Assembly (NCBI GenBank): GCA_024734495.1
Contig: JALMQS010000075.1
Location: forward strand, 3,712,935-3,776,934
Direction: 5' to 3'
Length of the DNA stretch: 64,000 bases
Source: Forficula auricularia
Lineage: Eukaryota > Arthropoda > Insecta > Dermaptera > Forficulidae
Shown here: positions 1 through 64,000 of the stretch, one piece after another
How positions within the stretch are numbered: the first letter of the stretch is position 1
Layout: each line of letters opens with the position of its first letter
The notes under the pieces: generated by a model
The model's input: the letters and a program-made list of their open reading frames with translations, nothing else
What the model was told of the DNA's origin: nothing
The model's database searches: none
Position numbers and translations under genes: made by a program

Positions 1-1450
1 TATTTATTCCCGAAATTTGAAGTTGATCATCTGTCCCATTACCGAGAAATAAATTATTGAAAATTGTCCTTTTAACATGGAAGTAAATGGACCGAGCTTT
101 TAAAAGGGCTATAACTTCTATACAAATTATACCATTTCCAACAAATTTATACTGATCAATAATTCAACTTTTATGAATCGAATGATACATTTTTCAATAG
201 ATTTGACAGACTAGTTAATTAGTTATTCATAAATGTAAAAAAATAAAAAGTTATTTGCAGCCAACAGAATATAACAAAAACACTGTACAAAAACTACTGT
301 AAACAACGTAAAAAATATAAAGTTATTTGCAGTCAACAAAATATAACACAAACACTAGTGTAGAATTCCAACTCTATATCTTGAGATTGTTTTTGTGTTA
401 AATAAATGTATTTATAATGAAAAAAAAATTATCTCAAAATACTTTTTATTAATATTATCAAAACAAAGATTTTTATTCAAAATTAACCTCATTATTAACA
501 GTTTTTTTTAATTAAAAAATTTAGTAGGCAGACGTTGTCACTCTGTAGAAATACAAAAGATTTTTTCGAAGATCAGCCAGATAGATAAGCTATGCCGAAC
601 TCCCTTAAGCGGGGGGAGAGGAGGTTGAAAATTAAAATTAAAGATTTTCAGACTCTAAAAACCAAGAAAAATGAAATATACTATGACATAATGAACCTAT
701 AATAAAAGAGTTATTATTATATATGTACTATTTTGTACTTAAAATACTATTTGACATTCAAGCGATGTATTGGTGAAATTCTCGATGAGGTGACATCTAT
801 TCGAGATATATAGAATTAATAATTAAATGTAAAATTAACCCCAGCTAATATTATATATTAGTTAGCAGTCGCTTGGGGAACTCTTTTAGGTGAATTAATA
901 AACTAAACAAACATATTCTTATAGAGAACAATATTTGTGTTACCCATCAAAGACTGCCTCTAGTGGGTGCAGATTTTCGCCAATTGTAATATTTGGCTGA
1001 TTCTCAAAACAAAGTCGAAAAATGACTCTGATAATTTGATGGAACCTTTTTTTTAATTATTATGGAATTGCTTTTGTTAATTTGTCAGTACATGGGCTAA
1101 TTGTCTAAAAGGTTATAGTGGTCCCCAACTTTTTTGAGCTTAAGGGGGGATGAGGGGGTCCATATTGTTATGGGTTCTGAATAGTTCGGGAAAAAAATGA
1201 TAAATGTTGAGAGACAACTTGGAACATAAACTTGTTCTTGTACTGGTTTACTGGACCGTCGCTTAGAAAACAAACACCAACAATTTCCATGAGGGGGAGA
1301 GGGAATGAGAAAACGAAACATTATTGCACCAAAGTAGAAAAAATAACCTTATATTTCCCATGTGAATGTACGATACTTTATTAATACTAGAAACACCCAT
1401 AATTATATGATAAATGATACATAAATAAGCACATAACTTTTTAAAACACG
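1..1450. other. AT-rich DNA without a recognised gene
   Basis: No convincing gene. Two imperfect copies of a roughly 36-bp stretch beginning AGTTATTTGCAG lie about 72 bp apart near 248-284 and 320-355, a short tandem duplication. Short open frames on the minus strand show no recognisable domain. Confidence 0.5.
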
Positions 1451-1458
1451 GTGTGAGG

Positions 1459-1693
1459 CAGGCGCGGATCCAGACCTCTGATTGGGGGGGAGGGGCGGTC
1501 GCCGGTATATAAGTCAATTGTCCAGACGCGGGGGGGGGGGCAGAGAGACCGCCCCCCACACACAATTTTATTTTCTTCAATTTTAAAATTTAATGTTATA
1601 TAAAAAATTAAATAAACATATAAAAAATGTTGATCTCCAATGCTTTGGGGGGGCGGTCGCCCCTATCGTCCCCCTCCCCTGGATCCGCGCATG
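1459..1693. mobile_element. hAT-like MITE, 235 bp, with 8-bp target duplication
   Basis: The ends are inverted repeats, CAGGCGCGGATCCAG on the left and its near complement ending GGATCCGCGCATG on the right. The 8-bp direct repeat GTGTGAGG flanks it exactly at 1451-1458 and 1694-1701. An 8-bp duplication with CA...TG ends is the hAT signature. The interior has runs of G and C and no transposase, so it is non-autonomous. Confidence 0.85.
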
Positions 1694-1701
1694 GTGTGAG
1701 G

Positions 1702-2506
1702 GAATGACGGCCCAAAATGTAAACTTGGAAGAAAAAAAATATTTTTAATAGAGTTAATTAACACTAAATCTGATAACGCATCGTCCAGTCTGGCATATTT
1801 TTAAAATATCAATATTGCCAACTTCTAAAAACAATAAGGAGGCGTTCACTATATATTTTGAAATTATGTTTTAATCCTACTTTTATACAAGGATGAGGGA
1901 ATATTTAGTTTGTAAGGACGAATTCGTAAAACATATTTTGAACTTTCTGCCGCGGTAGCTCGTCGCTTGTAAACTAAACGTCACTCATTGCACGGCAGAC
2001 TATTAACACGAGCAAATGATAAGATAGTAGCACAGTTATAACGAATTTTGAATTATGTCTTTGAACAGGATTGCTGGACAAAGTGAGGAATGATTTTTAG
2101 GGTATTTACTTGAACATATATTTTTATTTAATATAAAAAAGATAAATCTGTTTTATAATTTGGTACGCCTAGGGATGTAGTTTTATAAAAAATTATTTGT
2201 TACGAAAACTTAGGATCCCATTTCAGAAGAATCAACAAGGACAGCAATTTCGATTTTTTTTTGAGAATCACCCATTTATTGTTTAATTTATCAATTTTTA
2301 ATCTGATATTTAAGATCTTCATTTTGTTCCTTTTAAAAATTGAAATTAATACCTATCCTGTAAATCACTTATTGAAATCACCTTTTTCATTAAAATTCTA
2401 TCGGAACGCTTTTTCGCTTTCGAAATTCTGGTTGAACATTGGTTTGCGTGATGGCTGGTTGTTCTCGTTATTGCTGCTGTCACAATTCATTAGTTGTAAT
2501 GAGTGA
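1702..2506. other. AT-rich DNA, nothing recognised
   Basis: No repeat or gene could be assigned. The 81-residue open frame at 2261-2506 is hydrophobic and AT-driven with no family resemblance. Confidence 0.4.
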
Positions 2507-2625
2507 TGCTGTGCTTCGTAATTAGAGCCGATGGCTCATTGGGCACGTGCAGGTGCTTCCTGTCACGGATTAATTGCCCCCACGCACCACCCTTGCTTAG
2601 TTCCAACCAATCCCCTGCATGTAAA
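2507..2625. other. GC-richer single-copy block
   Basis: Clearly more GC-rich than its surroundings, not repeated elsewhere in the window and without a usable reading frame. It contains ATTAATTG, a homeodomain-type core, next to a C run. A candidate conserved non-coding element, inferred from composition only. Confidence 0.3.
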
Positions 2626-2767
2626 ATTTGCACTTGATGAGAAGGGAGTAATTTATTACTTTATAAGGCATTGAAGCATAAGATGAATCCGGGAATAATA
2701 ACATTAGATGAAATCGAATAATCCCAATGAATAAATATACAAGTCGTGTGTGCGATAGATATAAGTA

Positions 2768-2850
2768 CAGTCGATTCTCGATAATTCGAAATCCAAGGGA
2801 CTACAAGAAAAATTTGAATTATCGGGACTTCTAATTATTAAGAGTTTATA
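2768..2850. mobile_element. pogo/Tigger-like terminal repeat fragment
   Basis: TA followed by CAGTCGATTCTCGATAATTC resembles the terminal inverted repeat of pogo/Tigger-type elements. A partly complementary AATTATCGGGAC follows about 45 bp later. No full second end was found, so this is a fragment or very short derivative. Confidence 0.45.
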
Positions 2851-2940
2851 TTTTTGAAAATATGGATGAGCTTACATAAATATTATACTCCCTTGATCAA
2901 AAAGTTCCCCGAATTTATTCAGAAAATTAAAAATACAAGT

Positions 2941-3619
2941 TTATTCATCTAAATCTATATTGTCCCCTTCAAAGTAATCCCCATCGACTGCAACACACTT
3001 ATGCCAGCGCTTGATCCAATCCTCGAAACATTTTTTATATTCGGTTTTCGGTATGTCCATCAGTGCTTCCTGCGATTTTTCCATTACTTCCTCTCGACTG
3101 CTGAAACGCGTTCCCCATAATGGATTTTTAACTCGATTGAACAGAAAGAAGTCACAGGGAGCCAAGTCAGGTGAATTCGGTGACTGTTGGATGGTATTTG
3201 TTGCATTTTTCGTCAAAAAATTTCGAATAATGATGGCACTGTGTGATGGTGCGTTATCATGCTGTTTGCTGCTACACGACGGAAACCCAAATCATAAACC
3301 AAAATGTCTTGGACGGATCCATAGGCAATGTTCAAGCCCTCCGCTATCTCTCTGATGGTTAATTTGCGGTTATTGACCAACATTTCTTTTACTTTATCAA
3401 TGTTTTCGTCGGTTTTCGATGTCGATGGACTGCCACTGCGTTCATCATCTTCGATTGACTCACGACCACTTTTGAACCGCTCGTGCCACTGGTAAACGAC
3501 CGTTTTCTTTAGAGAATCGTTGCCGAAACACTTTTCTAACATTTCCAACGTTCGCGCACCATTAAATCCGTTTTTACGCAAAATTTAATACAAGTTCGTT
3601 GTTGCAAATTTAAATCCAT
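2941..3619 (-). pseudogene. mariner (DD34D) transposase, internally deleted and frameshifted
   Basis: A Tc1/mariner-superfamily transposase would cut and rejoin transposon ends at TA sites. The N-terminal half is present: a helix-turn-helix region with the QWHERFK and DDERSGSPSTS stretches typical of mariner, then a second helix-turn-helix ending at LGFRRVAA. The catalytic segment follows after a junction: HDNAPSH holds the second aspartate, and exactly 34 residues later APCD holds the third, then FFLF and the usual C-terminal stretch ending at 2941. The part with the first catalytic aspartate, roughly 100-150 residues, is missing. Two frame changes are visible, one near residue 17 after the start at 3619 and one at the deletion junction near 3265-3295. 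The copy is dead. The most similar families are irritans/mauritiana-type mariners; this is a family judgement, not a search result. Confidence 0.93.
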
Positions 3620-3748
3620 TTCTAAAATTGTAAAAAATCGCTAACACACACAGAGATAGATGTTCTTGGCTACGTAACTTTTGCAAATGTCAAGCTATGA
3701 CGCTAAGATTTAGAGGGAATACCAACAACAGATGTACCAACTTAACAA

Positions 3749-3811
3749 AATAAACTGCAACGGATCGTTGCTAAACTTTATCCAAATTCATTTGAAATAT
3801 TAATATGTTTG
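3749..3811 (+). mobile_element. Left piece of interspersed element A, interrupted by the satellite array
   Basis: This matches the first 60 bp of the copy at 38106-38698, from ATAAACTGCAACGG to AATATGTT. The match resumes at 6046 with CTAGAGTAAAG. The intervening 2.2 kb is therefore an insertion into, or expansion within, this copy. Confidence 0.8.
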
Positions 3812-3887
3812 TTCCTTTATTATTAATCAGATATCACTTGCAATTTGTAGTTCATATTGACATTAATTCAAAAATAATTTCATTTAA

Positions 3888-5873
3888 GAGTCGAGGAATA
3901 ACCATTCTACATTGATTTTTGACATTTCGGTTATTATTGTAACCATTGCTGAAGACATAGAGGAATCGACTTAAAATCAAAATAGCCATCGATTCTCATC
4001 TAATACTTGAGGAATAACAATTCTACATTAGGTTTTTGACGTTTCGATTATTATTGGTAACCATTGCTGAAGACATGGAGGAATCGACTTAAAATCAAAA
4101 ATAACGATCGATTCTTATCTAATACTAGAGGAATAACCTTTATTGCATTCAATTTTCGATCGTTATTTTTGATTTTATGTCGATTCCTCTATGTCTTCAG
4201 CAAGGTTACTAATAATAATCGAAACGTCAAAAATCTAATGTAGAATGTGTTATTCCTCAAGTATTAGATGAGAATCAATCGTCTATTTTTGATTTTAAGT
4301 CGATTCCTCCATGTCTTCAGCAATGGTTACCAATAAAAACCGAAACGTCAAAAATCCAATATAGAATGATTATTCCTCAAGTACTAGATGAGAATCAATC
4401 GCTATTTTTGGTTTAAAGTCGATTTCTCTATGTCTTCAGCAATGGTTACTAATAAAAACCGAAACGTCAAAAATCCAATATAGAATGATTATTCCTCAAG
4501 TACTAGATGAGAATCAATCGCTATTTTTGGTTTAAAGTCGATTTCTCTATGTCTTCAGCAATGGTTACTAATAAAAACCGAAACGTCAAAAATCCAATAT
4601 AGAATGATTATTCCTCAAGTACTAGATGAGAATCAATCGCTATTTTTGGTTTAAAGTCGATTTCTCATGTCTTCAGCAATGGTTACTAATAAAAACCGAA
4701 ACGTCAAAAATCCAATATAGAATGATTATTCCTCAAGTACTAGATGAGAATCAATCGCTATTTTTGGTTTAAAGTCGATTTCTCATGTCTTCAGCAATGG
4801 TTACTAATAAAAACCGAAACGTCAAAAATCCAATATAGAATGATTATTCCTCAAGTACTAGATGAGAATCAATCGCTATTTTTGGTTTAAAGTCGATTTC
4901 TCTATGTCTTCAGCAATGGTTACTAATAAAAACCGAAACGTCAAAATCCAATATAGAATGATTATTCCTCAAGTACTAGATGAGAATCAATCGCTATTTT
5001 TGGTTTAAAGTCGATTTCTCTATGTCTTCAGTAATGGTTACTAATAAAAACCGAAACGTCAAAAATCCAATATAGAATGATTATTCCTCAAGTACTAGAT
5101 GAGAATCAATCGCTATTTTTGGTTTAAAGTCGATTTCTCTATGTCTTCAGCAATGGTTACTAATAAAAACCGAAACGTCAAAAATCCAATATAGAATGAT
5201 TATTCCTCAAGTATTAGATGAGAATCAATCGCTATTTTTGGTTTAAAGTCGATTTCTCTATGTCTTCAGCAATGGTTACTAATAAAAACCGAAACGTCAA
5301 AAATCCAATATAGAATGATTATTCCTCAAGTACTAGATGAGAATCAATCGCTATTTTTGGTTTAAAGTCGATTCTCTATGTCTTCAGCAATGGTTACTAA
5401 TAAAAACCGAAACGTCAAAAATCCAATATAGAATGATTATTCCTCAAGTACTAGATGAGAATCAATCGCTATTTTTGGTTTAAAGTCGATTTCTCTATGT
5501 CTTCAGCAATGGTTACTAATAAAAACCGAAACGTCAAAAATCCAATATAGAATGATTATTCCTCAAGTACTAGATGAGAATCAATCGCTATTTTTGGTTT
5601 AAAGTCGATTTCTCTATGTCTTCAGCAATGGTTACTAATAAAAACCGAAACGTCAAAAATCCAATATAGAATGATTATTCCTCAAGTACTAGATGAGAAT
5701 CAATCGCTATTTTTGGTTTAAAGTCGATTTCTCTATGTCTTCAGCAATGGTTACTAATAAAAACCGAAACGTCAAAAATCCAATATAGAATGATTATTCC
5801 TCAAGTACTAGATGAGAATCAATCGCTATTTTTGGTTTAAAATCGATTTCTCTGTCTTCAGCAAAGGTAACGG
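3888..5873. repeat. 119-bp satellite array with an internal inversion
   Basis: About 16 monomers of roughly 119 bp. Two copies at 3888-4135 run in the opposite orientation to the rest (from about 4157). The switch lies near 4140-4157, giving a head-to-head palindrome. Copies from 4320 to 5850 are almost identical and differ mainly by 1-bp deletions, so homogenisation is recent. Each monomer holds a small hairpin GGTTACTAATAAAAACC followed by GAAACGTC. Two diverged monomers recur at 15639-15832. Confidence 0.95.
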
Positions 5874-6045
5874 ATAAGAAAACAACGCAGTTGCTATGGT
5901 TACTCATAAAAATTCCTCCCAAATTTTTAGCATTTCACAGAGAGAAGCCTATCCATTCTTACTTAAGCAAGGCTAAATGAGCTATATTAAAACTTTCAAA
6001 TGAATAAATTTTAAAGAATTTAAAAATTAAAAAAGTACCATCTTA

Positions 6046-6586
6046 CTCTAGAGTAAAGTACTTTAAAATATAATTTTACTAAAAACTTTATTTAACCTTT
6101 TTGTGGTCCCCAAGGTACTTAATTAGGATATTAAATTTCATCAAAATTGGTTAAGTCATTTTCAAGATATTTAGAAAACTAAAAAAGTACTGAAATAAAG
6201 TACTAATGTTTGTGGGCCGATATGTACCAAAACTAATCAGCGCTTCATTTTGTTAAACTAATGGTAGGTTTTCAATTTCATTTCAATCGGTGCAACGGTG
6301 TGGAAAAAATCGTGGGCCAAAAAAGCGATAACATACATCCATCCATACATACATACATACATCCGCACGCACTAAATGAAAAATCGCACTTTTTGGCCTC
6401 TCGACGAGACCCCATGTAATTTTTGGCAAAACCGTCACGTGCTAAAATTCAACTTAATTGAATACTACAATTTGTGACTTTAATTGAGTCCATGGGTTCC
6501 GTAGTCTTTACCTGAGGACCCTCTTGAAGCCACGCTTGCCCCGAGAGCGATTACAATACTTTACCCATGCTTGGCATTGGATGAAG
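6046..6586 (+). mobile_element. Right piece of interspersed element A (copy 1)
   Basis: Homologous to 27340-27922 and 38106-38698. The shared body includes a TACTTTAAAATATAATTTTA stretch, a CATC/CATA microsatellite at about 6331-6362, the phrase GGCCTCTCGACGAGACCCC and an end near TACCCATGC...GGAT. No open frame spans it, so it is non-autonomous. Confidence 0.85.
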
Positions 6587-6796
6587 GAAAATACAGGACT
6601 CCAACGAGTCGGAACGATGGGAGCGCCATACGGGGGGGGCTATTCCGGGAACTTTTTAACCAAGGTAGTATATAAATAGCCTCAAGTAAAAATAATGAAA
6701 ACGACAAAAAAGAACTACTTTTTAATAACCTCTTTTCCGATAATTATTCCAATACCATTTTCTCCGTCAATCTACTCTTTTCCCAATCTCTACAAA

Positions 6797-6985
6797 TTTT
6801 TTTTTTTTTTTTATTTTTTAATAAATTTTATTAAACCAATTATTTTACATTAATTAATGTATACCTTGTATTTTAGCTTCGATTTCGGAGAGATTGCTTC
6901 TCCACCATCGAGTGTCCTTATTCATATTTAGTCCGTGTTTTTAATAAGAGGAAAAATCTAGTTCGATACAAAACCTCTTTTCCTA
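6797..6985 (-). mobile_element. SINE-like repeat B, copy 1 (A-tail toward low coordinates)
   Basis: A poly-T run at 6798-6813 precedes a body of about 170 bp containing CTCCACCATCGAGTGTCCTT. The same body is found at 20159-20365 (same orientation) and 30181-30338 (opposite orientation, with an A tail). One-sided A tails point to retroposition. No clear A and B boxes are visible, so the RNA source is unknown. Confidence 0.7.
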
Positions 6986-7183
6986 TAATTATTTAATTCC
7001 ATTATTCCCAATCCAAGTCAGATTAGTTAATCTTTCCTTCCTCTCAATCCTCCCTTTTTCTCTACAAATTTATAATACTCAAAGATGTTAATCCTATTTA
7101 GTGTTCCTATATGTGAGATTTTACGTCAAGATTTTGGCCAGAATTTATTTCTATCTATCTATACTCTAGCTCGAAAAGTTCCA

Positions 7184-7432
7184 TAATAACTGAGCAAGAT
7201 GCGAGGTAGGTTTCACAAAAGAAATAAATAAAATTGAGTTTTTGAATTCGATATATTAGGTGAGCCCATCATCAGTTTACTTTGACTCCTGATGATGGAT
7301 TACCCTCGAAACATGGAATCAAACTAATTTTGTTTTATTTTCTTTTGTGAAACCTACCTCTCATCTTGCTCAAGTTTTATTATTATATTAAAATGTTTCA
7401 CCTAGAACCAACATCTAACTCCTTAAGTTATT
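7184..7432 (-). mobile_element. Palindromic hammerhead-family element with 10-bp target duplication
   Basis: The direct repeat AAAAGTTCCA flanks it at 7174-7183 and 7433-7442. Arms of about 80 bp beginning GAGCAAGATG and containing GTAGGTTTCAC are inverted around 7260-7315. The centre carries CTGATGA at 7289-7295 and GAAAC at 7308-7312, with a decayed partner (TCATCAG) on the other strand. The one-sided head, TGTTTCACCTAGAACCAACA, lies at the right, so the element reads on the minus strand. The ribozyme core looks damaged. Confidence 0.75.
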
Positions 7433-7541
7433 AAAAGTTCCAGTTCAAAAATGCAAAAGAAAAAATCTATCCATGATTTTTAACAGTGAAATCATAATAT
7501 AGGCATAAATAAGCAATGTTATATTATAGTTTAATATTAAT

Positions 7542-7870
7542 TAATAAAGTGAAGGGTGAGTAGTTTCTACAGTGAATGAAGAACTTTAAAGAGGTTTGAG
7601 TACAAACTCGATATATTTCGGATTAGTCCATCATTTGTGACTCACAGGCCAAAAACTGAAAACTCACTACCCTTTACTTTATTAATTAATTACTATTATT
7701 AATTAATTGTAATGTTTTTAACCTGTAAACTCCTGATGATGGACTAATAATTCGAAATATATTGAGTTTGTATAAACCTCTTTGAGTTTTACTTCATTCC
7801 CTGTGAAACTACACACCCTTTACTTTATTAATTAATATAATGTTACACCTAAAACCTAAACTACTTTCCC
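7542..7870 (-). mobile_element. Palindromic hammerhead-family element, AATAAAGT subfamily
   Basis: Arms beginning ATTAATAAAGTGAAGGG are inverted at 7542-7660 and 7740-7835. It belongs to the same subfamily as 44017-44701 and 63605-63750. The right end carries the head TGTTACACCTAAAACC. The left-arm core is eroded (TCATTTG instead of TCATCAG); the right-arm core is intact in outline. No clear target duplication. Confidence 0.75.
7727..7769 (+). ncRNA. Hammerhead-like ribozyme motif
   Basis: Stem I is AAACTC paired with GAGTTT. Inside it are CTGATGA, one extra T, a weak stem II (GGA with TTC), GAA, the self-complementary ATATAT as stem III, and T as the cleavage base. The order matches a type I hammerhead with a stem III that would work best as a dimer. 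Confidence 0.55.
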
Positions 7871-7939
7871 TAAGTAAAATTTATTATTAATTACTACGAC
7901 ATATCTAGCGACCCGAGTCTTGGAAAAATTTTCACTTTT

Positions 7940-8215
7940 TTTCTTAATTAATAAATGTGCGGAGGCGATTCTTTCATTAGAATCCGATCGAGGAAAATAA
8001 CTAAAAAGGGTGTGGATAGAATGATATAACTTCTTCCTTTATAGCGAAGGAAATGCAATTCAAGTCCTGTTCAGACTATTAAAGATTCAATTTTTAATTT
8101 CTATTATTCTAGGAATGGCTCTTGGATCAAAATTATACTCGTTATAGAGAGAGCAAATATTTAATTGAACTTCAATAAAATTCAGACAATAATGTGAAAA
8201 AAAAAATACCTGTTC
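7940..8215. repeat. Interspersed repeat D, copy 1
   Basis: Shares with 61410-61560 and the tandem block at 62378-62700 phrases such as GAGCGATTCTTT-like starts, CTTCCTTTATAG, TCAGACTATTA and TTTCTATTATTCTAG. Orientation is the same in all. No coding capacity; class unknown. Confidence 0.6.
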
Positions 8216-8394
8216 TAACTGGCAAACGTACTGGGCCGTGAAAAAGTTTTACTTTTTTTTTCATTTTTATCATTCAATAGAAAAATTAGATTCATAAAAA
8301 AAAATCGTCTTAGAAAGTTTGTTCTGTAGCAAAATTTTTGTATTTTCAATGCGGAGAACTGTTTAGATTTTGGTATCTTTAAGCCAGTGTTTCT

Positions 8395-8559
8395 CAACCT
8401 GTGTGCCACGAGAGTTTTTGACAAATAATTAAAATTCCATGGGTTTTGTAACTTTGAAATAGTATTTGTAATTACTTCATTTTTGTATATTTAGGTGTTC
8501 CGCAAATGATTCCAGATATTTTTAGTGTGCCGTCAACCAAAAAAGGTTGAGAAACACTG
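8395..8559. mobile_element. hAT-like MITE with CAGTGTTTCTCAACC ends
   Basis: Terminal inverted repeats CAGTGTTTCTCAACC and GGTTGAGAAACACTG are perfect. This end sequence is typical of the SPIN/Charlie-like hAT group. It is 165 bp and non-coding. I do not see matching 8-bp flanks, so the insertion is old or the flanks have mutated. Confidence 0.85.
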
Positions 8560-9570
8560 ATCTATATACTTAAATAAGATGATAAATAATGACACTATTA
8601 TTTACACTTTTTTTCTTTACCTTTACCTTTTGATAATCGATTAGCTTCGCTTATTTTCTTATTGATTAAATATAAAAATATTTCTCAATTTTTTTCCCCT
8701 AATCCCTTTCTGGGTCTTATGAGATTTTTTTTTTTTTTTTTTGCTCCAATTTGAAAGCTACCTGTCTGGTAAAAAGAAGCCTCCCTCGTTTTCCTTCGGG
8801 ACCATCATTATTATTTTTATTGTCCGTTCTCCGATTGTGTTGTGAGATGTGCTGCTCAAGAATCTACCGGAGCGAATATTCTCCATTGCTCTGGCCTCTT
8901 TCTAACTCCATCTAATAGAGATCTAATCACCTGTCCGCAAATTACCTAAAGAGCTCAGACAGCCTAAAGAATCAATTCAATTCTCTTTTGGTGTTGTAAA
9001 CCCCGGAATTCGTTTCTTATTCATTCAAGGTATCTTTCGCCTAATCTTCGATCTCTTTCTATTTAACATTGTATTACGACAGAAGAACAGGTTATCCGCT
9101 TCAGTTTAGGCTGCGTCCAAAAATAAACATTAACAGAGCTGGTCATTTACTGGCGAATGCGCCGGTCAAGTTGTAGATACTGGGCAACCTACTTTAATTC
9201 TGAATTCAGTCTCATTGTCGTCAAATTTGTTGTCAATGGCTTTGACATATTTAAAACATCGATTCCCAAAGAGTCGAGAGAAATTAAGCAACATATAGCG
9301 CGATTTGCTCGGTGGCGGATTACTCCCTAGAACTGTGTAGAATTTTTACAGCTTTCCCCAACCTGCTCGTGTTGCGTGCATCCCTAACTTAGTGGATGGA
9401 ATTGATTGGGAGGGAGTTGCGACCCACTATCTTCGCTAGAAAAGTAGCCACTATATTCCTTAAGAGTATATTGTATTACCAGTGGAGATATAAAAACTGG
9501 TCACTATAACATACTATATATATTCATCTAGATTAATTTGTAACAACGCTTAGAGAAATTTCTCTAAAAA
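8560..9570. other. Mixed AT-rich DNA, nothing recognised
   Basis: Contains a poly-T run near 8727-8742. A moderately GC-richer stretch at 9100-9440 has no long open frame and no copy elsewhere in the window. It may be single-copy DNA or an unidentified old element. Confidence 0.3.
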
Positions 9571-9577
9571 AATTACC

Positions 9578-9648
9578 CTCTTGCCTAGAATCGAACCGAC
9601 GAACTCTTGAACTATGGTCGTCAGCTCTAACCACTAGACCAATGTCAC
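9578..9648 (-). repeat. tRNA-like sequence, probable SINE head
   Basis: On the minus strand an A box (TGGTCTAGTGG) is followed about 45 bases later by a B box (GGTTCGATTCT), the internal promoter of RNA polymerase III. The acceptor arms do not pair, so it is not a functional tRNA. The following bases to about 9520 form a body partly shared with 21310-21345. Confidence 0.65.
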
Positions 9649-9779
9649 ATTAATATTTATATCTTGATTTCTGTTACTAAAACTATATATTTTTGATTTA
9701 GACTTTGTGTCAAGATAATATTGTATTCATTTGTACTCGAATGAAAATGAAAAAACACCAATAGATTTTAAATTAAGAA

Positions 9780-10165
9780 ACATTAAATATATATTAATTA
9801 ACGAGGCAAATTTGAAATATAATTCTCAGCTCTGATTTTAAACTGATGGCTCCAATCGATTTTCATTAACCAGGCAAATTTGAAATATATATATTCGAAT
9901 TTTGAAATGAAAGACTCCAATTCTTTTTAAATTAAGAAACATTAAATATATTGATAATTGTTCCTCCCCCCCCTCCCCCCGCCACTCAAAAATTAAAGAT
10001 GCGAAACTTTTAAGAGACGATGTATTTTCGGTAGTTTACGGGTATACATTTGGAGTGTGGTTTTTTAAGAGGAATAAAAATTTTTGGACCGAGACGCTGC
10101 CCGCCAGGGCACCAGCCCGGAGGGCCGAGTTTCGAGGGCGTGCCGAAGGCACGCACGAAAAGCTT
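9780..10165 (+). mobile_element. Interspersed repeat E, copy 1, with GC-rich hairpins at its 3' end
   Basis: Shared with 21330-22125. The AT-rich body is interrupted by a C run at 9964-9980. The last 85 bp are GC-rich and strongly conserved: GCCCGCCAGGGCACC, then GCCCGGAGGGC, then the hairpin CGTGCCGAAGGCACG at 10139-10153. Conservation concentrated in foldable GC-rich segments suggests a structured RNA tail. Confidence 0.7.
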
Positions 10166-10177
10166 GTATTATATAAT

Positions 10178-10449
10178 TAAGGACTATATTTTTTTTATGC
10201 AGATAATTTATATTTTTTTGCCAACGTTTCATCAACTTTGTTGACTTCTTCAAGGCTCAAATAGTTATTTTCCCCTCATATTTGTCATTGATGTTAATGA
10301 CTTGCCTTGCTATGTTTACTAAGAAAGAATAATTATAAAAATGACAAATATGCAGGGAAGATAACTATTTGAGCCCTGAAGATGTCAACAAAGTTGATGA
10401 AACGTTGGCAATAAACTATAATTTATTTGCATAAAAAATAGTCCTTATT
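10178..10449 (+). mobile_element. Palindromic hammerhead-family element, ACGT subfamily
   Basis: Arms of about 110 bp (10178-10290 and 10341-10449) are inverted around a short spacer. Each arm carries a core: intact on the plus strand (see 10373-10409), decayed on the minus strand at 10226-10253, where the essential first C is T. Confidence 0.75.
10373..10409 (+). ncRNA. Hammerhead-like ribozyme motif
   Basis: Stem I GCC with GGC, CTGAAGA, extra T, stem II GTCAAC with GTTGAT around AAA, GAA, self-complementary ACGT as stem III, T as cleavage base. Stem I is only 3 bp, so activity is uncertain. Confidence 0.55.
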
Positions 10450-10756
10450 TCCCGATAACAACTTTAGTAATTTAATCGAGGACATAACTAATCAAAAAAA
10501 TATTATATAAGTTGATAAACACTAATATTTATATATAATATTTGCATAAAGTCGAAATAAACGGACTAGATATTTTTGAAGATATGAGATTATCCACAAA
10601 AACCAACTTAGTTTAATTGAAAAGATTTTGTTTTACCGAGAATAGCAGAGTTGTTGATCCATAAAGAGAAATTAATGATGATATCCTTTGCTTGATGCAA
10701 ATAAACATATATATAGGTACATACATATATATATATATACCAAATGTAAATATATG

Positions 10757-11027
10757 AGGCATTCCAAGCCAAATCCGACGGTTTGAAAATTTTTATTTTT
10801 GATTTCCTTCATTTTTTGACATTTTTTAGTACCCATCAAAAAATTTCGGACTTAAAATTTGTAGAATGAATAGAAGTTTAAAATAAAAAATTATCAAAAA
10901 ATTGAAGAGTAGATACCTACATACAGTTTCAAAAACGATTGATGGGTACTAAAAAATGTCAAAAAATTGAAGGAAATCAAAAATTACAATTTTTCAAACT
11001 GTTCGATTTGACGTGGAATGCCCCATA
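10757..11027. mobile_element. Foldback MITE with GGCATTCCA ends
   Basis: Left arm GAGGCATTCCA plus about 100 bp is repeated inverted at 10940-11027, ending GTGGAATGCCCC. The arms share TTAGTACCCATCAA in inverted form. No open frame and no convincing target duplication. Confidence 0.75.
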
Positions 11028-11452
11028 TATATAATTTATTTGTTTGAGACTATAGCTTGGAAGATTTGCCCTTCATCATTTATAAATATTTTATCTGTTA
11101 TTTCTCAAGGGCTCAATTACCCGAATGGACATAGAAAATGCGTTTTGTACTTATAGCAAGCTAACCGCATAAACAATCGTTTCGAATCGACAACAAATTT
11201 AAAATGGAAAATGCGTTTTGTTGTTATAGCAAGCTAGCCACATAAACGATCTTTATGAAATGTATTTTAATTTTTCTCTCAGCAGCTTTCTAGCATCATA
11301 TTTTAACCAAAACCTTGTTACAATCTCTCAAGCCGAAACAGAACTTTTAAATTTTAATGAATTGTCTGATTTGTATTAATTTATTTTTATTTTCTAAAAG
11401 TAAAAACTAAGATAGTAAAAATAAATTTAGTTAACTTTTAATTCGCTTTAGA

Positions 11453-11602
11453 CGAGGGGTGAACCTTGATTGAAATTAGGTGTACATGTCTTTGGAATTA
11501 TGTGGTATTATTTTGGATAATCCCCCTTCATCTATTGTACTTGGAAATGAAAGTGGAACTGTAAGTAGGTGTACACGATATTAGGTCGCGGTTCACCCCT
11601 CG
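11453..11602. mobile_element. hAT-like MITE F, copy 1, with 8-bp target duplication
   Basis: Ends CGAGGGGTGAAC and GTTCACCCCTCG are inverted. GCTTTAGA flanks both sides at 11445-11452 and 11603-11610. A second copy at 20648-20802 has a different 8-bp duplication, so both are independent transpositions. The 8-bp size fits hAT or P superfamilies. Confidence 0.9.
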
Positions 11603-11824
11603 GCTTTAGATATTCCACCTTTTACAATCTTCCATCATAACAGAATCATAATAAATCTATTTTAGAATCTCTATTTCTTAAAGTGATCTCAGATTTTGGG
11701 AATTAAATCTCATTTCTTATCCAGTCAGTTATCAAAATTGAGGGAGATTAGATCTTATAATTTTTTCCCTCTTTATTTTGACGATTGCTCAGGCAAAAGT
11801 TGATGCGATTTTTCCACAAGGATT

Positions 11825-12240
11825 TTAGAATGATTTTCCCACCTCGAAATAAAAGTTCCAATCCAGGTTTTTAACAGAGTAGAATGGAATCGACGTAATG
11901 TGAATAAACACATCTTTGTGAGTGAATTTTATTTTGTTGTAGTTATGAAAAAATAATTTTCTCCCCCATTTAGTTTGCGGTTGAAAAGCTCCTTGTCTGC
12001 CCTGCCCCCGGGTCCTAACAATTGCCAGAGAGGGTTTCTTTCTGAAAAGGACAGACATCACGGCTTTCGGGATTGGGTGGGGGATGAGGGGTGAGGGGTG
12101 GGGGTGACTGAATAAATAAAAATCGAAAAAAATTGAGTTCCATTTTGGGGGGGGGGGGAGTTGGTGGACAAGTCCGATTACAGGACAGCTTGTGGGGTGT
12201 CTCGTTTTGAATCTGCCACATCCACAGTTTGAAATATGTC
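11825..12240. other. G-rich and GC-richer patch, no gene
   Basis: Includes GGGTGGGGGATGAGGGG-type runs at 12076-12105 and a run of 13 G at 12147-12159. Open frames here are artefacts of the runs. Confidence 0.35.
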
Positions 12241-12524
12241 CCAGGGCGGTGTTGGCTGGAACGAACCCGTTGACATTTATCGCTTATTTATTTTCAACTA
12301 GCATTTAATCAAATAATACAAAAAAAGGGTTCCAATAACATTCACGCTTTTTTTATTCTATTGAGATGATTTCTTTTTTTTTCTTTCTGTACCATGAATA
12401 ATCGATCTATTGAATTATTTTCCAATTATGCCCCTTTTCTAATAATTATTGTATTAAATCCATCTTCCTAATATCATATATATATAGCAATTTGAGCCGC
12501 GAAAGTTAAATCATGTATTCAATA

Positions 12525-12570
12525 ATCAACCGACTTCAAAAAAGGAAGAGGTTCTCAATTCGACTGAATT
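12525..12570 (+). repeat. Fragment of the ACCGACTTCAAAAAAGG repeat
   Basis: ACCGACTTCAAAAAAGG followed by GAGGTTCTCAATTCGACTG also occurs at 24818-24847, 44863-44910 and 47632-47665. Similar sequence is known to me as a widespread arthropod interspersed repeat, from memory only. Confidence 0.65.
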
Positions 12571-12640
12571 TTTTTCTTATATTAATTCTACATATTTAGA
12601 AAATTATTTTATTATTTTTTGAAAAGGATAACTGAATTGA

Positions 12641-12718
12641 GCACCCGACGGATTCGAACCCTTATCTCTATCCTTTAGCCGAAAAGCGCCTTTACCAACT
12701 AGGCCACGGATGATCCCG
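12641..12718 (-). repeat. tRNA-like sequence, SINE head or tRNA pseudogene
   Basis: Minus strand: A box TGGCCTAGTTGG and B box GGTTCGAATCC about 45 bases apart. T-arm and D-arm regions are recognisable. The acceptor ends and anticodon stem do not pair, so it is not a working tRNA gene. Confidence 0.65.
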
Positions 12719-12779
12719 CCAGGAAAGCTCTTTAGGTATAAATATAATCAAAAAATATGAATTTATGGTAATCATAGCG

Positions 12780-13190
12780 AGGATATTTTAAGTTTTTTAT
12801 TTATTTATTTATTTATTTTTTGCCAAATTTACATAAAGTGTAAACATAGAAATATTTACAAAATTTTAAAAATACGATCAAAATTCGTCCCAAATCACTC
12901 ATCTGTTTTTAAATCTGATTGAGGTAAGCAGTATGACAGGAATGTTTCGGTAGAAATTTCCGCTTTTTTTAATTTAAAATACCCTACAAGTACAAAATAA
13001 TATTTTCTTTAGTCCCAAAAATTGCTACTAATACTAACATCACCAAATTTAAAAGGTGAGCGCTTTTAAATTGAAATATAATTAAAAAATCACTCATGTT
13101 TTAGTAGTATAAACTTTTTGGAAAGGTACTAGAGTGGTTTTAGCCTATATGGGGAATTTCAAAATATACAAAAATCAACGGGACAACCCG
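12780..13190. other. AT-rich DNA with a short TTTA tract
   Basis: A (TTTA)n tract at about 12797-12818. Otherwise nothing recognisable. Confidence 0.4.
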
Positions 13191-13199
13191 GAAACTTGT

Positions 13200-13710
13200 T
13201 CGGATAGATAATTTTAATTTAAAATTCTGATAAAAATGTCGATTTTTATTTGAGAGCCGCTTTCAAATTAAAAAAAAAATACAAATATATATAATATTCG
13301 CCCCTCACCTCCACCCCGCTCGACCCTTCGAAACGTTTATTAATAGTTCTAACGTTTAGGGAGAACAAAATATGTTAAAATCCACAATCACAATAGTTCT
13401 TCAAGGCCTTTGAGAACAATGGATTAATCCGACCCATTGTCTGTCTGGGTACAAAAGTAAACAAAAGAAAACCTTTTTTAAACTCCAAGATTTGGATCTG
13501 TCTACCTGAGAATAATTAATTTGATTACGAAAAACCCCACCAAAAACAATTTTGTCGAAGATGAGACCGTGACAGATCGAATTGTCATCCCAAAAACCCC
13601 TAAGCCGTGAATTTCATCAAAATCGGTAGAGCCGTTTTCAAAATAGAACTAAGATACAAATATATATATAAACAAATATATATACAATTTTTGCTCGTTT
13701 AATAAGAGTA
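13200..13710 (-). repeat. Interspersed repeat G, copy 1
   Basis: This is the reverse complement of much of 28580-29290. Shared phrases include ATTTCATCAAAATCGGT, GACAGATCGAATTGTC, AGGCAGACAATGGGT (inverted) and GAGAGCCG with a flanking T/A run. Non-coding; class unknown. Confidence 0.7.
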
Positions 13711-14214
13711 GATAAATATACTATTAAAAATGAGTTTAGTTTTTTGAAAATTAATATTTTTTTTTCCTTGAAATTCTCAAAAAAGTTGATAATGGTCCCC
13801 ACTTTGTATCTTCTTCTCTTTGAAGAGAGGGTAAAAAAAGTAATTTTTTTCGAGATATTCCAACGAAACTATACTCTTTTATAATCGTTTAATCTTAGGG
13901 TGCACCAAAATGAAAAATAAACCGATTTTTCCAAACTTTAGAGGGCTCTAGGGCTCAAGATCTTCACTTATAAGTTTTTCAACTATACGAACAAGTTTCC
14001 GGGTTGTCCCGTTGATTTCCACATACTTCTAAAATAAGAACTACTCTAGTAGGTGCCTATTTTAAGAGATTTTTATTTTCGACTTTTTAGTTCACTTTGA
14101 AATAAATATCTGTTTTTTTTTTTTTAATATATTTTTTCAGTCCACATTGGACTGATCACAAAACACCCCTTGTCTTTGGCCTAATCGGTTCTTTTGGTTA
14201 GAATTAGTCTCCAT
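13711..14214. other. AT-rich DNA, nothing recognised
   Basis: No repeat in this window matches it and no open frame of note. Confidence 0.35.
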
Positions 14215-14515
14215 TACCACAAGCTAATTGTTTTGAGGGGCCGGCAGCAGTCCATAATTCCTTTGTGGATCCCCGGAGGCGCCTCGGGCAAATCCTTCCT
14301 TCGAGGGGGTTAATTGCTGCCCCGGGGGTGTTTATCTATTTCGCTACCCGCTCATTACAGATCACTTTAAGCTCCTGTGGCTACTGAACCAGGGGGCAAC
14401 ACAAAACAACCAGTGAGCCGGGGGCCAATTGGGGTGCAGAGGCTACTACTCCTGCTACTGCTGCTCTACCTGCCCCGCAGGCATCGCAGTTGATTCCTGC
14501 CACTTTCTTTTTATC
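14215..14515. other. GC-rich single-copy block
   Basis: The most GC-rich non-repetitive block in the first 20 kb. It contains GGATCCCCGGAGGCGCC, GTTAATTGCTGCCCC and CTCCTGCTACTGCTGCTC. No open frame spans it. Candidate conserved non-coding or regulatory DNA by composition only. Confidence 0.35.
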
Positions 14516-14768
14516 CGATCACATCCCTCTTTTTATGAGATTTTCAAAATGATTGGAGCATAAATCAAATTGATGTACTCCATTTCTCCATCTAAACATA
14601 CAACTTATACCATTAAAAAACATCAAAATAATTAAATTAACTCTTGCAGACATAGTTCTTAGCTTTTGGTAGGTTTTGCTTGGTTACTCGTCACTACTAA
14701 AAACACGATTTTCTGTTAGAATTCGAATATTAACTTTAAAAAACTTATCATCAAAATAATTAATATAG

Positions 14769-14966
14769 CAGGTCTTGTGGTGAAAATGTTCGGAGGTCTT
14801 GGGGAACACTTTGGTTGTAATAACAAATGAAACACTAAATTGATTTTAGTATACTGTTAACTGCAAACACAATAAAAATACTAAAATCAATTTAGTGTTT
14901 CATTTCATTATTGAACAACCAAAGTGTTCCCCAAGACCTCCGAAAATTTTCACCACAAGACCTTCT
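14769..14966. mobile_element. Near-perfect 200-bp palindrome
   Basis: AGGTCTTGTGGTGAAAAT and the next 80 bp are repeated inverted, ending at 14966, around a spacer of about 25 bp (14853-14876). Only a few mismatches, so it is young. No target duplication identified. Confidence 0.85.
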
Positions 14967-15335
14967 ATATGAATAAATAAGCTGACGTGTTCTGATGTCG
15001 ACATCAACTTGGCTTTACCATACAACCTGGCCCCTCACTTATATTTAATATTTAATAAAATTATTTATATTCATGTAGGGGGAGGTTAGTTTTTGCATTT
15101 TTAGACTCCTGGGGGCCCACTGATTATGTGTACAAAATTTGCTTGAGTTTGCTACAAGAGCCTAGATTTTTTTCATTTTTTGACCACCCCCCCCCCCCCC
15201 CCCTCACACACACACACACACACACATTTTGGGCGGTTAGTTATTTGCATTTTTCGACTTCTGGGGGTCCACTGATTATGTAAACAAAATTTGCTTGAGT
15301 TTGCTCAAATAGCCTAGATTTTTAATTTTTAACCT
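14967..15335 (+). repeat. Interspersed repeat H, copy 1
   Basis: The opposite-strand counterpart lies at 61930-62370. It includes AAGCTGACGTGTTCTGATG, CATACAACCTGGCCCCTCAC, then tandem half-units with CACTGATTATGTG and AAATTTGCTTGAGTTTGCT. A C run and (AC)n tract separate the half-units at 15187-15226. Confidence 0.75.
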
Positions 15336-15344
15336 CCGAATTCT

Positions 15345-16219
15345 TATAGATCAAGAGCCCACGACGGCCAGACCTTCGTTATTTTATGAAAGCTGAAAGT
15401 TTTTCTGTGCATGTCCCCTATACAGGTGAGAACGACCAGCGACTATAGAGTTTGGGTTGTGGTTGCTTTGGCAGGTAACAGGTAATAAAGGTGTATAAGA
15501 TAGTACTTTGAATTCGTTGAAGTATAAAGCTCAATTTTTTATATTTTCTTCGGGATAACTTTAGAAATCTCGTCATCCATTGCCGGACACTTATGACAGT
15601 TGCTACCCCCTGCCAGACACCCCTAAACTTTCTTTTTGATTTTAAGTCGATTCTTCCACGTTTTCAGTAGAGGTTGCCATTAATAGTCAAAACAACAAAA
15701 ATGGAATGCAATAAGGTTATTCCTCTAGTATTAGATAAGAATCGATGGTTATTTTTGATTTTAAGACGATTCCTCCATGTCTTCACCAATGGTTATCAAT
15801 AATAACCGAAATGTCAAAAATCTATGTAAAAACCATTAAAACTGTCCGCCTATTGAGGTAACATTTTTTTATAGGTCGCCAAGTAACATATATAAAATTT
15901 ATCTTTTATATTATAACGAAAGTATAATTATAATTTATTAAAGTTTAGGGGTGTCTGGCAGGGGGTGGCAACTGTCATAGGTGTCCGGCAATGGATGACG
16001 AGATTTCTAAAGTTATCCCGAAGAAAATATAAAAAATTGAGCTTTATACTTTAACGAATTTAAAGTACTATTTTATACACCTTTATTACCTGTTACCTGC
16101 CAAAGTAACCACAACCCAAACTCTATAGTCGCTGGTCGTTCTTACCTGTATAGGGGACATGCACAGAAAAACTTTCAGCTTTTATAAAATAACGAAGGTC
16201 TGGCCGTCGTGGGCTCTTG
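15345..16219. mobile_element. Long foldback element with satellite monomers in its loop
   Basis: Left arm 15345-15636 begins near GAGCCCACGACGGCC; the right arm, about 15945-16219, is its close reverse complement. Each arm is about 280 bp with roughly 95 percent identity by eye. The loop (about 15637-15944) contains two diverged 119-bp satellite monomers at 15639-15832. No coding frame. Confidence 0.9.
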
Positions 16220-16239
16220 GGCTATTACCATTGACAGCA

Positions 16240-17310
16240 CAAAAAGATCCCGAACATGTTCGGAACTTCTACCACGAATGAAGCTATTAAAAGCTGCTTC
16301 TAAAGCCTAATTCTAAACCAACATCATATTCTATACATATCAATATATTTCCAAATATATGCTGAAAAAATATCACATCAACTCTTGGATTTCTTTCAAT
16401 TGGTATTTTTTTTTTTTAATAATTGGTTATATTATTTTTAAAATATATCCAAAATATTTTTATTCCAAATGATAATATTTGACTAATATATAAAATACAT
16501 TCTGTACGACCAATAAGTAATAATCCAACGAAAATTACGATTATTATCTTTTTAAATAAATGATCCATATTCTAGCCGAAAAGTGTTTTCTTTGGAATTG
16601 AATATTTACTTTAAACTAAATTTCAAATAATATTATTCACTTTTCACATACTGTACAATTTTATATTTAACTAAAAACGCTTCACACTCCTTCACATATA
16701 AAATACTAAAATTAGCAGATTTCTCTCTAATCGTTGAGATTTCACTATGGACTATTAATCACAGGGAAACTGTGTACTTATATTCCATTTAACTGCAATG
16801 AAACCTAAAATACTATTTAAATACATAATGAATTTTTTTTTCTCCTCGTCCTCACTTTTCCATTATTGGAATCTAAATATGAAAATTTACCATAAATAAT
16901 ATATGCGTCTCATTTATTTTGTTAGTTGACGTAATTAGTTAAATATAGTTATATCAATATTTGAAAACATTTTAAAACATTACTTAAAATATAGCGGATG
17001 CATTTTGCACAAAATGACAAAGCATATACTCTGTAACAATTAGGACATTGAAAAATTAAAACTGATAAACAAATTTAAGACACATCCCTGGAAATTAGTT
17101 CACTATCTATACGAAAATAAGTCTCGACTTTTTACTCGTGGAAAAAATAAGAATATTTAAAAATAGTTGTTCTTTTTTGTCTTGTTTGAGGGTGCCCCTT
17201 AACCAAATCTTGAGGGGATAATAGACCCTGTAAGTACTGCTAACTATAACATGAATGAAATCTCTCGGGAAAGAGGTCAAAATCATGAAGATGGGCTTAT
17301 ACCCCGAAAT
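16240..17310. other. AT-rich DNA, nothing recognised
   Basis: Very AT-rich. No repeats matching the rest of the window, no open frame and no motif that I can support. Confidence 0.4.
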
Positions 17311-17324
17311 ATAATTATATAGAG

Positions 17325-17950
17325 TAGAGTGGTCCTTATTTTGGGTATTTTCGAATTTTTACGCGGACAAGAACTCACATATGGTTCGAAATAAAAAAAA
17401 AAAAATATCCCCCAAGTTTCAACTTTCTATCTCAATTATAACCTCTTTAAGTTTCACATCTAAATAACATGAGGTTTTTGGCATTAAAATATCAATTTTT
17501 TATTCCGATCAAAGTAATGGTTCAAAAAATTTGAAACTCTGTAGACTTTATCCTTATAATACTAGCTATCCATCAGAATTATTACAGATTTTCAGCTATT
17601 ATAATTTTGGAGTTACAGCTAGATAAAATATTGCTATATCTTAGTGTTACAAAGTTATAGACTCCAAAATTATAATAGCTAAAAATCTGTGAAAATTATG
17701 AGGGATAGCTAGTATTATTAGGATAAAGTCTACAGAGTGTCAAATTTTCCGAATCATTGCTTTGGCCGGAATAAAAATTGATATTTCATTGGCGAAAACC
17801 CCATGTTATTTAGATGAGAAACTTAGATCTCTGGTGGCACAGGTTATAATTTAGATAGAGACTTGAAATCTGGGGGATATTTTTTTTATTTCGAACCATA
17901 TGAGCCCTTGTCCGCGTAAAAATTCGAAAATATCCAAATTAAGGACCACC
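17325..17950. mobile_element. Foldback element J, copy 1
   Basis: Long arms (about 17325-17620 and 17655-17950) are inverted around a short spacer. The ends read GTGGTCCTTATTTTGG and its complement. The same element is at 43066-43706, with the same internal palindrome around GACTCCAAAATTATAATAGC. Flanks ending in TA on both sides suggest a Tc1/mariner-like target, weakly. Confidence 0.85.
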
Positions 17951-18174
17951 CTAATATAGAGGAGTCGTGCTAAACAAGCAGGTATGTTATCTTTTATTTT
18001 TGTGAAACCTGCCTAGTATTTTATATTTAAAATTTTAAAAAGTGTCTAAAAATTTTCAAAATTTTCTTTACTTTAGTTAAATCTATATTCCAAAGTAGTA
18101 ATAGTACAAAAAGAAGAGTGTGAATGAGTAAGAGAGATACAATTTAAATGAAAGCAGAGCAGATTTGAATTAAT

Positions 18175-18480
18175 TAAGAGGCTCTCTTATCATCGAGCAG
18201 AACTCAAGAGAGTTCTTAAGTCCTCTGCCAATGAGGAACTTGGTCATCCTGCTCCATTAAGATGCTACGTCCTGGTGCTAAATTATTTGTCACCAATTGG
18301 CCAGAGCTAATCACTTCTCACCCGAGACGAGGGTTGATGGAGAGTTCTTTCCTGTCCTGGAGGAGGATGTAAAAATCTCATCTAAAGGATATTAATTAAA
18401 AGTAAACAGAAGAAGAGACGGAGTGACCCGAACTTGGCAGGCAAACTGCGTGGCTTCTCTATTTGTTCAGCAATTAACCT
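18175..18480. other. GC-richer single-copy block
   Basis: Moderately GC-rich with no repeat match and no convincing frame. Candidate conserved non-coding DNA. Confidence 0.3.
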
Positions 18481-18687
18481 ACCTCGACTTAAGTAACTGA
18501 TTTCAAGATGGAGTAATTAATATTCACGGTTAGTGATGATCACTGGCCTTGGCTAACATATTATGTACATCGAATTGAGTAAATGAAGAATAATTTAAGA
18601 AAATCGATCTCTATTTACAAAGTAGAGAGATTTTAAATATTGAAAAAAAACTTCATAGCCTGACTTAATAATTCTTATGCATTAAGG

Positions 18688-18800
18688 CAGGGCTGTCCAA
18701 CCCTTTGCCCGTGGGCCGCATGCGGCCCAGCAGTGCATTGAGTGTGCCCCAACATAAAATCATAAACTTCCTTAAAACATTGAGATTTATACATAGAGAT
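18688..18800. mobile_element. hAT-like element end, related to the 45814-46956 element
   Basis: CAGGGCTGTCCAACCCTTTG, then GGGCCGCATGCGGCCC, then ATAAAATCATAAACTTCC. This is the reverse complement of the right end at 46870-46956 with moderate divergence. A second CAGGGCTGTCCAATC end lies at 19211 in the same orientation; no matching opposite end was found. Confidence 0.7.
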
Positions 18801-19500
18801 ATATTTATTCACTTTTTCGAAATATGAATGTACATTTGTACAATACTTGAAGCTTTTTTCAAGAATACAATTCACTAAAAGCAAAATTATAAGCTCAGGT
18901 TCGAATATTTAAAAATTCTTCTTCTCATATTTTCATTTTCTAAAATTATTTATTAATTTAATTATTTCTGCTACGACACTAACCAGGTCTATAGTTATAT
19001 AATAAAACAAGGAGACAAGGAATTTGGGATTTTTAGAACAATCACAATTAATTGATAATTTCTCTCCTGGACTAAAACTTGTCATATCTTGTCTTTTAGA
19101 TCTTTGGACGTTATTACATGTCAATAGATAATGAATAGTCAGGGATTATTATATCCGTGACCCTTTTAAAAAATAAATTATATCCTTCTTTAATCCCTTT
19201 CGATTTAAACCAGGGCTGTCCAATCTATAGGGTATTTCCAATCGTTCCAGCATCATGAAATTTCGCCTGCTAGTAGAGTTTGGGACACAAACAAAGGAAA
19301 AATTCCAAAAATCTAAACTTGCTATCTTTCAACCCCTTCAAAATGGGTAGGGGGGAGGGTCAAAAATGAAAATTGTGAACCATACTCAACCAAATTTTGT
19401 ATACATATTCTGTGGGCCTCCAGATGGCTAGAAATGCAAAAACTAGGGGGAGGGGTCAAAAATCAAAATTCTAGCCCTTTGGACCAATGGGCTTCCTCAT
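18801..19500. other. AT-rich DNA with scattered repeat H fragments
   Basis: 19330-19480 contains ACTCAACCAAATTTTGTATA and AGGGGGAGGGGTC, related to repeat H (61930-62260). The rest is unassigned. Confidence 0.5.
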
Positions 19501-19512
19501 AGCTTACAAAAG

Positions 19513-19735
19513 ATGAGAAATCTCAACCAAAACATTTTGTGAAAAAACAGGCCAAGTACGAAAAATAGTGAAATCTAGTGTGTAGCCAAGTTATTATATT
19601 CGCCAAGAATAATTAAGTTGAGAAAATAGTGGATCTCTCAACTTAATTATTCTTGGCGAATTTAACTTGCTACACATTAGATTTCACTACTTTTCGAGCT
19701 TGTCCTGTTTTTTCACAGAATATTTTGGTTGAGAT
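19513..19735. mobile_element. Foldback element K, short copy
   Basis: Arms of about 100 bp, starting ATCTCAACCAAAACATTTTG and ending in its complement, are inverted around 19626-19633. Terminal sequence and the GCCAAGT core are shared with 56006-56587, which is a longer member. Confidence 0.8.
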
Positions 19736-20158
19736 TAGAATTTACAAAAAATAACTTATTAGATCATTTTTATTGGATGTTAGAAGGGCACTGGAGTCGA
19801 ACCAAAGTACTAAAAACGCTAACCGAGTCTGAATTTACATAACTAATAGTATCTTTGAAAACCTTTATAAATTCTAATTTTTAATCTTGATTTTCAATTT
19901 TTCGATTAATAAAATAGATGTTTGAATGTGGTTGTATTCAGAGTAGAAACCGGAAGAATGTTTAAGTATCAGTATAAGAGAGGTTGAAATTTAAAAGTAA
20001 ATTTGATAGGGCAATTTGATACATGATTCTCATCAATTTAGAAATTTTCCCAATGAATGAAGATGTTTGAAAAAAAAATATGTGTGAGCCTCATCTACAT
20101 AAGCTCATAGGGGAAGTGAAACTTGTTTAGCCCTAGATGTTATTGAAATTATTTTTTA

Positions 20159-20365
20159 TTTTTTTTTTTTATTTAAAATATTTTATTAAACCAATTATTT
20201 TACATGAATTAATGTATACATTGTTTTGAGCTTCGACTCCAGAGATTACTTCTCCACCATCGAGTGTCCTTATTCATATTTTTAGTCCTTATTTTTAATA
20301 AGAGGAAAAAACTAATTAAATAAAAAAAAAAAACCTCTTTTCCGATAATTATTCCAATTCCATTA
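20159..20365 (-). mobile_element. SINE-like repeat B, copy 2
   Basis: Poly-T start at 20157-20170, then the body shared with 6797-6985, including CTCCACCATCGAGTGTCCTT. Just downstream (20395-20515) a 60-bp AT-rich unit containing TTTAATAAATTTTATTTG is tandemly duplicated. Confidence 0.7.
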
Positions 20366-20647
20366 TTTCAATCGTCCAATCAATTTTGAAATAATTTTAA
20401 TTTCCTAATTTTAATAAATTTTATTTGTCGTTAAATATTAGTGAGTTTTAAAATAATAATTTAAATTTCCTAATTTTAATAAATTTTATTTGTTATTAAA
20501 TATTAGTGGGTTTAAAAAAATTATTTCCCCTCTATTGAGTCATTTCTCCTTTATTGTAACAAAAAAAAATCAAACAGTTACCTACGTCGATAAAGAAGTT
20601 TTACTTCAAAAAAACGGCGGCAATCAAGTCGTTTCTTATGTATATAG

Positions 20648-20802
20648 CGAGGGGTGAACCGCGATTGGAATTTGGTGTACACCGTCTTTGGAATTATTTG
20701 GAATTCATTAGATAATCTATTGTCGTCTATTGTCTTCCACTTGGAAATGAAAGTGGAAGTGGAAGTAGGTGTACACAATTTTAGGTCGCGGTTCACCCCT
20801 TG
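20648..20802. mobile_element. hAT-like MITE F, copy 2, with 8-bp target duplication
   Basis: Ends CGAGGGGTGAACCGCGA and TCGCGGTTCACCCCTTG; flanks GTATATAG at 20640-20647 and 20803-20810. 155 bp, non-coding. The open frame that crosses it on the minus strand is fortuitous. Confidence 0.9.
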
Positions 20803-20810
20803 GTATATAG

Positions 20811-21320
20811 TATTCACCCTGTTACCTTGATGGTTTGTTTGTATTCCTGTAAAATGTCCAGCTTGAATTATTATTTTTTCTTTTTTGATCATCGTTTTAG
20901 TTTGTCAACTTAAAAAAAAGTAAAAAGGACCTCCTTAAAGAATTCATCAAGTGTCTTTTATGTCTGTCCTCTTATAAAAGATTCCCTTACTCAAGTGAAT
21001 GGATCTTATATTATCTTTTAAATTTATCTTTCATTTAATATTTTGATTGAACTGTTCTCCTCAAGGGATGAGGAAAATGAATAAATGTTCACGAGAAAAG
21101 AAAACGAAAACTACAACAACGAATAATTAAGGTTTCGATTGTTTTATTATTTAATTCAATTCTATTTATTGATTAAGAAAACTCCAGTTGATCACAAATA
21201 TTACAAACAATTTTTGTTGAGTTATCGTACAAACAGTATAATTTTTGAAATAGAAAAATCTTAAAAAACAATTTGATTTTGAAAAGAGGAGAATACTTCA
21301 AAACACATACTATATATAAT
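20811..21320. other. AT-rich DNA, nothing recognised
   Basis: No feature beyond composition. Confidence 0.4.
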
Positions 21321-21329
21321 AGCCCAGAT

Positions 21330-22125
21330 TAATTTGCAGCAACGCTAACATAATGCTGCCGACGGTATATTTGCGGCAAATTTGAAATATAATTCTAATT
21401 TGAATTCGAATTTCGAAATGAAAGACTCCAATTGATTTTAAATTAAGAAACATTAAATATATCGATAATTATTCCCCCCTCCTCCCCACTCAAAAATTAA
21501 ATATTCAATTCGCTTTTCTTTGCGCACAGAAAAGGAAATTAATCACATCTTATTTGATTTATATTTTATATATTATTTGTTTATTTTTTAAAAATTTGTC
21601 AGTTTTTTATAATTTTTTAAAAATCTAAATTTTTTTATTCTTATTTTTTGATTTTTACAAAATTGAACGACTTAAGACACGCATGCCTACTTTCTCATTG
21701 CAATACTGGAGGGAGCAGCCTGTCATACAAACAACACCTGATCTCTTTTAAATATTTGGAGCCTTATATCGATTATCGATCCCAAATTTAAAAAAAAATG
21801 ATAATATTCTCCTCCTCATACGATCCCACTTATTTAAATAAATCTATTTCCACACAAAAAATATCACAATGCTGTAGTCTGCAGATTATAGAAAAAAAAA
21901 TACTTCCAGATTCATATCGAGAGCCTCATTTCTGTAGCTGTCATGACGAAAATGAGGCGAAACTTAAGAGACTATGTATTTTTGGGAGTTTACAGGTATA
22001 TATTTAGAGTGTGGTTTTTTAAGAGGAATAAAATTTTTGAACTGAGACGCAGCCCGCCAGGGCACCAGCCCGGAGGGCCGAGCTTTGAGGACGTGCCGAA
22101 GGCACGCACTAAAAGCTCGTAATAA
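21330..22125 (+). mobile_element. Interspersed repeat E, copy 2
   Basis: Same body and GC-rich tail as 9780-10165, ending with the hairpin CGTGCCGAAGGCACG at 22092-22106. It is longer because about 400 bp (21500-21940) lie between the C-run segment and the GAGACTATGTATTTT-type segment. Either this copy has an insertion or the other a deletion. Confidence 0.7.
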
Positions 22126-22295
22126 AGAAGTACATCTAATAGGCAGATTGGACCAAATCCTTATAACACATATTCAACTGATACTTAGTAAAGGGTGTTT
22201 TTTAAGAGATGCACAAATTTAAATTTAAATAAAACAAAGAAAAATATGTTTAATATCGATGAAACTGGCTTTATTGTAAAGATAATTTTATGCCA

Positions 22296-22466
22296 TTAAT
22301 GTTTGAATATGATTTCGGTCATGTGGCCGCCGGGGCTGGCGCGTAGATGGCGCAATCTGGATTTCCAATTTTCACACACTTTTCGCAGCAATTGCGGCCG
22401 AATTTCGCCAATAATTCGCCGAATGTTGTGTTCCAAGTGTTCAATCGTCTCTGGTTTTTAGGCGTA
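22296..22466 (-). pseudogene. Transposase C-terminal fragment (Tc1/mariner-related)
   Basis: The last 53 codons and the TAA stop are open: KPETIEHLEHNIRR, then LLRKVCENWKSRLRHL, then GGHMTEIIFKH and stop. This C-terminal signature belongs to a large group of animal transposases related to Tc1/mariner, as far as I recognise it. An in-frame TAA precedes KPET where the opposite copy reads YADKPET. The catalytic domain is absent. Confidence 0.8.
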
Positions 22467-22495
22467 GAGTGAAGATGAACCACATGTCAAGTCAC

Positions 22496-22640
22496 TTGTC
22501 TACGCCGATAAACCAGAAACGATTGAACACTTGGAACACAACACTCGGCGAAATATGGCCGCAATTGCTGTGAAAATTGGAAATCCAGATTGTGCCAGCC
22601 GCGGCGGCCACATGACCGAAATCATACCTATTTAATGGTA
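22496..22640 (+). pseudogene. Opposed, more decayed copy of the transposase C-terminus
   Basis: Begins VYADKPETIEHLEHN, then loses frame through small deletions before recovering GGHMTEI. It is the inverted partner of 22296-22466 and shows the foldback arose by inverted duplication of one element end. Confidence 0.75.
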
Positions 22641-22889
22641 TAAAATTGTCTTTCGAATAAAGCCAGTTTCATTAATATTAAAAATATTTTTATTTTAATT
22701 TAAAGTTCTGAACCTCTAAAAAACAGCCTTTACAAGTCCCAAACTACATTTCTTTGAAAATAAGTTTTTTTTTGAGATATTACTCACACAAACAGAATTT
22801 GCAAGACCAAGCCCAAAATATGTGAAAACAAACAAACCAACACCTTAACATTGTGAATACCAATCAATTGCCTTGATCTCCACGTTACT

Positions 22890-23250
22890 TAAACTCACCC
22901 CCTCAACGGGAATAGTTTCTAATTTGATTAGAATTATGTATCAATCGATCCTCCCCCATTTCCATTTGAATTTCAACTTATTGCTTTCCCGACTTTAATG
23001 AATATTCGCTTATGAAAGTAATTCGCATGCCCTCTCGTATAATTTGCTCAATTATAATTCCTTGTGAGATTGAAAGTTAATTCCAGAGATGGAGATAATC
23101 CCGTTTGGCAAAAGGGGCCACGAATTCCGGCTCGGCTCCATCCGAGAGGGTTGGTCTTGGTAATTGGGGCAGTTCCCACCCTTTGCCCTCTTGCCATTTA
23201 CTCTTGCTCTCCCCCTAGAATGAACCTCCGTCGTCTTCACTCATGACCAG
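22890..23250. other. GC-richer single-copy block
   Basis: Overlapping short frames on both strands at 23052-23246 have no family resemblance. The composition differs from flanking repeats and the block is not repeated here. Candidate conserved non-coding DNA. Confidence 0.3.
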
Positions 23251-23548
23251 TCTACCGAAACACAAATAATTATCAACTTCTATTTTGATCGCTATCATTA
23301 TTTTTTTTGACTTCATTCAATGTTTAATTCGATTCTTTTGATAGCACGCAATTAGATTGCTATGTGAATTTGATTAATCTCGATGAAAAGGGGGAATCCT
23401 CTTTGAATAACCATACAAATATTATTAAAACATAATCATTGCTATTAATTACTATGAAAAGAGAATATTTCTCTAATAACCAACAACGAATATGTCCTTG
23501 TGGAGATTAGATACAAAAAGAAGAGGAAGAGAAATAGTAAATTTCAGG

Positions 23549-23850
23549 TAATCAGTAGAGATTGTGGTGTTGGTGCAAGGTGAAACATCTTTAATAAAGA
23601 TAAGAGTAAATAGATATTTTGTTTAATATGGATTTACTATGAGTTAAGGATACTGGGTCACTTATTTCACATTAAAATTAAAAAATTAAAAGATATAAAA
23701 TTTTTTTTCCTTTTTCAATATATATATTTCGGGCTATCAACCCATCTTCAGGAAATACAGAAGGTAACTGTAAAAAGGTAAATAAGTGACCCAGTATCCT
23801 TAACTCATAGTAAATCCATATTAAATAAAATATCTATTTACTCTTATCTT
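23549..23850 (-). mobile_element. Palindromic hammerhead-family element with 14-bp target duplication
   Basis: TAGTAAATTTCAGG flanks it exactly at 23535-23548 and 23851-23864. From the left: a one-sided head containing GGTGTTGGTGCAAGGTGAAA, a left arm (about 23592-23675), a centre with a minus-strand ribozyme motif, and a right arm (about 23780-23850). It is about 302 bp with no coding frame. A sister copy at 25730-26030 is about 90 percent identical by eye but has its own duplication. Confidence 0.92.
23713..23755 (-). ncRNA. Hammerhead-like ribozyme motif
   Basis: Minus strand: stem I TTTC with GAAA, CTGAAGA, extra T, stem II GGGTTGATAGCCC (three G-C pairs plus loop), GAA, self-complementary ATATATATAT as stem III, T cleavage base, then GAAA. 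All elements of a type I hammerhead order are present. Confidence 0.65.
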
Positions 23851-23864
23851 TAGTAAATTTCAGG

Positions 23865-24148
23865 GTTTGGGTCTGAGTTAAGGTACCCATGGATGCGCAA
23901 GGTTATAGGTATGTCGCTGAATGTCCCCGTATCTAGAATTCATAGGGATAAACCATAGAATGGAAGGGTACCGAATATCGAAAAGCGCTCTCTAGCGGCT
24001 CGGAGAACATTATTCTTAGTCCTTAAGAGCTATTCAAAGATCATAATCATAGGACATTAAAAGCCTTTGTCAAAGATAAAAGATTCATATAGACTTTGTG
24101 CTAAACGTTCATTTAGAAAATTTTCCAACGTACAAATTTATAGATTAT
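23865..24148. other. Unassigned DNA between elements
   Basis: No repeat in this window matches it and no frame is convincing. Confidence 0.35.
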
Positions 24149-25017
24149 AAAAATAATTTTTAAGAAAAAAAAATAAAACCGACTTCAAAAAATTAAATAC
24201 AACGAATAAAATACACTAAAAGATATAAAATAATCATTATCTTATTTAGTTATAACTAAACGACGAAATATTAACATGAAATTACTTTTTGAAGTCAGTG
24301 CCAAACAAACTATACCTATAAAGCGAGCGTACCCGCCAAACGTACTAAGTAAGATCCGTCGAGTGCGATTCATAAAAGGTATATGTTTGGCACCAACTTC
24401 AAAAAGTAATTTCATGTTAATATTTCGTCGTTTAGTTGTAACTAAATAAGATAATAATTATTTTATACCTTTTAGTGTATTTTATTTGTTGTATTTAATT
24501 TTTTGAAGTCGGTTTTTATTTTTTCTTAAAAATTATTTTTATTGTTCTCTTTTTAGTGATGTTATTAATAGTGATCATATCATCAGAACTTGACCAAATT
24601 AATATGACACCATCCCTAAGACACCCCCCTATCGGATAAAAAAAGAAACATCGAAATCGGTTCATAAACAAAGAAGTTAGGTCTAAAAAAACCTAATAAA
24701 AAGGTCTAATACCTATGAAAGGTAGGCTGAACCCAATGCAATTTTTTTTTTCAAAATCGGTTCACAATTGACGGAGATATGAGGTAACATAGGCACAAAA
24801 AAAAAAATTCAGTCGAATAGAGAACCTCCTCCTTTTTTGAAGTCGGTTAAAAATATTATTAAATATGCCTAGTTCTCGACGTCAATGTTTTGTGAAAGGT
24901 TGCTTTCGCGACACAAAATCAGATAAAGAACATACTTTTTTTAAACGACCTGAAAATCCTGAAATGTAAGTACTAGTAATTTATTTCTTTGATTTTTATA
25001 TGTTAATTCTTTAATAA
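24149..25017 (+). mobile_element. THAP-exon element, copy 1
   Basis: Three parts are shared almost base for base with 47464-48311 on the opposite strand. First a 395-bp palindrome (24149-24542) with arms starting near ACCGACTTCAAAAAATTAAA. Then a linker of about 320 bp that includes the GAGGAGGTTC/ACCGACTTC repeat in inverted form. Then a short exon encoding the start of a THAP domain with a splice donor. Homology stops in the intron near 25017. No terminal repeats or duplications were found. P-type transposases begin with a THAP domain, so a P-like element is the leading idea. Confidence 0.8.
24865..24965 (+). CDS. First exon of a THAP-domain protein, partial
   Basis: An ATG opens 33 codons plus two bases before GTAAGT at 24966. 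The product has C-x4-C (QCFVKGC) near residue 8, then HTFFKRPENP. This is how THAP zinc-finger domains (C2CH, DNA-binding) start; the remaining Cys and His would be in later exons. Read without splicing, the frame stops at once, so the donor is meaningful. The 47512-47612 copy is nearly identical at protein level (one proline to serine). The nearest candidate acceptor, TTATAG at 25023-25028, is followed by no THAP-like sequence, so the gene is probably truncated. It could also be a host-derived exon carried by the element. Confidence 0.65.
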
Positions 25018-25560
25018 TTTAATTATAGAGCTAAAGAGAGCGGTTCCCGCCATTTTATTGTCCATTCCGAATCTCTAGAGAGCTCTGTAACTCCTATATA
25101 CGCTAAAATACATTGGCTCCTTATGGACCTCTTCCACTCCATATTACTCTATGGGATAAACAAGCTGGCGAAAGTGTTTGTTCGAATTGTATTTTATTTG
25201 ATCCTCATCAAGGGATGGTGAATGTTTGAATTATTTTGAAATTACACTAATTAGTGAGGTGAATTTATAAAATATACCATGGTAATACTGCACCTGCTTC
25301 CGAAAAAACCCATCAAAAATATATTATATAAGTTTAATTTATTCGAAGTTGAGATTTTTGTATATGGGGATAAAAAGAAAAATATTTTATTCTATTTTTT
25401 TGTAAGAAGTGATTACTGTTCTGTTCTGTATTGATAAGGTTGTTATTAAAAAGAGAAAAAAATTGTATTTTTTGTGAATGTGCCAAATATCTTTTGAAAA
25501 TTGTTTTCTGATGGCCTTCAATGGTAACGAAGGTAATAAGAAAATTTAAACGAATGTGTG
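25018..25560. other. AT-rich DNA downstream of the THAP exon
   Basis: No clear continuation of a transposase could be read in any frame. The 86-residue minus-strand frame at 25334-25594 shows no family resemblance. Confidence 0.35.
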
Positions 25561-25575
25561 ACATGACTATTTGAA

Positions 25576-25612
25576 GCCCTGAAGAAGTCGGCAAAGTCGA
25601 CGAAACGTTGGT
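25576..25612 (+). ncRNA. Hammerhead-like ribozyme motif
   Basis: Stem I GCC with GGT, CTGAAGA, extra A, stem II GTCGGC with GTCGAC around AAA, GAA, ACGT stem III, T cleavage base. It lies in a fragment of the ACGT subfamily, related to 10178-10449, without clear arms. Confidence 0.55.
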
Positions 25613-25729
25613 GGATAAATAAAAAAGTCACACATAAAAACTTGTCCTTATTTTCCCAATATAAACTTTCAAATTATAAATTAAATTATGGACGGAAATG
25701 ATAATAATAAGAGTAAATGTAGTAAATTA

Positions 25730-26030
25730 ATAATTAGTAGAGATTGTGGTGTTGGTGCAAGGTGAAACATCTTTAATAAAGATAAGAGTAAATAAATATT
25801 ATATTTAATATTGATTTACTATGAGTTAAGGATTCTTGGTCACTTATTTCACATTAAAATTAAAAAATTAAAAGATGTAAAAAAATGTTTCTTTTTCAAT
25901 ATATATATTTCGGGCTATCAACCCATCTTCAGGAAGTACAGAAAGTAATTTTAATGTGAAATAAGTGACCAAGAATCCTTAACTCATAGTAGATCAATAT
26001 TAAACATAATATTTATTTACTCTTATCTTT
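25730..26030 (-). mobile_element. Palindromic hammerhead-family element with 13-bp target duplication
   Basis: ATGTAGTAAATTA flanks it at 25717-25729 and 26031-26043. Same architecture and orientation as 23549-23850: head, left arm, ribozyme centre, right arm. Both insertion sites contain TAGTAAATT, hinting at target preference. Confidence 0.92.
25895..25935 (-). ncRNA. Hammerhead-like ribozyme motif
   Basis: Same design as 23713-23755: CTGAAGA, extra T, GGGTTGATAGCCC, GAA, ATATATATAT, T. Stem I is reduced to TTC with GAA. Confidence 0.6.
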
Positions 26031-26043
26031 ATGTAGTAAATTA

Positions 26044-26589
26044 GATATCAATTGTAGACATTATGATTTGCAATCAACACAAAAATATTGTTTAACTCTA
26101 GCACAAAATTCATAGACCCAGCCCTTGCAGTTTAAACACTGAATCACTTGTGGAATCACTGGTACGAAATAGGCGACCGTGTCATGATTAAAACAAAGTT
26201 ACAAAACACAACTAACAGACTATTTGAATTTAATCTTAATTACATCAAAATATAGCTTAAGAAGAGTAGATTACTATATTCAAAATGGCATATATAATTT
26301 CTGACCTTATAGTTCAGTATGTCATTAGAGCACAACACAAAAATCTACATCAAAGCACTGAATTTTAAACAATCAACACTACAATGAAACTTAAAGCGTC
26401 GGAGCAGTTATTTTTCCCCAAGATGATGGAAATGATGTTTAGTTCGAGGTTTACCCTGAATATTGAGTAGTTTACAGTATTTTACTAAATATTGAAGTGG
26501 TACGATTTAGGCGATGGTACGATATAGACAATTCTCCCCTAAATATATTTAAAGTCACTTTTGAAAGTATCTCTGCCGCTTTTTCTTTC
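26044..26589. other. AT-rich DNA, nothing recognised
   Basis: No feature could be supported. Confidence 0.4.
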
Positions 26590-26890
26590 AAGTCAAACAG
26601 CTCTTGTTCTCAGGTTTCATGTTGGGGTCCCTTTTCGCCGGACCATAACATTTTCGTCCTCTCGTTGACTTGTACCCGATCTTCCGGCTCATTGGCCACG
26701 AGACGGACAGCTTGAATTGGCGTGAATGTACGGAAATATGGTCCAGTGAGGCCCAGGGGATGTTTGCACAATTGGACACAAAAGTGACCCACGGGGGCCC
26801 CTTTGTCCATGCTGTCACCGAGCCAGGATAATTGAGCCGAAAACGAGAACGTTTAGGCTCACTCGTGGGAGATTGAGCTATCTCGAAATG
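26590..26890. other. GC-rich single-copy block
   Basis: Two overlapping minus-strand frames (76 and 66 residues) and one plus-strand frame are open together, which argues against any being real. No domain is recognisable. Candidate conserved non-coding DNA, or less likely a short unrecognised exon. Confidence 0.35.
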
Positions 26891-27339
26891 TTATCTCTCC
26901 GTTTCTGATATTTGTTGGTTAGATAATAATCTTGTTATTTACAAATGGAAAAATTGTTACAAATTGAGGGAAAAATGAACAACGAGAGCCGGCTAGATAT
27001 AACAGATGTTTTTGGACCTAACAAAATTATTCAGCATCACTAATAGGCTATTTTGACAAACCGATCAAATTAGCTTTGAATTGAATACTATTATATCCAT
27101 TTGCAATATAAATCAAATTGATCTGTTTCACACAAATTAAAACATTATTAGTAATAGGTAGAGTCGTGGCTCTATATAGGAAATTTTAAGAACCCGAACT
27201 CCAAATTTCTTACCAATAAATAACTAAATCAATATTAATAATTAATTATCCAAAATTAGATAGAAATTTCATTTATTTTCAAAGAATAAATTTGATAATT
27301 TTTAAAGAGTTAGGTATCGGTGAAACATTTTAATAATAA

Positions 27340-27922
27340 AATAAACTGCAACGGATCGTTGCTAAACTTTATCCAATGAACTATCGTTGTATAGGGTAAA
27401 GTACTTTACTTTAAAAATATAATTTTACAAAAAAATTTATATGACCATTTTTGGGGTCCTCAAGGTACTCAATTACAATATTAAATTTCATCAAAATTGG
27501 TTAAGTCATTTTCAAGATATTTAGAAAAAACTAAAAAAGTACCGAAATAAAGTACTAATGTTTGTTGGCCGATATGTACTAAAAACTAATCAGCGCTTCA
27601 TTTTGTTAAAATAATGTTAGGTTTTCATTTTCATTTCAATTGGTGCAACGGTGTGGAAAAAATCGTGGACGAAAAAAACGTTAACATCCATCCATCCATT
27701 CGCACGCACTTCAAAAAAAATGGCACTTTTTGGCCTCTCGACGAGACCCCAGGTAATTTTTGTTAAAATCGGCACCTGCTAAAATTCAATCTAATTGAAT
27801 ACTACAATTTGTGACCTTAATTGAGTCTATGGGTTCCGTAGTCTTTACCTGAGGACCCTTTGAAGTCGCGCTTGCCGCCAGACCGATTACAATACTTTAC
27901 CCATGCTTCGCATTGGATAAAG
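27340..27922 (+). mobile_element. Interspersed element A, copy 2
   Basis: Starts ATAAACTGCAACGGATCG like the other copies. Inner ends CTTTATCCAATG (27367) and CATTGGATAAAG (ends 27922) are inverted, with a second inverted pair GGGTAAAGTA and TACTTTACCC just inside. The body contains GGCCTCTCGACGAGACCCC. A non-autonomous DNA-element-like structure of about 580 bp. Confidence 0.85.
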
Positions 27923-28002
27923 TAAAAAAGTTAGTAAAATTTCAAGGCAGGTTTCACAAAAATAAAACAAATATAGGTTTGAGTTTTTATCTCGATATGT
28001 TG

Positions 28003-28318
28003 CAGTAAAACCCCATTTTTAGTAAGGATGTGTGCTTACTAGTTAAGATATACCTTTGTGGCAACTAGAATTTACTGATGTTGGTTTAGTTTGGTTCAAA
28101 GGTCTAGAATCTTCATTTTTGACTTTCCGCTTCATTTTGGGTGTTTATTTTCAAAAGTTTTTAAGCGAAAATGTCAAAAATTACATCCTCTACAACTTTT
28201 CTTCTAATTTTTAATATTTTGAAAATAAATACACAAAATGAGGCGGAAGGTCAAAATGAAGATTCTAGACATTTGAACCAAACTCAACCAACATCAGTAA
28301 ACTCTAAAGACGAAGAGT
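28003..28318. mobile_element. Foldback element L, incomplete copy
   Basis: Starts CAGTAAAACCCC like 36595. Arms at 28068-28185 and 28200-28312 are inverted (TTCATTTTTGACTTTCCG with its complement). It interrupts hammerhead-family sequence (27945-28002). Confidence 0.7.
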
Positions 28319-28322
28319 GATA

Positions 28323-28374
28323 AAATGGGCCACTGAGGAAGTCGAAATAAATCGGTGAAACGTCTGGCCCATTT
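28323..28374 (+). ncRNA. Hammerhead-like ribozyme motif with 10-bp stem I
   Basis: Stem I AAATGGGCCA is perfectly complementary to TGGCCCATTT. Inside: CTGAGGA, extra A, stem II (GTCGA with TCGGT around AATAAA), GAA, ACGT stem III and C as cleavage base, giving the canonical GTC. This is the best stem I in the window. Confidence 0.7.
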
Positions 28375-28579
28375 AATAAAAACTATGTTTTTGATTTATT
28401 GTCCAATTCCCTACTATTCCTGTTTTAATTTTAATTATAATTTTCTACAATAAAAAATTAAATTAAATTTCTGAAATAGAGACATTGCACAGATTATACC
28501 AGGGTAGTAATAGTAGATAGGTTGTTTTTAATTGAGGAGGAGGGTTATATTTTCTCTATAAATCTATTCTTATTAAACG

Positions 28580-29290
28580 AACAAAAATTGTATATTTATT
28601 TATTTGTTTGTATATATATTTGTTTGTTTATATATTTGTATCTTGGTTATATTTTGAAAACGACTCTACCGATTTTGATGAAATTCACGGGTTAGGGGGT
28701 TTTTGGGGGGACAATTCGATCTGTCACGGTATCATCTTCGACAAAATTGTTTTTGATGTTTTTTTTCGTAATCAAATTAATTATTCTCAGGCAGACAAAT
28801 CCCATTCTTAGGGTTTTAAAAAAGGTTTCCCTTTTCCTTTTGTACCCAGGCAGACAATGGGTTCATTGTTCTAAAAGGCCTTGAAGAAGTATTGTGATTG
28901 TGGATTTTAACATATTTTGTTCTCTCTAAACGTTAGAAATATTAATAAACGTTTTATAATTGTTTTTATAAAGAACTTTATTTATTTAATAGAATAAAAA
29001 ATAATCAAGAATTTATTTTAAAATATATTTCGCATAAGCCGGTCTCAATTTTCTGAAAAAACAACACATTTTGTTAGGTTTTATTTATTAACAATTGGAT
29101 GAATAAAAATGAATCATATGGTTCAATCAAAACTGGTGCAGGAGGTGGGGTATAGTGGTGGGGGATCCGGGGTAGGGCGAAGTTTCGGGGGTGGGGGTAC
29201 AGTGTGGGCGAATACTATATATATTTGTATTTTTTTTAATTTGAAAACGGCTCTCAAATAAAAATCGACCTTTTTTATCAGAATTTTTAA
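28580..29290 (+). repeat. Interspersed repeat G, copy 2
   Basis: Inverted relative to 13200-13710. Contains a TTTG/TATA-rich start, ACTCTACCGATTTTGATGAA, GACAATTCGATCTGTC, AGGCAGACAATGGG and, after about 200 bp of extra AT-rich sequence with a GGGGTAGGG-type stretch, AAACGGCTCTCAAATAAAAA. Confidence 0.7.
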
Positions 29291-29955
29291 ATTAAAAATA
29301 ATATTAAAATAAAGGTTTTAACTGAAGGAAGAAGTTACCGAGCATCGCTCGGTGCCTCCAGGTACCGTATATTTAAGAGACATAATATTGCATAAATTGA
29401 TAAATTAAACCTTCTTCAAATCGGTTTTTTTTCCCATGATAAAGTATTGTACCTATATAGAAAATTAATTGTCTATTTGTTTAGTTTTTCAAAGTTTTTC
29501 AAAAAGCACTCAAGCGATTTGTTATTTTTTATTACAGTAGACTATCTACATATGTATTTTACTCGATAATATTTAATTTAAAATATATAATTTAGGCTCT
29601 TCCAACAGTAACATTTCTACAACTCAACTACCGAAGCATTAAATCTTCAATTTGCAAATATTTTTTTTTTAGAATAAGAATGTTTTTTCTTTTAAATAGA
29701 TGTATATTTATTTTACATGCAATGCTTGTAAAGAGGTTAAGTGAAGAGATGATGGTTGTTCCAATGAAGTGGATGCAAATAAGACATAGCTAAATGAACA
29801 AATAATAATTCACAGACCTAAACTCAAGCATTCCGCAAATGCTCTGCTCTCATTAGGTATATCAATTAATGAGGGGTCGAGACATAGACAATTTTGATAG
29901 AAATGGGCATTTTTTGGATTATTCTAATTCCAAATAAAATCAATATTATTTTCAA
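29291..29955. other. AT-rich DNA, nothing recognised
   Basis: Only a small hairpin GAGCATCGCTC near 29340 stands out. Confidence 0.35.
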
Positions 29956-29969
29956 TATTTAAGAACTTA

Positions 29970-30075
29970 AGCAAATATTTCTTCCCGTACACCTAACATT
30001 GGATTCCAGTAGTTTTTTATAGGCTGATTATCATGCAGTTTTTCGATTTTTTACACGTCAGAGTTTTGAGAAGTT
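29970..30075 (+). repeat. Fragment of foldback element M
   Basis: CCTAACATTGGATTCCAGTA through CACGTCAGAGTTTTGAGA matches the start of the elements at 30335-31031 and 60505-61110. The other arm is missing. Confidence 0.7.
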
Positions 30076-30180
30076 ATCTGTCAAAATGAGGATGACCAGG
30101 AGAGGAGGGAATGAGTGGGGAAGATGATTAATTAAAACCAATCGACTTGATTGGGGAATAATGGAATTGAAATAATTAAC

Positions 30181-30338
30181 GGAAAAGAGGTTTTTTTATC
30201 TAATTAGATTTTTCCTCTTATTAAAAACAAGGACTAAAGATGAATAAGGACACTCCGATGGTGGAGAAGTTATCTCCGGAATCGAAGCAAAAATACAATG
30301 TATAATTGGTTTAATAAAAATTTATAAAAAAAAAAACC
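30181..30338 (+). mobile_element. SINE-like repeat B, copy 3
   Basis: Reverse orientation relative to copies 1 and 2, ending in an A tail at 30326-30336 that abuts element M. Contains AAGGACACTCCGATGGTGGA. Confidence 0.7.
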
Positions 30339-31031
30339 TTAACAGGCAGCTTGATTTCTATATTTGCGCCACAATCTTGTACAATAACACTGATCAACAA
30401 AAAAAATTTCCAGTAAACCTAACAATGGATTCCAGCTGATTATCATTCAATTTCAGATTTTTACAACACCTCAGTATCGGTCAAAATGACGAAAAAGGCC
30501 ATTTTGACCTAATTTCGAGTCCCATTAAATATTAAACAGCAATATTTGAAATCAAAATATTTTGTTGACGTAATAGAAAACAACTTCCTCTTTGATTTTC
30601 AAATTACCCTTTATTTTTATCTCAATTAGAACTCGAGTTATAACTAAAAAAACAAGACCCTATGTTTTTATCTGTGTTTATTTCCTTTATAATCACGTAG
30701 TTTTAGTTTTTTAGTTATAACTCGAGTTCTAATTGAGCTAAAAACAAGTGGTAATTTGAAAATCAAAGAGGGTCTATCTATTACTGCAATAAAATATTTT
30801 GCTTTCAAATATTGCTGTTTTATATTTAATGCTACTCGAAATTAGGTCAAAATGGCCTTTTTCGTCATTTTCACCGATAATATCTCAAAAGTCTGACGTG
30901 TTGTAAAAAATCGGGAAATTGAATGATAATCAGCTGGAATCCATTGTTAGGTTTACTGGAAATTTTTTTGTTGATCAGTGTTATTGTACCAGAGGGCGCA
31001 AATATAGAAATCAAGCTGCCTGTTAAGGTTT
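30335..31031. mobile_element. Foldback element M, copy 1
   Basis: A palindrome of about 695 bp: outer ends CCTTAACAGGCAGCTTG and CAAGCTGCCTGTTAAGG, inner ends CACTGATCAACAAAAA and TTTTTGTTGATCAGTG. The arms carry GGTCAAAATG/CATTTTGACC and AACTCGAGTTATAACT. Partial or rearranged copies at 29970, 60505 and 63294. Non-coding. Confidence 0.9.
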
Positions 31032-31303
31032 GATTTGCGTCAACTTCGATTCCTATACACTCAAAATTGAAATTCGAGAAATTTATATTAATCGATTTAT
31101 GTTTGATATGGTTTTTAATTGATTCCGCGACATTTCAGCCCCCGACAAAACATCCCCCGACAAAATATCCCCCGACAAAATATCCCCCTACAAAATATCC
31201 CCCGACAAAATATCCCCCGACAAAATATCCCCCGACAAAATATCCTTCAGACAAATTATCTCATGACAAAATAAACCTTCCCCTCCTGAATCTTATGAGT
31301 AAT

Positions 31304-31565
31304 AGTTTTTAAGGAATTTGGTGTTGGTACTTGGTGAAACATTTTTTAAAATTATTGAATAAAAATACTTGGTAGGTTTCACATTAAGATATAAAAAATA
31401 AAACGAATTTATTTTTGGAGAATCTTTAATCTCGATATATATATTTCTCCTGAAGATGGGTTAGTCACCCGAAATATATATATCGAGATTAAAGATTCTC
31501 CAAAATAAATTCGTTTAATTTTTTATATCTTAATGTGAAACCTACCAAGTATGTTTATCCAATAA
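31304..31565 (+). mobile_element. Palindromic hammerhead-family element with 12-bp target duplication
   Basis: CTTATGAGTAAT flanks it at 31292-31303 and 31566-31577. Head with GGTGTTGGTACTTGGTGAAA, then near-perfect 80-bp arms (about 31358-31437 and 31475-31556) around a plus-strand ribozyme core. It inserted into the composite foldback. Confidence 0.93.
31444..31486 (+). ncRNA. Hammerhead-like ribozyme motif
   Basis: Stem I TCTC with GAGA, CTGAAGA, extra T, stem II GGGTTAGTCACCC, GAA, ATATATATAT stem III, C cleavage base. Every pairing is intact. Confidence 0.65.
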
Positions 31566-31582
31566 CTTATGAGTAATGCAAA

Positions 31583-31738
31583 TCGACTCCGGTTCGGTTA
31601 ATATATATTCATTTCGGCTCGGTTGGGTTCGTATAGCTCATTTTCGGGCTGGTTTTTAGACGGTTCGGTTGGCGTCAGTCTATACGAACCCAACCGAGCC
31701 GAACTGAATATATATTACCCGAACCTCCGAAAGTTTAG
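31583..31738. repeat. Palindrome with GGTTCGG arms
   Basis: Arms of about 60 bp (TCCGGTTCGGTTAATATATA and its near complement) around a 30-bp loop. A strong hairpin if transcribed. Confidence 0.8.
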
Positions 31739-31739
31739 T

Positions 31740-31955
31740 CCGGGCGGGGTGTGTTTCGGGCTCCCATTTTTTTTTCTAATCAAACACACATTGAAAACCG
31801 AACCAGCCAATCATCGGGCGCGGTGTGTTTGGGCCTCCCATTTTTTCCTAATCAAACACACATTGAAATCCGAACAGCCAATCGTCGGGCGGAGTGTGTT
31901 TCGGGCTCCCATTTTTTTTCTAATCAAACACACATTGAAAACCGAACCAGCCAAT
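31740..31955. repeat. Three tandem 70-80-bp repeats, each self-complementary
   Basis: Each unit has GGGCGGAGTGTGTTTCGGGC, a T run, then AATCAAACACACATTGAAAA; GTGTGTTT and AAACACAC within a unit can pair. They yield parallel short frames in several registers, none a gene. Confidence 0.8.
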
Positions 31956-32159
31956 ATTTTATCAGAAGATATTATGTCGGGGGATGTTTTGTCGGGGGCT
32001 GAAATGTCGCGGTACCTTTTAATTAAAATCGCAACGCCGCCATAACTCATACTGAGGTAAATTTTTTCGAGAAAATGTCATATTTTAATTAATACGTTTT
32101 AATTTATTTGAACTATGAAATATCACGTAGGCTGTTTCATGGAACAAAAGCTCTGATTG

Positions 32160-32485
32160 GCTGCAAATTGACTGACTCGGTTCTTTTGTTTCGGACTTGG
32201 AAACGTGAGATCTCGAGCCTTATTAGCTTAGACAAAATAGGATTTTTTTTTCAAGATATTTCCCATCTCTCTTAGGCAAGAGAGACGGGAGTGAATTGGA
32301 GTTGTATCTAAAATTCCCTTTTGTTTTTGAATAATTAAAGGGTGGCTGGTGAGTTTTAATGAAGGCAGGGCTGCGCCCCATTGTGTCCCCGGTGGCAAGT
32401 GTCCCCGGCTCTGGAGGCCACTTGAGCACGTCGAGCTCAAGACAAAGGGCGCCCCGTCGATCGCTCGTCACCACCCTTGCTTGGC
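32160..32485. other. GC-rich block that continues into the first 549-bp repeat unit
   Basis: Contains GGCAGGGCTGCGCCCC and GAGCACGTCGAGCTC. Only its right edge, from CACAATCCACTGTC onward, is multiplied in the adjacent array; the block itself is single-copy. It looks like the ancestral locus from which the array expanded. Confidence 0.5.
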
Positions 32486-35400
32486 ACAATCCACTGTCAA
32501 ATGAATAGTGCCCAAGTGCATTGATTAGTGCCTCAACCAACCCCCCCCCACACCACCACCACCACCACCTACCTTCAGACCCCTTCCGATCGTTTTTTTT
32601 TTTTTGATTTTTGAGCTTCAACTTATCGCTCGTTTAAAAAAGGATCGTACTCTTTAAATAATATTTAATTTATTTATGACATCTATATATTAGGGTTATT
32701 TAAGGGTGAAAGGAATATTAATTAATTTTATCCTAAAGTGAAAATATGTCTATGTTGCAGTAAAACCCCGTTTTTTTTAGTAAGAATGCAATCTTACTAG
32801 TTAATACGCGTTTCACTGAATACCTTTGTAACTTTTATGGGGTTAGGTGTTGGTTCTAGGTGAAATATTTTAATATAATAATAAAACTTGAGCAAGATGC
32901 CTTTGTGGCAACTTGAACTGATGTTGGTTGAGCTTGGTTCAAAGTTCTAGAATCTTCATTTTTGACCTTCCGTCTCATTTTAAAAATTTTTTAAACGAAA
33001 ATGCCTAAAAATTACCTCCTCTTTGCACAATCCACTGTCAAATGAATAGTGCACAAGTACATTGATTAGTGCCTCAACCAACCCCCCCCCACACCACCAC
33101 CACCTATCTTCAGACCCCTTCCGATCGTTTTTTTTCTCTCTCTTTTTTTTTTTTATTTTTTGAGCTTCAACTTATCGCTCGTTTAAAAAAGGATCGTACT
33201 CTTTAAATAATATTTAAATTATTTATGACATCTATATATTAGGGTTATTTAAGGGTGAAAGGAATATTAATTAATTTTATCCTAAAGTGAAAATATGTCT
33301 ATGTTGGGGTAAAACCCCGTTTTTTTTAGTAAGAATGCAATCTTACTAGTTAATACGCGTTTCACTGAATACCTTTGTAACTTTTATGGGGTTAGGTGTT
33401 GGTTCTAGGTGAAATATTTTAATATAATAATAAAACTTGAGCAAGATGCCTTTGTGGCAACTTGAACTGATGTTGGTTGAGCTTGGTTCAAAGTTCTAGA
33501 ATCTTCATTTTTGACCTTCCGTCTCATTTTAAAAATTTTTTAAACGAAAATGCCTAAAAATTACCTCCTCTTTGCACAATCCACTGTCAAATGAATAGTG
33601 CACAAGTACATTGATTAGTGCCTCAACCAACCCCCCCCCCCCACACCACCACCACCTATCTTCAGACCCCTTCCGATCGTTTTTTTCTCTCTCTTTTTTT
33701 TTTTATTTTTGAGCTTCAACTTATCGCTCGTTTAAAAAAGGATCGTACTCTTTAAATAATATTTAAATTATTTATGACATCTATATATTAGGGTTATTTA
33801 AGGGTGAAAGGAATATTAATTAATTTTATCCTAAAGTGAAAATATGTCTATGTTGCAGTAAAACCCCGTTTTTTTTAGTAAGAATGCAATCTTACTAGTT
33901 AATACGCGTTTCACTGAATACCTTTGTAACTTTTATGGGGTTAGGTGTTGGTTCTAGGTGAAATATTTTAATATAATAATAAAACTTGAGCAAGATGCCT
34001 TTGTGGCAACTTGAACTGATGTTGGTTGAGCTTGGTTCAAAGTTCTAGAATCTTCATTTTTGACCTTCCGTCTCATTTTAAAAATTTTTTAAACGAAAAT
34101 GCCTAAAAATTACCTCCTCTTTGCACAATCCACTGTCAAATGAATAGTGCACAAGTACATTGATTAGTGCCTCAACCAACCCCCCCCCACACCACCACCA
34201 CCTATCTTCAACCCCTTCCGATCGTTTTTTCTCTCTCTCTTTTTTTTTTTTATTTTTGAGCTTCAACTTATCGCTCGTTTAAAAAAGGATCGTACTCTTT
34301 AAATAATATTTAAATTATTTATGACATCTATATATTAGGGTTATTTAAGGGTGAAAGGAATATTAATTAATTTTATCCTAAAGTGAAAATATGTCTATGT
34401 TGGGGTAAAACCCCGTTTTTTTTAGTAAGAATGCAATCTTACTAGTTAATACGCGTTTCACTGAATACCTTTGTAACTTTTATGGGGTTAGGTGTTGGTT
34501 CTAGGTGAAATATTTTAATATAATAATAAAACTTGAGCAAGATGCCTTTGTGGCAACTTGAACTGATGTTGGTTGAGCTTGGTTCAAAGTTCTAGAATCT
34601 TCATTTTTGACCTTCCGTCTCATTTTAAAAATTTTTTAAACGAAAATGCCTAAAAATTACCTCCTCTTTGCACAATCCACTGTCAAATGAATAGTGCACA
34701 AGTACATTGATTAGTGCCTCAACCAACCCCCCCCCACACCACCACCACCTATCTTCAGACCCCTTCCGATCGTTTTTTTCTCTCTCTTTTTTTTTTTTTA
34801 TTTTTGAGCTTCAACTTATCGCTCGTTTAAAAAAGGATCGTACTCTTTAAATAATATTTAAATTATTTATGACATCTATATATTAGGGTTATTTAAGGGT
34901 GAAAGGAATATTAATTAATTTTATCCTAAAGTGAAAATATGTCTATGTTGGGGTAAAACCCCGTTTTTTTTAGTAAGAATGCAATCTTACTAGTTAATAC
35001 GCGTTTCACTGAATACCTTTGTAACTTTTATGGGGTTAGGTGTTGGTTCTAGGTGAAATATTTTAATATAATAATAAAACTTGAGCAAGATGCCTTTGTG
35101 GCAACTTGAACTGATGTTGGTTGAGCTTGGTTCAAAGTTCTAGAATCTTCATTTTTGACCTTCCGTCTCATTTTAAAAATTTTTTAAACGAAAATGCCTA
35201 AAATTACCTCCTCTTTGCACAATCCACTGTCAAATGAATAGTGCACAAGTACATTGATTAGTGCCTCAACCAACCCCCCCCCCCACACCACCACCACCTA
35301 TCTTCAGACCCCTTCCGATCGTTTTTTCTCTCTCTTTTTTTTTTTTTATTTTTGAGCTTCAACTTATCGCTCGTTTAAAAAAGGATCGTACTCTTTAAAT

Positions 35401-36590
35401 AATATTTAAATTATTTATGACATCTATATATTAGGGTTATTTAAGGGTGAAAGGAATATTAATTAATTTTATCCTAAAGTGAAAATATGTCTATGTTGCA
35501 GTAAAACCCCGTTTTTTTTTAGTAAGAATGCAATCTTACTAGTTAATACGCGTTTCACTGAATACCTTTGTAACTTTTATGGGGTTAGGTGTTGGTTCTA
35601 GGTGAAATATTTTAATATAATAATAAAACTTGAGCAAGATGCCTTTGTGGCAACTTGAACTGATGTTGGTTGAGCTTGGTTCAAAGTTCTAGAATCTTCA
35701 TTTTTGACCTTCCGTCTCATTTTAAAAATTTTTTAAACGAAAATGCCTAAAAATTACCTCCTCTTTGCACAATCCACTGTCAAATGAATAGTGCACAAGT
35801 ACATTGATTAGTGCCTCAACCAACCCCCCCCCCACACCACCACCACCTATCTTCAGACCCCTTCCGATCGTTTTTTTCTCTCTCTTTTTTTTTTTTATTT
35901 TTGAGCTTCAACTTATCGCTCGTTTAAAAAAGGATCGTACTCTTTAAATAATATTTAAATTATTTATGACATCTATATATTAGGGTTATTTAAGGGTGAA
36001 AGGAATATTAATTAATTTTATCCTAAAGTGAAAATATGTCTATGTTGGGGTAAAACCCCGTTTTTTTTAGTAAGAATGCAATCTTACTAGTTAATACGCG
36101 TTTCACTGAATACCTTTGTAACTTTTATGGGGTTAGGTGTTGGTTCTAGGTGAAATATTTTAATATAATAATAAAACTTGAGCAAGATGCCTTTGTGGCA
36201 ACTTGAACTGATGTTGGTTGAGCTTGGTTCAAAGTTCTAGAATCTTCATTTTTGACCTTCCGTCTCATTTTAAAAATTTTTTAAACGAAAATGTCTAAAA
36301 TTACCTCCTCTTTGCACAATCCACTGTCAAATGAATAGTGCACAAGTACATTGATTAGTGCCTCAAACACCCCCCCCCCACCATCACCACCACCACCTAC
36401 CTTCAGACCCCTTCCGATCGTTTTTTCTCTCTCTTTTTTTTTGATTTTTGAGCTTCAACTTATCGCTCGTTTAAAAAAGGATCGTATGTACTCTTTAAAT
36501 AATATTTAATTTATTTATGACATCTATATTTAGGGGTATTTAAGGGTGAAAGGAAGATTAATTAATTTCATCCTAAAGTGAAAATATGTA
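32486..36590. repeat. 549-bp tandem array, about seven and a half units
   Basis: CACAATCCACTGTCAAATG recurs at about 32485, 33026, 33575, 34124, 34671, 35218, 35768 and 36315, so the unit is 547-550 bp. Units are nearly identical and differ mostly in C, T and CT run lengths and a GTTGCAG or GTTGGGG variant that alternates. Each unit contains the CAGTAAAACCCC end of foldback L and a GGTGTTGGTTCTAGGTGAAA head of the hammerhead family, plus a C run and CACC repeats from the GC-rich block. No reading frame is conserved. Confidence 0.95.
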
Positions 36591-36594
36591 TATG

Positions 36595-36955
36595 TTGCAG
36601 TAAAAACCCATTTTTTTTACTAAGAACGCATTCTTACTAGTTAAAACGTGTTTCACTGAATACCTTTGTGGCAACTAGAGTTGGCTGATGTTTGTTGAGT
36701 TTGGTCCAAAGGTTTAGAATGTTTATTTTTGACCTTCAGCCTCATTTTGGGTGTTTTATTTTCAAAAATTTTTATACATAAATGCCAAAAACTGCATCCT
36801 CATTAGAAGCAAAGTTGTAGAGGATGTAATTTTTGACATTTTCGTTCAAAAATGAAGATTCTAGACCTTTGGACCGGACTCAATCAACATCAGTAAATTC
36901 TAATTTCCACAAAGGTATTCAGTGAAACGAATTTTAACTAAAACGGGTTTTTACT
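36595..36955. mobile_element. Foldback element L, complete copy at the array edge
   Basis: Ends CAGTAAAAACCCATTTT and AAACGGGTTTTTACTG; long arms around about 36800. A 60-bp sequence containing GGTGAAAGGAAGATTAATTA occurs directly before (36530-36589) and again after it (36984-37043), a direct repeat far too long for an ordinary target duplication and probably a by-product of array slippage. Confidence 0.85.
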
Positions 36956-37047
36956 GTTTCAATACCAAGACCTGGTATATTAGGTGTATTTAAGGGTGAA
37001 AGGAAGATTAATTAATTTCATCCTAAAGTGAAAATATGTATATACCA

Positions 37048-37200
37048 GTGGCGTGCCGTCCAAGGATGCTGTGGATGCGGACAGAGGCGTAGCCACGGGA
37101 GGGGTTTTGAGGGTCAGAACCCCGCAGTCCCCGCCCCCCAAGGGCACGGCTCATGGGATGAGTAACGGCAACGACAAACCGTTTCTTATGACAAACTAAC
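37048..37200. mobile_element. hAT-like terminal fragments, nested
   Basis: CAGTGGCGTGCCGTCC and, 30 bp later, CAGAGGCGTAGCCACGGG look like left ends of two hAT-like elements. The following ATGGGATGAGTAACGGCAAC is shared with 50728-50840. Right ends were not found. Confidence 0.55.
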
Positions 37201-38100
37201 CGTAATTAACTACGAGTATATCTCATATAGCCCAGTATATAGAGGATCCAAAAAGTGGTTCAGCTTACATTAATTGCGGGAAACGATTTTTTTTCTAGGA
37301 TCGTTTGGTATGGTATGGGTATGTCAAATCTAAGTTTGCGACCTCGAAAGTGTGGGGGACAACTTTTGGTTGCCGAAAAACCTCGAAATTTTCGGATTTT
37401 TTCTAGTTTTTCGCTTATAACTCGAAAACGATTCATATTTTGTAAATAACCGTCCTATAGTAAATTAAAGAGGACAAAATTTCGCGTCGATTAAAAAAAT
37501 GCAAAAGTAGTTCGATTTTTTATGGGGATCCAAAAAACAGCCACCCCCCTCCCCCCGATCACTTTTGAATATCCCAAAAACTTGCACTTTTCGATTTTTC
37601 CCATTTTGACCATGAAGGAGCACGTTTTCGACAAAGACTACTCTATACATTTTTAAACTAGAATAAATTTTCTACAATGTAACTAAAGTTTCATCTTAAT
37701 TGGATAATGGTAATCCATGCCGCAATGAGGTTGAAATTTTGAAGAAAAAAAATGCAATTTTTTGTAAAAAAATCGCAGTTTTTCGTTCATAAAATGAAAA
37801 CCATTCATCCTAGAAACTAGAAATGTAATCATAATTTTTTTTGGGTGGAGGGTGCCCGTTTTTTTTTTGCACTTTTGAAACAAAAGTTCTTAAACTAGAA
37901 TTTTTTTTTAGAAATAAAATATTTTTGACACCAGAATGAACTTTCTACGATTTTTCGTTTTTTGAGTTATCAAGGATATTTTATTAGATTTATTTTCAAA
38001 ATAAAAAAAAAAAAACGGGCACCCTCCGCCCCTCAAAATATTCTGATTACATCTCTACTGTTTTGGTCCATCTCCTGTGTGAACATTTCATTTCATTTAG
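37201..38100. repeat. Unassigned DNA with an inverted GGGTGCCCG pair
   Basis: AATGTAATCATAATTTTTTT followed by GGAGGGTGCCCG (37822-37860) is repeated inverted at 38011-38060, about 60 bp per arm. It is probably part of an old foldback whose outer limits I cannot fix. Confidence 0.5.
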
Positions 38101-38105
38101 ATGAT

Positions 38106-38698
38106 AAATAAACTGCAACGGATCGTTGCTAAACTTTATCCAAATTCATTTGAAATATTAATATGTTCTAGAGTAAAGTACTTTAAAATATAATTTTACT
38201 AAAAACTTTATTTAACCTTTTTTGTGGTCCCCAAGGTACTTAATTAGGATATTAAATTTCATCAAAATTGGTTAAGTCATTTTCAAGATATTTAGAAAAA
38301 ACTAAAAAAGTACTGAAATAAAGTACTAATGTTTGTGGACCGATATGTACCAAAAACTAATCAGCGCTTCATTTTGTTAAAAGAATGCTAGGCTTTTAAT
38401 TTCATTTCAATCGGTGCAACGGTGTGGAAAAAATCGTGGGCCAAAAAAACGATAACATACATACATCCATCCATCCGCACGCACTAAATGAAAAAATCGC
38501 ACTTTTTGGCCTCTCGACGAGACCCCTTGTAATTTTTGGCAAAACCGTCACGTGCTAAAATTCAACCTAATTGAATACTACAATTTGTTACTTTAATTGA
38601 GTCCATGGGTTCCGTAGTTTTTACCTGAGGACCCTTTGAAGCCACGCTTGCCCCGAGAGCGATTACAATACTTTACCCATGCTTTGCATTGGATAAAG
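38106..38698 (+). mobile_element. Interspersed element A, copy 3 (most complete)
   Basis: Uninterrupted copy that defines where copy 1 is split: the 38160-38175 junction AATATGTTCTAGAG is continuous here. Same body and end as the other copies, with a CATA/CATC tract at 38455-38475. Confidence 0.87.
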
Positions 38699-38984
38699 TA
38701 AAAAATGAATAGAAATGTTTATTTGCAAATTCTCTTATTTATCGAAATTCTAAGAAATTGATAACTGATAATGATGGCTGGCTGGTCTCTTTCTCCTTTC
38801 ATTCAATGTTCAGTTTATTCTAAGCAGGCAAAGAGAGAAGGGCGTTCTTTCTGGCCAGCCAGCCAAAGGTAAGACAAACGACATTAGGGTACTTTCTAGT
38901 ATCCTAAAACATACTTTCTCTTATTCTGATTGTTTATTTATTTGATTACATATTATAATAATTAACATTATACTATTTACTATA

Positions 38985-40070
38985 AAAATATGAATATACA
39001 GGGTGGTCCAAATTTTATTTACTAAAAAAATATGAATATACAGGGTGGTCCAAATTACATTTACTATAAAAATATGTGTATACAGGGTGGTCTAAATTTC
39101 ATTTACAATAAAATATGAATATACCGGGTGGTCCAAATTTCATTTACTATAAGAATATGAATATATAGGGTGGTCCAAATTACATTTACTATAAGAATAT
39201 GAATATATAGGGTGGTCCAAATTACATTTACTATAAAAATATGAGTATACAGGGTGGTCTAAATTTCACTTACAATAAAAATATGAATATACAGGGTGCT
39301 CCAAATTACATTTACTATAAGAATATGAATATACAGGGTGGTCCAAATTTCATTTACTGTAAAAATATGAATATACAGGGTGGTCCAAATTTCATTTGCT
39401 ATATATAAATATGAATATACAGGGTAGTCCAAATTACATTTACTATAAAAATATGTGTATACAAGGTGGTCTAAATTTCATTTACAATAAAATATGAATA
39501 TACCGGGTGGTCCAAATTTCATTTACTATAAGAATATGAGTATACAGGGTGGTCTAAATTTCATTAACAATAAAAATATGAATATATAGGGTGGTCCAAA
39601 TTACATTTACTATAAGAATATGAATATATAGGGTGGTCCAAATTACATTTACTATAAAAATATGAGTATACAGGGTGGTCTAAATTTCACTTACAATAAA
39701 AATATGAATATACCGGGTGCTCCAAATTACATTTACTATAAGAATATGAATATACAGGGTGGTCCAAATTTCATTTACTGTAAAAATATGAATATACAGG
39801 GTGGTCCAAATTTCAGTTTTTTACTATAAAAATATTAATATACAGAGTGGCCCAAATTGAATTTACTATAAAAATATGAATATACAGGGTGGTCCAAACT
39901 TCATTTACTATGAAAATATGACTATACAAGGTGGTCAAAATTTCATTTAGTATGAAAATATAAATGTACAGTGTGGTCCAAACTTCACCTTCTATAAAAA
40001 TATTTATACACAGGATGCTCAAAAATTCATTTACTATAAAAATATGAATATATTTCGTGGTCCAAATTTC
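38985..40070. repeat. 42-bp satellite, about 26 units, with higher-order structure
   Basis: Unit: TATGAATATACAGGGTGGTC then CAAATTTCATTTACTATAAA with small variations; GGGTGG recurs every 42 bp. A run of about nine variant units (39064-39435) is repeated in the same order at 39436-39815 with one extra unit, so a block of about 375 bp was duplicated. Because 42 is a multiple of three, a periodic minus-strand frame appears at 39813-40022; it is an artefact. Confidence 0.95.
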
Positions 40071-41339
40071 ATAGTGACCGTTTTAGATAATTTTTGTACC
40101 TATGACGTTTGGAAGTGTCCTAACTGAAAATTATGAAAAATTGCACTAATTCTCTCATTCTCTCCTTATCGAAAACAAATAAGATAGAATCTGAAATCTC
40201 AAGTATTTTTAAGATAAACGATACGGAACCCTCGATATGCAGTCATTGACAGAAGTAATTGAAAATCCGAGTTTATTTTTCCTTCTTATTTATAAATATG
40301 TTTCTATTATCCGAAAAATTCTTCAATGTAAATGTAAATACTTATTAAAAATTATTCCGTAAAAAAAGCGCCTGTATTTAGGCAACCAGTTCTACACTTA
40401 TATTCCTTGCCTCCGTCTAGCCTTCACGTAGTAAATATTTTCAAATATAAATTATTTTTTTTATCAGATTTACATTGTAACTGGTCTTAAGGCCTCCTAA
40501 CAATTTGATTGTGAAAAATCTTATAGCTACTCTTAAGATGTACATCTGTAAATGTCGTATCATAAGTAATGAACGTCCTTAACAAATTATTTAATAATCT
40601 TTTCATTTTTTATTTATTTTTGGTTTTAAAATGAATAATTATTGAAAATGAAATTTGTTAAGAAATTTGATTTTTTGTATATTATTTATGAAAAGAAATA
40701 TTTCTCATACCTGATTTATAAAATGGTGTTTTTGTCCAATTTGATGAATAATATGATTTTTGAAAGAGTTTGAAAAGGGAAAAAAAGATCTTTTAAACAG
40801 AGGATGGATAGGACATTTTAAAATATTAAATTAATCTATAAATACGAGTAGGTATATCAAAAAAATTATGGTAGGACTTACGATCCACGCGTGTTGAATT
40901 TGTTTTCGCACTACCTATTTGTTTATTAGATCAAACCATTTCCCACTTACGGCCATTACTTTAGTCAAGAACCTGTGAAATTAAGACATTTTCGTTGTTT
41001 TATTACTTTTTCGTGCTGTGTTCGATTTGTCGATTTCTTCGACTACTATAAAGCTATCTTGAAATCCTTATGATTATCTTTAATTTTAATATACCTTGGA
41101 ACATTCACTATCTTTCGTACTATTCTGTTCTGAAATGATGGTCTAATAATATTTTTTGTCAATAATAAAGTAGAATATTTCAAAGAAAGTTCCACATCTT
41201 AGTCGCCTATTCTAAATCACATCTAGGTTGTACTTATGATAGACAATTGTCAGCTGTCAAAATTTAGTAGTTTAGTAGATTATTATTATTAAATCAAGGT
41301 GATTTATTATTCAATCTCCCATAAATATTATTATAGTGT
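40071..41339. other. AT-rich apparently single-copy DNA
   Basis: No match to the window's repeats, no frame and no motif. One of the few long stretches free of recognisable mobile elements. Confidence 0.4.
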
Positions 41340-41745
41340 TAATGGTATTCAGGAGATTCATTGGAATTCAGTAGAGCGGATGAAGGATAGACGGGTGCAC
41401 TTCTTGCTGGGCACCCGGTCCTTTCTTTCTTCCTTTCTTTGATCGTGCTCTGTTTTAACTAAAACCCGCAGCCTCTCAGAGCTCTTTTTAACTTGGTTGA
41501 GATTTTTTTCCTCTCCCTCTTAGGTTTTTTGTGTTGATATCAAACGTCGGGTTTTGAATGCGTTGGATTTGTTGGAGACAATGGGCGCGTGGTAATTTGG
41601 GCGAAAAGGGGTTGTTTCCCTTCCCGAATCCCTTTCAGAGCCACCCACCCACGCACACACCCAACCACTCGCTTGTTTTTTATTATTCACAACTATCATC
41701 GTTCAATCAAAGCCAGTCTCTTAATTTAAATACATTTTAAAGAAT
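41340..41745. other. GC-richer single-copy block with a C/A-rich stretch
   Basis: Includes CCACCCACCCACGCACACAC at about 41642-41661 and a CTTTCTTTCTTCC-type tract. The 60-residue frame has no resemblance to a known family. Candidate conserved non-coding DNA. Confidence 0.3.
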
Positions 41746-43060
41746 TGAAAAGAACCCTTCCTGGGCTTTTCTTTACTCTTTCGTTCGTCCTTGCCGTCAG
41801 AATTCCTTAAATATAATATTAAAACAAAATATGAATTGGTATTTCTACCTTCAGAACAAGGCCTTCTGCCTCCAAGTTGGTTTGATAAACAGTACACATA
41901 GCAACCAATCTTTTGAAAAAAAAAGTTTTTTGGGGATTTTAACCCTTTAAAATTCTTTTTAATTTAATCTCAATTAAAACAAAGTATTCTTTTTCTTTTA
42001 AGCAAGTACTTACGTGTTAGATAATATACCTTATATGATATAATCAAAACCTTTTGAATAATGCTGAAAAGTATAAGTAATGCATAATCTGTTATTTTCT
42101 TCAAGAGATTTCTTTTATATCATTGGTACTTTATGATTTTCGCTCTTTATTAAGTCAGCTCTCCCTTTATGTGCTAAATTTTTATGTATGCAGGTTTGTA
42201 GGTACTTTAGATGGATTCTCACCGTCTCTTTCAGTATTACATTTAACTCTATTCTTTCATTTACTGTATCATCTACCTGATCTGTATATCTTCACTTAAT
42301 CAAATTTTATTTCGAACATAAAGAACTAGTTTGTTGGTTCTCTAACAAGTTATATTGTTACGACAACACTAAGTTTTTGGTTGCAACCCTTCTTGACCAG
42401 AGAAAGGTTCACGATTTGTTGATTTATCTCGAAGATAGCTCCCCGCGAATGGTCTTGGTAACGCGCCCAAGCGATTCGACCTGTTTAAGCCTGATGCCGA
42501 TTGATGATTTAATTGAAGTAGGAGAGATTGTTCAAAGAAAGAGCATTATTTACTTTTGATTATTTTTATTAGTTAATTATAAATACACTTGTCTCCAGCT
42601 GATGGCCGGAGGGCTTGAATTCAACTCTTCTCCAAGTGGATTCCAAAATAGAACTGTCCTCTCTCAACTGCAAATTAGAACTGACCAACTCTCTCAACTG
42701 ACTCAAAAACTGCTTGAAGACTCGAAATTTTAAGATTCCTTCTCATAGGCCAAATTCTTAATTAGCGGGGCGTATCTTAAAATCATTCCTCCCATTTCTG
42801 GAAATTTAATCTTTAGATATTTCTCACGCTAAAATGACATTTACACATCTGGGCTAAAGGCCATCTGACATTTATTTACGACTCGCTTTAAGAGCCATTT
42901 CATATTTATTTAAGGTCCAGGAAGCGAATTGTAAACTCCGCTTTCCTATTGTCAAAAAGGGGCCTTCGAGCATCAAAAGGGAAGCCGATCGCCAAATATT
43001 ACCCTTAAGAATAATTATTGTATATCTATATTCAAGGAAAATATTGTCTGCGGCACAACA
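41746..43060. other. Mixed DNA, possibly including an old retroelement end
   Basis: From 42355 (TGTTACGACAACAC) to about 42600 the composition rises and a TTG-initiated 60-codon frame is open (42377-42559), followed by ATTATAAATACAC, a possible TATA motif. This could be a solo long terminal repeat, but I find no matching second copy or primer site. Confidence 0.25.
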
Positions 43061-43065
43061 ATATA

Positions 43066-43706
43066 TTAGGGCGCTCCTTATTTTGGATATTTTCGAATTT
43101 TTACGCTGACAGAGGCTCATATGGTTAGAAATAATTAAAAAAATATCCCCCAAGTTTCAAGTCTCTATCTCAATTTTAACCTAGTGCTACACAGCGATTA
43201 AGTTTCCCATCTAAATAACATGGGGTTTTTGGCATTGAACCATCAATTTTTTATTCTGGGCAAAGTAATGGTTCAAAAAATTTGAAACTCTCTAGGCTTT
43301 ATCCATATAATATTAGCTATCCTCTCAAATTTTTACAGATTTTTAGCTATTACGATTTTGGAGTTACATCTAGGTAAATTACTGCTATATCTTAGTAAGT
43401 TATAGACTCCAAAATTATAATAGCTAAAAATCTGTAAAAATTCTAACTGATAGCTACTATAAGAGATAAAGTCTACAGAGTTTCAAATTTTTTAAACTAT
43501 TACTTTGGCCGGAATAAAAAATTATCGTTCCATGCCATAAAACCCATGATATTTAGATGGGAAACTTAATCGCTGAGTAGCACTAGGTTAGAATTAAGAT
43601 AGAGACTTGAAACGTGGGGGATATTTTTTAAAATTTATTTCTAATCATAGGAGCCCCTATCAGCGTAAATATTCGAAAATATCCAAAATAAGGAGCACCC
43701 TACTAT
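43066..43706. mobile_element. Foldback element J, copy 2
   Basis: Ends AGGGCGCTCCTTATTTTGG and CCAAAATAAGGAGCACCCT, flanked by TA-rich sequence on both sides. Internally the same as 17325-17950, with moderate divergence. No frame. Confidence 0.87.
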
Positions 43707-44080
43707 ATATATTATTATAAATTAAATAAAAAGTTGAAAATATTATATTCTAAAGGTCCTTTACATTGAGTGATTATCTCCTCAGCTTCAAGTCAAAAAG
43801 TATCATAACACTATGTGTATGTTAAAAGGCATAATATTATTTACAAAGGAAACGAGTGCCTATATTCATCCAAAAAATTTAATATTCATGCGTATCAAAT
43901 TCAATGCAAACTGCGACTAAATAACATAACATAAAATTCAATAAATAAATAAACAATTGGAATCTGAGAACATACACCTACAAAAAATGAGCATAGATCC
44001 TAAATAGATTGCTAATAGTTAATAAAGTAAAGGGTGTCTAGTTTCACAGTGAATGAAATAAAACTCAAAGAGGTTTATAC

Positions 44081-44123
44081 AAACTCAATATATTTCGGAT
44101 TATTAGTCCATCATCAGGAGTTT
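44081..44123 (-). ncRNA. Hammerhead-like ribozyme motif, left arm
   Basis: Mirror image of 44555-44597: stem I AAACTC/GAGTTT, CTGATGA, extra T, GGA-TCC stem II, GAA, ATATAT, T. Confidence 0.65.
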
Positions 44124-44554
44124 ACAAGTTAATACTAATAATAATTGAACGAGTGGTCGCCATTCTTGACATTCAAATCGTGGTTACCAATATAACAAAA
44201 TATAACATTCAAATCTTACATACCAACCTAACACAAGAAAAACACCAATGAAAATTTAAAATTTAAAAAATTGTTTTACAAAGATTTTTCTTTTTTAATT
44301 ATAAAATATATAAATGTAAATATAAGAAATCTCTCTCTAGATTTCTTATATTTACATTTATATATTTTATAATTAAAAAAAATAAAAAAAAATCTTTGTA
44401 AAACAATTTTTTTAAATTTTAAATTTTCATTGGTGTTTTTCTTGTGTTAGGTTGGTATGTAAGATTTGAATGTTATATTTTGTTATATTGGTAACCATGA
44501 TTTGAATGTCAAGAATGGCGACCACTCGTTCAATTATTATTAGTATTAACTTGT

Positions 44555-44597
44555 AAACTCCTGATGATGGACTAATAATCCGAAATATATTGAGTTT
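44555..44597 (+). ncRNA. Hammerhead-like ribozyme motif, right arm
   Basis: Stem I AAACTC with GAGTTT (6 bp), CTGATGA, extra T, stem II GGA with TCC around CTAATAA, GAA, self-complementary ATATAT as stem III, T cleavage base. Confidence 0.65.
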
Positions 44598-44794
44598 TAT
44601 AAACCTCTTTGAGTTTTATTTCATTCACTGTGAAACTAGACACCCTTTACTCTATTAACTAACATCATGTTTCACCTAAAACCTACACCACTTTCCATAA
44701 GTAGATTGCTAATGATAAAATTATTTAGATTCAAATTTTTACAATAATTTAATTTCATAAAGTAAAGAAAATTTTAAAACATAAAATTCTATGT

Positions 44795-45075
44795 AGGTTT
44801 CACAAAAATAAGACAAAATCCTTGTCGATTCATGCTAGTAAGCATCTTGTCTTTTATTTTTAACCGACTTCAAAAAAGGAGGAGGTTCTCTATTCGACTG
44901 ACTTTTTTTGTGCCTATGTTAACTCATATCCAGAGAAAATTTCGTTGCAAATATAATATATTTTACATAAAACTAACATCGCAGTCCTTTAAATACGGTT
45001 CTCCATATAAATTAATTATTTATATCAACATAATAAATATGTCATCTAATTCTACATAATAATCATTATGCTATA
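44795..45075. repeat. Hammerhead-family arm fragment and ACCGACTTC repeat
   Basis: 44795-44862 contains GTAGGTTTCACAAAAATAAG, an arm of the palindromic family, and 44863-44960 holds the ACCGACTTCAAAAAAGG repeat with GAGGTTCTCTATTCGACTG. No ribozyme core. Confidence 0.6.
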
Positions 45076-45600
45076 AAAAACGATTTCTGAATAGGATCTG
45101 ATAAGTGGTGCTAATGGTGTCTATAATTTGGTTGAATAGAATCCGGTGCATGCATTAAAGCAGATTGGTTGAGAGATAAACGCCTTCTTCCCTATCCGGA
45201 TTGAATATGGGGTGGGTTTACAAATCGGAAAGGTAAACATTCCCCTCCGCACATTCAAAATAGATTAGTGGCAGGGTAAAAATCATGGAAATCCTTCCTC
45301 AAACACATCGGATAAGCAAATGAAAACGTTTTACCAAGCAATCAGATTTTAGAAAAGCGGGGGAAACGAGCCGCTAGCAGATCCATTGTAATAAAGTAAT
45401 ATTAGGAAAACCTGCTGACGGGTCTATTTAGATTTGGAAAGGGAAGGAAACCAGTTATAACAAAAAGCAGCGTAGACATTTGCCTCAATATCCTGGAATA
45501 TTTTGAAATTTTCACTGAATAGAAGGAGGCAGGGAATCCCAGGATAAATTAGGGATTCCAATTAGTGTTCATGGCTCTGGGTAAACATTGCGTGTCTACA
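45076..45600. other. Slightly GC-richer single-copy DNA
   Basis: No frame or repeat match. Contains repeated GATTGGTTGAGAG- and GGATTCC-like words only by chance as far as I can tell. Confidence 0.3.
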
Positions 45601-45813
45601 TATCTTGTATTTGTCTAATGTAGGAAAGAAGAAAAGCATTTTTTGGACAATATCTTCTCATATTTCTACTATATTATTGAAAGAAAAAGTAAACCTTTTC
45701 AAGACTCAGTACACTGTCTGTAAAATTTGTGCAATTTTTAATCGGATTTACCCAATGGAAGGAAGGTATTCATCACTTTTATCAGTTTAAAACACATCAT
45801 CATCATCATAGAG

Positions 45814-46956
45814 CAAGAATGTCCAAACTTTTGGTTTACAAAGGCCACATTTGAAAAAAAAAAATTGTCTCGGGCCTCAGGTAAAATAATAGACTAATTG
45901 TACCGATTTTGTTAATCAAAAAAGATAGTTAATAATTTAGTATAATGATATCTTTCAAGACAAAGAAGCAAAAATGGCCTAGAATAATAATCTTTGATTT
46001 CTATTTGTTCAGAGTTTTTATTTTAAATCATTAAGCACACGAAAAAGTTTTAATTACTGAAATAATAAATATTTTAGAAAATGCAAATATAAGATGAAGA
46101 TTGTTATTTAAATCAACTGGTGTGTTCACCACAGGACTTTCACATTTTCATTTATTTGAAATCATCGCGACACTACTAATTTACACCCCCTTCCTTTATT
46201 TCGTTTTTGTTTATTTTTTTTATTTTCTCAAAAATCGTTATAGCCGTTTTTGAGAAAATCAAAAAAAAAAAAAACGAAAAATCTTTCATGTAAATGTCGA
46301 TTTCCGGTTTTCCGATTTCAATCAAAAGCTTGCTGTATTCCTTCTAGCGCAGATCGAGCTTAAGTTTCGAATTTCGTAGCTCTGAGACTTATGGTTGCGA
46401 AACGCAGGGGGGTACATACTCTATGAATATAAATGTGAAAGTAAAAATATGAACTTTTTTATTTTTTTACCTCTTAGTGAGTGAGCTTCTAATTTTACTT
46501 TTCGTAAATTTTATTCTTGAAAATTAGCTTATTCTCGTATATGTAAATATTATACAGATATTCTTAATTAAAGTGGTACCATGAATATTTTGAAGACATG
46601 AATATGTGTTTCTGGGTAGATAATTATTATAAAATTCTAATATAAAGAGACATTTTTCTTCAGATCGGTATCTAACTAATTGTGGGTCTTTACTTTCAAT
46701 CAATCAGAAAGTTTGCAGGTAAAAAAATTATATTTAATGAAAATGGAGTCAAAAATAGACTGAAATGGTGATTATTTTCGCGTAAATCTTGAAATCGAGT
46801 TCCAATTCAAAATTCAGTACTTAAAAATTATCAGGGTGAATTGTATCAGATACATTTTTCACTAAGTACATATAAATCTCAATGTTTTAAGGAAGTTTAT
46901 GATTTTATGTAGGGCCGCATTCATTTCACTCCTGGGCCGCGGGTTGGCCATCCCTA
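45814..46956. mobile_element. hAT-like element, 1143 bp, with 8-bp target duplication
   Basis: TCATAGAG flanks it at 45806-45813 and 46957-46964. Ends CAAGAATGTCCAAACTTTTG and the complement of TAGGGATGGCCAACC are a degenerate hAT terminal pair. The right 100 bp match 18688-18800 inverted. No transposase frame survives. Confidence 0.82.
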
Positions 46957-46975
46957 TCATAGAGTATTCATAAAG

Positions 46976-47223
46976 TTTAGGGAAAGCGGTGTTGGTTTAT
47001 AGTGAAACATATTAAACAAAGGAATTATTATTTAACGGGTTATAGTGGTGTTTCACAAAGAGGAAATAAAATTAAAAAATTAAAAAATCTTTTAAATTAT
47101 TTTGGAGATTTTTTATTTATCTCTATACATATTTCGGGCTATGAACCCTTCATCAGGAGGTTAAACAGAACACTGAATATAAAATTTTTTTTATTTTTTT
47201 ACATAGTATCGATGTTATTGTAA
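46976..47223 (-). mobile_element. Hammerhead-family element, partial
   Basis: Head GGTGTTGGTTTATAGTGAAA at about 46990, one arm with TTTCACAAAGAGGAAATAAA, and a minus-strand ribozyme core. The second arm is missing, so it is truncated. Confidence 0.7.
47121..47159 (-). ncRNA. Hammerhead-like ribozyme motif
   Basis: Stem I CTC with GAG, CTGATGA, extra A, stem II GGGTTCATAGCCC, GAA, ATATGTAT (self-complementary with one wobble), A cleavage base. Confidence 0.55.
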
Positions 47224-47244
47224 TACAGGGCGAGTGGGGGGGGG

Positions 47245-47427
47245 GGAGTATTCAGTTCTAAGACTGGTTTGACGCAACCATCATCCATCATCACTATCCG
47301 ATACCAACTCTTTCACTTCTCTAAAAGTCCCATATCCCCTATCTCTCATTATCTGGAAAAAATACTACAATCTAACTCTTCTCCATTTTTCTCACTTCGC
47401 CCTCTAAAAATATCCTTTAACAATAGG
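47245..47427 (-). pseudogene. LINE 3' end fragment
   Basis: On the minus strand the sequence reads GTFREVKEL and ends CAAACCAGTCTTAGAACTG then a GATGATGG-type stretch upstream of it, matching the 3' end of the LINE copy at 54430-54900 (QTFREVKQL, then CAAACCAGTCTTAGGACTG). It is short and frame-broken. Confidence 0.7.
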
Positions 47428-47463
47428 GGTGTGCTTTGAAAATTTTTTTCATTATCTACTTAT

Positions 47464-48311
47464 TAAAGAATTAACATATAAAAATCAAAGAAATAAATTA
47501 CTAGTACTTACATTTCAGAATTTTCAGGTCGTTTAAAAAAAGTATGTTCTTTATCTGATTTTGTGTCGCGAAAGCAACCTTTCACAAAACATTGACGTCG
47601 AGAACTAGGCATATTTAATAATATTTTTAACCGACTTCAAAAAAGGAGGAGGTTCTCTATTCGACTGAATTTTTTTTTTTGTGCCTATGTTACCTCATAT
47701 CTCCGTCAATTGTGAACCGATTTTGAAAAAAAATTTTGCATTGGGTTCAGCCTACCTTTCATAGGTATTAGACCTTTTTATTAGGTTTTTTTAGACCTAA
47801 CTTCTTTGTTTATGAACCGATTTCGATGTTTCTTTTTTTATCCGATAGGGGGGTGTCTTAGCGATGGTGTCATATTAATTTGGTCAAGTTCTGATGATAT
47901 GATCACTATTAATAACATCACTAAAAAGAGAAAAATAAAAATAATTTTTAAGAAAAAAATAAAAACCGACTTCAAAAATTAAATGCAACAAATAAAATAC
48001 ACTAAAAGGTATAAAATGGTTATTATCTTATTTAGTTACAACTAAACATGAAATTACTTTTTGAAGTCGGTGCCAAACAAACTATACCTTTTATGAACCG
48101 TACTCGACGGATCTTACTTAGTACGTTTGGTGGGTACGCTCGCTTATAGGTATAGTTTGTTTGGCACCGACTTCAAAAAGTAATTTCATGTTAATATTTC
48201 TTCGTTTAGTTGTAACTAAATAAGATAATAATTATTTTATACCTTTTAGTGTATTTTATTTGTTGCATTTAATTTTTTAAAAGTCGGTTTTATTTTTTTC
48301 TTAAAAATTTT
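47464..48311 (-). mobile_element. THAP-exon element, copy 2
   Basis: Reverse complement of 24149-25017 with few differences, including the 47630-47935 linker and the 47938-48305 palindrome. Both copies end at the same intron position (near 47464 here, 25017 there). The equal end point suggests a shared boundary or a family of 5'-end derivatives. Confidence 0.8.
47512..47612 (-). CDS. First exon of a THAP-domain protein, partial (copy 2)
   Basis: ATG at 47612; same 33 codons plus two bases, then GTAAGT read on the minus strand at 47511-47506. The C-x4-C and FFKRPEN motifs are kept, with serine for proline near the end. The intron continues only about 45 bp before homology ends. No downstream exon is recognisable in the flanking LINE fragment. 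Confidence 0.62.
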
Positions 48312-48329
48312 TTTACTTCAAATGCGGCC

Positions 48330-48357
48330 CGTTTAATCCAAAAGATTGGACACCCCT
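48330..48357. mobile_element. hAT-like right end
   Basis: GCGGCCCG and then GATTGGACACCCCTG match the complement of CAGGGGTGTCCAATC, the family end seen at 18688 and 19211. Its left partner was not found. Confidence 0.5.
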
Positions 48358-48599
48358 GCCTCACATCACAAGATAGAGAAACATTTTGTATTTTTAACCC
48401 CACATAAAATTCGGCCGTCTCTAAAATAATAATCATTCGATTAAAATTTTAACACGATTTTTTACTAATAGGGTCTCTTCAGATTTTAAACAGTTTTTAA
48501 AAATTTTCAATAATGATTAATAAAGTGAATCAATCAGGAATATAATAATGGATAAATGCATGTCTTTTTTTGAACGAGAATAGAGCCTATTTAATGTAA

Positions 48600-48900
48600 T
48601 GTAGTGCCAAGTGCAGAAGGTAATTAGCTGGGCTGCAGGAGGCCCTTTATTATTACAAGGTCTCTTCGACCTGGAGAGGACTCATCTCATCCATTCAATG
48701 CACTATAATACTACATTAGTAGTAGTGGAATCTCACACCCACTCGTTTTGTTTATGTGCTGGTGTCCAGAAGGGCACTAGATGCAAGGATTAAGGACTCT
48801 ATTCAAGTAAAGAGCGGTTAGGAGAGAGTCTTCAAAAACAAATTATTATTAAAACTGTAAACAGAAATAGTTGGGCGTGTGAAGTGGAATCGTTTATCTG
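48600..48900. other. GC-richer single-copy block
   Basis: Moderately GC-rich, not repeated and with no convincing frame. Candidate conserved non-coding DNA. Confidence 0.3.
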
Positions 48901-49560
48901 CGAATTAGCTAATATCTATCTTTTCATCTGAAATCTTAAATATATAATAGGATACCTTTTAAAATATAATACAAACTTTTAAAAGCCATGTTTTATCACA
49001 CAAGTTATAGTCTTAAACAAGGGAGATACAAGACCTACTTAAAAATTGGAGATAGAAATAAAAATATGGGCAAATTTTATTGATTTGGCAGTATTTTGTC
49101 AGCGAACAGTTTGAGCTGGAATGTTGAAACTTGGCATAAATATACAGTTTATTAATATAAAACACAACGATTTAATTTTTTCCGATTTTATGCTTTTTTC
49201 AGCATCAAATTCTGAAGTTGAAAATCCCAAAATCTAATCACTTCTTTGTTTTGAAAATACAATCATTTTGCAACAGAACAACTTTCTATAACCTTCTCCT
49301 TTTTTCCCAAGTCATCTTGGGTATTGAATCCAGACAAATTGTTTAAAAATGATTTTTCTCCACGTTCCAGATATTTCTAAACAATAATAAAAGGTAAAAA
49401 TTTTCGAGTGAATGTAATCATTTAATGTATATTTTATACTTTTTTATTAGTTGAATAAAAGATTTCACTGTCGATGGTAACAGAATTGTTTTTATTTTAG
49501 GTTAAAAATAAAATAAAATGAGAGAGTCTTCTGTTTTTTAAATAAAATAATTTTTAATTA
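48901..49560. other. AT-rich DNA, may include the end of the Penelope-like element
   Basis: The element's 3' limit cannot be fixed. Sequence to about 49440 shows no match in the window. Confidence 0.35.
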
Positions 49561-49564
49561 TTTC

Positions 49565-49607
49565 TAGAGACTATAGTTTCGAAGGCATTGCCTTCATCAT
49601 CAGTCTA
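49565..49607 (-). ncRNA. Hammerhead ribozyme motif of the Penelope-like element
   Basis: Minus strand: stem I TAGA with TCTA, CTGATGA, one extra T, a 6-bp stem II GAAGGC with GCCTTC around AAT, GAA, the self-complementary ACTATAGT as stem III, then C, giving the canonical GTC cleavage triplet. It lies 158 bp beyond the stop of the GIY-YIG frame and on the same strand. Penelope-like elements are known to carry hammerheads in their terminal regions, so this is the expected place. The unpaired base after CTGATGA is non-canonical. Confidence 0.78.
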
Positions 49608-49764
49608 TCACAAATATTTCAAATTAGTTACAAATTAAGATTTATACATAGAAAATTTTGAAAAATATATAATGTCTTTTTCTTCATGTTTCTTCTTGGG
49701 AGATTAGAATATAACTGGCTCAATATCTGGGTTGCTCTTTTGTTTAGGCATTTTCTAATGAGTT

Positions 49765-50727
49765 TTACCTGAATGAATGGAATGTTTTTAAAAAAGGGTC
49801 ATTGATAATTTCTAGTTTTTCATTTAAAGATTCAATTGGGCTTTTTTCCAAGGATTTTAAAATTTCTAAAGAAAGAATTAAGGGGTCATTGACTTCTTTG
49901 ATCAATTTAATTTTGGATTGATCTGGAAAACTATGATTGTTAGCATTTAAATGCTCTGCAAATGCATAATTTTCATATTTTAATTTGTAGGCTCTCTTGT
50001 GTTCATTGATCCTAATGGATAAATTTCTTTCCGTTTTTCCTATATAAGTTGCATTGCAATCTTGGCATGTCAATTTATATACACCGGATTTTTCATTTTT
50101 CGGAATTTTATCTTTAATTTGACTTAATTCACTTCCTAATGTATATGGTGATCTAAAGATTGTCGCGTACCCTAAAGATTTTAATTTATGCTTTATTTTT
50201 TCGGACATCTTACCATAATATGGTAATATTAGTTTTGGCAGATCTTTAATTTGGGAATTTTGTGAATAGATTAAATTTAAATTTGATTTTTGAATTTTAC
50301 CTTTTAATATTTGATCTATTAAATTGCTTTCATAACCATATTTATAGCTATTTCTTTGATTATCTCTAGTTCTGTTAAAAAATGCTCTTTCTTTAATGGG
50401 ATACTATTTAAACGGTGGATCATTGAATGGAATGCTGCCAATTTATGTGACATTGGTCGACAAGCCATGTTGTGAATTACGGTATCTGTAGATGTATCTT
50501 TCCTATAAATTTCGAATGTGTGTTTATTTTTTTCAATTTTAATTTTAAGGTCTAAATAATTTAATGTTTTTTCTTTTTCTACGGTAAATTTGATTTTTTC
50601 ATGTAATGAATTTATATGTTTTATGAATTTATTGAGAATTCTTTCAGTCCCTGTCCATAAGACAATCACATCGTCAACATATCTATAATAATATTTGATA
50701 TATTGAGAGAATATACTTTTGTTCTCA
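49765..50727 (-). pseudogene. Penelope-like retroelement polyprotein, 5'-truncated, one frameshift
   Basis: The C-terminal part of a reverse transcriptase joined to a GIY-YIG endonuclease, the defining pair of Penelope-like elements. Segment one (50727-50337) holds the catalytic RT motif YRYVDDV, then LNYLDLKI, then YRKDTSTDTVIH and the HSMIHRL thumb region. A one-base frame change near 50337 (EIAIN to YGYE) leads to segment two, open from about 50340 to the stop at 49765. It contains LPYYGKMSEK, then SGVYKLTC-QDC-NATYIGKT (the GVY and YIG motifs with the CxxC typical of this group), the conserved R in IRINEH, and a late LNEK asparagine. The finger/palm N-terminus is cut off at 50728, where a hAT-like end begins. 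It is not functional as it stands. Confidence 0.93.
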
Positions 50728-50840
50728 CAGGGGCGTATCAACGGGGGGGGGGATTAGGTGTCAGGACCACCTCCAAGGGTAGGGCTCATGGGATGAGCAA
50801 CGGCAACGACAAACCGTTTCTTATGGCAAATAAAAAAATA
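50728..50840. mobile_element. hAT-like terminal fragment truncating the Penelope-like element
   Basis: CAGGGGCGTATCAACGGG, then a G run, then ATGGGATGAGCAACGGCAAC and CGACAAACCGTTTCTTATG, shared with 37081-37200. No right end recognised. Confidence 0.6.
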
Positions 50841-51725
50841 TTGATTCTCTTATTAATTCGTAAAAAAATAAACTCCATCGGCTTAAAGAACGTTTTAAGC
50901 CCACGCTACATGTGCTAATTAAATATGCATGACTATTTTATCTTATGAATATGTTGATTGATAGTTTTCAACTAATTCGTATATTTCTTCTCGAAATTGA
51001 ATAGTTATTTTAGGTTGCAATGAAATTCATTGGAAATAGAGAGGGTGGTGAAATTCTTTGAAAGATCAAATGTAGGTATTGGGGCTACAGACAAGGGTAC
51101 CTTTGGAAATGATAGTTGATAGTGACACATCAAGCTAGGAGAAATGAATCGGATTTTGTTTACCCGGTTCTATTCTTCCTGGAAGTCCTTGTTTAACCAT
51201 CGGAGGGTGGTGTCAAGGGATGTCCGGAACCCTGTTAACCTAACATAGGACCACTGAAACTAGCAAGTAAGCAACGGATAGATTTCAGCTAAAAATCAAC
51301 TCGATTACAATCCAAATAAGAATCCTAACTAACGAGTAGATATGCGGAAAACACAAGTTCGGAAGAATGCTTGGATATACCTAACACTTAATAGAGCAAA
51401 TAAAATAAGCCGACTCACATACCGAGGGTTCCGTAGCTAATATATAAAATGTATTACAAGCAGACTCACTTGTCGCTCCGTAAATTCAATTAATTAATTA
51501 ATAGTTGAATAGAGTTGGGCTGGCACAAAAAATATCTAAAAAAATCAATTTTGGACTCTATCACACTGTCATTTTAAAAAATTTAGCCTAATTCTGATAT
51601 TTATAGGAATATTTACTACCATTGATAAAAAAATTTTGTGACCCCACAAAAAAATTCGACCTTCCCATAATCAATCGATTAAAATTTTAATAGCATTTTT
51701 GATTTGGAGGAAATTGTATACCTAT
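50841..51725. other. Unassigned DNA, partly GC-richer (51050-51500)
   Basis: No frame, no repeat. The 51050-51500 part is closer in composition to the single-copy blocks. Confidence 0.3.
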
Positions 51726-51770
51726 CAGTGGCGGTTGATGACTTTTAAACCAGGGGATGGTATCCAAAAA
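51726..51770. mobile_element. Possible hAT-like left end
   Basis: CAGTGGCGGTTGATGAC is a typical hAT-like terminal start. No partner end seen. Confidence 0.35.
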
Positions 51771-52003
51771 AGTATCCTTCATTTTTTGAAATTTTATTTT
51801 AATCTTCGCTTTTTTTTGAAAATTTCATCGAATAAGGCATCATTTTCGTGATTTTTCAAATTTAACATTAGATTTTTAAAAATATATTTTGGGACAATCG
51901 CCCTAAACGGATACTGTTTTGTGTGAGTAAAGGTAGAAGTCAGAAATTAAATCTTGTGACTTCAATGCGAAATTCCAGATGAGAAGAGTATAATATAATA
52001 TAA

Positions 52004-52492
52004 CCGAATGTTTTCTAGATTTGATTCAATCCCGAATCTAATGTAGGGAATTTTTGTCAAATATTGAATGAAAATAATATTTGAACTTATATATTTCTAA
52101 CTTGAAATAATGATATTAAATAAATTTTATAATTTTTCTCATTAATATATCCGAATGTCTAGCGGGCTATACGCGAAATGACGTTGGATTGTAGCTAAGT
52201 GGATCACATCTTTTTCTCTCTTGGTCCAGACTTAATACTCCGCAGACTCCAATAGCGTAATCTCGCAGTAGTCTCGCGAGATAAAAATATATTTTTCAAA
52301 TCAGCGCGATCAAAATAATTCTCGTTGACGTATCAATTATTCTTTGATATATTAATGAGAAAAATTATAAAATTTATTTAATATCATTATTTCAAGTTAG
52401 AAATATATAAGTTCAAATATTATTTTCACTCAATATTTGACAATAATTCCCTACTATAGATTCGCGATTGAATCAAATGTAGAAAACATTGG
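52004..52492. mobile_element. Foldback element with 150-bp arms and a GC-richer loop
   Basis: CCGAATGTTTTCTAGATTTG through ATTAATATATC (52004-52150) is repeated inverted at about 52345-52492. The 195-bp loop is GC-richer and includes CTCGCAGTAGTCTCGCGAG. No target duplication identified and no frame. Confidence 0.88.
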
Positions 52493-53423
52493 ATTCTAAA
52501 ATAATTAATTTCTGATTAATTATTTATAAATCAAATTCAAATTTTATTGGTCACTTTGATTTTGATTTACAAATTTTATACGTATGATCATGAAATTCTT
52601 CTAGTTCATTTATTTGAAGATCAGGTCAAAGCAACAATCGAGAGTAGAAAAAATCCCTCCTGGTCGACGTGAATGTGAAAAGAAAGATGGTTTGTGGTCG
52701 CCATGTATTTTCTATGAATGATGCTGATATCAATCAGAGAGAAAACACCGATAGACTGTAGTGATAAAAAAAAAAAAAGATAGGGTGGCCGCCTTTCAGA
52801 ACCAGAGAGAAATTAATTTTTAATTGCCTACTTGAAATCTTTCATTGAATGCAGAACATAGACCAGAGAGAAGAAGAATTGAAATAGAGATGGCTGCTGA
52901 AATGAATATTAATAATAATGAATAAAATTAAATATTCTCTCAATAGATGCGTTGCTTTTACTTTTCTAGTACGTAATACACACTATGGGGGAATATTATA
53001 ATATTGCATCGTGTTTTTGTTTAATTTTTTTGAACTATATTTATTAAAAGAAAAATAACTATAAGACAAAATCATAACGTTAGGGCTCAACAAACCTCAA
53101 TTTGTTAAAAGATAATATTTTTCAAAATATTTTTTTGTGGATTTTTGAGGGCTTTTGTGTACATTTTACCTCAAAAACCACTAGTCAGCTGTAGGTAGTT
53201 TTTCATTGAAATCGGAACTCTCAATTTGACTTTTAATGCTGATATTTTCCTAAAAATAAATTGATAACTTAAAATAAATATTTAAGTAATGCAACGGAAA
53301 TCCGATACAGAGGAAATCATCGATCGGCAATATTTAAAGAATACAAATTCACTCACCAGCTGGAAATATCTAGAAGAACAAGCACACTCAGCAGGTTCAC
53401 TGCATGATCGCAGGTGGCTACTG
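52493..53423. other. AT-rich DNA, nothing recognised
   Basis: No supported feature. Confidence 0.4.
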
Positions 53424-53426
53424 TAA

Positions 53427-53758
53427 TGGGGCCCATACACTTTCAAACAAATTGCTCAACACAGGCTGTTGCGCAATTTTTTGACAGTGTATTGCTGTGT
53501 TTGATGCGTTGCGCAAATGTTTGACAAGTTTCAAAAATGTTTGAAATATTTTGCACAACGGGAGCGTTTGTGCAACGCGTTGTGTTGTGTATGGGTGAGT
53601 TGTGCAATATTTTCAAGGGTATGAATATGAATGATGCGTTGTGCATCGCTTTGTTGCGCAATTTCTCTGGCAATCTATGGGCCCCGGCAAACGATGCGCA
53701 ACAGAACGTTGCACATCGCATTGTTGTGCAATTTGTTTGACAGTGTATATGGGCCCCT
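53427..53758. mobile_element. Harbinger-like MITE, 332 bp, with TAA target duplication
   Basis: Ends TGGGGCCCATACACTTTCAA and the complement of AGGGGCCCATATACACTGTC are inverted repeats of about 35 bp. TAA flanks both sides (53424-53426 and 53759-53761). GGGCC-type ends with a 3-bp TWA target fit PIF/Harbinger (Tourist-like). The inside is full of TTGTGCAA/TTGCGCAA words, which explains the overlapping frames on both strands. Confidence 0.78.
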
Positions 53759-53967
53759 TAACGGTCAAATACAATATCTCCATAATTTTTCGGACAATAT
53801 CGAAAAATTTTATTTTTATTTTCGTCTCTATTAGATTTAAATTTTGACATAAAATACAATAAGATTTTGTTAAAAAAATACCTGGTTTAATTCTGTGATG
53901 TTGGTAGAATGTTTTAAAGTAGGACTATATACGTATGTGTTTATGAGAGGTGATTGGCGTTCTAGAG

Positions 53968-54174
53968 CAGGGGTCGGCAACCTGCGGCCCGCGGGCCACA
54001 TGCAGCTATTTCGATGTGAAGATGCGGCTTTATTTTAAATCAAAAATCAAATATATATATTCCTAATCAAATACCATAATATTGAATTAAATATGTTAGT
54101 GGCTCTTTAAAAACTGGGAAATTTCGTAAATTGTAACTTTTGGCTTTTCCGTCTCAAAAGATTGCCGACCCCTG
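53968..54174. mobile_element. hAT-like MITE, 207 bp, with 8-bp target duplication
   Basis: CAGGGGTCGGCAACC and the complementary GATTGCCGACCCCTG ends; TTCTAGAG at 53960-53967 and 54175-54182. CAGGGGTCGGCAA is a well-known hAT-family end. Non-coding. Confidence 0.92.
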
Positions 54175-54365
54175 TTCTAGAGCGTTACAACAAAAAAATT
54201 GAATCTTTTCAAACGTTTTGTTGAGACGTAAGAATTTACCATATATTGGACTATTGACTTAACTATTATTAACTATTATTATTTGGTAATTGAGAAAGTC
54301 CGGTTTCTGACATGCAACGACTTTATTTCTATGTGCACATGAAGGGGGCGCTTATGTCCCAGATG

Positions 54366-54412
54366 CTACCGAAAACAAAAACAAAAACAAAAACAAAAAC
54401 AAAAACAAAAAC
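54366..54412 (+). repeat. (CAAAAA)n microsatellite
   Basis: Seven near-perfect AAAACA-type units upstream of the LINE remnant. Confidence 0.9.
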
Positions 54413-54429
54413 TACTATGCTCCTCCTCA

Positions 54430-54905
54430 ATCAGCTTAGCAAACAGGAAGTTGCTATTGAAGACATATGTATGGAGCACAGCCATGTACGGGTGTGAAAC
54501 CTGGACAATTGGAAAAGCGGAGAGAAAGAGATTGGAGGCTTTCGAAATGTGGTGCTACAGAAGAATGATGAATATCAAATGGATGGATAAAATTACAAAT
54601 GAAGAAGTTCTTGGAAGAATCGGAGAAAGAAGAACCTTGTGGAAGAGTCTGAAGAAGAGAAGAGGTCAGATGATGGGGCACACACTGAGACATGGGGGAC
54701 TGCTTAGGGATATCTTGGAGGGGAGGTGGGAAAGAAAAGGGAAGGGGAAGAACCAGATTAGAATATTTCAACCAAATAATTGGGGATATGGGATGCCAGA
54801 CATTTAGAGAGGTTAAACAGCTGGCGGGGGACAGAGTCGAGTGGAGACGGATTGTTGCATCAAACCAGTCTTAGGACTGTATACTCAATGATGATGATGA
54901 TGCTA
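54430..54905 (+). pseudogene. Non-LTR retrotransposon (LINE) 3' end, 5'-truncated
   Basis: Encodes the C-terminal region after the reverse transcriptase: LLKTYVWSTAMYGCETWTIG, then EAFEMWCYRRMMNIKW, DKITNEEVLGRI and GQMMGHTLRHGG. This signature is common to the ends of several LINE clades. A one-base shift near 54760 moves the frame to YFNQIIGDMGCQTFREVK and ends VASNQS with a stop at 54872-54874. The 3' tail is (GATGAT)n at 54888-54903. About 140 codons remain, so this is a dead-on-arrival copy. Confidence 0.9.
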
Positions 54906-55329
54906 CCGGAAATCTTCAGTTGACGCTTCAGTAGTGTCTGAAATACAACCCTTCTTATACTTTACCCTACGAAGTATGAGGAAGTATTTTAAATTATTAT
55001 CCGGGGGGAGGGGGGGGGGGGAGGGTATTTAAGATAGGTACATTTTTATGAACCAATTTTCGAAATTTCAATTAATTCTTCATAATTTAAAAAGGATATG
55101 TATGTGCAATATACTTAAAATTCACAAGGGCCATTTCAGTTGAGCTTAACTATCATCCCTCACATGTCATTTTGTATAATATCTTTCACTCACTTTTATA
55201 TTAATTATTCGTTCTAAGTTCAATATTTGTAAATAATATTTTCGATGTTTGTCACTCCATCATTTGGCGTTTAATTTCCATATAGCTATAATAAAGTGTC
55301 CCTTCTCTATTTATATTTGTGCCACGTGG
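54906..55329. other. AT-rich DNA with a G run
   Basis: A run of G with few interruptions at 55003-55023. Otherwise nothing recognisable. Confidence 0.4.
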
Positions 55330-55600
55330 CTTGTGTCTGGCGAGGATATTAAAATGGGTGCACACAAAAGCTAGCGTAATTGGCCGTGTCACCCACAGGC
55401 TACTGTAGCCTAGCCGGGGGTGGCAGCGATAATCCGCCCTTTGTGACCCAATCAAAATCACACACCTCCCCCACATGGCACACACATACATACACATACA
55501 CAATCGGTCTTCTCAGCTCCTCATTCAATGACACATGGATTCGAGAGAAAGAAAAATACTGAGAGGGACCAGGGGGGATGAAATTCATATTTTCTCATTG
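55330..55600. other. GC-richer single-copy block with CACACATACA tract
   Basis: Three overlapping short frames on both strands, none with a family resemblance; a CA/CATA microsatellite at about 55478-55502. Candidate conserved non-coding DNA. Confidence 0.3.
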
Positions 55601-56005
55601 AGACCTATCAAATTGATTCTACCAAAACAAAAAATAACAAAATATAGGAAAATTTTGAATTCAAGGTGTGACTAGACAGTAGAATTCATTTTACGCAGTG
55701 GTTACGTTATATAAAAATACCGCTTATATTAAGAATTGACATTCAATCAAATCTTGGTCTTAGGTGGTATAGTTCCAATAAAACAAACAAGGATACGGAA
55801 TTATTTAAGCACTTAGCGCTTAGCGCCATCCGTGGCCAAAAAAACAACTTCAAGTACAATAATAGTGTATAAAAGCAATAGGCATTTACGAAAAATAATT
55901 AATTTCATAAAAAATACAATATTTAAAAGCTAAAATAAGCATAGATTTCCGTAATAAATAAATTTGTTAAAAAACATTTAAAATAATAGCTTGAAAAATA
56001 TAAAA
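55601..56005. other. AT-rich DNA, nothing recognised
   Basis: No supported feature. Confidence 0.35.
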
Positions 56006-56587
56006 ATCTCAACAAAAACACTTGTGTAAAAAAGGCCAAGTTCGATTAATAAAATCCATTTGCCAAAAAAGTAGTGAGATCTAATGCGCTGCCAAGTTCA
56101 ACATCATCAATTTATTAAATGAGTCGAGAATATATTAGTAACTTCAATTAAAACGCATGTTTTTCATTTCGCATGTCCCTCTATATTTTTTATTGATTTC
56201 ACATTTTTAGTTGAAATTATTTTCATAAAACTTGGCTTTTACGCATTAAATTATTATTATTATTGTTTGATAGGGGCTCCACCACTCCCCTCTTATTAAG
56301 ATCCGATGATATGGTAACTAGTAATTCGTGACATACATAATAATGCGTAAAAGCCAAGTTTTATGAAAATAATTTCAACTAAAAATGTGAAATCAATAAA
56401 AAAATATAGAGGGACATGTGAAATGAAAAACATGCGTTTTAATTGAAGTTACTAATATATTCTCGACTCATTTAATAAATTGATGATGTTGAACTTGGCA
56501 GCGCATTAGATCTCACTACTTTTTTTGGCAAACGGATTTTATTAATCGAACTTGGCCTTTTTTTACACAAGTGTTTTTGTTGAGATT
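56006..56587. mobile_element. Foldback element K, long copy
   Basis: Arms of about 245 bp start AATCTCAACAAAAACACTTG and end with its complement; the loop is at about 56255-56340. The terminal 40 bp and the CCAAGTTCG/AGTGAGATCTAATG core are shared with 19513-19735. Arms are nearly perfect, so it is young. Confidence 0.9.
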
Positions 56588-57060
56588 TCACTTCTTTTTG
56601 TAAGTTGGATTTATCCTATAAATTTAACCCCTTCATTTCGGGCCCTGAAGAAGGAAAAGTTTCGATTTTTCAATTTCGTCCTTATTAATGTGTCAAGCTT
56701 TACCAGTATGCCAAATTTCAGCATTCTAGGTTCATTGAATTTTTAGTTTATGTTAATTAAGCCTATAACTTTCACCCCTTCATTTTAGGCCCTGAAGAAG
56801 GGAAAGTAATTAGTCAACTAAAAAAAAACTTTATTCTTATTGAGGTTAACCTTCATGAAATGTCATAATGGATAAAATTATTAAAACTGGCTTTGAAAAA
56901 ATTACCCATTCAATCGATTTCAATAAACAAAAATATTTATCAATATTAAGTATCATTTCTCAATTATATAAAACTGTTTGTATGAATTAATTATTTATTT
57001 CCTTATACTTACTCCGAAATATTTCCTAAAATTTAAATTTAAATTTAAAAAATGTAAAAG
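56588..57060. repeat. AT-rich DNA with a diverged direct repeat
   Basis: ACCCCTTCATTTCGGGCCCTG then AAGAAGG (56628-56655) recurs as CCCCTTCATTTTAGGCCCTG then AAGAAGG (56775-56802), about 145 bp apart. Confidence 0.5.
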
Positions 57061-57074
57061 TATTATATTCCTAG

Positions 57075-57225
57075 GTAGGATTCACAAATAAAAGACAAAT
57101 ATGAGCAAGACTATTATACATATATTTCGGGTTACGAGCTCATCTTCAGATGTTCACATAGAAAACTTTATTTGTGAATCCTACAGCTAGTAATTTTATT
57201 AAATGTTTCACCTATTTCCCATGAA
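57075..57225 (-). mobile_element. Short palindromic hammerhead-family element
   Basis: Arms containing GTAGGATTCACAAATAAA are inverted at 57075-57100 and 57165-57190; the head TGTTTCACCTATTTCC is at the right. The minus-strand core CTGAAGA (57143-57149) and GAAAT (57124-57128) is present, but stem II and stem I pair poorly, so it is probably inactive. Confidence 0.65.
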
Positions 57226-57404
57226 AATATATTGAAGTTTTTTTTTTTTTACTAAGAACCGATTTCACATTCAAGTGAATAAAAATAAAACTGTGAAATA
57301 AATGACATAACATATGTATGTATCACTAGAGAACTTCTGCCTACCACTAGTTAAAAACCGATGCATTATAATTATTATACCACCAAGTGCTTATTGAGGC
57401 AAAG

Positions 57405-57900
57405 GTTAGACAATATATATTGTGAGTAATACGATGTGAAAATGAACTTTTCTTTTTTCTCCGTGTTCTGGTATAAAATACGGCACGTCAATCCCTTTGC
57501 AACGATCATCTCGAGTGGTGGGGGAAATGTGGTTTTGTTTTTCTGAATAATACGAACGAGACAAGCAATTGCCGGTGTTAATATCCCTATTGAAGGGAAG
57601 GTAGCGTGCGTCCGTCCGTCTCAAGTGTTATCCTTTCGGGGCATGCACCCGTCCTCCTTTTATCCTCATCGACGGCGAACCGAGATTTGTCGCGCTTATT
57701 AAAATATTCAAGTGGCCTTTATTCGAGGTGAGGAGGAGGCAGCCGGCCGTGAACTCTTTTGTAGAGATCTAATCCCTCTCTCGACCATATGCCCTAAGGT
57801 GGAGTACGGAAAGTACTGATGAACACACTCATTTCATAACTGGAGAACGAAAAAATGAGGGGCTCTGCCTCTGATGGTAATCTATAAAGAAACTCTTTTC
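57405..57900. other. GC-rich single-copy block
   Basis: One of the two most GC-rich non-repeat stretches at the right end. A 72-codon minus frame at 57406-57624 has no resemblance I can name. Candidate conserved non-coding DNA or unrecognised exon. Confidence 0.35.
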
Positions 57901-58105
57901 ATTTTCTTTTCGCCAAAAACGCTTCCAGTGAAGTAGAAATTAATTATTTTTTTAATGAAAATTACACAAGAATCTCTGAAGTTAATTCTGCTGGCTTGAT
58001 ATTAAAAATAACCCTTTGGAAAAAACTTGGCGGTGTTATACGGTATTAGTATAACGAAGAATATCATAAAGTAAATTATTTTTAGAGTTCGTGGCTGTGA
58101 TGAAA

Positions 58106-58438
58106 CTGTATTAGATCAAGGATGAGGTATCAGCCAGGGTTCTATGCGCTGGGTTCAATAAATCACCCTGAATAAAACGTTTCGGGCTGAATTTGTTTGG
58201 CCATCTTCAATTAATTCGGAGTTATACACAAAATGCGGTACATAATTGTAGCTTCATGCAAATTTATAACGTGCTTGTGCCCAAAGGTTCAGAATGAATG
58301 TAATGATTTATTGTGTATAACTCCCAATTAACTGAAGATGGCCAAATAAATTCAGGCCAAAACGTTTAATTCAGGGTGTTTTATTGAACCCAGCGCATCC
58401 AACTTTGGCTGATACCTCCTCCTTCATCTAATACTGTA
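58106..58438. mobile_element. Palindromic hammerhead-family element, TTTAT(T)GAACCCAGCGC subfamily
   Basis: Arms of about 120 bp contain GCGCTGGGTTCAATA and its complement. Each arm has a core: minus strand TTGAAGA with GAAACGTTT (58179-58210), plus strand CTGAAGA with AAAACGTTT (58332-58363). Each lacks one essential base (C3 or G12), so both are likely dead. Confidence 0.75.
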
Positions 58439-58607
58439 AATTATATTTAGAACTTAATAGAAATTGGTGGTGCACGTGTAACTTAATTTCAAGAATCGGT
58501 ATTCTTTTACGCAAATTTTAATGCCTTGGCAAATTATTTGCTGAATAAGGGCTAGAGCTAGAAAGTTGAAACAAGTTCCGATTCGGTTCAATCGGATACC
58601 CCGAAAT

Positions 58608-58866
58608 CAGTGTTTCTCAAACTTTTTAGCCCCTGAATGTTAAAAATAAATTAAGCTGATACTTCGCGACCTCCTCGATATGTTTGTCCCAATAATATAA
58701 TAATATTAACTATTATTTATTGGATGATGGGAGTTTTGACTGTAGTTTTAAAATAAAAGGTATGTGTTTGTAACACTTATGTCCAACATATGACATGAGT
58801 CCATTTTTCTCAGAAAATATTTTCTATGATTTTATTTCACGACCCCCAGTTTGAGAAACGGTCCCC
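58608..58866. mobile_element. hAT-like MITE with CAGTGTTTCTCAAAC ends
   Basis: Left end CAGTGTTTCTCAAACTTTTT and right end CAGTTTGAGAAACGGTCC are an imperfect inverted pair; inner GCGACCTCC and CACGACCCC fit known hAT ends. Flanks do not match, so it is old. Confidence 0.7.
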
Positions 58867-59330
58867 ATGACTTAACAATTAACTAAAACCGAGCCATCAC
58901 AAGCGAACCAAACCTAATATAACTTAACGGAACCCAAAAACACTTTTAATTAATACATTTTACAGTAATTGGAAAAAATTTATAAAAAAAATAATTTCCC
59001 TTGAATATTATTATCTCATGTTAAAGTTTGGAAAAACTAATAAGCTACGATAAATATTTAACATTAATGAGATTTTTATTCCTTCACTGTAAGAAATCAA
59101 TCAGTCAAAGCCACTGCCAAATGAGATCTGTACTTAATTTGTCTATACGTGTTATCAGATATACACCTTACATCTTATTAAATAATTTTTGAGCTCAAAA
59201 TACAAAATAATTTCCAAATGAAAAATTATCTTTGAATTAAAGAAAAAATTCTATTGGTGCTTCTGTTAAGAAACGGTATTATTCAATGAGAGTGTAAAGA
59301 AGTTTCCTGTATGTTTCCTTCGTTGATCCT
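58867..59330. other. AT-rich DNA, nothing recognised
   Basis: No supported feature. Confidence 0.4.
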
Positions 59331-59333
59331 TTT

Positions 59334-59374
59334 AAACTCTGAAGAAGAAAGAAGTTCCTCCGAAACGTCGGTTT
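59334..59374 (+). ncRNA. Hammerhead-like ribozyme motif, weak stem II
   Basis: Stem I AAACT with GGTTT, CTGAAGA, extra A, a purine-rich segment that pairs poorly where stem II should be, GAA, ACGT stem III, C cleavage base (GTC). Confidence 0.45.
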
Positions 59375-59653
59375 TTAAGAGGATGCAATTAAATAAATTT
59401 CTTTTATTCGGAATTTTATTTTTCATTATCCTTCTAGACTTTCATCAATTCTCCATTATCTTTGATTACTCACAAAAGCTATTTTTAAGGAGAAATCAAA
59501 CTCAATGATTTCTCTTTATGAATCCAATATTTCTGCTACTCTAAAATAAATCTTTTAAAAATCTCTTTTATATTTAGTTTTTCAGACATCATTTATTTAT
59601 GGTCATTCTCACAGACTAACACAGTATAATTTAAATTTACCCAATTTATAATA

Positions 59654-59996
59654 CAGTAGTGCGACGAATAAATAATCCGGATTAATTGTTCCCCTACCCA
59701 GTCCTCATAATTAAAATGTCTGGATTTTCGAAAAGAACCAAAAAAAGGTCGTTTGACCTCATAACAAAAAGAAAACTTGCTAAAACCATTAATAATTCAC
59801 TTAAGTAGTTAAATAATTGTAGGAAATACATAAAGCCATTAATTAATATGAACTTATAATGTATTTTAATGAAAGAATATACATAGTACATATGTAATGT
59901 ACACAAAGTATATACATTCAACTTATTTTTCACCGGAATTGAATCCGGATTATCGACAGCCGGATTTTTGACGTCCGGATTATCGACGATCTGCTG
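59654..59996. mobile_element. pogo-like MITE, 343 bp, TA target
   Basis: TA flanks both sides. Ends CAGTAGTGCGACGAATAAAT and the complement of CAGCAGATCGTCGATAATCC are an imperfect inverted pair, and ATAATCCGGATT-type words repeat near each end. No transposase. Confidence 0.75.
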
Positions 59997-60179
59997 TATG
60001 TATAAATGGCTATCTATACCCAATTTCCCTTCACACACTTTATTCAAATGTAATGTCAAAGTTCCATTTCAACGCCTTCTTTGTCATTTTCAAAAAAGAA
60101 CGATCCAATTATGAGGGAGAGAATTTCTTTTACTTTTTTTTTTTCCAAAAGGGCATATCGGTTTAAGTATTTAAGTTGG

Positions 60180-60475
60180 TGGCTGGCCGCTGAAGGAATA
60201 TCAATATGCTTAGAAGGGAGGTGGGTGGGTGGTGGCGCGAGGGTCAGTCTGAGTGCTGCGTTTGATGGCCTCTTCAGTTTTCCCAAAGAGGGTTCTTTCG
60301 GGGGTGGTGGAGATTGTCTTTTGACACAGTGACCAGCCCCCTTGCGGGAGGGGGAGCCAAAAGACAAAACCATGACGACCCACCGCTATCGATCCCATCC
60401 CAGTCAAAAGACACACCGTATCATTTCCCATCGCCTCTGGAATTGGAAATCCCGATCTGGAAATAAACAATGCCA
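60180..60475. other. GC-rich single-copy block
   Basis: Three overlapping frames on both strands (up to 105 residues) are all open, which follows from composition; none resembles a known family. Candidate conserved non-coding DNA. Confidence 0.35.
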
Positions 60476-60504
60476 TTAATTACTTATTCTATGTTGATAA
60501 CACT

Positions 60505-61110
60505 ACTAAACAAAAATTTCTCCCCGTAAACCTAACATTGGATTCCAGTAGTTTTATACCCTGATATCATGCAATTTCCCGATTTTATCCTACACGTCAG
60601 AGTTTTGAGATATTATCGGTTAAAATGACGAAAAAAGGCCATTTTGACATATTTTTCGAGTCCCATTAAATATTAAACAACAAATTTTGTTGGCGTAATA
60701 GAAAACAGATTCCTCTTTGATTTTCAAATCACCACTTGTTTGTAGCTCAATTAGAACTCGAGTTATAACGAAAAAACTAAGACATGTTTTTATCTATGTT
60801 GTTATCCTTTATAATCACGTAGTTTTAGTTTTTTAGTTATAACTCGAGTTCTAATTGAGCTAAAAACAAGTGATAATTTGAAAATCAAAGAGGAAGCTGT
60901 TTTCTAATACCTCAACAAAATATTCTGATTTCAAATATTGCCGTTTAATATTTAATGAGACTCGAAAATTGGTCTAAATGGCCTTTTTAGTCATTTTGAC
61001 CGATAATATCTCAAAACTCTAACGTGTTGTAAAAAATCGGGAAATTGCTTGAAAATCGGCGTATAAAATTCTGCTGGAATCCATTGTTAGATTACGGGAG
61101 AAAATATTTT
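60505..61110. mobile_element. Foldback element M, copy 2
   Basis: Same arms as 30335-31031: CCTAACATTGGATTCCAGTA at the left, TGGAATCCATTGTTAG at the right, and the AACTCGAGTTATAAC pair around the centre near 60810. Confidence 0.88.
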
Positions 61111-61400
61111 TCAGTTTTTTTTCGTCTGTCAGGAATCAGGATTCTTCTGATACCCACGATAGTCCGAGAACGTAAAGTCATAAAAATTTTATGCCAAAAT
61201 GTTTGTATTTTCAATACAAAGAACCGACTATATTTGGGGCTCTCTCTAGCTTTAGAAAATTTAGTTGAAAAAAACAAAACATTTTTTGAATGGTTTTATT
61301 AAGATTTTAAGTCATTCTTATAATATAGGCAAAAATAAACAATTTATATTAAGTTTACTATTAATTACTAGTCTTGAAAAAATGTTCACTATTTTTTTTT
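61111..61400. other. AT-rich DNA, nothing recognised
   Basis: Overlapping frames on both strands at 61045-61302 lack any recognisable domain. Confidence 0.35.
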
Positions 61401-61409
61401 TTTTTTGTA

Positions 61410-61560
61410 ATAAATCAGCGAATGAGCGATTCTTTTATTAGGATTTGTTGGAGGGAAATTACTAGACTAGAAGAATCATCTTTCTTCCTTTATAGTTAAG
61501 GCATTGTAAGGATTCAAAATTCAATTCCTATTAGATAATTTTTACTTTACCATACAGGGT
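61410..61560. repeat. Interspersed repeat D, copy 2
   Basis: Matches 7960-8100: GAGCGATTCTTTTATTAGGA, then CTTCCTTTATAGTTAAGG. Truncated relative to copy 1. Confidence 0.55.
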
Positions 61561-61929
61561 ATGGTCAAGTATTTTGATCGTGCATGAAAAAAGTGTTTTT
61601 TTTCCTTCTTTTTTTTCGAAATATCTCAAAAACTGCTGAAACTATTTCGACTAAAAAAATTGAGCGAAACCATGTCATTTCGCTCTACAAAAAAGCTCTA
61701 ATAAGTGAACATCGAAAAAATTATATTTTTCGAGATAATAATTGTTTTGTCGAAATGTCTGTTAGTTAGATAGTTAGTCTGTGCGTTACCAAATTTTTGT
61801 GGACGAGCTAGCTCAAAAACTAGTTTGAATATCGAAACCAAATTTCACACGTAGTTTTGGTCCATTGAGATTAAGAGCTGATTAGATTTTGGTGCATATC
61901 GACCCAAAATTAAGGGAGGTTAAAAATTA
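61561..61929. other. Unassigned AT-rich DNA
   Basis: No match in the window; the 61-residue frame at 61584-61769 has no resemblance. Confidence 0.35.
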
Positions 61930-62370
61930 ATAATCTAGGCTATTTGAGCAAACTCAACCAAATTTTGTATACATAATCAGTAGACCCCCAGAAGTCTAAA
62001 AATGCAAAATCTAACCGGCCAAAATGGGGGGTGGGGGGTCAAAAAATGAAAATCTTGGCCATTTACCAAACTCAACCAAATTTTGTATACATAATCAGTA
62101 GACCCCCAGAAGTCTAAAAATGCAAAATCTAACCGGCCAAAATTGGGGGTGGAGGGTAAAAAAATTAAAATCTTGGCCATTTACCAAACTCAACCAAATT
62201 TTGTATACATAATCAGTGTGCCCCTAGTAGTATAAAAATGCAAAAACTAACCCCCTCTTCTACATGATTATAAATAATTTTATTAAATATTAATGTAAGT
62301 GAGGGGCCAGGTTGTATGGTAAAGTCAGGTGGATGGCCACATCAGAACACGTCAGCTTATTTAATTTCTA
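61930..62370 (-). repeat. Interspersed repeat H, copy 2, with three tandem 118-bp units
   Basis: CAAACTCAACCAAATTTTG recurs at about 61949, 62067 and 62184. The right part (62265-62360) is the reverse complement of 14967-15090, including CCTGGCCCCTCAC and TGACGTGTTCTGATG inverted. Confidence 0.85.
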
Positions 62371-62377
62371 TTCTTCT

Positions 62378-62780
62378 AGAAATGGCCTTTTGGCTTCTGA
62401 ATTTGGACTAAAGTGATACTCACCAATAGAGATAAAGAAATTTCAAGGATTCATGTTCAGACATGTTTCAGACTATTATAGATATATATTTTTTTTAATT
62501 CCTATTCTTCTAGAAATAGCCTTTTAGCTTTTGCATTTGGACCAAAACGATACTCACTATAAAGAGAAAGAAAGGATTTTATATTCAGACAGTTCAGACT
62601 ATTAGATAAATTTTTTAATTTCTATTATTGTAGAAATGGCCTTTTGCACTTGTACCAAAACGATACTCGCTATAGAGAGAAAGAAATTGCTATTAGACTT
62701 CACTAAAATTCAGACAAAAATGTAGATAAAACATAAATCACATGCTGCACTCTAGCCGGCGAGCATAGTGAGTCTTAGAA
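62378..62780. repeat. Repeat D units in tandem, three copies
   Basis: TTCTATTCTTCTAGAAATGG and variants start units near 62378, 62496 and 62619; each has CAGACTATTA and a GATACTCAC/GATACTCGC segment. Related to 8090-8215. Confidence 0.75.
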
Positions 62781-63275
62781 AAAAACCTTACATTTTCCAC
62801 TATTTCTTTGTTATTTTTAATTTTTCATCATAGTTATTCCGATCATGGCCCCTAGACTCCAAAACCACCATCCATTCAAAAGTTTATATATATATGTGGC
62901 TGTGAGTGGTAAGGTCAGGTGGGGTAACTGGCCCAGCTTCTTTTGTTTTCCCAAGGATAGTACTCCATATTTTTGGCTATAACTAAGCTTCCTCACAATT
63001 TATAGATCTCGTGACTATATTAATTGAAAGATGAAATTTTCTTCAAATATTCATGATACTTTCAACTTTTGATTATACAAAATTTTGGAATTATCTTAAG
63101 TTGAACGTAAAGTTTTGCGGTTGGCCCAGTTAAACGCGTTGTGAGGTAATTGGACCAGCCCAGCCTATTTGCTGTTTTTTTAATTTTTAACATCTTTTGA
63201 GCAGTTGGACATGTTCCCCTATCCCTCAAGGCCCTGAACGTAGGTAGAATTAGTCTCATTTGTATATGGATTAAA
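62781..63275. other. Unassigned DNA
   Basis: A duplicated TGGCCCAG / TGGACCAGCCC-type word near 62930 and 63122; no gene. Confidence 0.35.
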
Positions 63276-63293
63276 ATAACACTGCCCAACAAT

Positions 63294-63600
63294 GAAAATG
63301 CTTCGGGCTCAAAAATAGCTGATTCTTATGTATTTCCACCTGCTGAATTCAAAAATCACCATAAAGATTACCAATTAGCTCTTGTTTTGAGATATAATCG
63401 ATCAAAACGGTGATAAAGACCATTTTGACCTATTTTCGAGTTCCGTTAGATATTAAACAACAATATTTGAGATCACAATATTTTGTTGAACTAATAGAAA
63501 ACAGCTTCCTCTTGGATTTACAAATTACCACTTGTTTGTAGCTCAATTAGAACTCGAGTTATAACTAAAAAACTAAAACTACGTGATTATAAAGGATAAT
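63294..63600. mobile_element. Foldback element M, copy 3, cut by a hammerhead element
   Basis: Left arm only, from CACTGCCCAACAATG to ACTACGTGATTATAAAGGAT at 63598. The palindrome's second arm is replaced by the element that starts at 63605. Confidence 0.8.
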
Positions 63601-63604
63601 AAAC

Positions 63605-63750
63605 ATTAATAAAGTAAAGGGAGTGTAGTTTCAGAGTGAATGAAATAAAACTCAAAGAGGTGTATACAATCTCAATATATTTCGGATTATTAGTCCATCA
63701 TCAGGAGTTTACAGGTTAAAAACTAATCTGTAAATTCCTGATGGACTAAT
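63605..63750 (-). mobile_element. Hammerhead-family element, truncated left arm
   Basis: Same left arm as 44017-44200 (TTAATAAAGTAAAGGGAGTG, then AAACTCAAAGAGGTG). A partial second motif (CCTGATGGACTAATAA) follows at 63734, lacking GAAA. Confidence 0.8.
63671..63707 (-). ncRNA. Hammerhead-like ribozyme motif
   Basis: Stem I CTC with GAG, CTGATGA, extra T, GGACTAATAATCC stem II, GAA, ATATAT stem III, T cleavage base. Confidence 0.6.
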
Positions 63751-64000
63751 AACACTGGGCAACAAAAAAGAGGCAAGCTAAAAAACGACGATCTGATGAA
63801 GGCACCACATAAATCTCTTCAGACACGACCATCTGTGAAGTATTATTCCAGCAATGTAGAACTCTTAGAATGTAACTACAATTTGTAAAAAAATAAAATG
63901 CACTTTCAATGTTGTTAGCATATGTAATTAAAATGTATCTTTTTCTCTTGATCCGCCACCTACTGTATTTCACAGAAACTAGAGCTAAGAAAAAATTTTC
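63751..64000. mobile_element. AACACTGGGCAACAAAAA end, element M relative, cut by the window edge
   Basis: AACACTGGGCAACAAAAA resembles the inner end of element M (CACTGATCAACAAAAA). The rest is unassigned. Confidence 0.4.

Follow-up and report, generated by a model that had tools for sequence, protein, structure and literature searches.

Hammerhead motifs of Penelope-like elements in Forficula auricularia lie in head-to-head insertions with mostly uncut templates

Hammerhead motifs and insertions in the window

The window analysed here is a stretch of 64,000 nucleotides from Forficula auricularia (assembly GCA_024734495.1, contig JALMQS010000075.1, positions 3,712,935 to 3,776,934). Dispersed along it are motifs with CUGANGA and GAA placed between stems I, II and III in the core order of type I. 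As judged from sequence, these are minimal type I hammerheads of several Penelope-like element (PLE) families, and their RNA would adopt a hammerhead-type fold. The following features were identified.

7183..7426: head-to-head insertion of family D, with 7183-7275 (-) as tailless arm and 7273-7426 (+) as tail arm, target duplication AAAAGTTCCA
7282-7324 (+): decayed hammerhead in the family D tail arm, custom model E ≤ 0.012
7534..7881: head-to-head insertion of family A, in which arm 7534-7634 (-) is tailless and truncated at its 5' end and arm 7710-7881 (+) has the tail; target duplication not clear (best shared word 7 nt)
7726-7770 (+): family A hammerhead, stem III ATATAT, in the tail arm of 7534..7881
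10175..10500: ACGT-type head-to-head insertion with a right-hand tail of about 50 nt and target duplication TATTATATAA
10214-10260 (-, weak, E 0.03) and 10369-10415 (+): hammerheads of the insertion at 10175..10500
17278..17322 (+): family B-like hammerhead-like copy, E 1.7e-6, absent from the preliminary description
23549..23857: head-to-head insertion of family B, with 23549-23769 (-) as tail arm and 23780-23857 (+) as truncated tailless arm, target duplication TAGTAAATTTCAGG
23714-23758 (-): family B hammerhead, stem III ATATATATAT, in the tail arm of 23549..23857
25572..25618 (+): ACGT-type hammerhead, strict descriptor and custom model
25731..26032: head-to-head insertion of family B, whose tail arm (-) contains hammerhead 25895-25939 and whose tailless arm (+) is truncated, target duplication ATGTAGTAAATTA
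28326..28373 (+): ACGT-type hammerhead with a 10-bp stem I, strict descriptor and custom model
31304..31568: head-to-head insertion of family C, whose tail arm, 31304-31447 (-), is cut short at the motif's GAA and whose tailless arm, 31444-31568 (+), contains hammerhead 31443-31487 (+), target duplication CTTATGAGTAAT
44010..44703: head-to-head insertion of family A containing hammerheads 44080-44124 (-) and 44554-44598 (+), beyond both of which the inverted repeat extends upstream for about 190 bp, with target duplication TAGATTGCTAAT
47119..47163 (-): hammerhead, stem III ATATGTAT (G-U self-complementary), custom model
49564..49610 (-): hammerhead with ACTATAGT as stem III, located behind a Penelope-like ORF, strict descriptor and custom model
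49765..50753 (-): Penelope-like ORF remnant in two frames, RT YVDD part 50319-50753, GIY-YIG endonuclease part 49765-50403
57112..57156 (-): decayed hammerhead with G after the ATATAT block, custom model, absent from the preliminary description
58105..58437: ACGT-type head-to-head insertion, tail on the left, target duplication GTAAATTAT
58169-58217 (-, weak, E 0.16) and 58325-58373 (+, AAA replacing GAA): copies in 58105..58437
59332..59378 (+): ACGT-type hammerhead with weak stem II, custom model E 8e-5
63605..63721 (-): tailless arm of family A, containing hammerhead 63667-63711

The preliminary description had reported 13 places with a shared motif order. This order was borne out by a strict descriptor (CTGANGA, 0-2 unpaired bases, stem II of at least 3 bp, GAA, a self-complementary block, a non-G base and stem I of at least 3 bp) which, composed after the sites were known and containing the CUGANGA/GAA core itself, gave 11 matches over both strands and 0 in 200 dinucleotide shuffles. 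The matches correspond to 11 of the 13 places, 47121 and 59334 being the two left out. Of two covariance-model searches proposed earlier, the one with a custom model was performed using 39 training copies from the rest of the 1.06-Gb genome, all outside the window. It matched all 13 places (E 6e-9 to 0.0023), including that at 63671, which had been called weak and scored strongly (E 1e-8); the model is mainly a sequence profile because it holds only 3 bp of structure and derives from the same families. Additional matches with E ≤ 0.012 were found at 17278 (+), 57112 (-), 58325 (+) and 7282 (+), and eight more at E 0.03-0.78, four of which are opposite arms of listed elements while the remaining four may be due to chance. 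The other search, with the Rfam hammerhead models, gave no match in the window or in three short stretches, whether at the gathering score or with the limit relaxed to E ≤ 10.

Stem pairing, core bases and family diversity

Instead of a stem III with its own closing loop, the motifs carry a self-complementary block of 4-10 nt. With self-complementarity not demanded, such a block followed GAA in 12/12 window sites and in 81/87 sites elsewhere, as against 4.1 and 29.9 expected with shuffled letters (93/99 overall, about 34 expected), in agreement with the preliminary description. The block at 47121, ATATGTAT, pairs with itself only through G-U. The single family proposed earlier resolved into several, as most sampled copies have a stem III of ATATAT to ATATATATAT, others have ACTATAGT, and ACGT occurs as well.

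Pairing was evaluated in a 333-kb sample, mostly picked around pattern matches, in a scan that demanded stem II pairs 1-3 and left stem I free. Stem I was paired in 139/180 cells (45 distinct stem-II strings) compared to a mean of 87 and a maximum of 109 in shuffles that do not preserve the relatedness of copies, and 0/2000 shuffles reached 139. The number of extra pair types was less exceptional, being equalled in 25/2000 shuffles. Covariation had been claimed for both stems; it holds for stem I, which covaries across families, whereas stem II pairs 1-3 offer no independent evidence because the scan demanded them. In stem II, the ACGT copy at 25572 differs from that at 10369 (76% identity, 108 bp) by a compensatory A-T to G-C change. 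At least three contiguous stem I pairs were present in 64/93 copies and fewer in 29/93. The extra base described after CTGANGA was also recovered, exactly one unpaired base being present in 92/93 sites. Position H17, not restricted by the scan, was C in 45, T in 38, A in 10 and G in 0 of the 93 sites, a count behind which stand few independent families, perhaps about 15 unrelated ones by our estimate.

Head-to-head insertions and linkage to Penelope-like elements

A head-to-head partner within 1 kb was found for 78/84 arms of families A-D, with 0 convergent and 0 direct neighbours, and all 17 neighbouring places less than 130 bp apart (of 21 within 1.5 kb, among the 100 listed) were head-to-head. 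A target duplication of at least 8 nt (median 12) flanked 31/36 elements, compared to 7% of mismatched flanks. Exactly one arm carried a tail in 35/35 classifiable elements of the 36, the exact tail end being approximate as it is bounded by query length. By plain count, 6/7 ACGT-type pairs have a duplication of 9-15 nt that adjoins one arm and is 26-50 nt away from the other. Most sampled elements consist of arms only and lack an ORF. Because 78/84 arms lie in head-to-head pairs, the transcript of a two-hammerhead insertion would contain one sense and one antisense copy and not two tandem sense copies; the sample contained no complete tandem PLE locus. The inverted-insertion context had been absent from the preliminary description.

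The mobile origin proposed earlier was substantiated by linkage to PLEs for the ACTATAGT copy and family D. The ACTATAGT hammerhead sits 154 bp behind the broken PLE ORF at 49765-50753, and the ORF beside 49603 matched GIY-YIG (E 2.6e-6, above its Pfam cut-off) and RVT_1 (E 2e-4, below the Pfam cut-off of RVT_1). A family D (ATATAT) hammerhead lies 290 nt past the stop codon of a GIY-YIG ORF at C4:402800; an inverted D arm flanks this ORF at its opposite end, and the target duplication is CGTAATTAAATA. A second family D locus, C4:288500, carries the same GIY-YIG ORF. Families A-C and the ACGT types probably share this linkage.

The predicted ribozyme cut was traversed by 61/72 arms, and 100 junctions were distributed flatly across it with no peak there. 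As read from the inserted copies, this footprint shows templates that were mostly uncut by their own ribozyme. Junction overlaps of 1-4 bp occurred in 31/100 junctions. AGT was present 13-21 nt upstream of C3 in 46/70 arms, compared to 18/70 at a control offset, and in the ATATAT families the RNA would start at AGTT or AGTA (within TCAGTT in longer copies), 15-19 nt before C3, a position read solely from the end of similarity.

Proposed integration and competing explanations

We consider it probable that these are PLE pseudo-LTR (pLTR) hammerheads whose mostly uncut RNA is copied by two-sided priming and joined head to head, ribozyme cleavage being only predicted. In the element RNA the hammerhead would be near the 5' end, and the region behind it would offer two alternative reverse-transcription starts about 26-50 nt apart, giving "tail" or "no tail". 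The element enzyme would cut both target strands about 12 bp apart and prime reverse transcription from both, each strand at one start site, on template RNA from one source locus. Synthesis of the two cDNAs would proceed across the uncut hammerhead in the direction of the RNA 5' end, where they would be linked by end joining, yielding an inverted pair with outward hammerheads, one tail and one target duplication. The arms of family A elements are more alike than random partners (distance 0.039 vs 0.060; 0/2000 permutations), and the comparison was not significant in families C and D (P 0.34, 0.18). Later gene conversion could also homogenise arms and mimic a single source.

It is unlikely, but deserves consideration, that the hammerheads are non-cleaving relics kept only within the PLE enzyme binding or start region. 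The unpaired base after A9, the missing stem III loop and the weak stem I of many copies (fewer than three contiguous pairs in 29/93) suggest this reading, and it is consistent with the unmatched Rfam models, with templates that cross the cut site uncut and with folding, in which 11/11 copies had some alternative fold lower in energy than the dimer hammerhead. Likewise, ribozyme mutants had no effect on in vitro insertion and no RNA-seq ends lay at the cut in Poseidon of Anolis, PAc (PMC11167929). However, binding alone would require neither stem I covariation across families, nor an H17 that is never G in 93 sites, nor a self-complementary block in 93/99.

Self-priming before integration, in which the 3' end of an antisense element RNA would fold back and prime copying of that RNA, the resulting hairpin cDNA then being inserted, appears less likely again. 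Available parts of the rotifer Penelope study (PMC3846280) propose it for inverted, palindromic head-to-head junctions; our 1-4 bp junction overlaps are compatible with a priming step, and family A arms share a template more than random arms do. However, self-priming predicts that the copied arm is always truncated and always of one class, whereas elements with a single truncated arm (query position > 25) had lost sequence from the tail arm in 7 cases and the tailless arm in 8 (n=15). In family B, one junction (arms q43/q43) lies within the ATATATATAT palindrome and has no hairpin loop, and the target duplication with one end per start site better fits priming on DNA. Truncation that affects both arms equally, together with the one-tail rule, favours two-sided target-primed synthesis over self-priming.

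A further proposal, which we regard as a doubtful one, is that the self-complementary stem III serves mainly to pair templates, ribozyme action being secondary. A dimeric PLE particle would hold either two RNAs from one locus or one RNA bearing two reverse transcriptases, so as to prime each target strand at its own start site. The hammerhead core would be crossed uncut, with any cleavage off the main pathway or removing the capped 5' end of surplus RNA. If so, an asymmetric dimer would have left its trace in the genome as the rule of one tail per element.

Foldback or MITE-type DNA transposons whose terminal inverted repeats hold the motif by chance would explain inverted arms with target duplications, but are very improbable given the independently truncated inner ends, the two kinds of outer end (one each per element), the GIY-YIG ORFs between arms at two loci and an arrangement common to hammerheads of unrelated sequence. 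Metazoan retrozymes, small tandem elements spreading as hammerhead-excised circular RNAs, are described in the accessible text of PMC7229834 as short, non-coding, AT-rich repeats with type I hammerheads, and a similar origin here is hardly credible, as tandem 150-450 bp units bounded by the hammerhead cut were sought but none of 84 arms had a direct neighbour within 1 kb, and the arms end close to the inferred RNA start instead of at the cut.

PLE hammerheads, inverted pLTRs and tails are already published; A/T palindromes of 6-10 nt, a strict one-tail rule and an uncut-template footprint were not found in the accessible PLE and hammerhead literature. Going by the portions available of papers covering the minimal type I PLE hammerheads of Cervera and de la Pena 2014 and Lunse, Weinberg and Breaker 2017 (via PMC7761336, PMC6155905, PMC6466107), those motifs share with ours a loopless, self-complementary stem III, a pLTR location, thousands of dispersed copies and presumed dimer action. 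By published descriptions, the ATATAT to ATATATATAT and ACTATAGT blocks may set ours apart, as does an arrangement that in the sample is head-to-head and not tandem. The available parts of the rotifer study describe head-to-head pLTRs, a tail on one inverted copy and target duplications of 8-10 bp, whereas here most elements are arms without an ORF, exactly one arm is tailed and truncation is about equal in both arm classes.

The role of the hammerhead in PLEs is called a mystery in the accessible text of PMC7761336. With thousands of pLTR arms in one genome, sequence alone can ask whether the templates of successful insertions were ribozyme-cut, and uncut templates in most insertions examined are evidence on what the PLE ribozyme does. 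The one-tail rule and equal arm truncation bear on the mode of PLE integration. A close parallel is PAc (PMC11167929), a GIY-YIG PLE with a hammerhead 5' of the start region, whose purified protein cuts and extends both target strands, with a predominantly unprocessed RNA template in vitro and internal starts at two sites bounding the genomic tail. Top and bottom strands showed no difference in start site in that system, which speaks against the two-sided model, as here both starts are always used per element. PAc is one element studied in vitro, whereas ours is a genomic footprint that spans several families and in which each arm of an element uses one start.

Hammerhead motifs and their predicted fold

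A strict descriptor, written after inspection of the sites by eye and applied to both strands of the window, identified 11 motifs. All of them lie at places named in the preliminary description, and 200 dinucleotide-preserving shuffles gave no motif. A covariance model was then available from 39 of 40 listed reference copies, all outside the window (C1:477, a locus elsewhere in the genome, was left out), and was run without filters. Every one of the 13 hammerhead-like places originally proposed was matched by this custom model (E 6e-9 to 0.0023), and four extra matches were obtained at E ≤ 0.012 (17278+, 57112-, 58325+ and 7282+) together with eight additional ones in the window at E 0.03-0.78. 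The Rfam hammerhead search that had also been suggested gave no family match at any threshold in the whole window and three short stretches, which fits the absent stem III loop and the extra base after hammerhead position A9. Rfam microRNA matches were rejected as long inverted repeats with scores under the gathering cut-offs.

Across the genome assembly (1.06 Gb, 845 contigs), the pattern CTGANGANGGR-N4-9-YCCGAAATATAT occurred 10,488 + 10,439 times and its reversed control 0 times, and a 25-nt word close to the 3' end of one family occurred 3,275 + 3,337 times. The ATATAT pattern had no match in viral contigs, and its two matches in GTDB genome contigs (Calothrix and a Butyrivibrio MAG) were regarded as chance.

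Motif features were counted in a 332,971-bp sample, composed of the window and fetched loci mostly picked around pattern hits, with the cleavage base unrestricted. The single unpaired base after CTGANGA, previously described as conserved, was present in 92 of the 93 motifs found. The predicted cleavage base, H17, was C in 45 motifs, T in 38 and A in 10, and never G. Stem III blocks, the stretches following GAA, were ATATAT (44), ACGT (22), ATATATATAT (11), ATATATAT (10) and ACTATAGT (3), with three others occurring once each. Self-complementarity of this block, although not demanded by the scan, was found as claimed in 12/12 window sites and 81/87 sites elsewhere, compared with expectations of 4.1 and 29.9 when the block letters were shuffled.

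Covariation of stems I and II had also been proposed. Pairing was tested on 92 of the 93 sites, collapsed to 45 distinct stem-II strings, and stem I, again not demanded by the scan, was paired in 139/180 cells, against a mean of 87 and a maximum of 109 after shuffling of the 3' halves, a procedure that does not preserve relatedness. Stem I was poor in 29/93 copies. Two homologous copies, at 10369 and 25572 (76% identity over 108 bp), carry the stem II sequences GTCAAC/GTTGAT and GTCGGC/GTCGAC; between them, one A-T pair is replaced by G-C and two further changes affect one side each, with pairing kept. The stem I pairing and the compensatory stem II changes thus support a hammerhead-type fold for this putative ribozyme. 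Because the dimer hammerhead lay above the cofold minimum in all 11 folded copies, by 1.2 kcal/mol in two with long A/T blocks and a 4-bp stem I and by more in the other nine, folding energy gives no general support to the dimer.

Linkage to Penelope-like elements

Minimal hammerheads of Penelope-like elements (PLEs), their presumed action as dimers, head-to-head pLTRs and the tail are described in the consulted portions of PMC7761336, PMC6155905, PMC6466107 and PMC3846280, and PMC11167929 is also among the published sources on these features. Here, an arm denotes one half (pLTR copy) of a head-to-head insertion, and the tail is the extra 3' stretch on one arm. A Penelope-like coding fragment lies in the window:

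49765-50753, minus strand: frame-broken Penelope-like ORF with GIY-YIG and the YVDD part of reverse transcriptase

The GIY-YIG match (E 2.6e-6) exceeds the Pfam cut-off and the YVDD match (E 2e-4) falls under it. The GIY-YIG fragment has three protein neighbours, of which P0001 is 89% identical. A ACTATAGT hammerhead at 49564-49610 sits 154 bp behind this ORF. At C4:402800, elsewhere in the same genome, a GIY-YIG ORF with a stop is followed by 290 nt to position C3 of a family D hammerhead (ATATAT type) and then by the tail. A TCAGTTT site directly precedes this hammerhead, an inverted family D arm lies on the opposite side, and the whole element is flanked by CGTAATTAAATA. The same GIY-YIG ORF is carried by a second family D locus, C4:288500, and next to a family A element at C4:754500 there is a weaker match to GIY-YIG (35%). 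Direct ORF linkage is thus established for the ACTATAGT copy and family D and is putative for families A-C and the ACGT types, whose arms share the anatomy of the ORF-linked arms.

Architecture of the insertions and their templates

In an alignment to the arms of the four families, which omits seven satellite copies (32.8-36.2 kb) and any arm scoring below 100 bits, 78 of 84 arms had a head-to-head partner within 1 kb and 0 of 84 had a convergent or direct neighbour. Among 100 genome places listed, 21 neighbours lay within 1.5 kb; 17 of these were head-to-head and 42-129 bp apart, and the remaining four (two '+-' and two '--') were at least 579 bp apart. Both outer edges shared a repeated word of 8 nt or more in 31/36 elements, with a median of 12 across the full set of 36; a shared word of 8 nt was reached in 7% of mismatched flanks. 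For the ACGT types, six of seven pairs hand-picked from the site list showed a duplication of 9-15 nt that directly adjoins one arm and is separated from the other by 26-50 nt.

All 35 elements that could be classified at both outer ends combined one near-site arm with one tailed arm, the latter exceeding the former by some 40 nt or more, with its far end bounded by query length. One arm of the thirty-sixth element fell slightly beyond the class limits. The near-neighbour pairing list held 43 pairings: 36 one-tail, three tailless-tailless and four unclassified on at least one arm. Two of the tailless-tailless cases came from a single tandem-tail locus that was paired repeatedly (C1:28951), and the third joined 7534, a tailless family A arm, to a 31-bp fragment. 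The 36-element set, drawn up with score limits and a larger permitted distance, comprises 33 one-tail rows of this list and three others, namely the wider pairs 7534-7881 and 44010-44703 and one with one arm unclassified. In the literature searched, as far as the consulted portions extend, we found no statement of this one-tail rule as strict.

In PMC11167929, both strands of the target were cut and extended by a purified PLE protein, which initiated at two internal positions that delimit the genomic tail. If each target strand primed reverse transcription at one of two start sites and the two cDNAs met at their far ends, outward hammerheads, one tail and one target duplication would result, and such two-sided priming would also yield independently truncated inner ends. 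Self-priming, the making of a copy of a copy, was proposed in the consulted part of PMC3846280. By our reasoning it would always shorten one arm class, but the elements truncated in one arm (query position > 25) in the 36-element table were divided between seven tail and eight tailless cases.

Own arms in family A were closer to each other than to random partner arms (distance 0.039 versus 0.060; 0/2000 permutations), more weakly so in family B (P 0.03) and not significantly in C and D, with 16/18, 5/5, 3/4 and 7/8 elements usable in families A to D after removal of C4:809000, a duplicate, and of pairs that overlapped too little. The simplest reading is that both arms of an element come from a common source RNA or locus; later gene conversion between arms could also make them alike.

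Full arms start near AGTT or AGTA, 15-19 nt ahead of position C3, a start that resembles the arthropod initiator TCAGT. This start is approached to within 8 nt or passed by 49/72 arms, and the predicted ribozyme cut is passed by 61/72. A cleavage footprint at arm 5' ends was not found, with 2/72 arms ending within 3 nt of the cut. Junctions with one full arm and a partner truncated around the cut were examined in a genome search for family A (100 of 161 matches listed), and no end peak was seen at the cut, as 6 of the 100 listed junctions were compatible with an exact cut versus 3-13 at other positions from +6 to -12. Together, the arms extending past the cut and the flat family A junction ends indicate that most RNAs turned into insertions were uncut by their own hammerheads. 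This genomic result agrees with the finding that ribozyme mutants leave insertion unchanged in vitro (PMC11167929). The consulted portions of the literature searched yielded no study using arm ends to ask if templates were cut.

Spacers within the head-to-head junctions at G000:C3:899452-899523 and C4:759515-759582, elsewhere in the genome, hold short same-arm pieces (cut-site region; 3' part), as if reverse transcriptase had jumped during joining. Family B arms at G000:C3:701486 (q43/q43) meet within the stem III block ATATATATAT; this palindrome may therefore also be an annealing site for the joining of cDNA ends. Family A elements at G000:C4:784332 and C4:814189 lie 30 kb apart and contain one and the same tandem CAGTATTAGCT spacer, oppositely oriented; they are probably an inverted segmental duplication.

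Other repeats in the window

A 549-bp satellite at 32480-37043 consists of seven near-identical units and diverged ones. The seven units carry a 69-bp piece, and its 94% identity to the tail (3' part) of family D PLEs suggests that a PLE tail was captured into the tandem repeat. Additional satellites are as follows:

3893-5868: satellite, unit 118-119 bp
31139-31273: satellite, unit 15 bp
38975-40072: satellite, unit 42 bp
61922-62252: satellite, unit 118 bp

Broken ORFs at 2941-3584 on the minus strand, which we take to resemble a mariner-type transposase, matched Pfam HTH_32 and HTH_29 alone, each under the cut-off. The stretches 24151-25026 and 47451-48314 are mutually inverted copies of one unit, with 96% complementarity along 597 nt and 88% along 171 nt.
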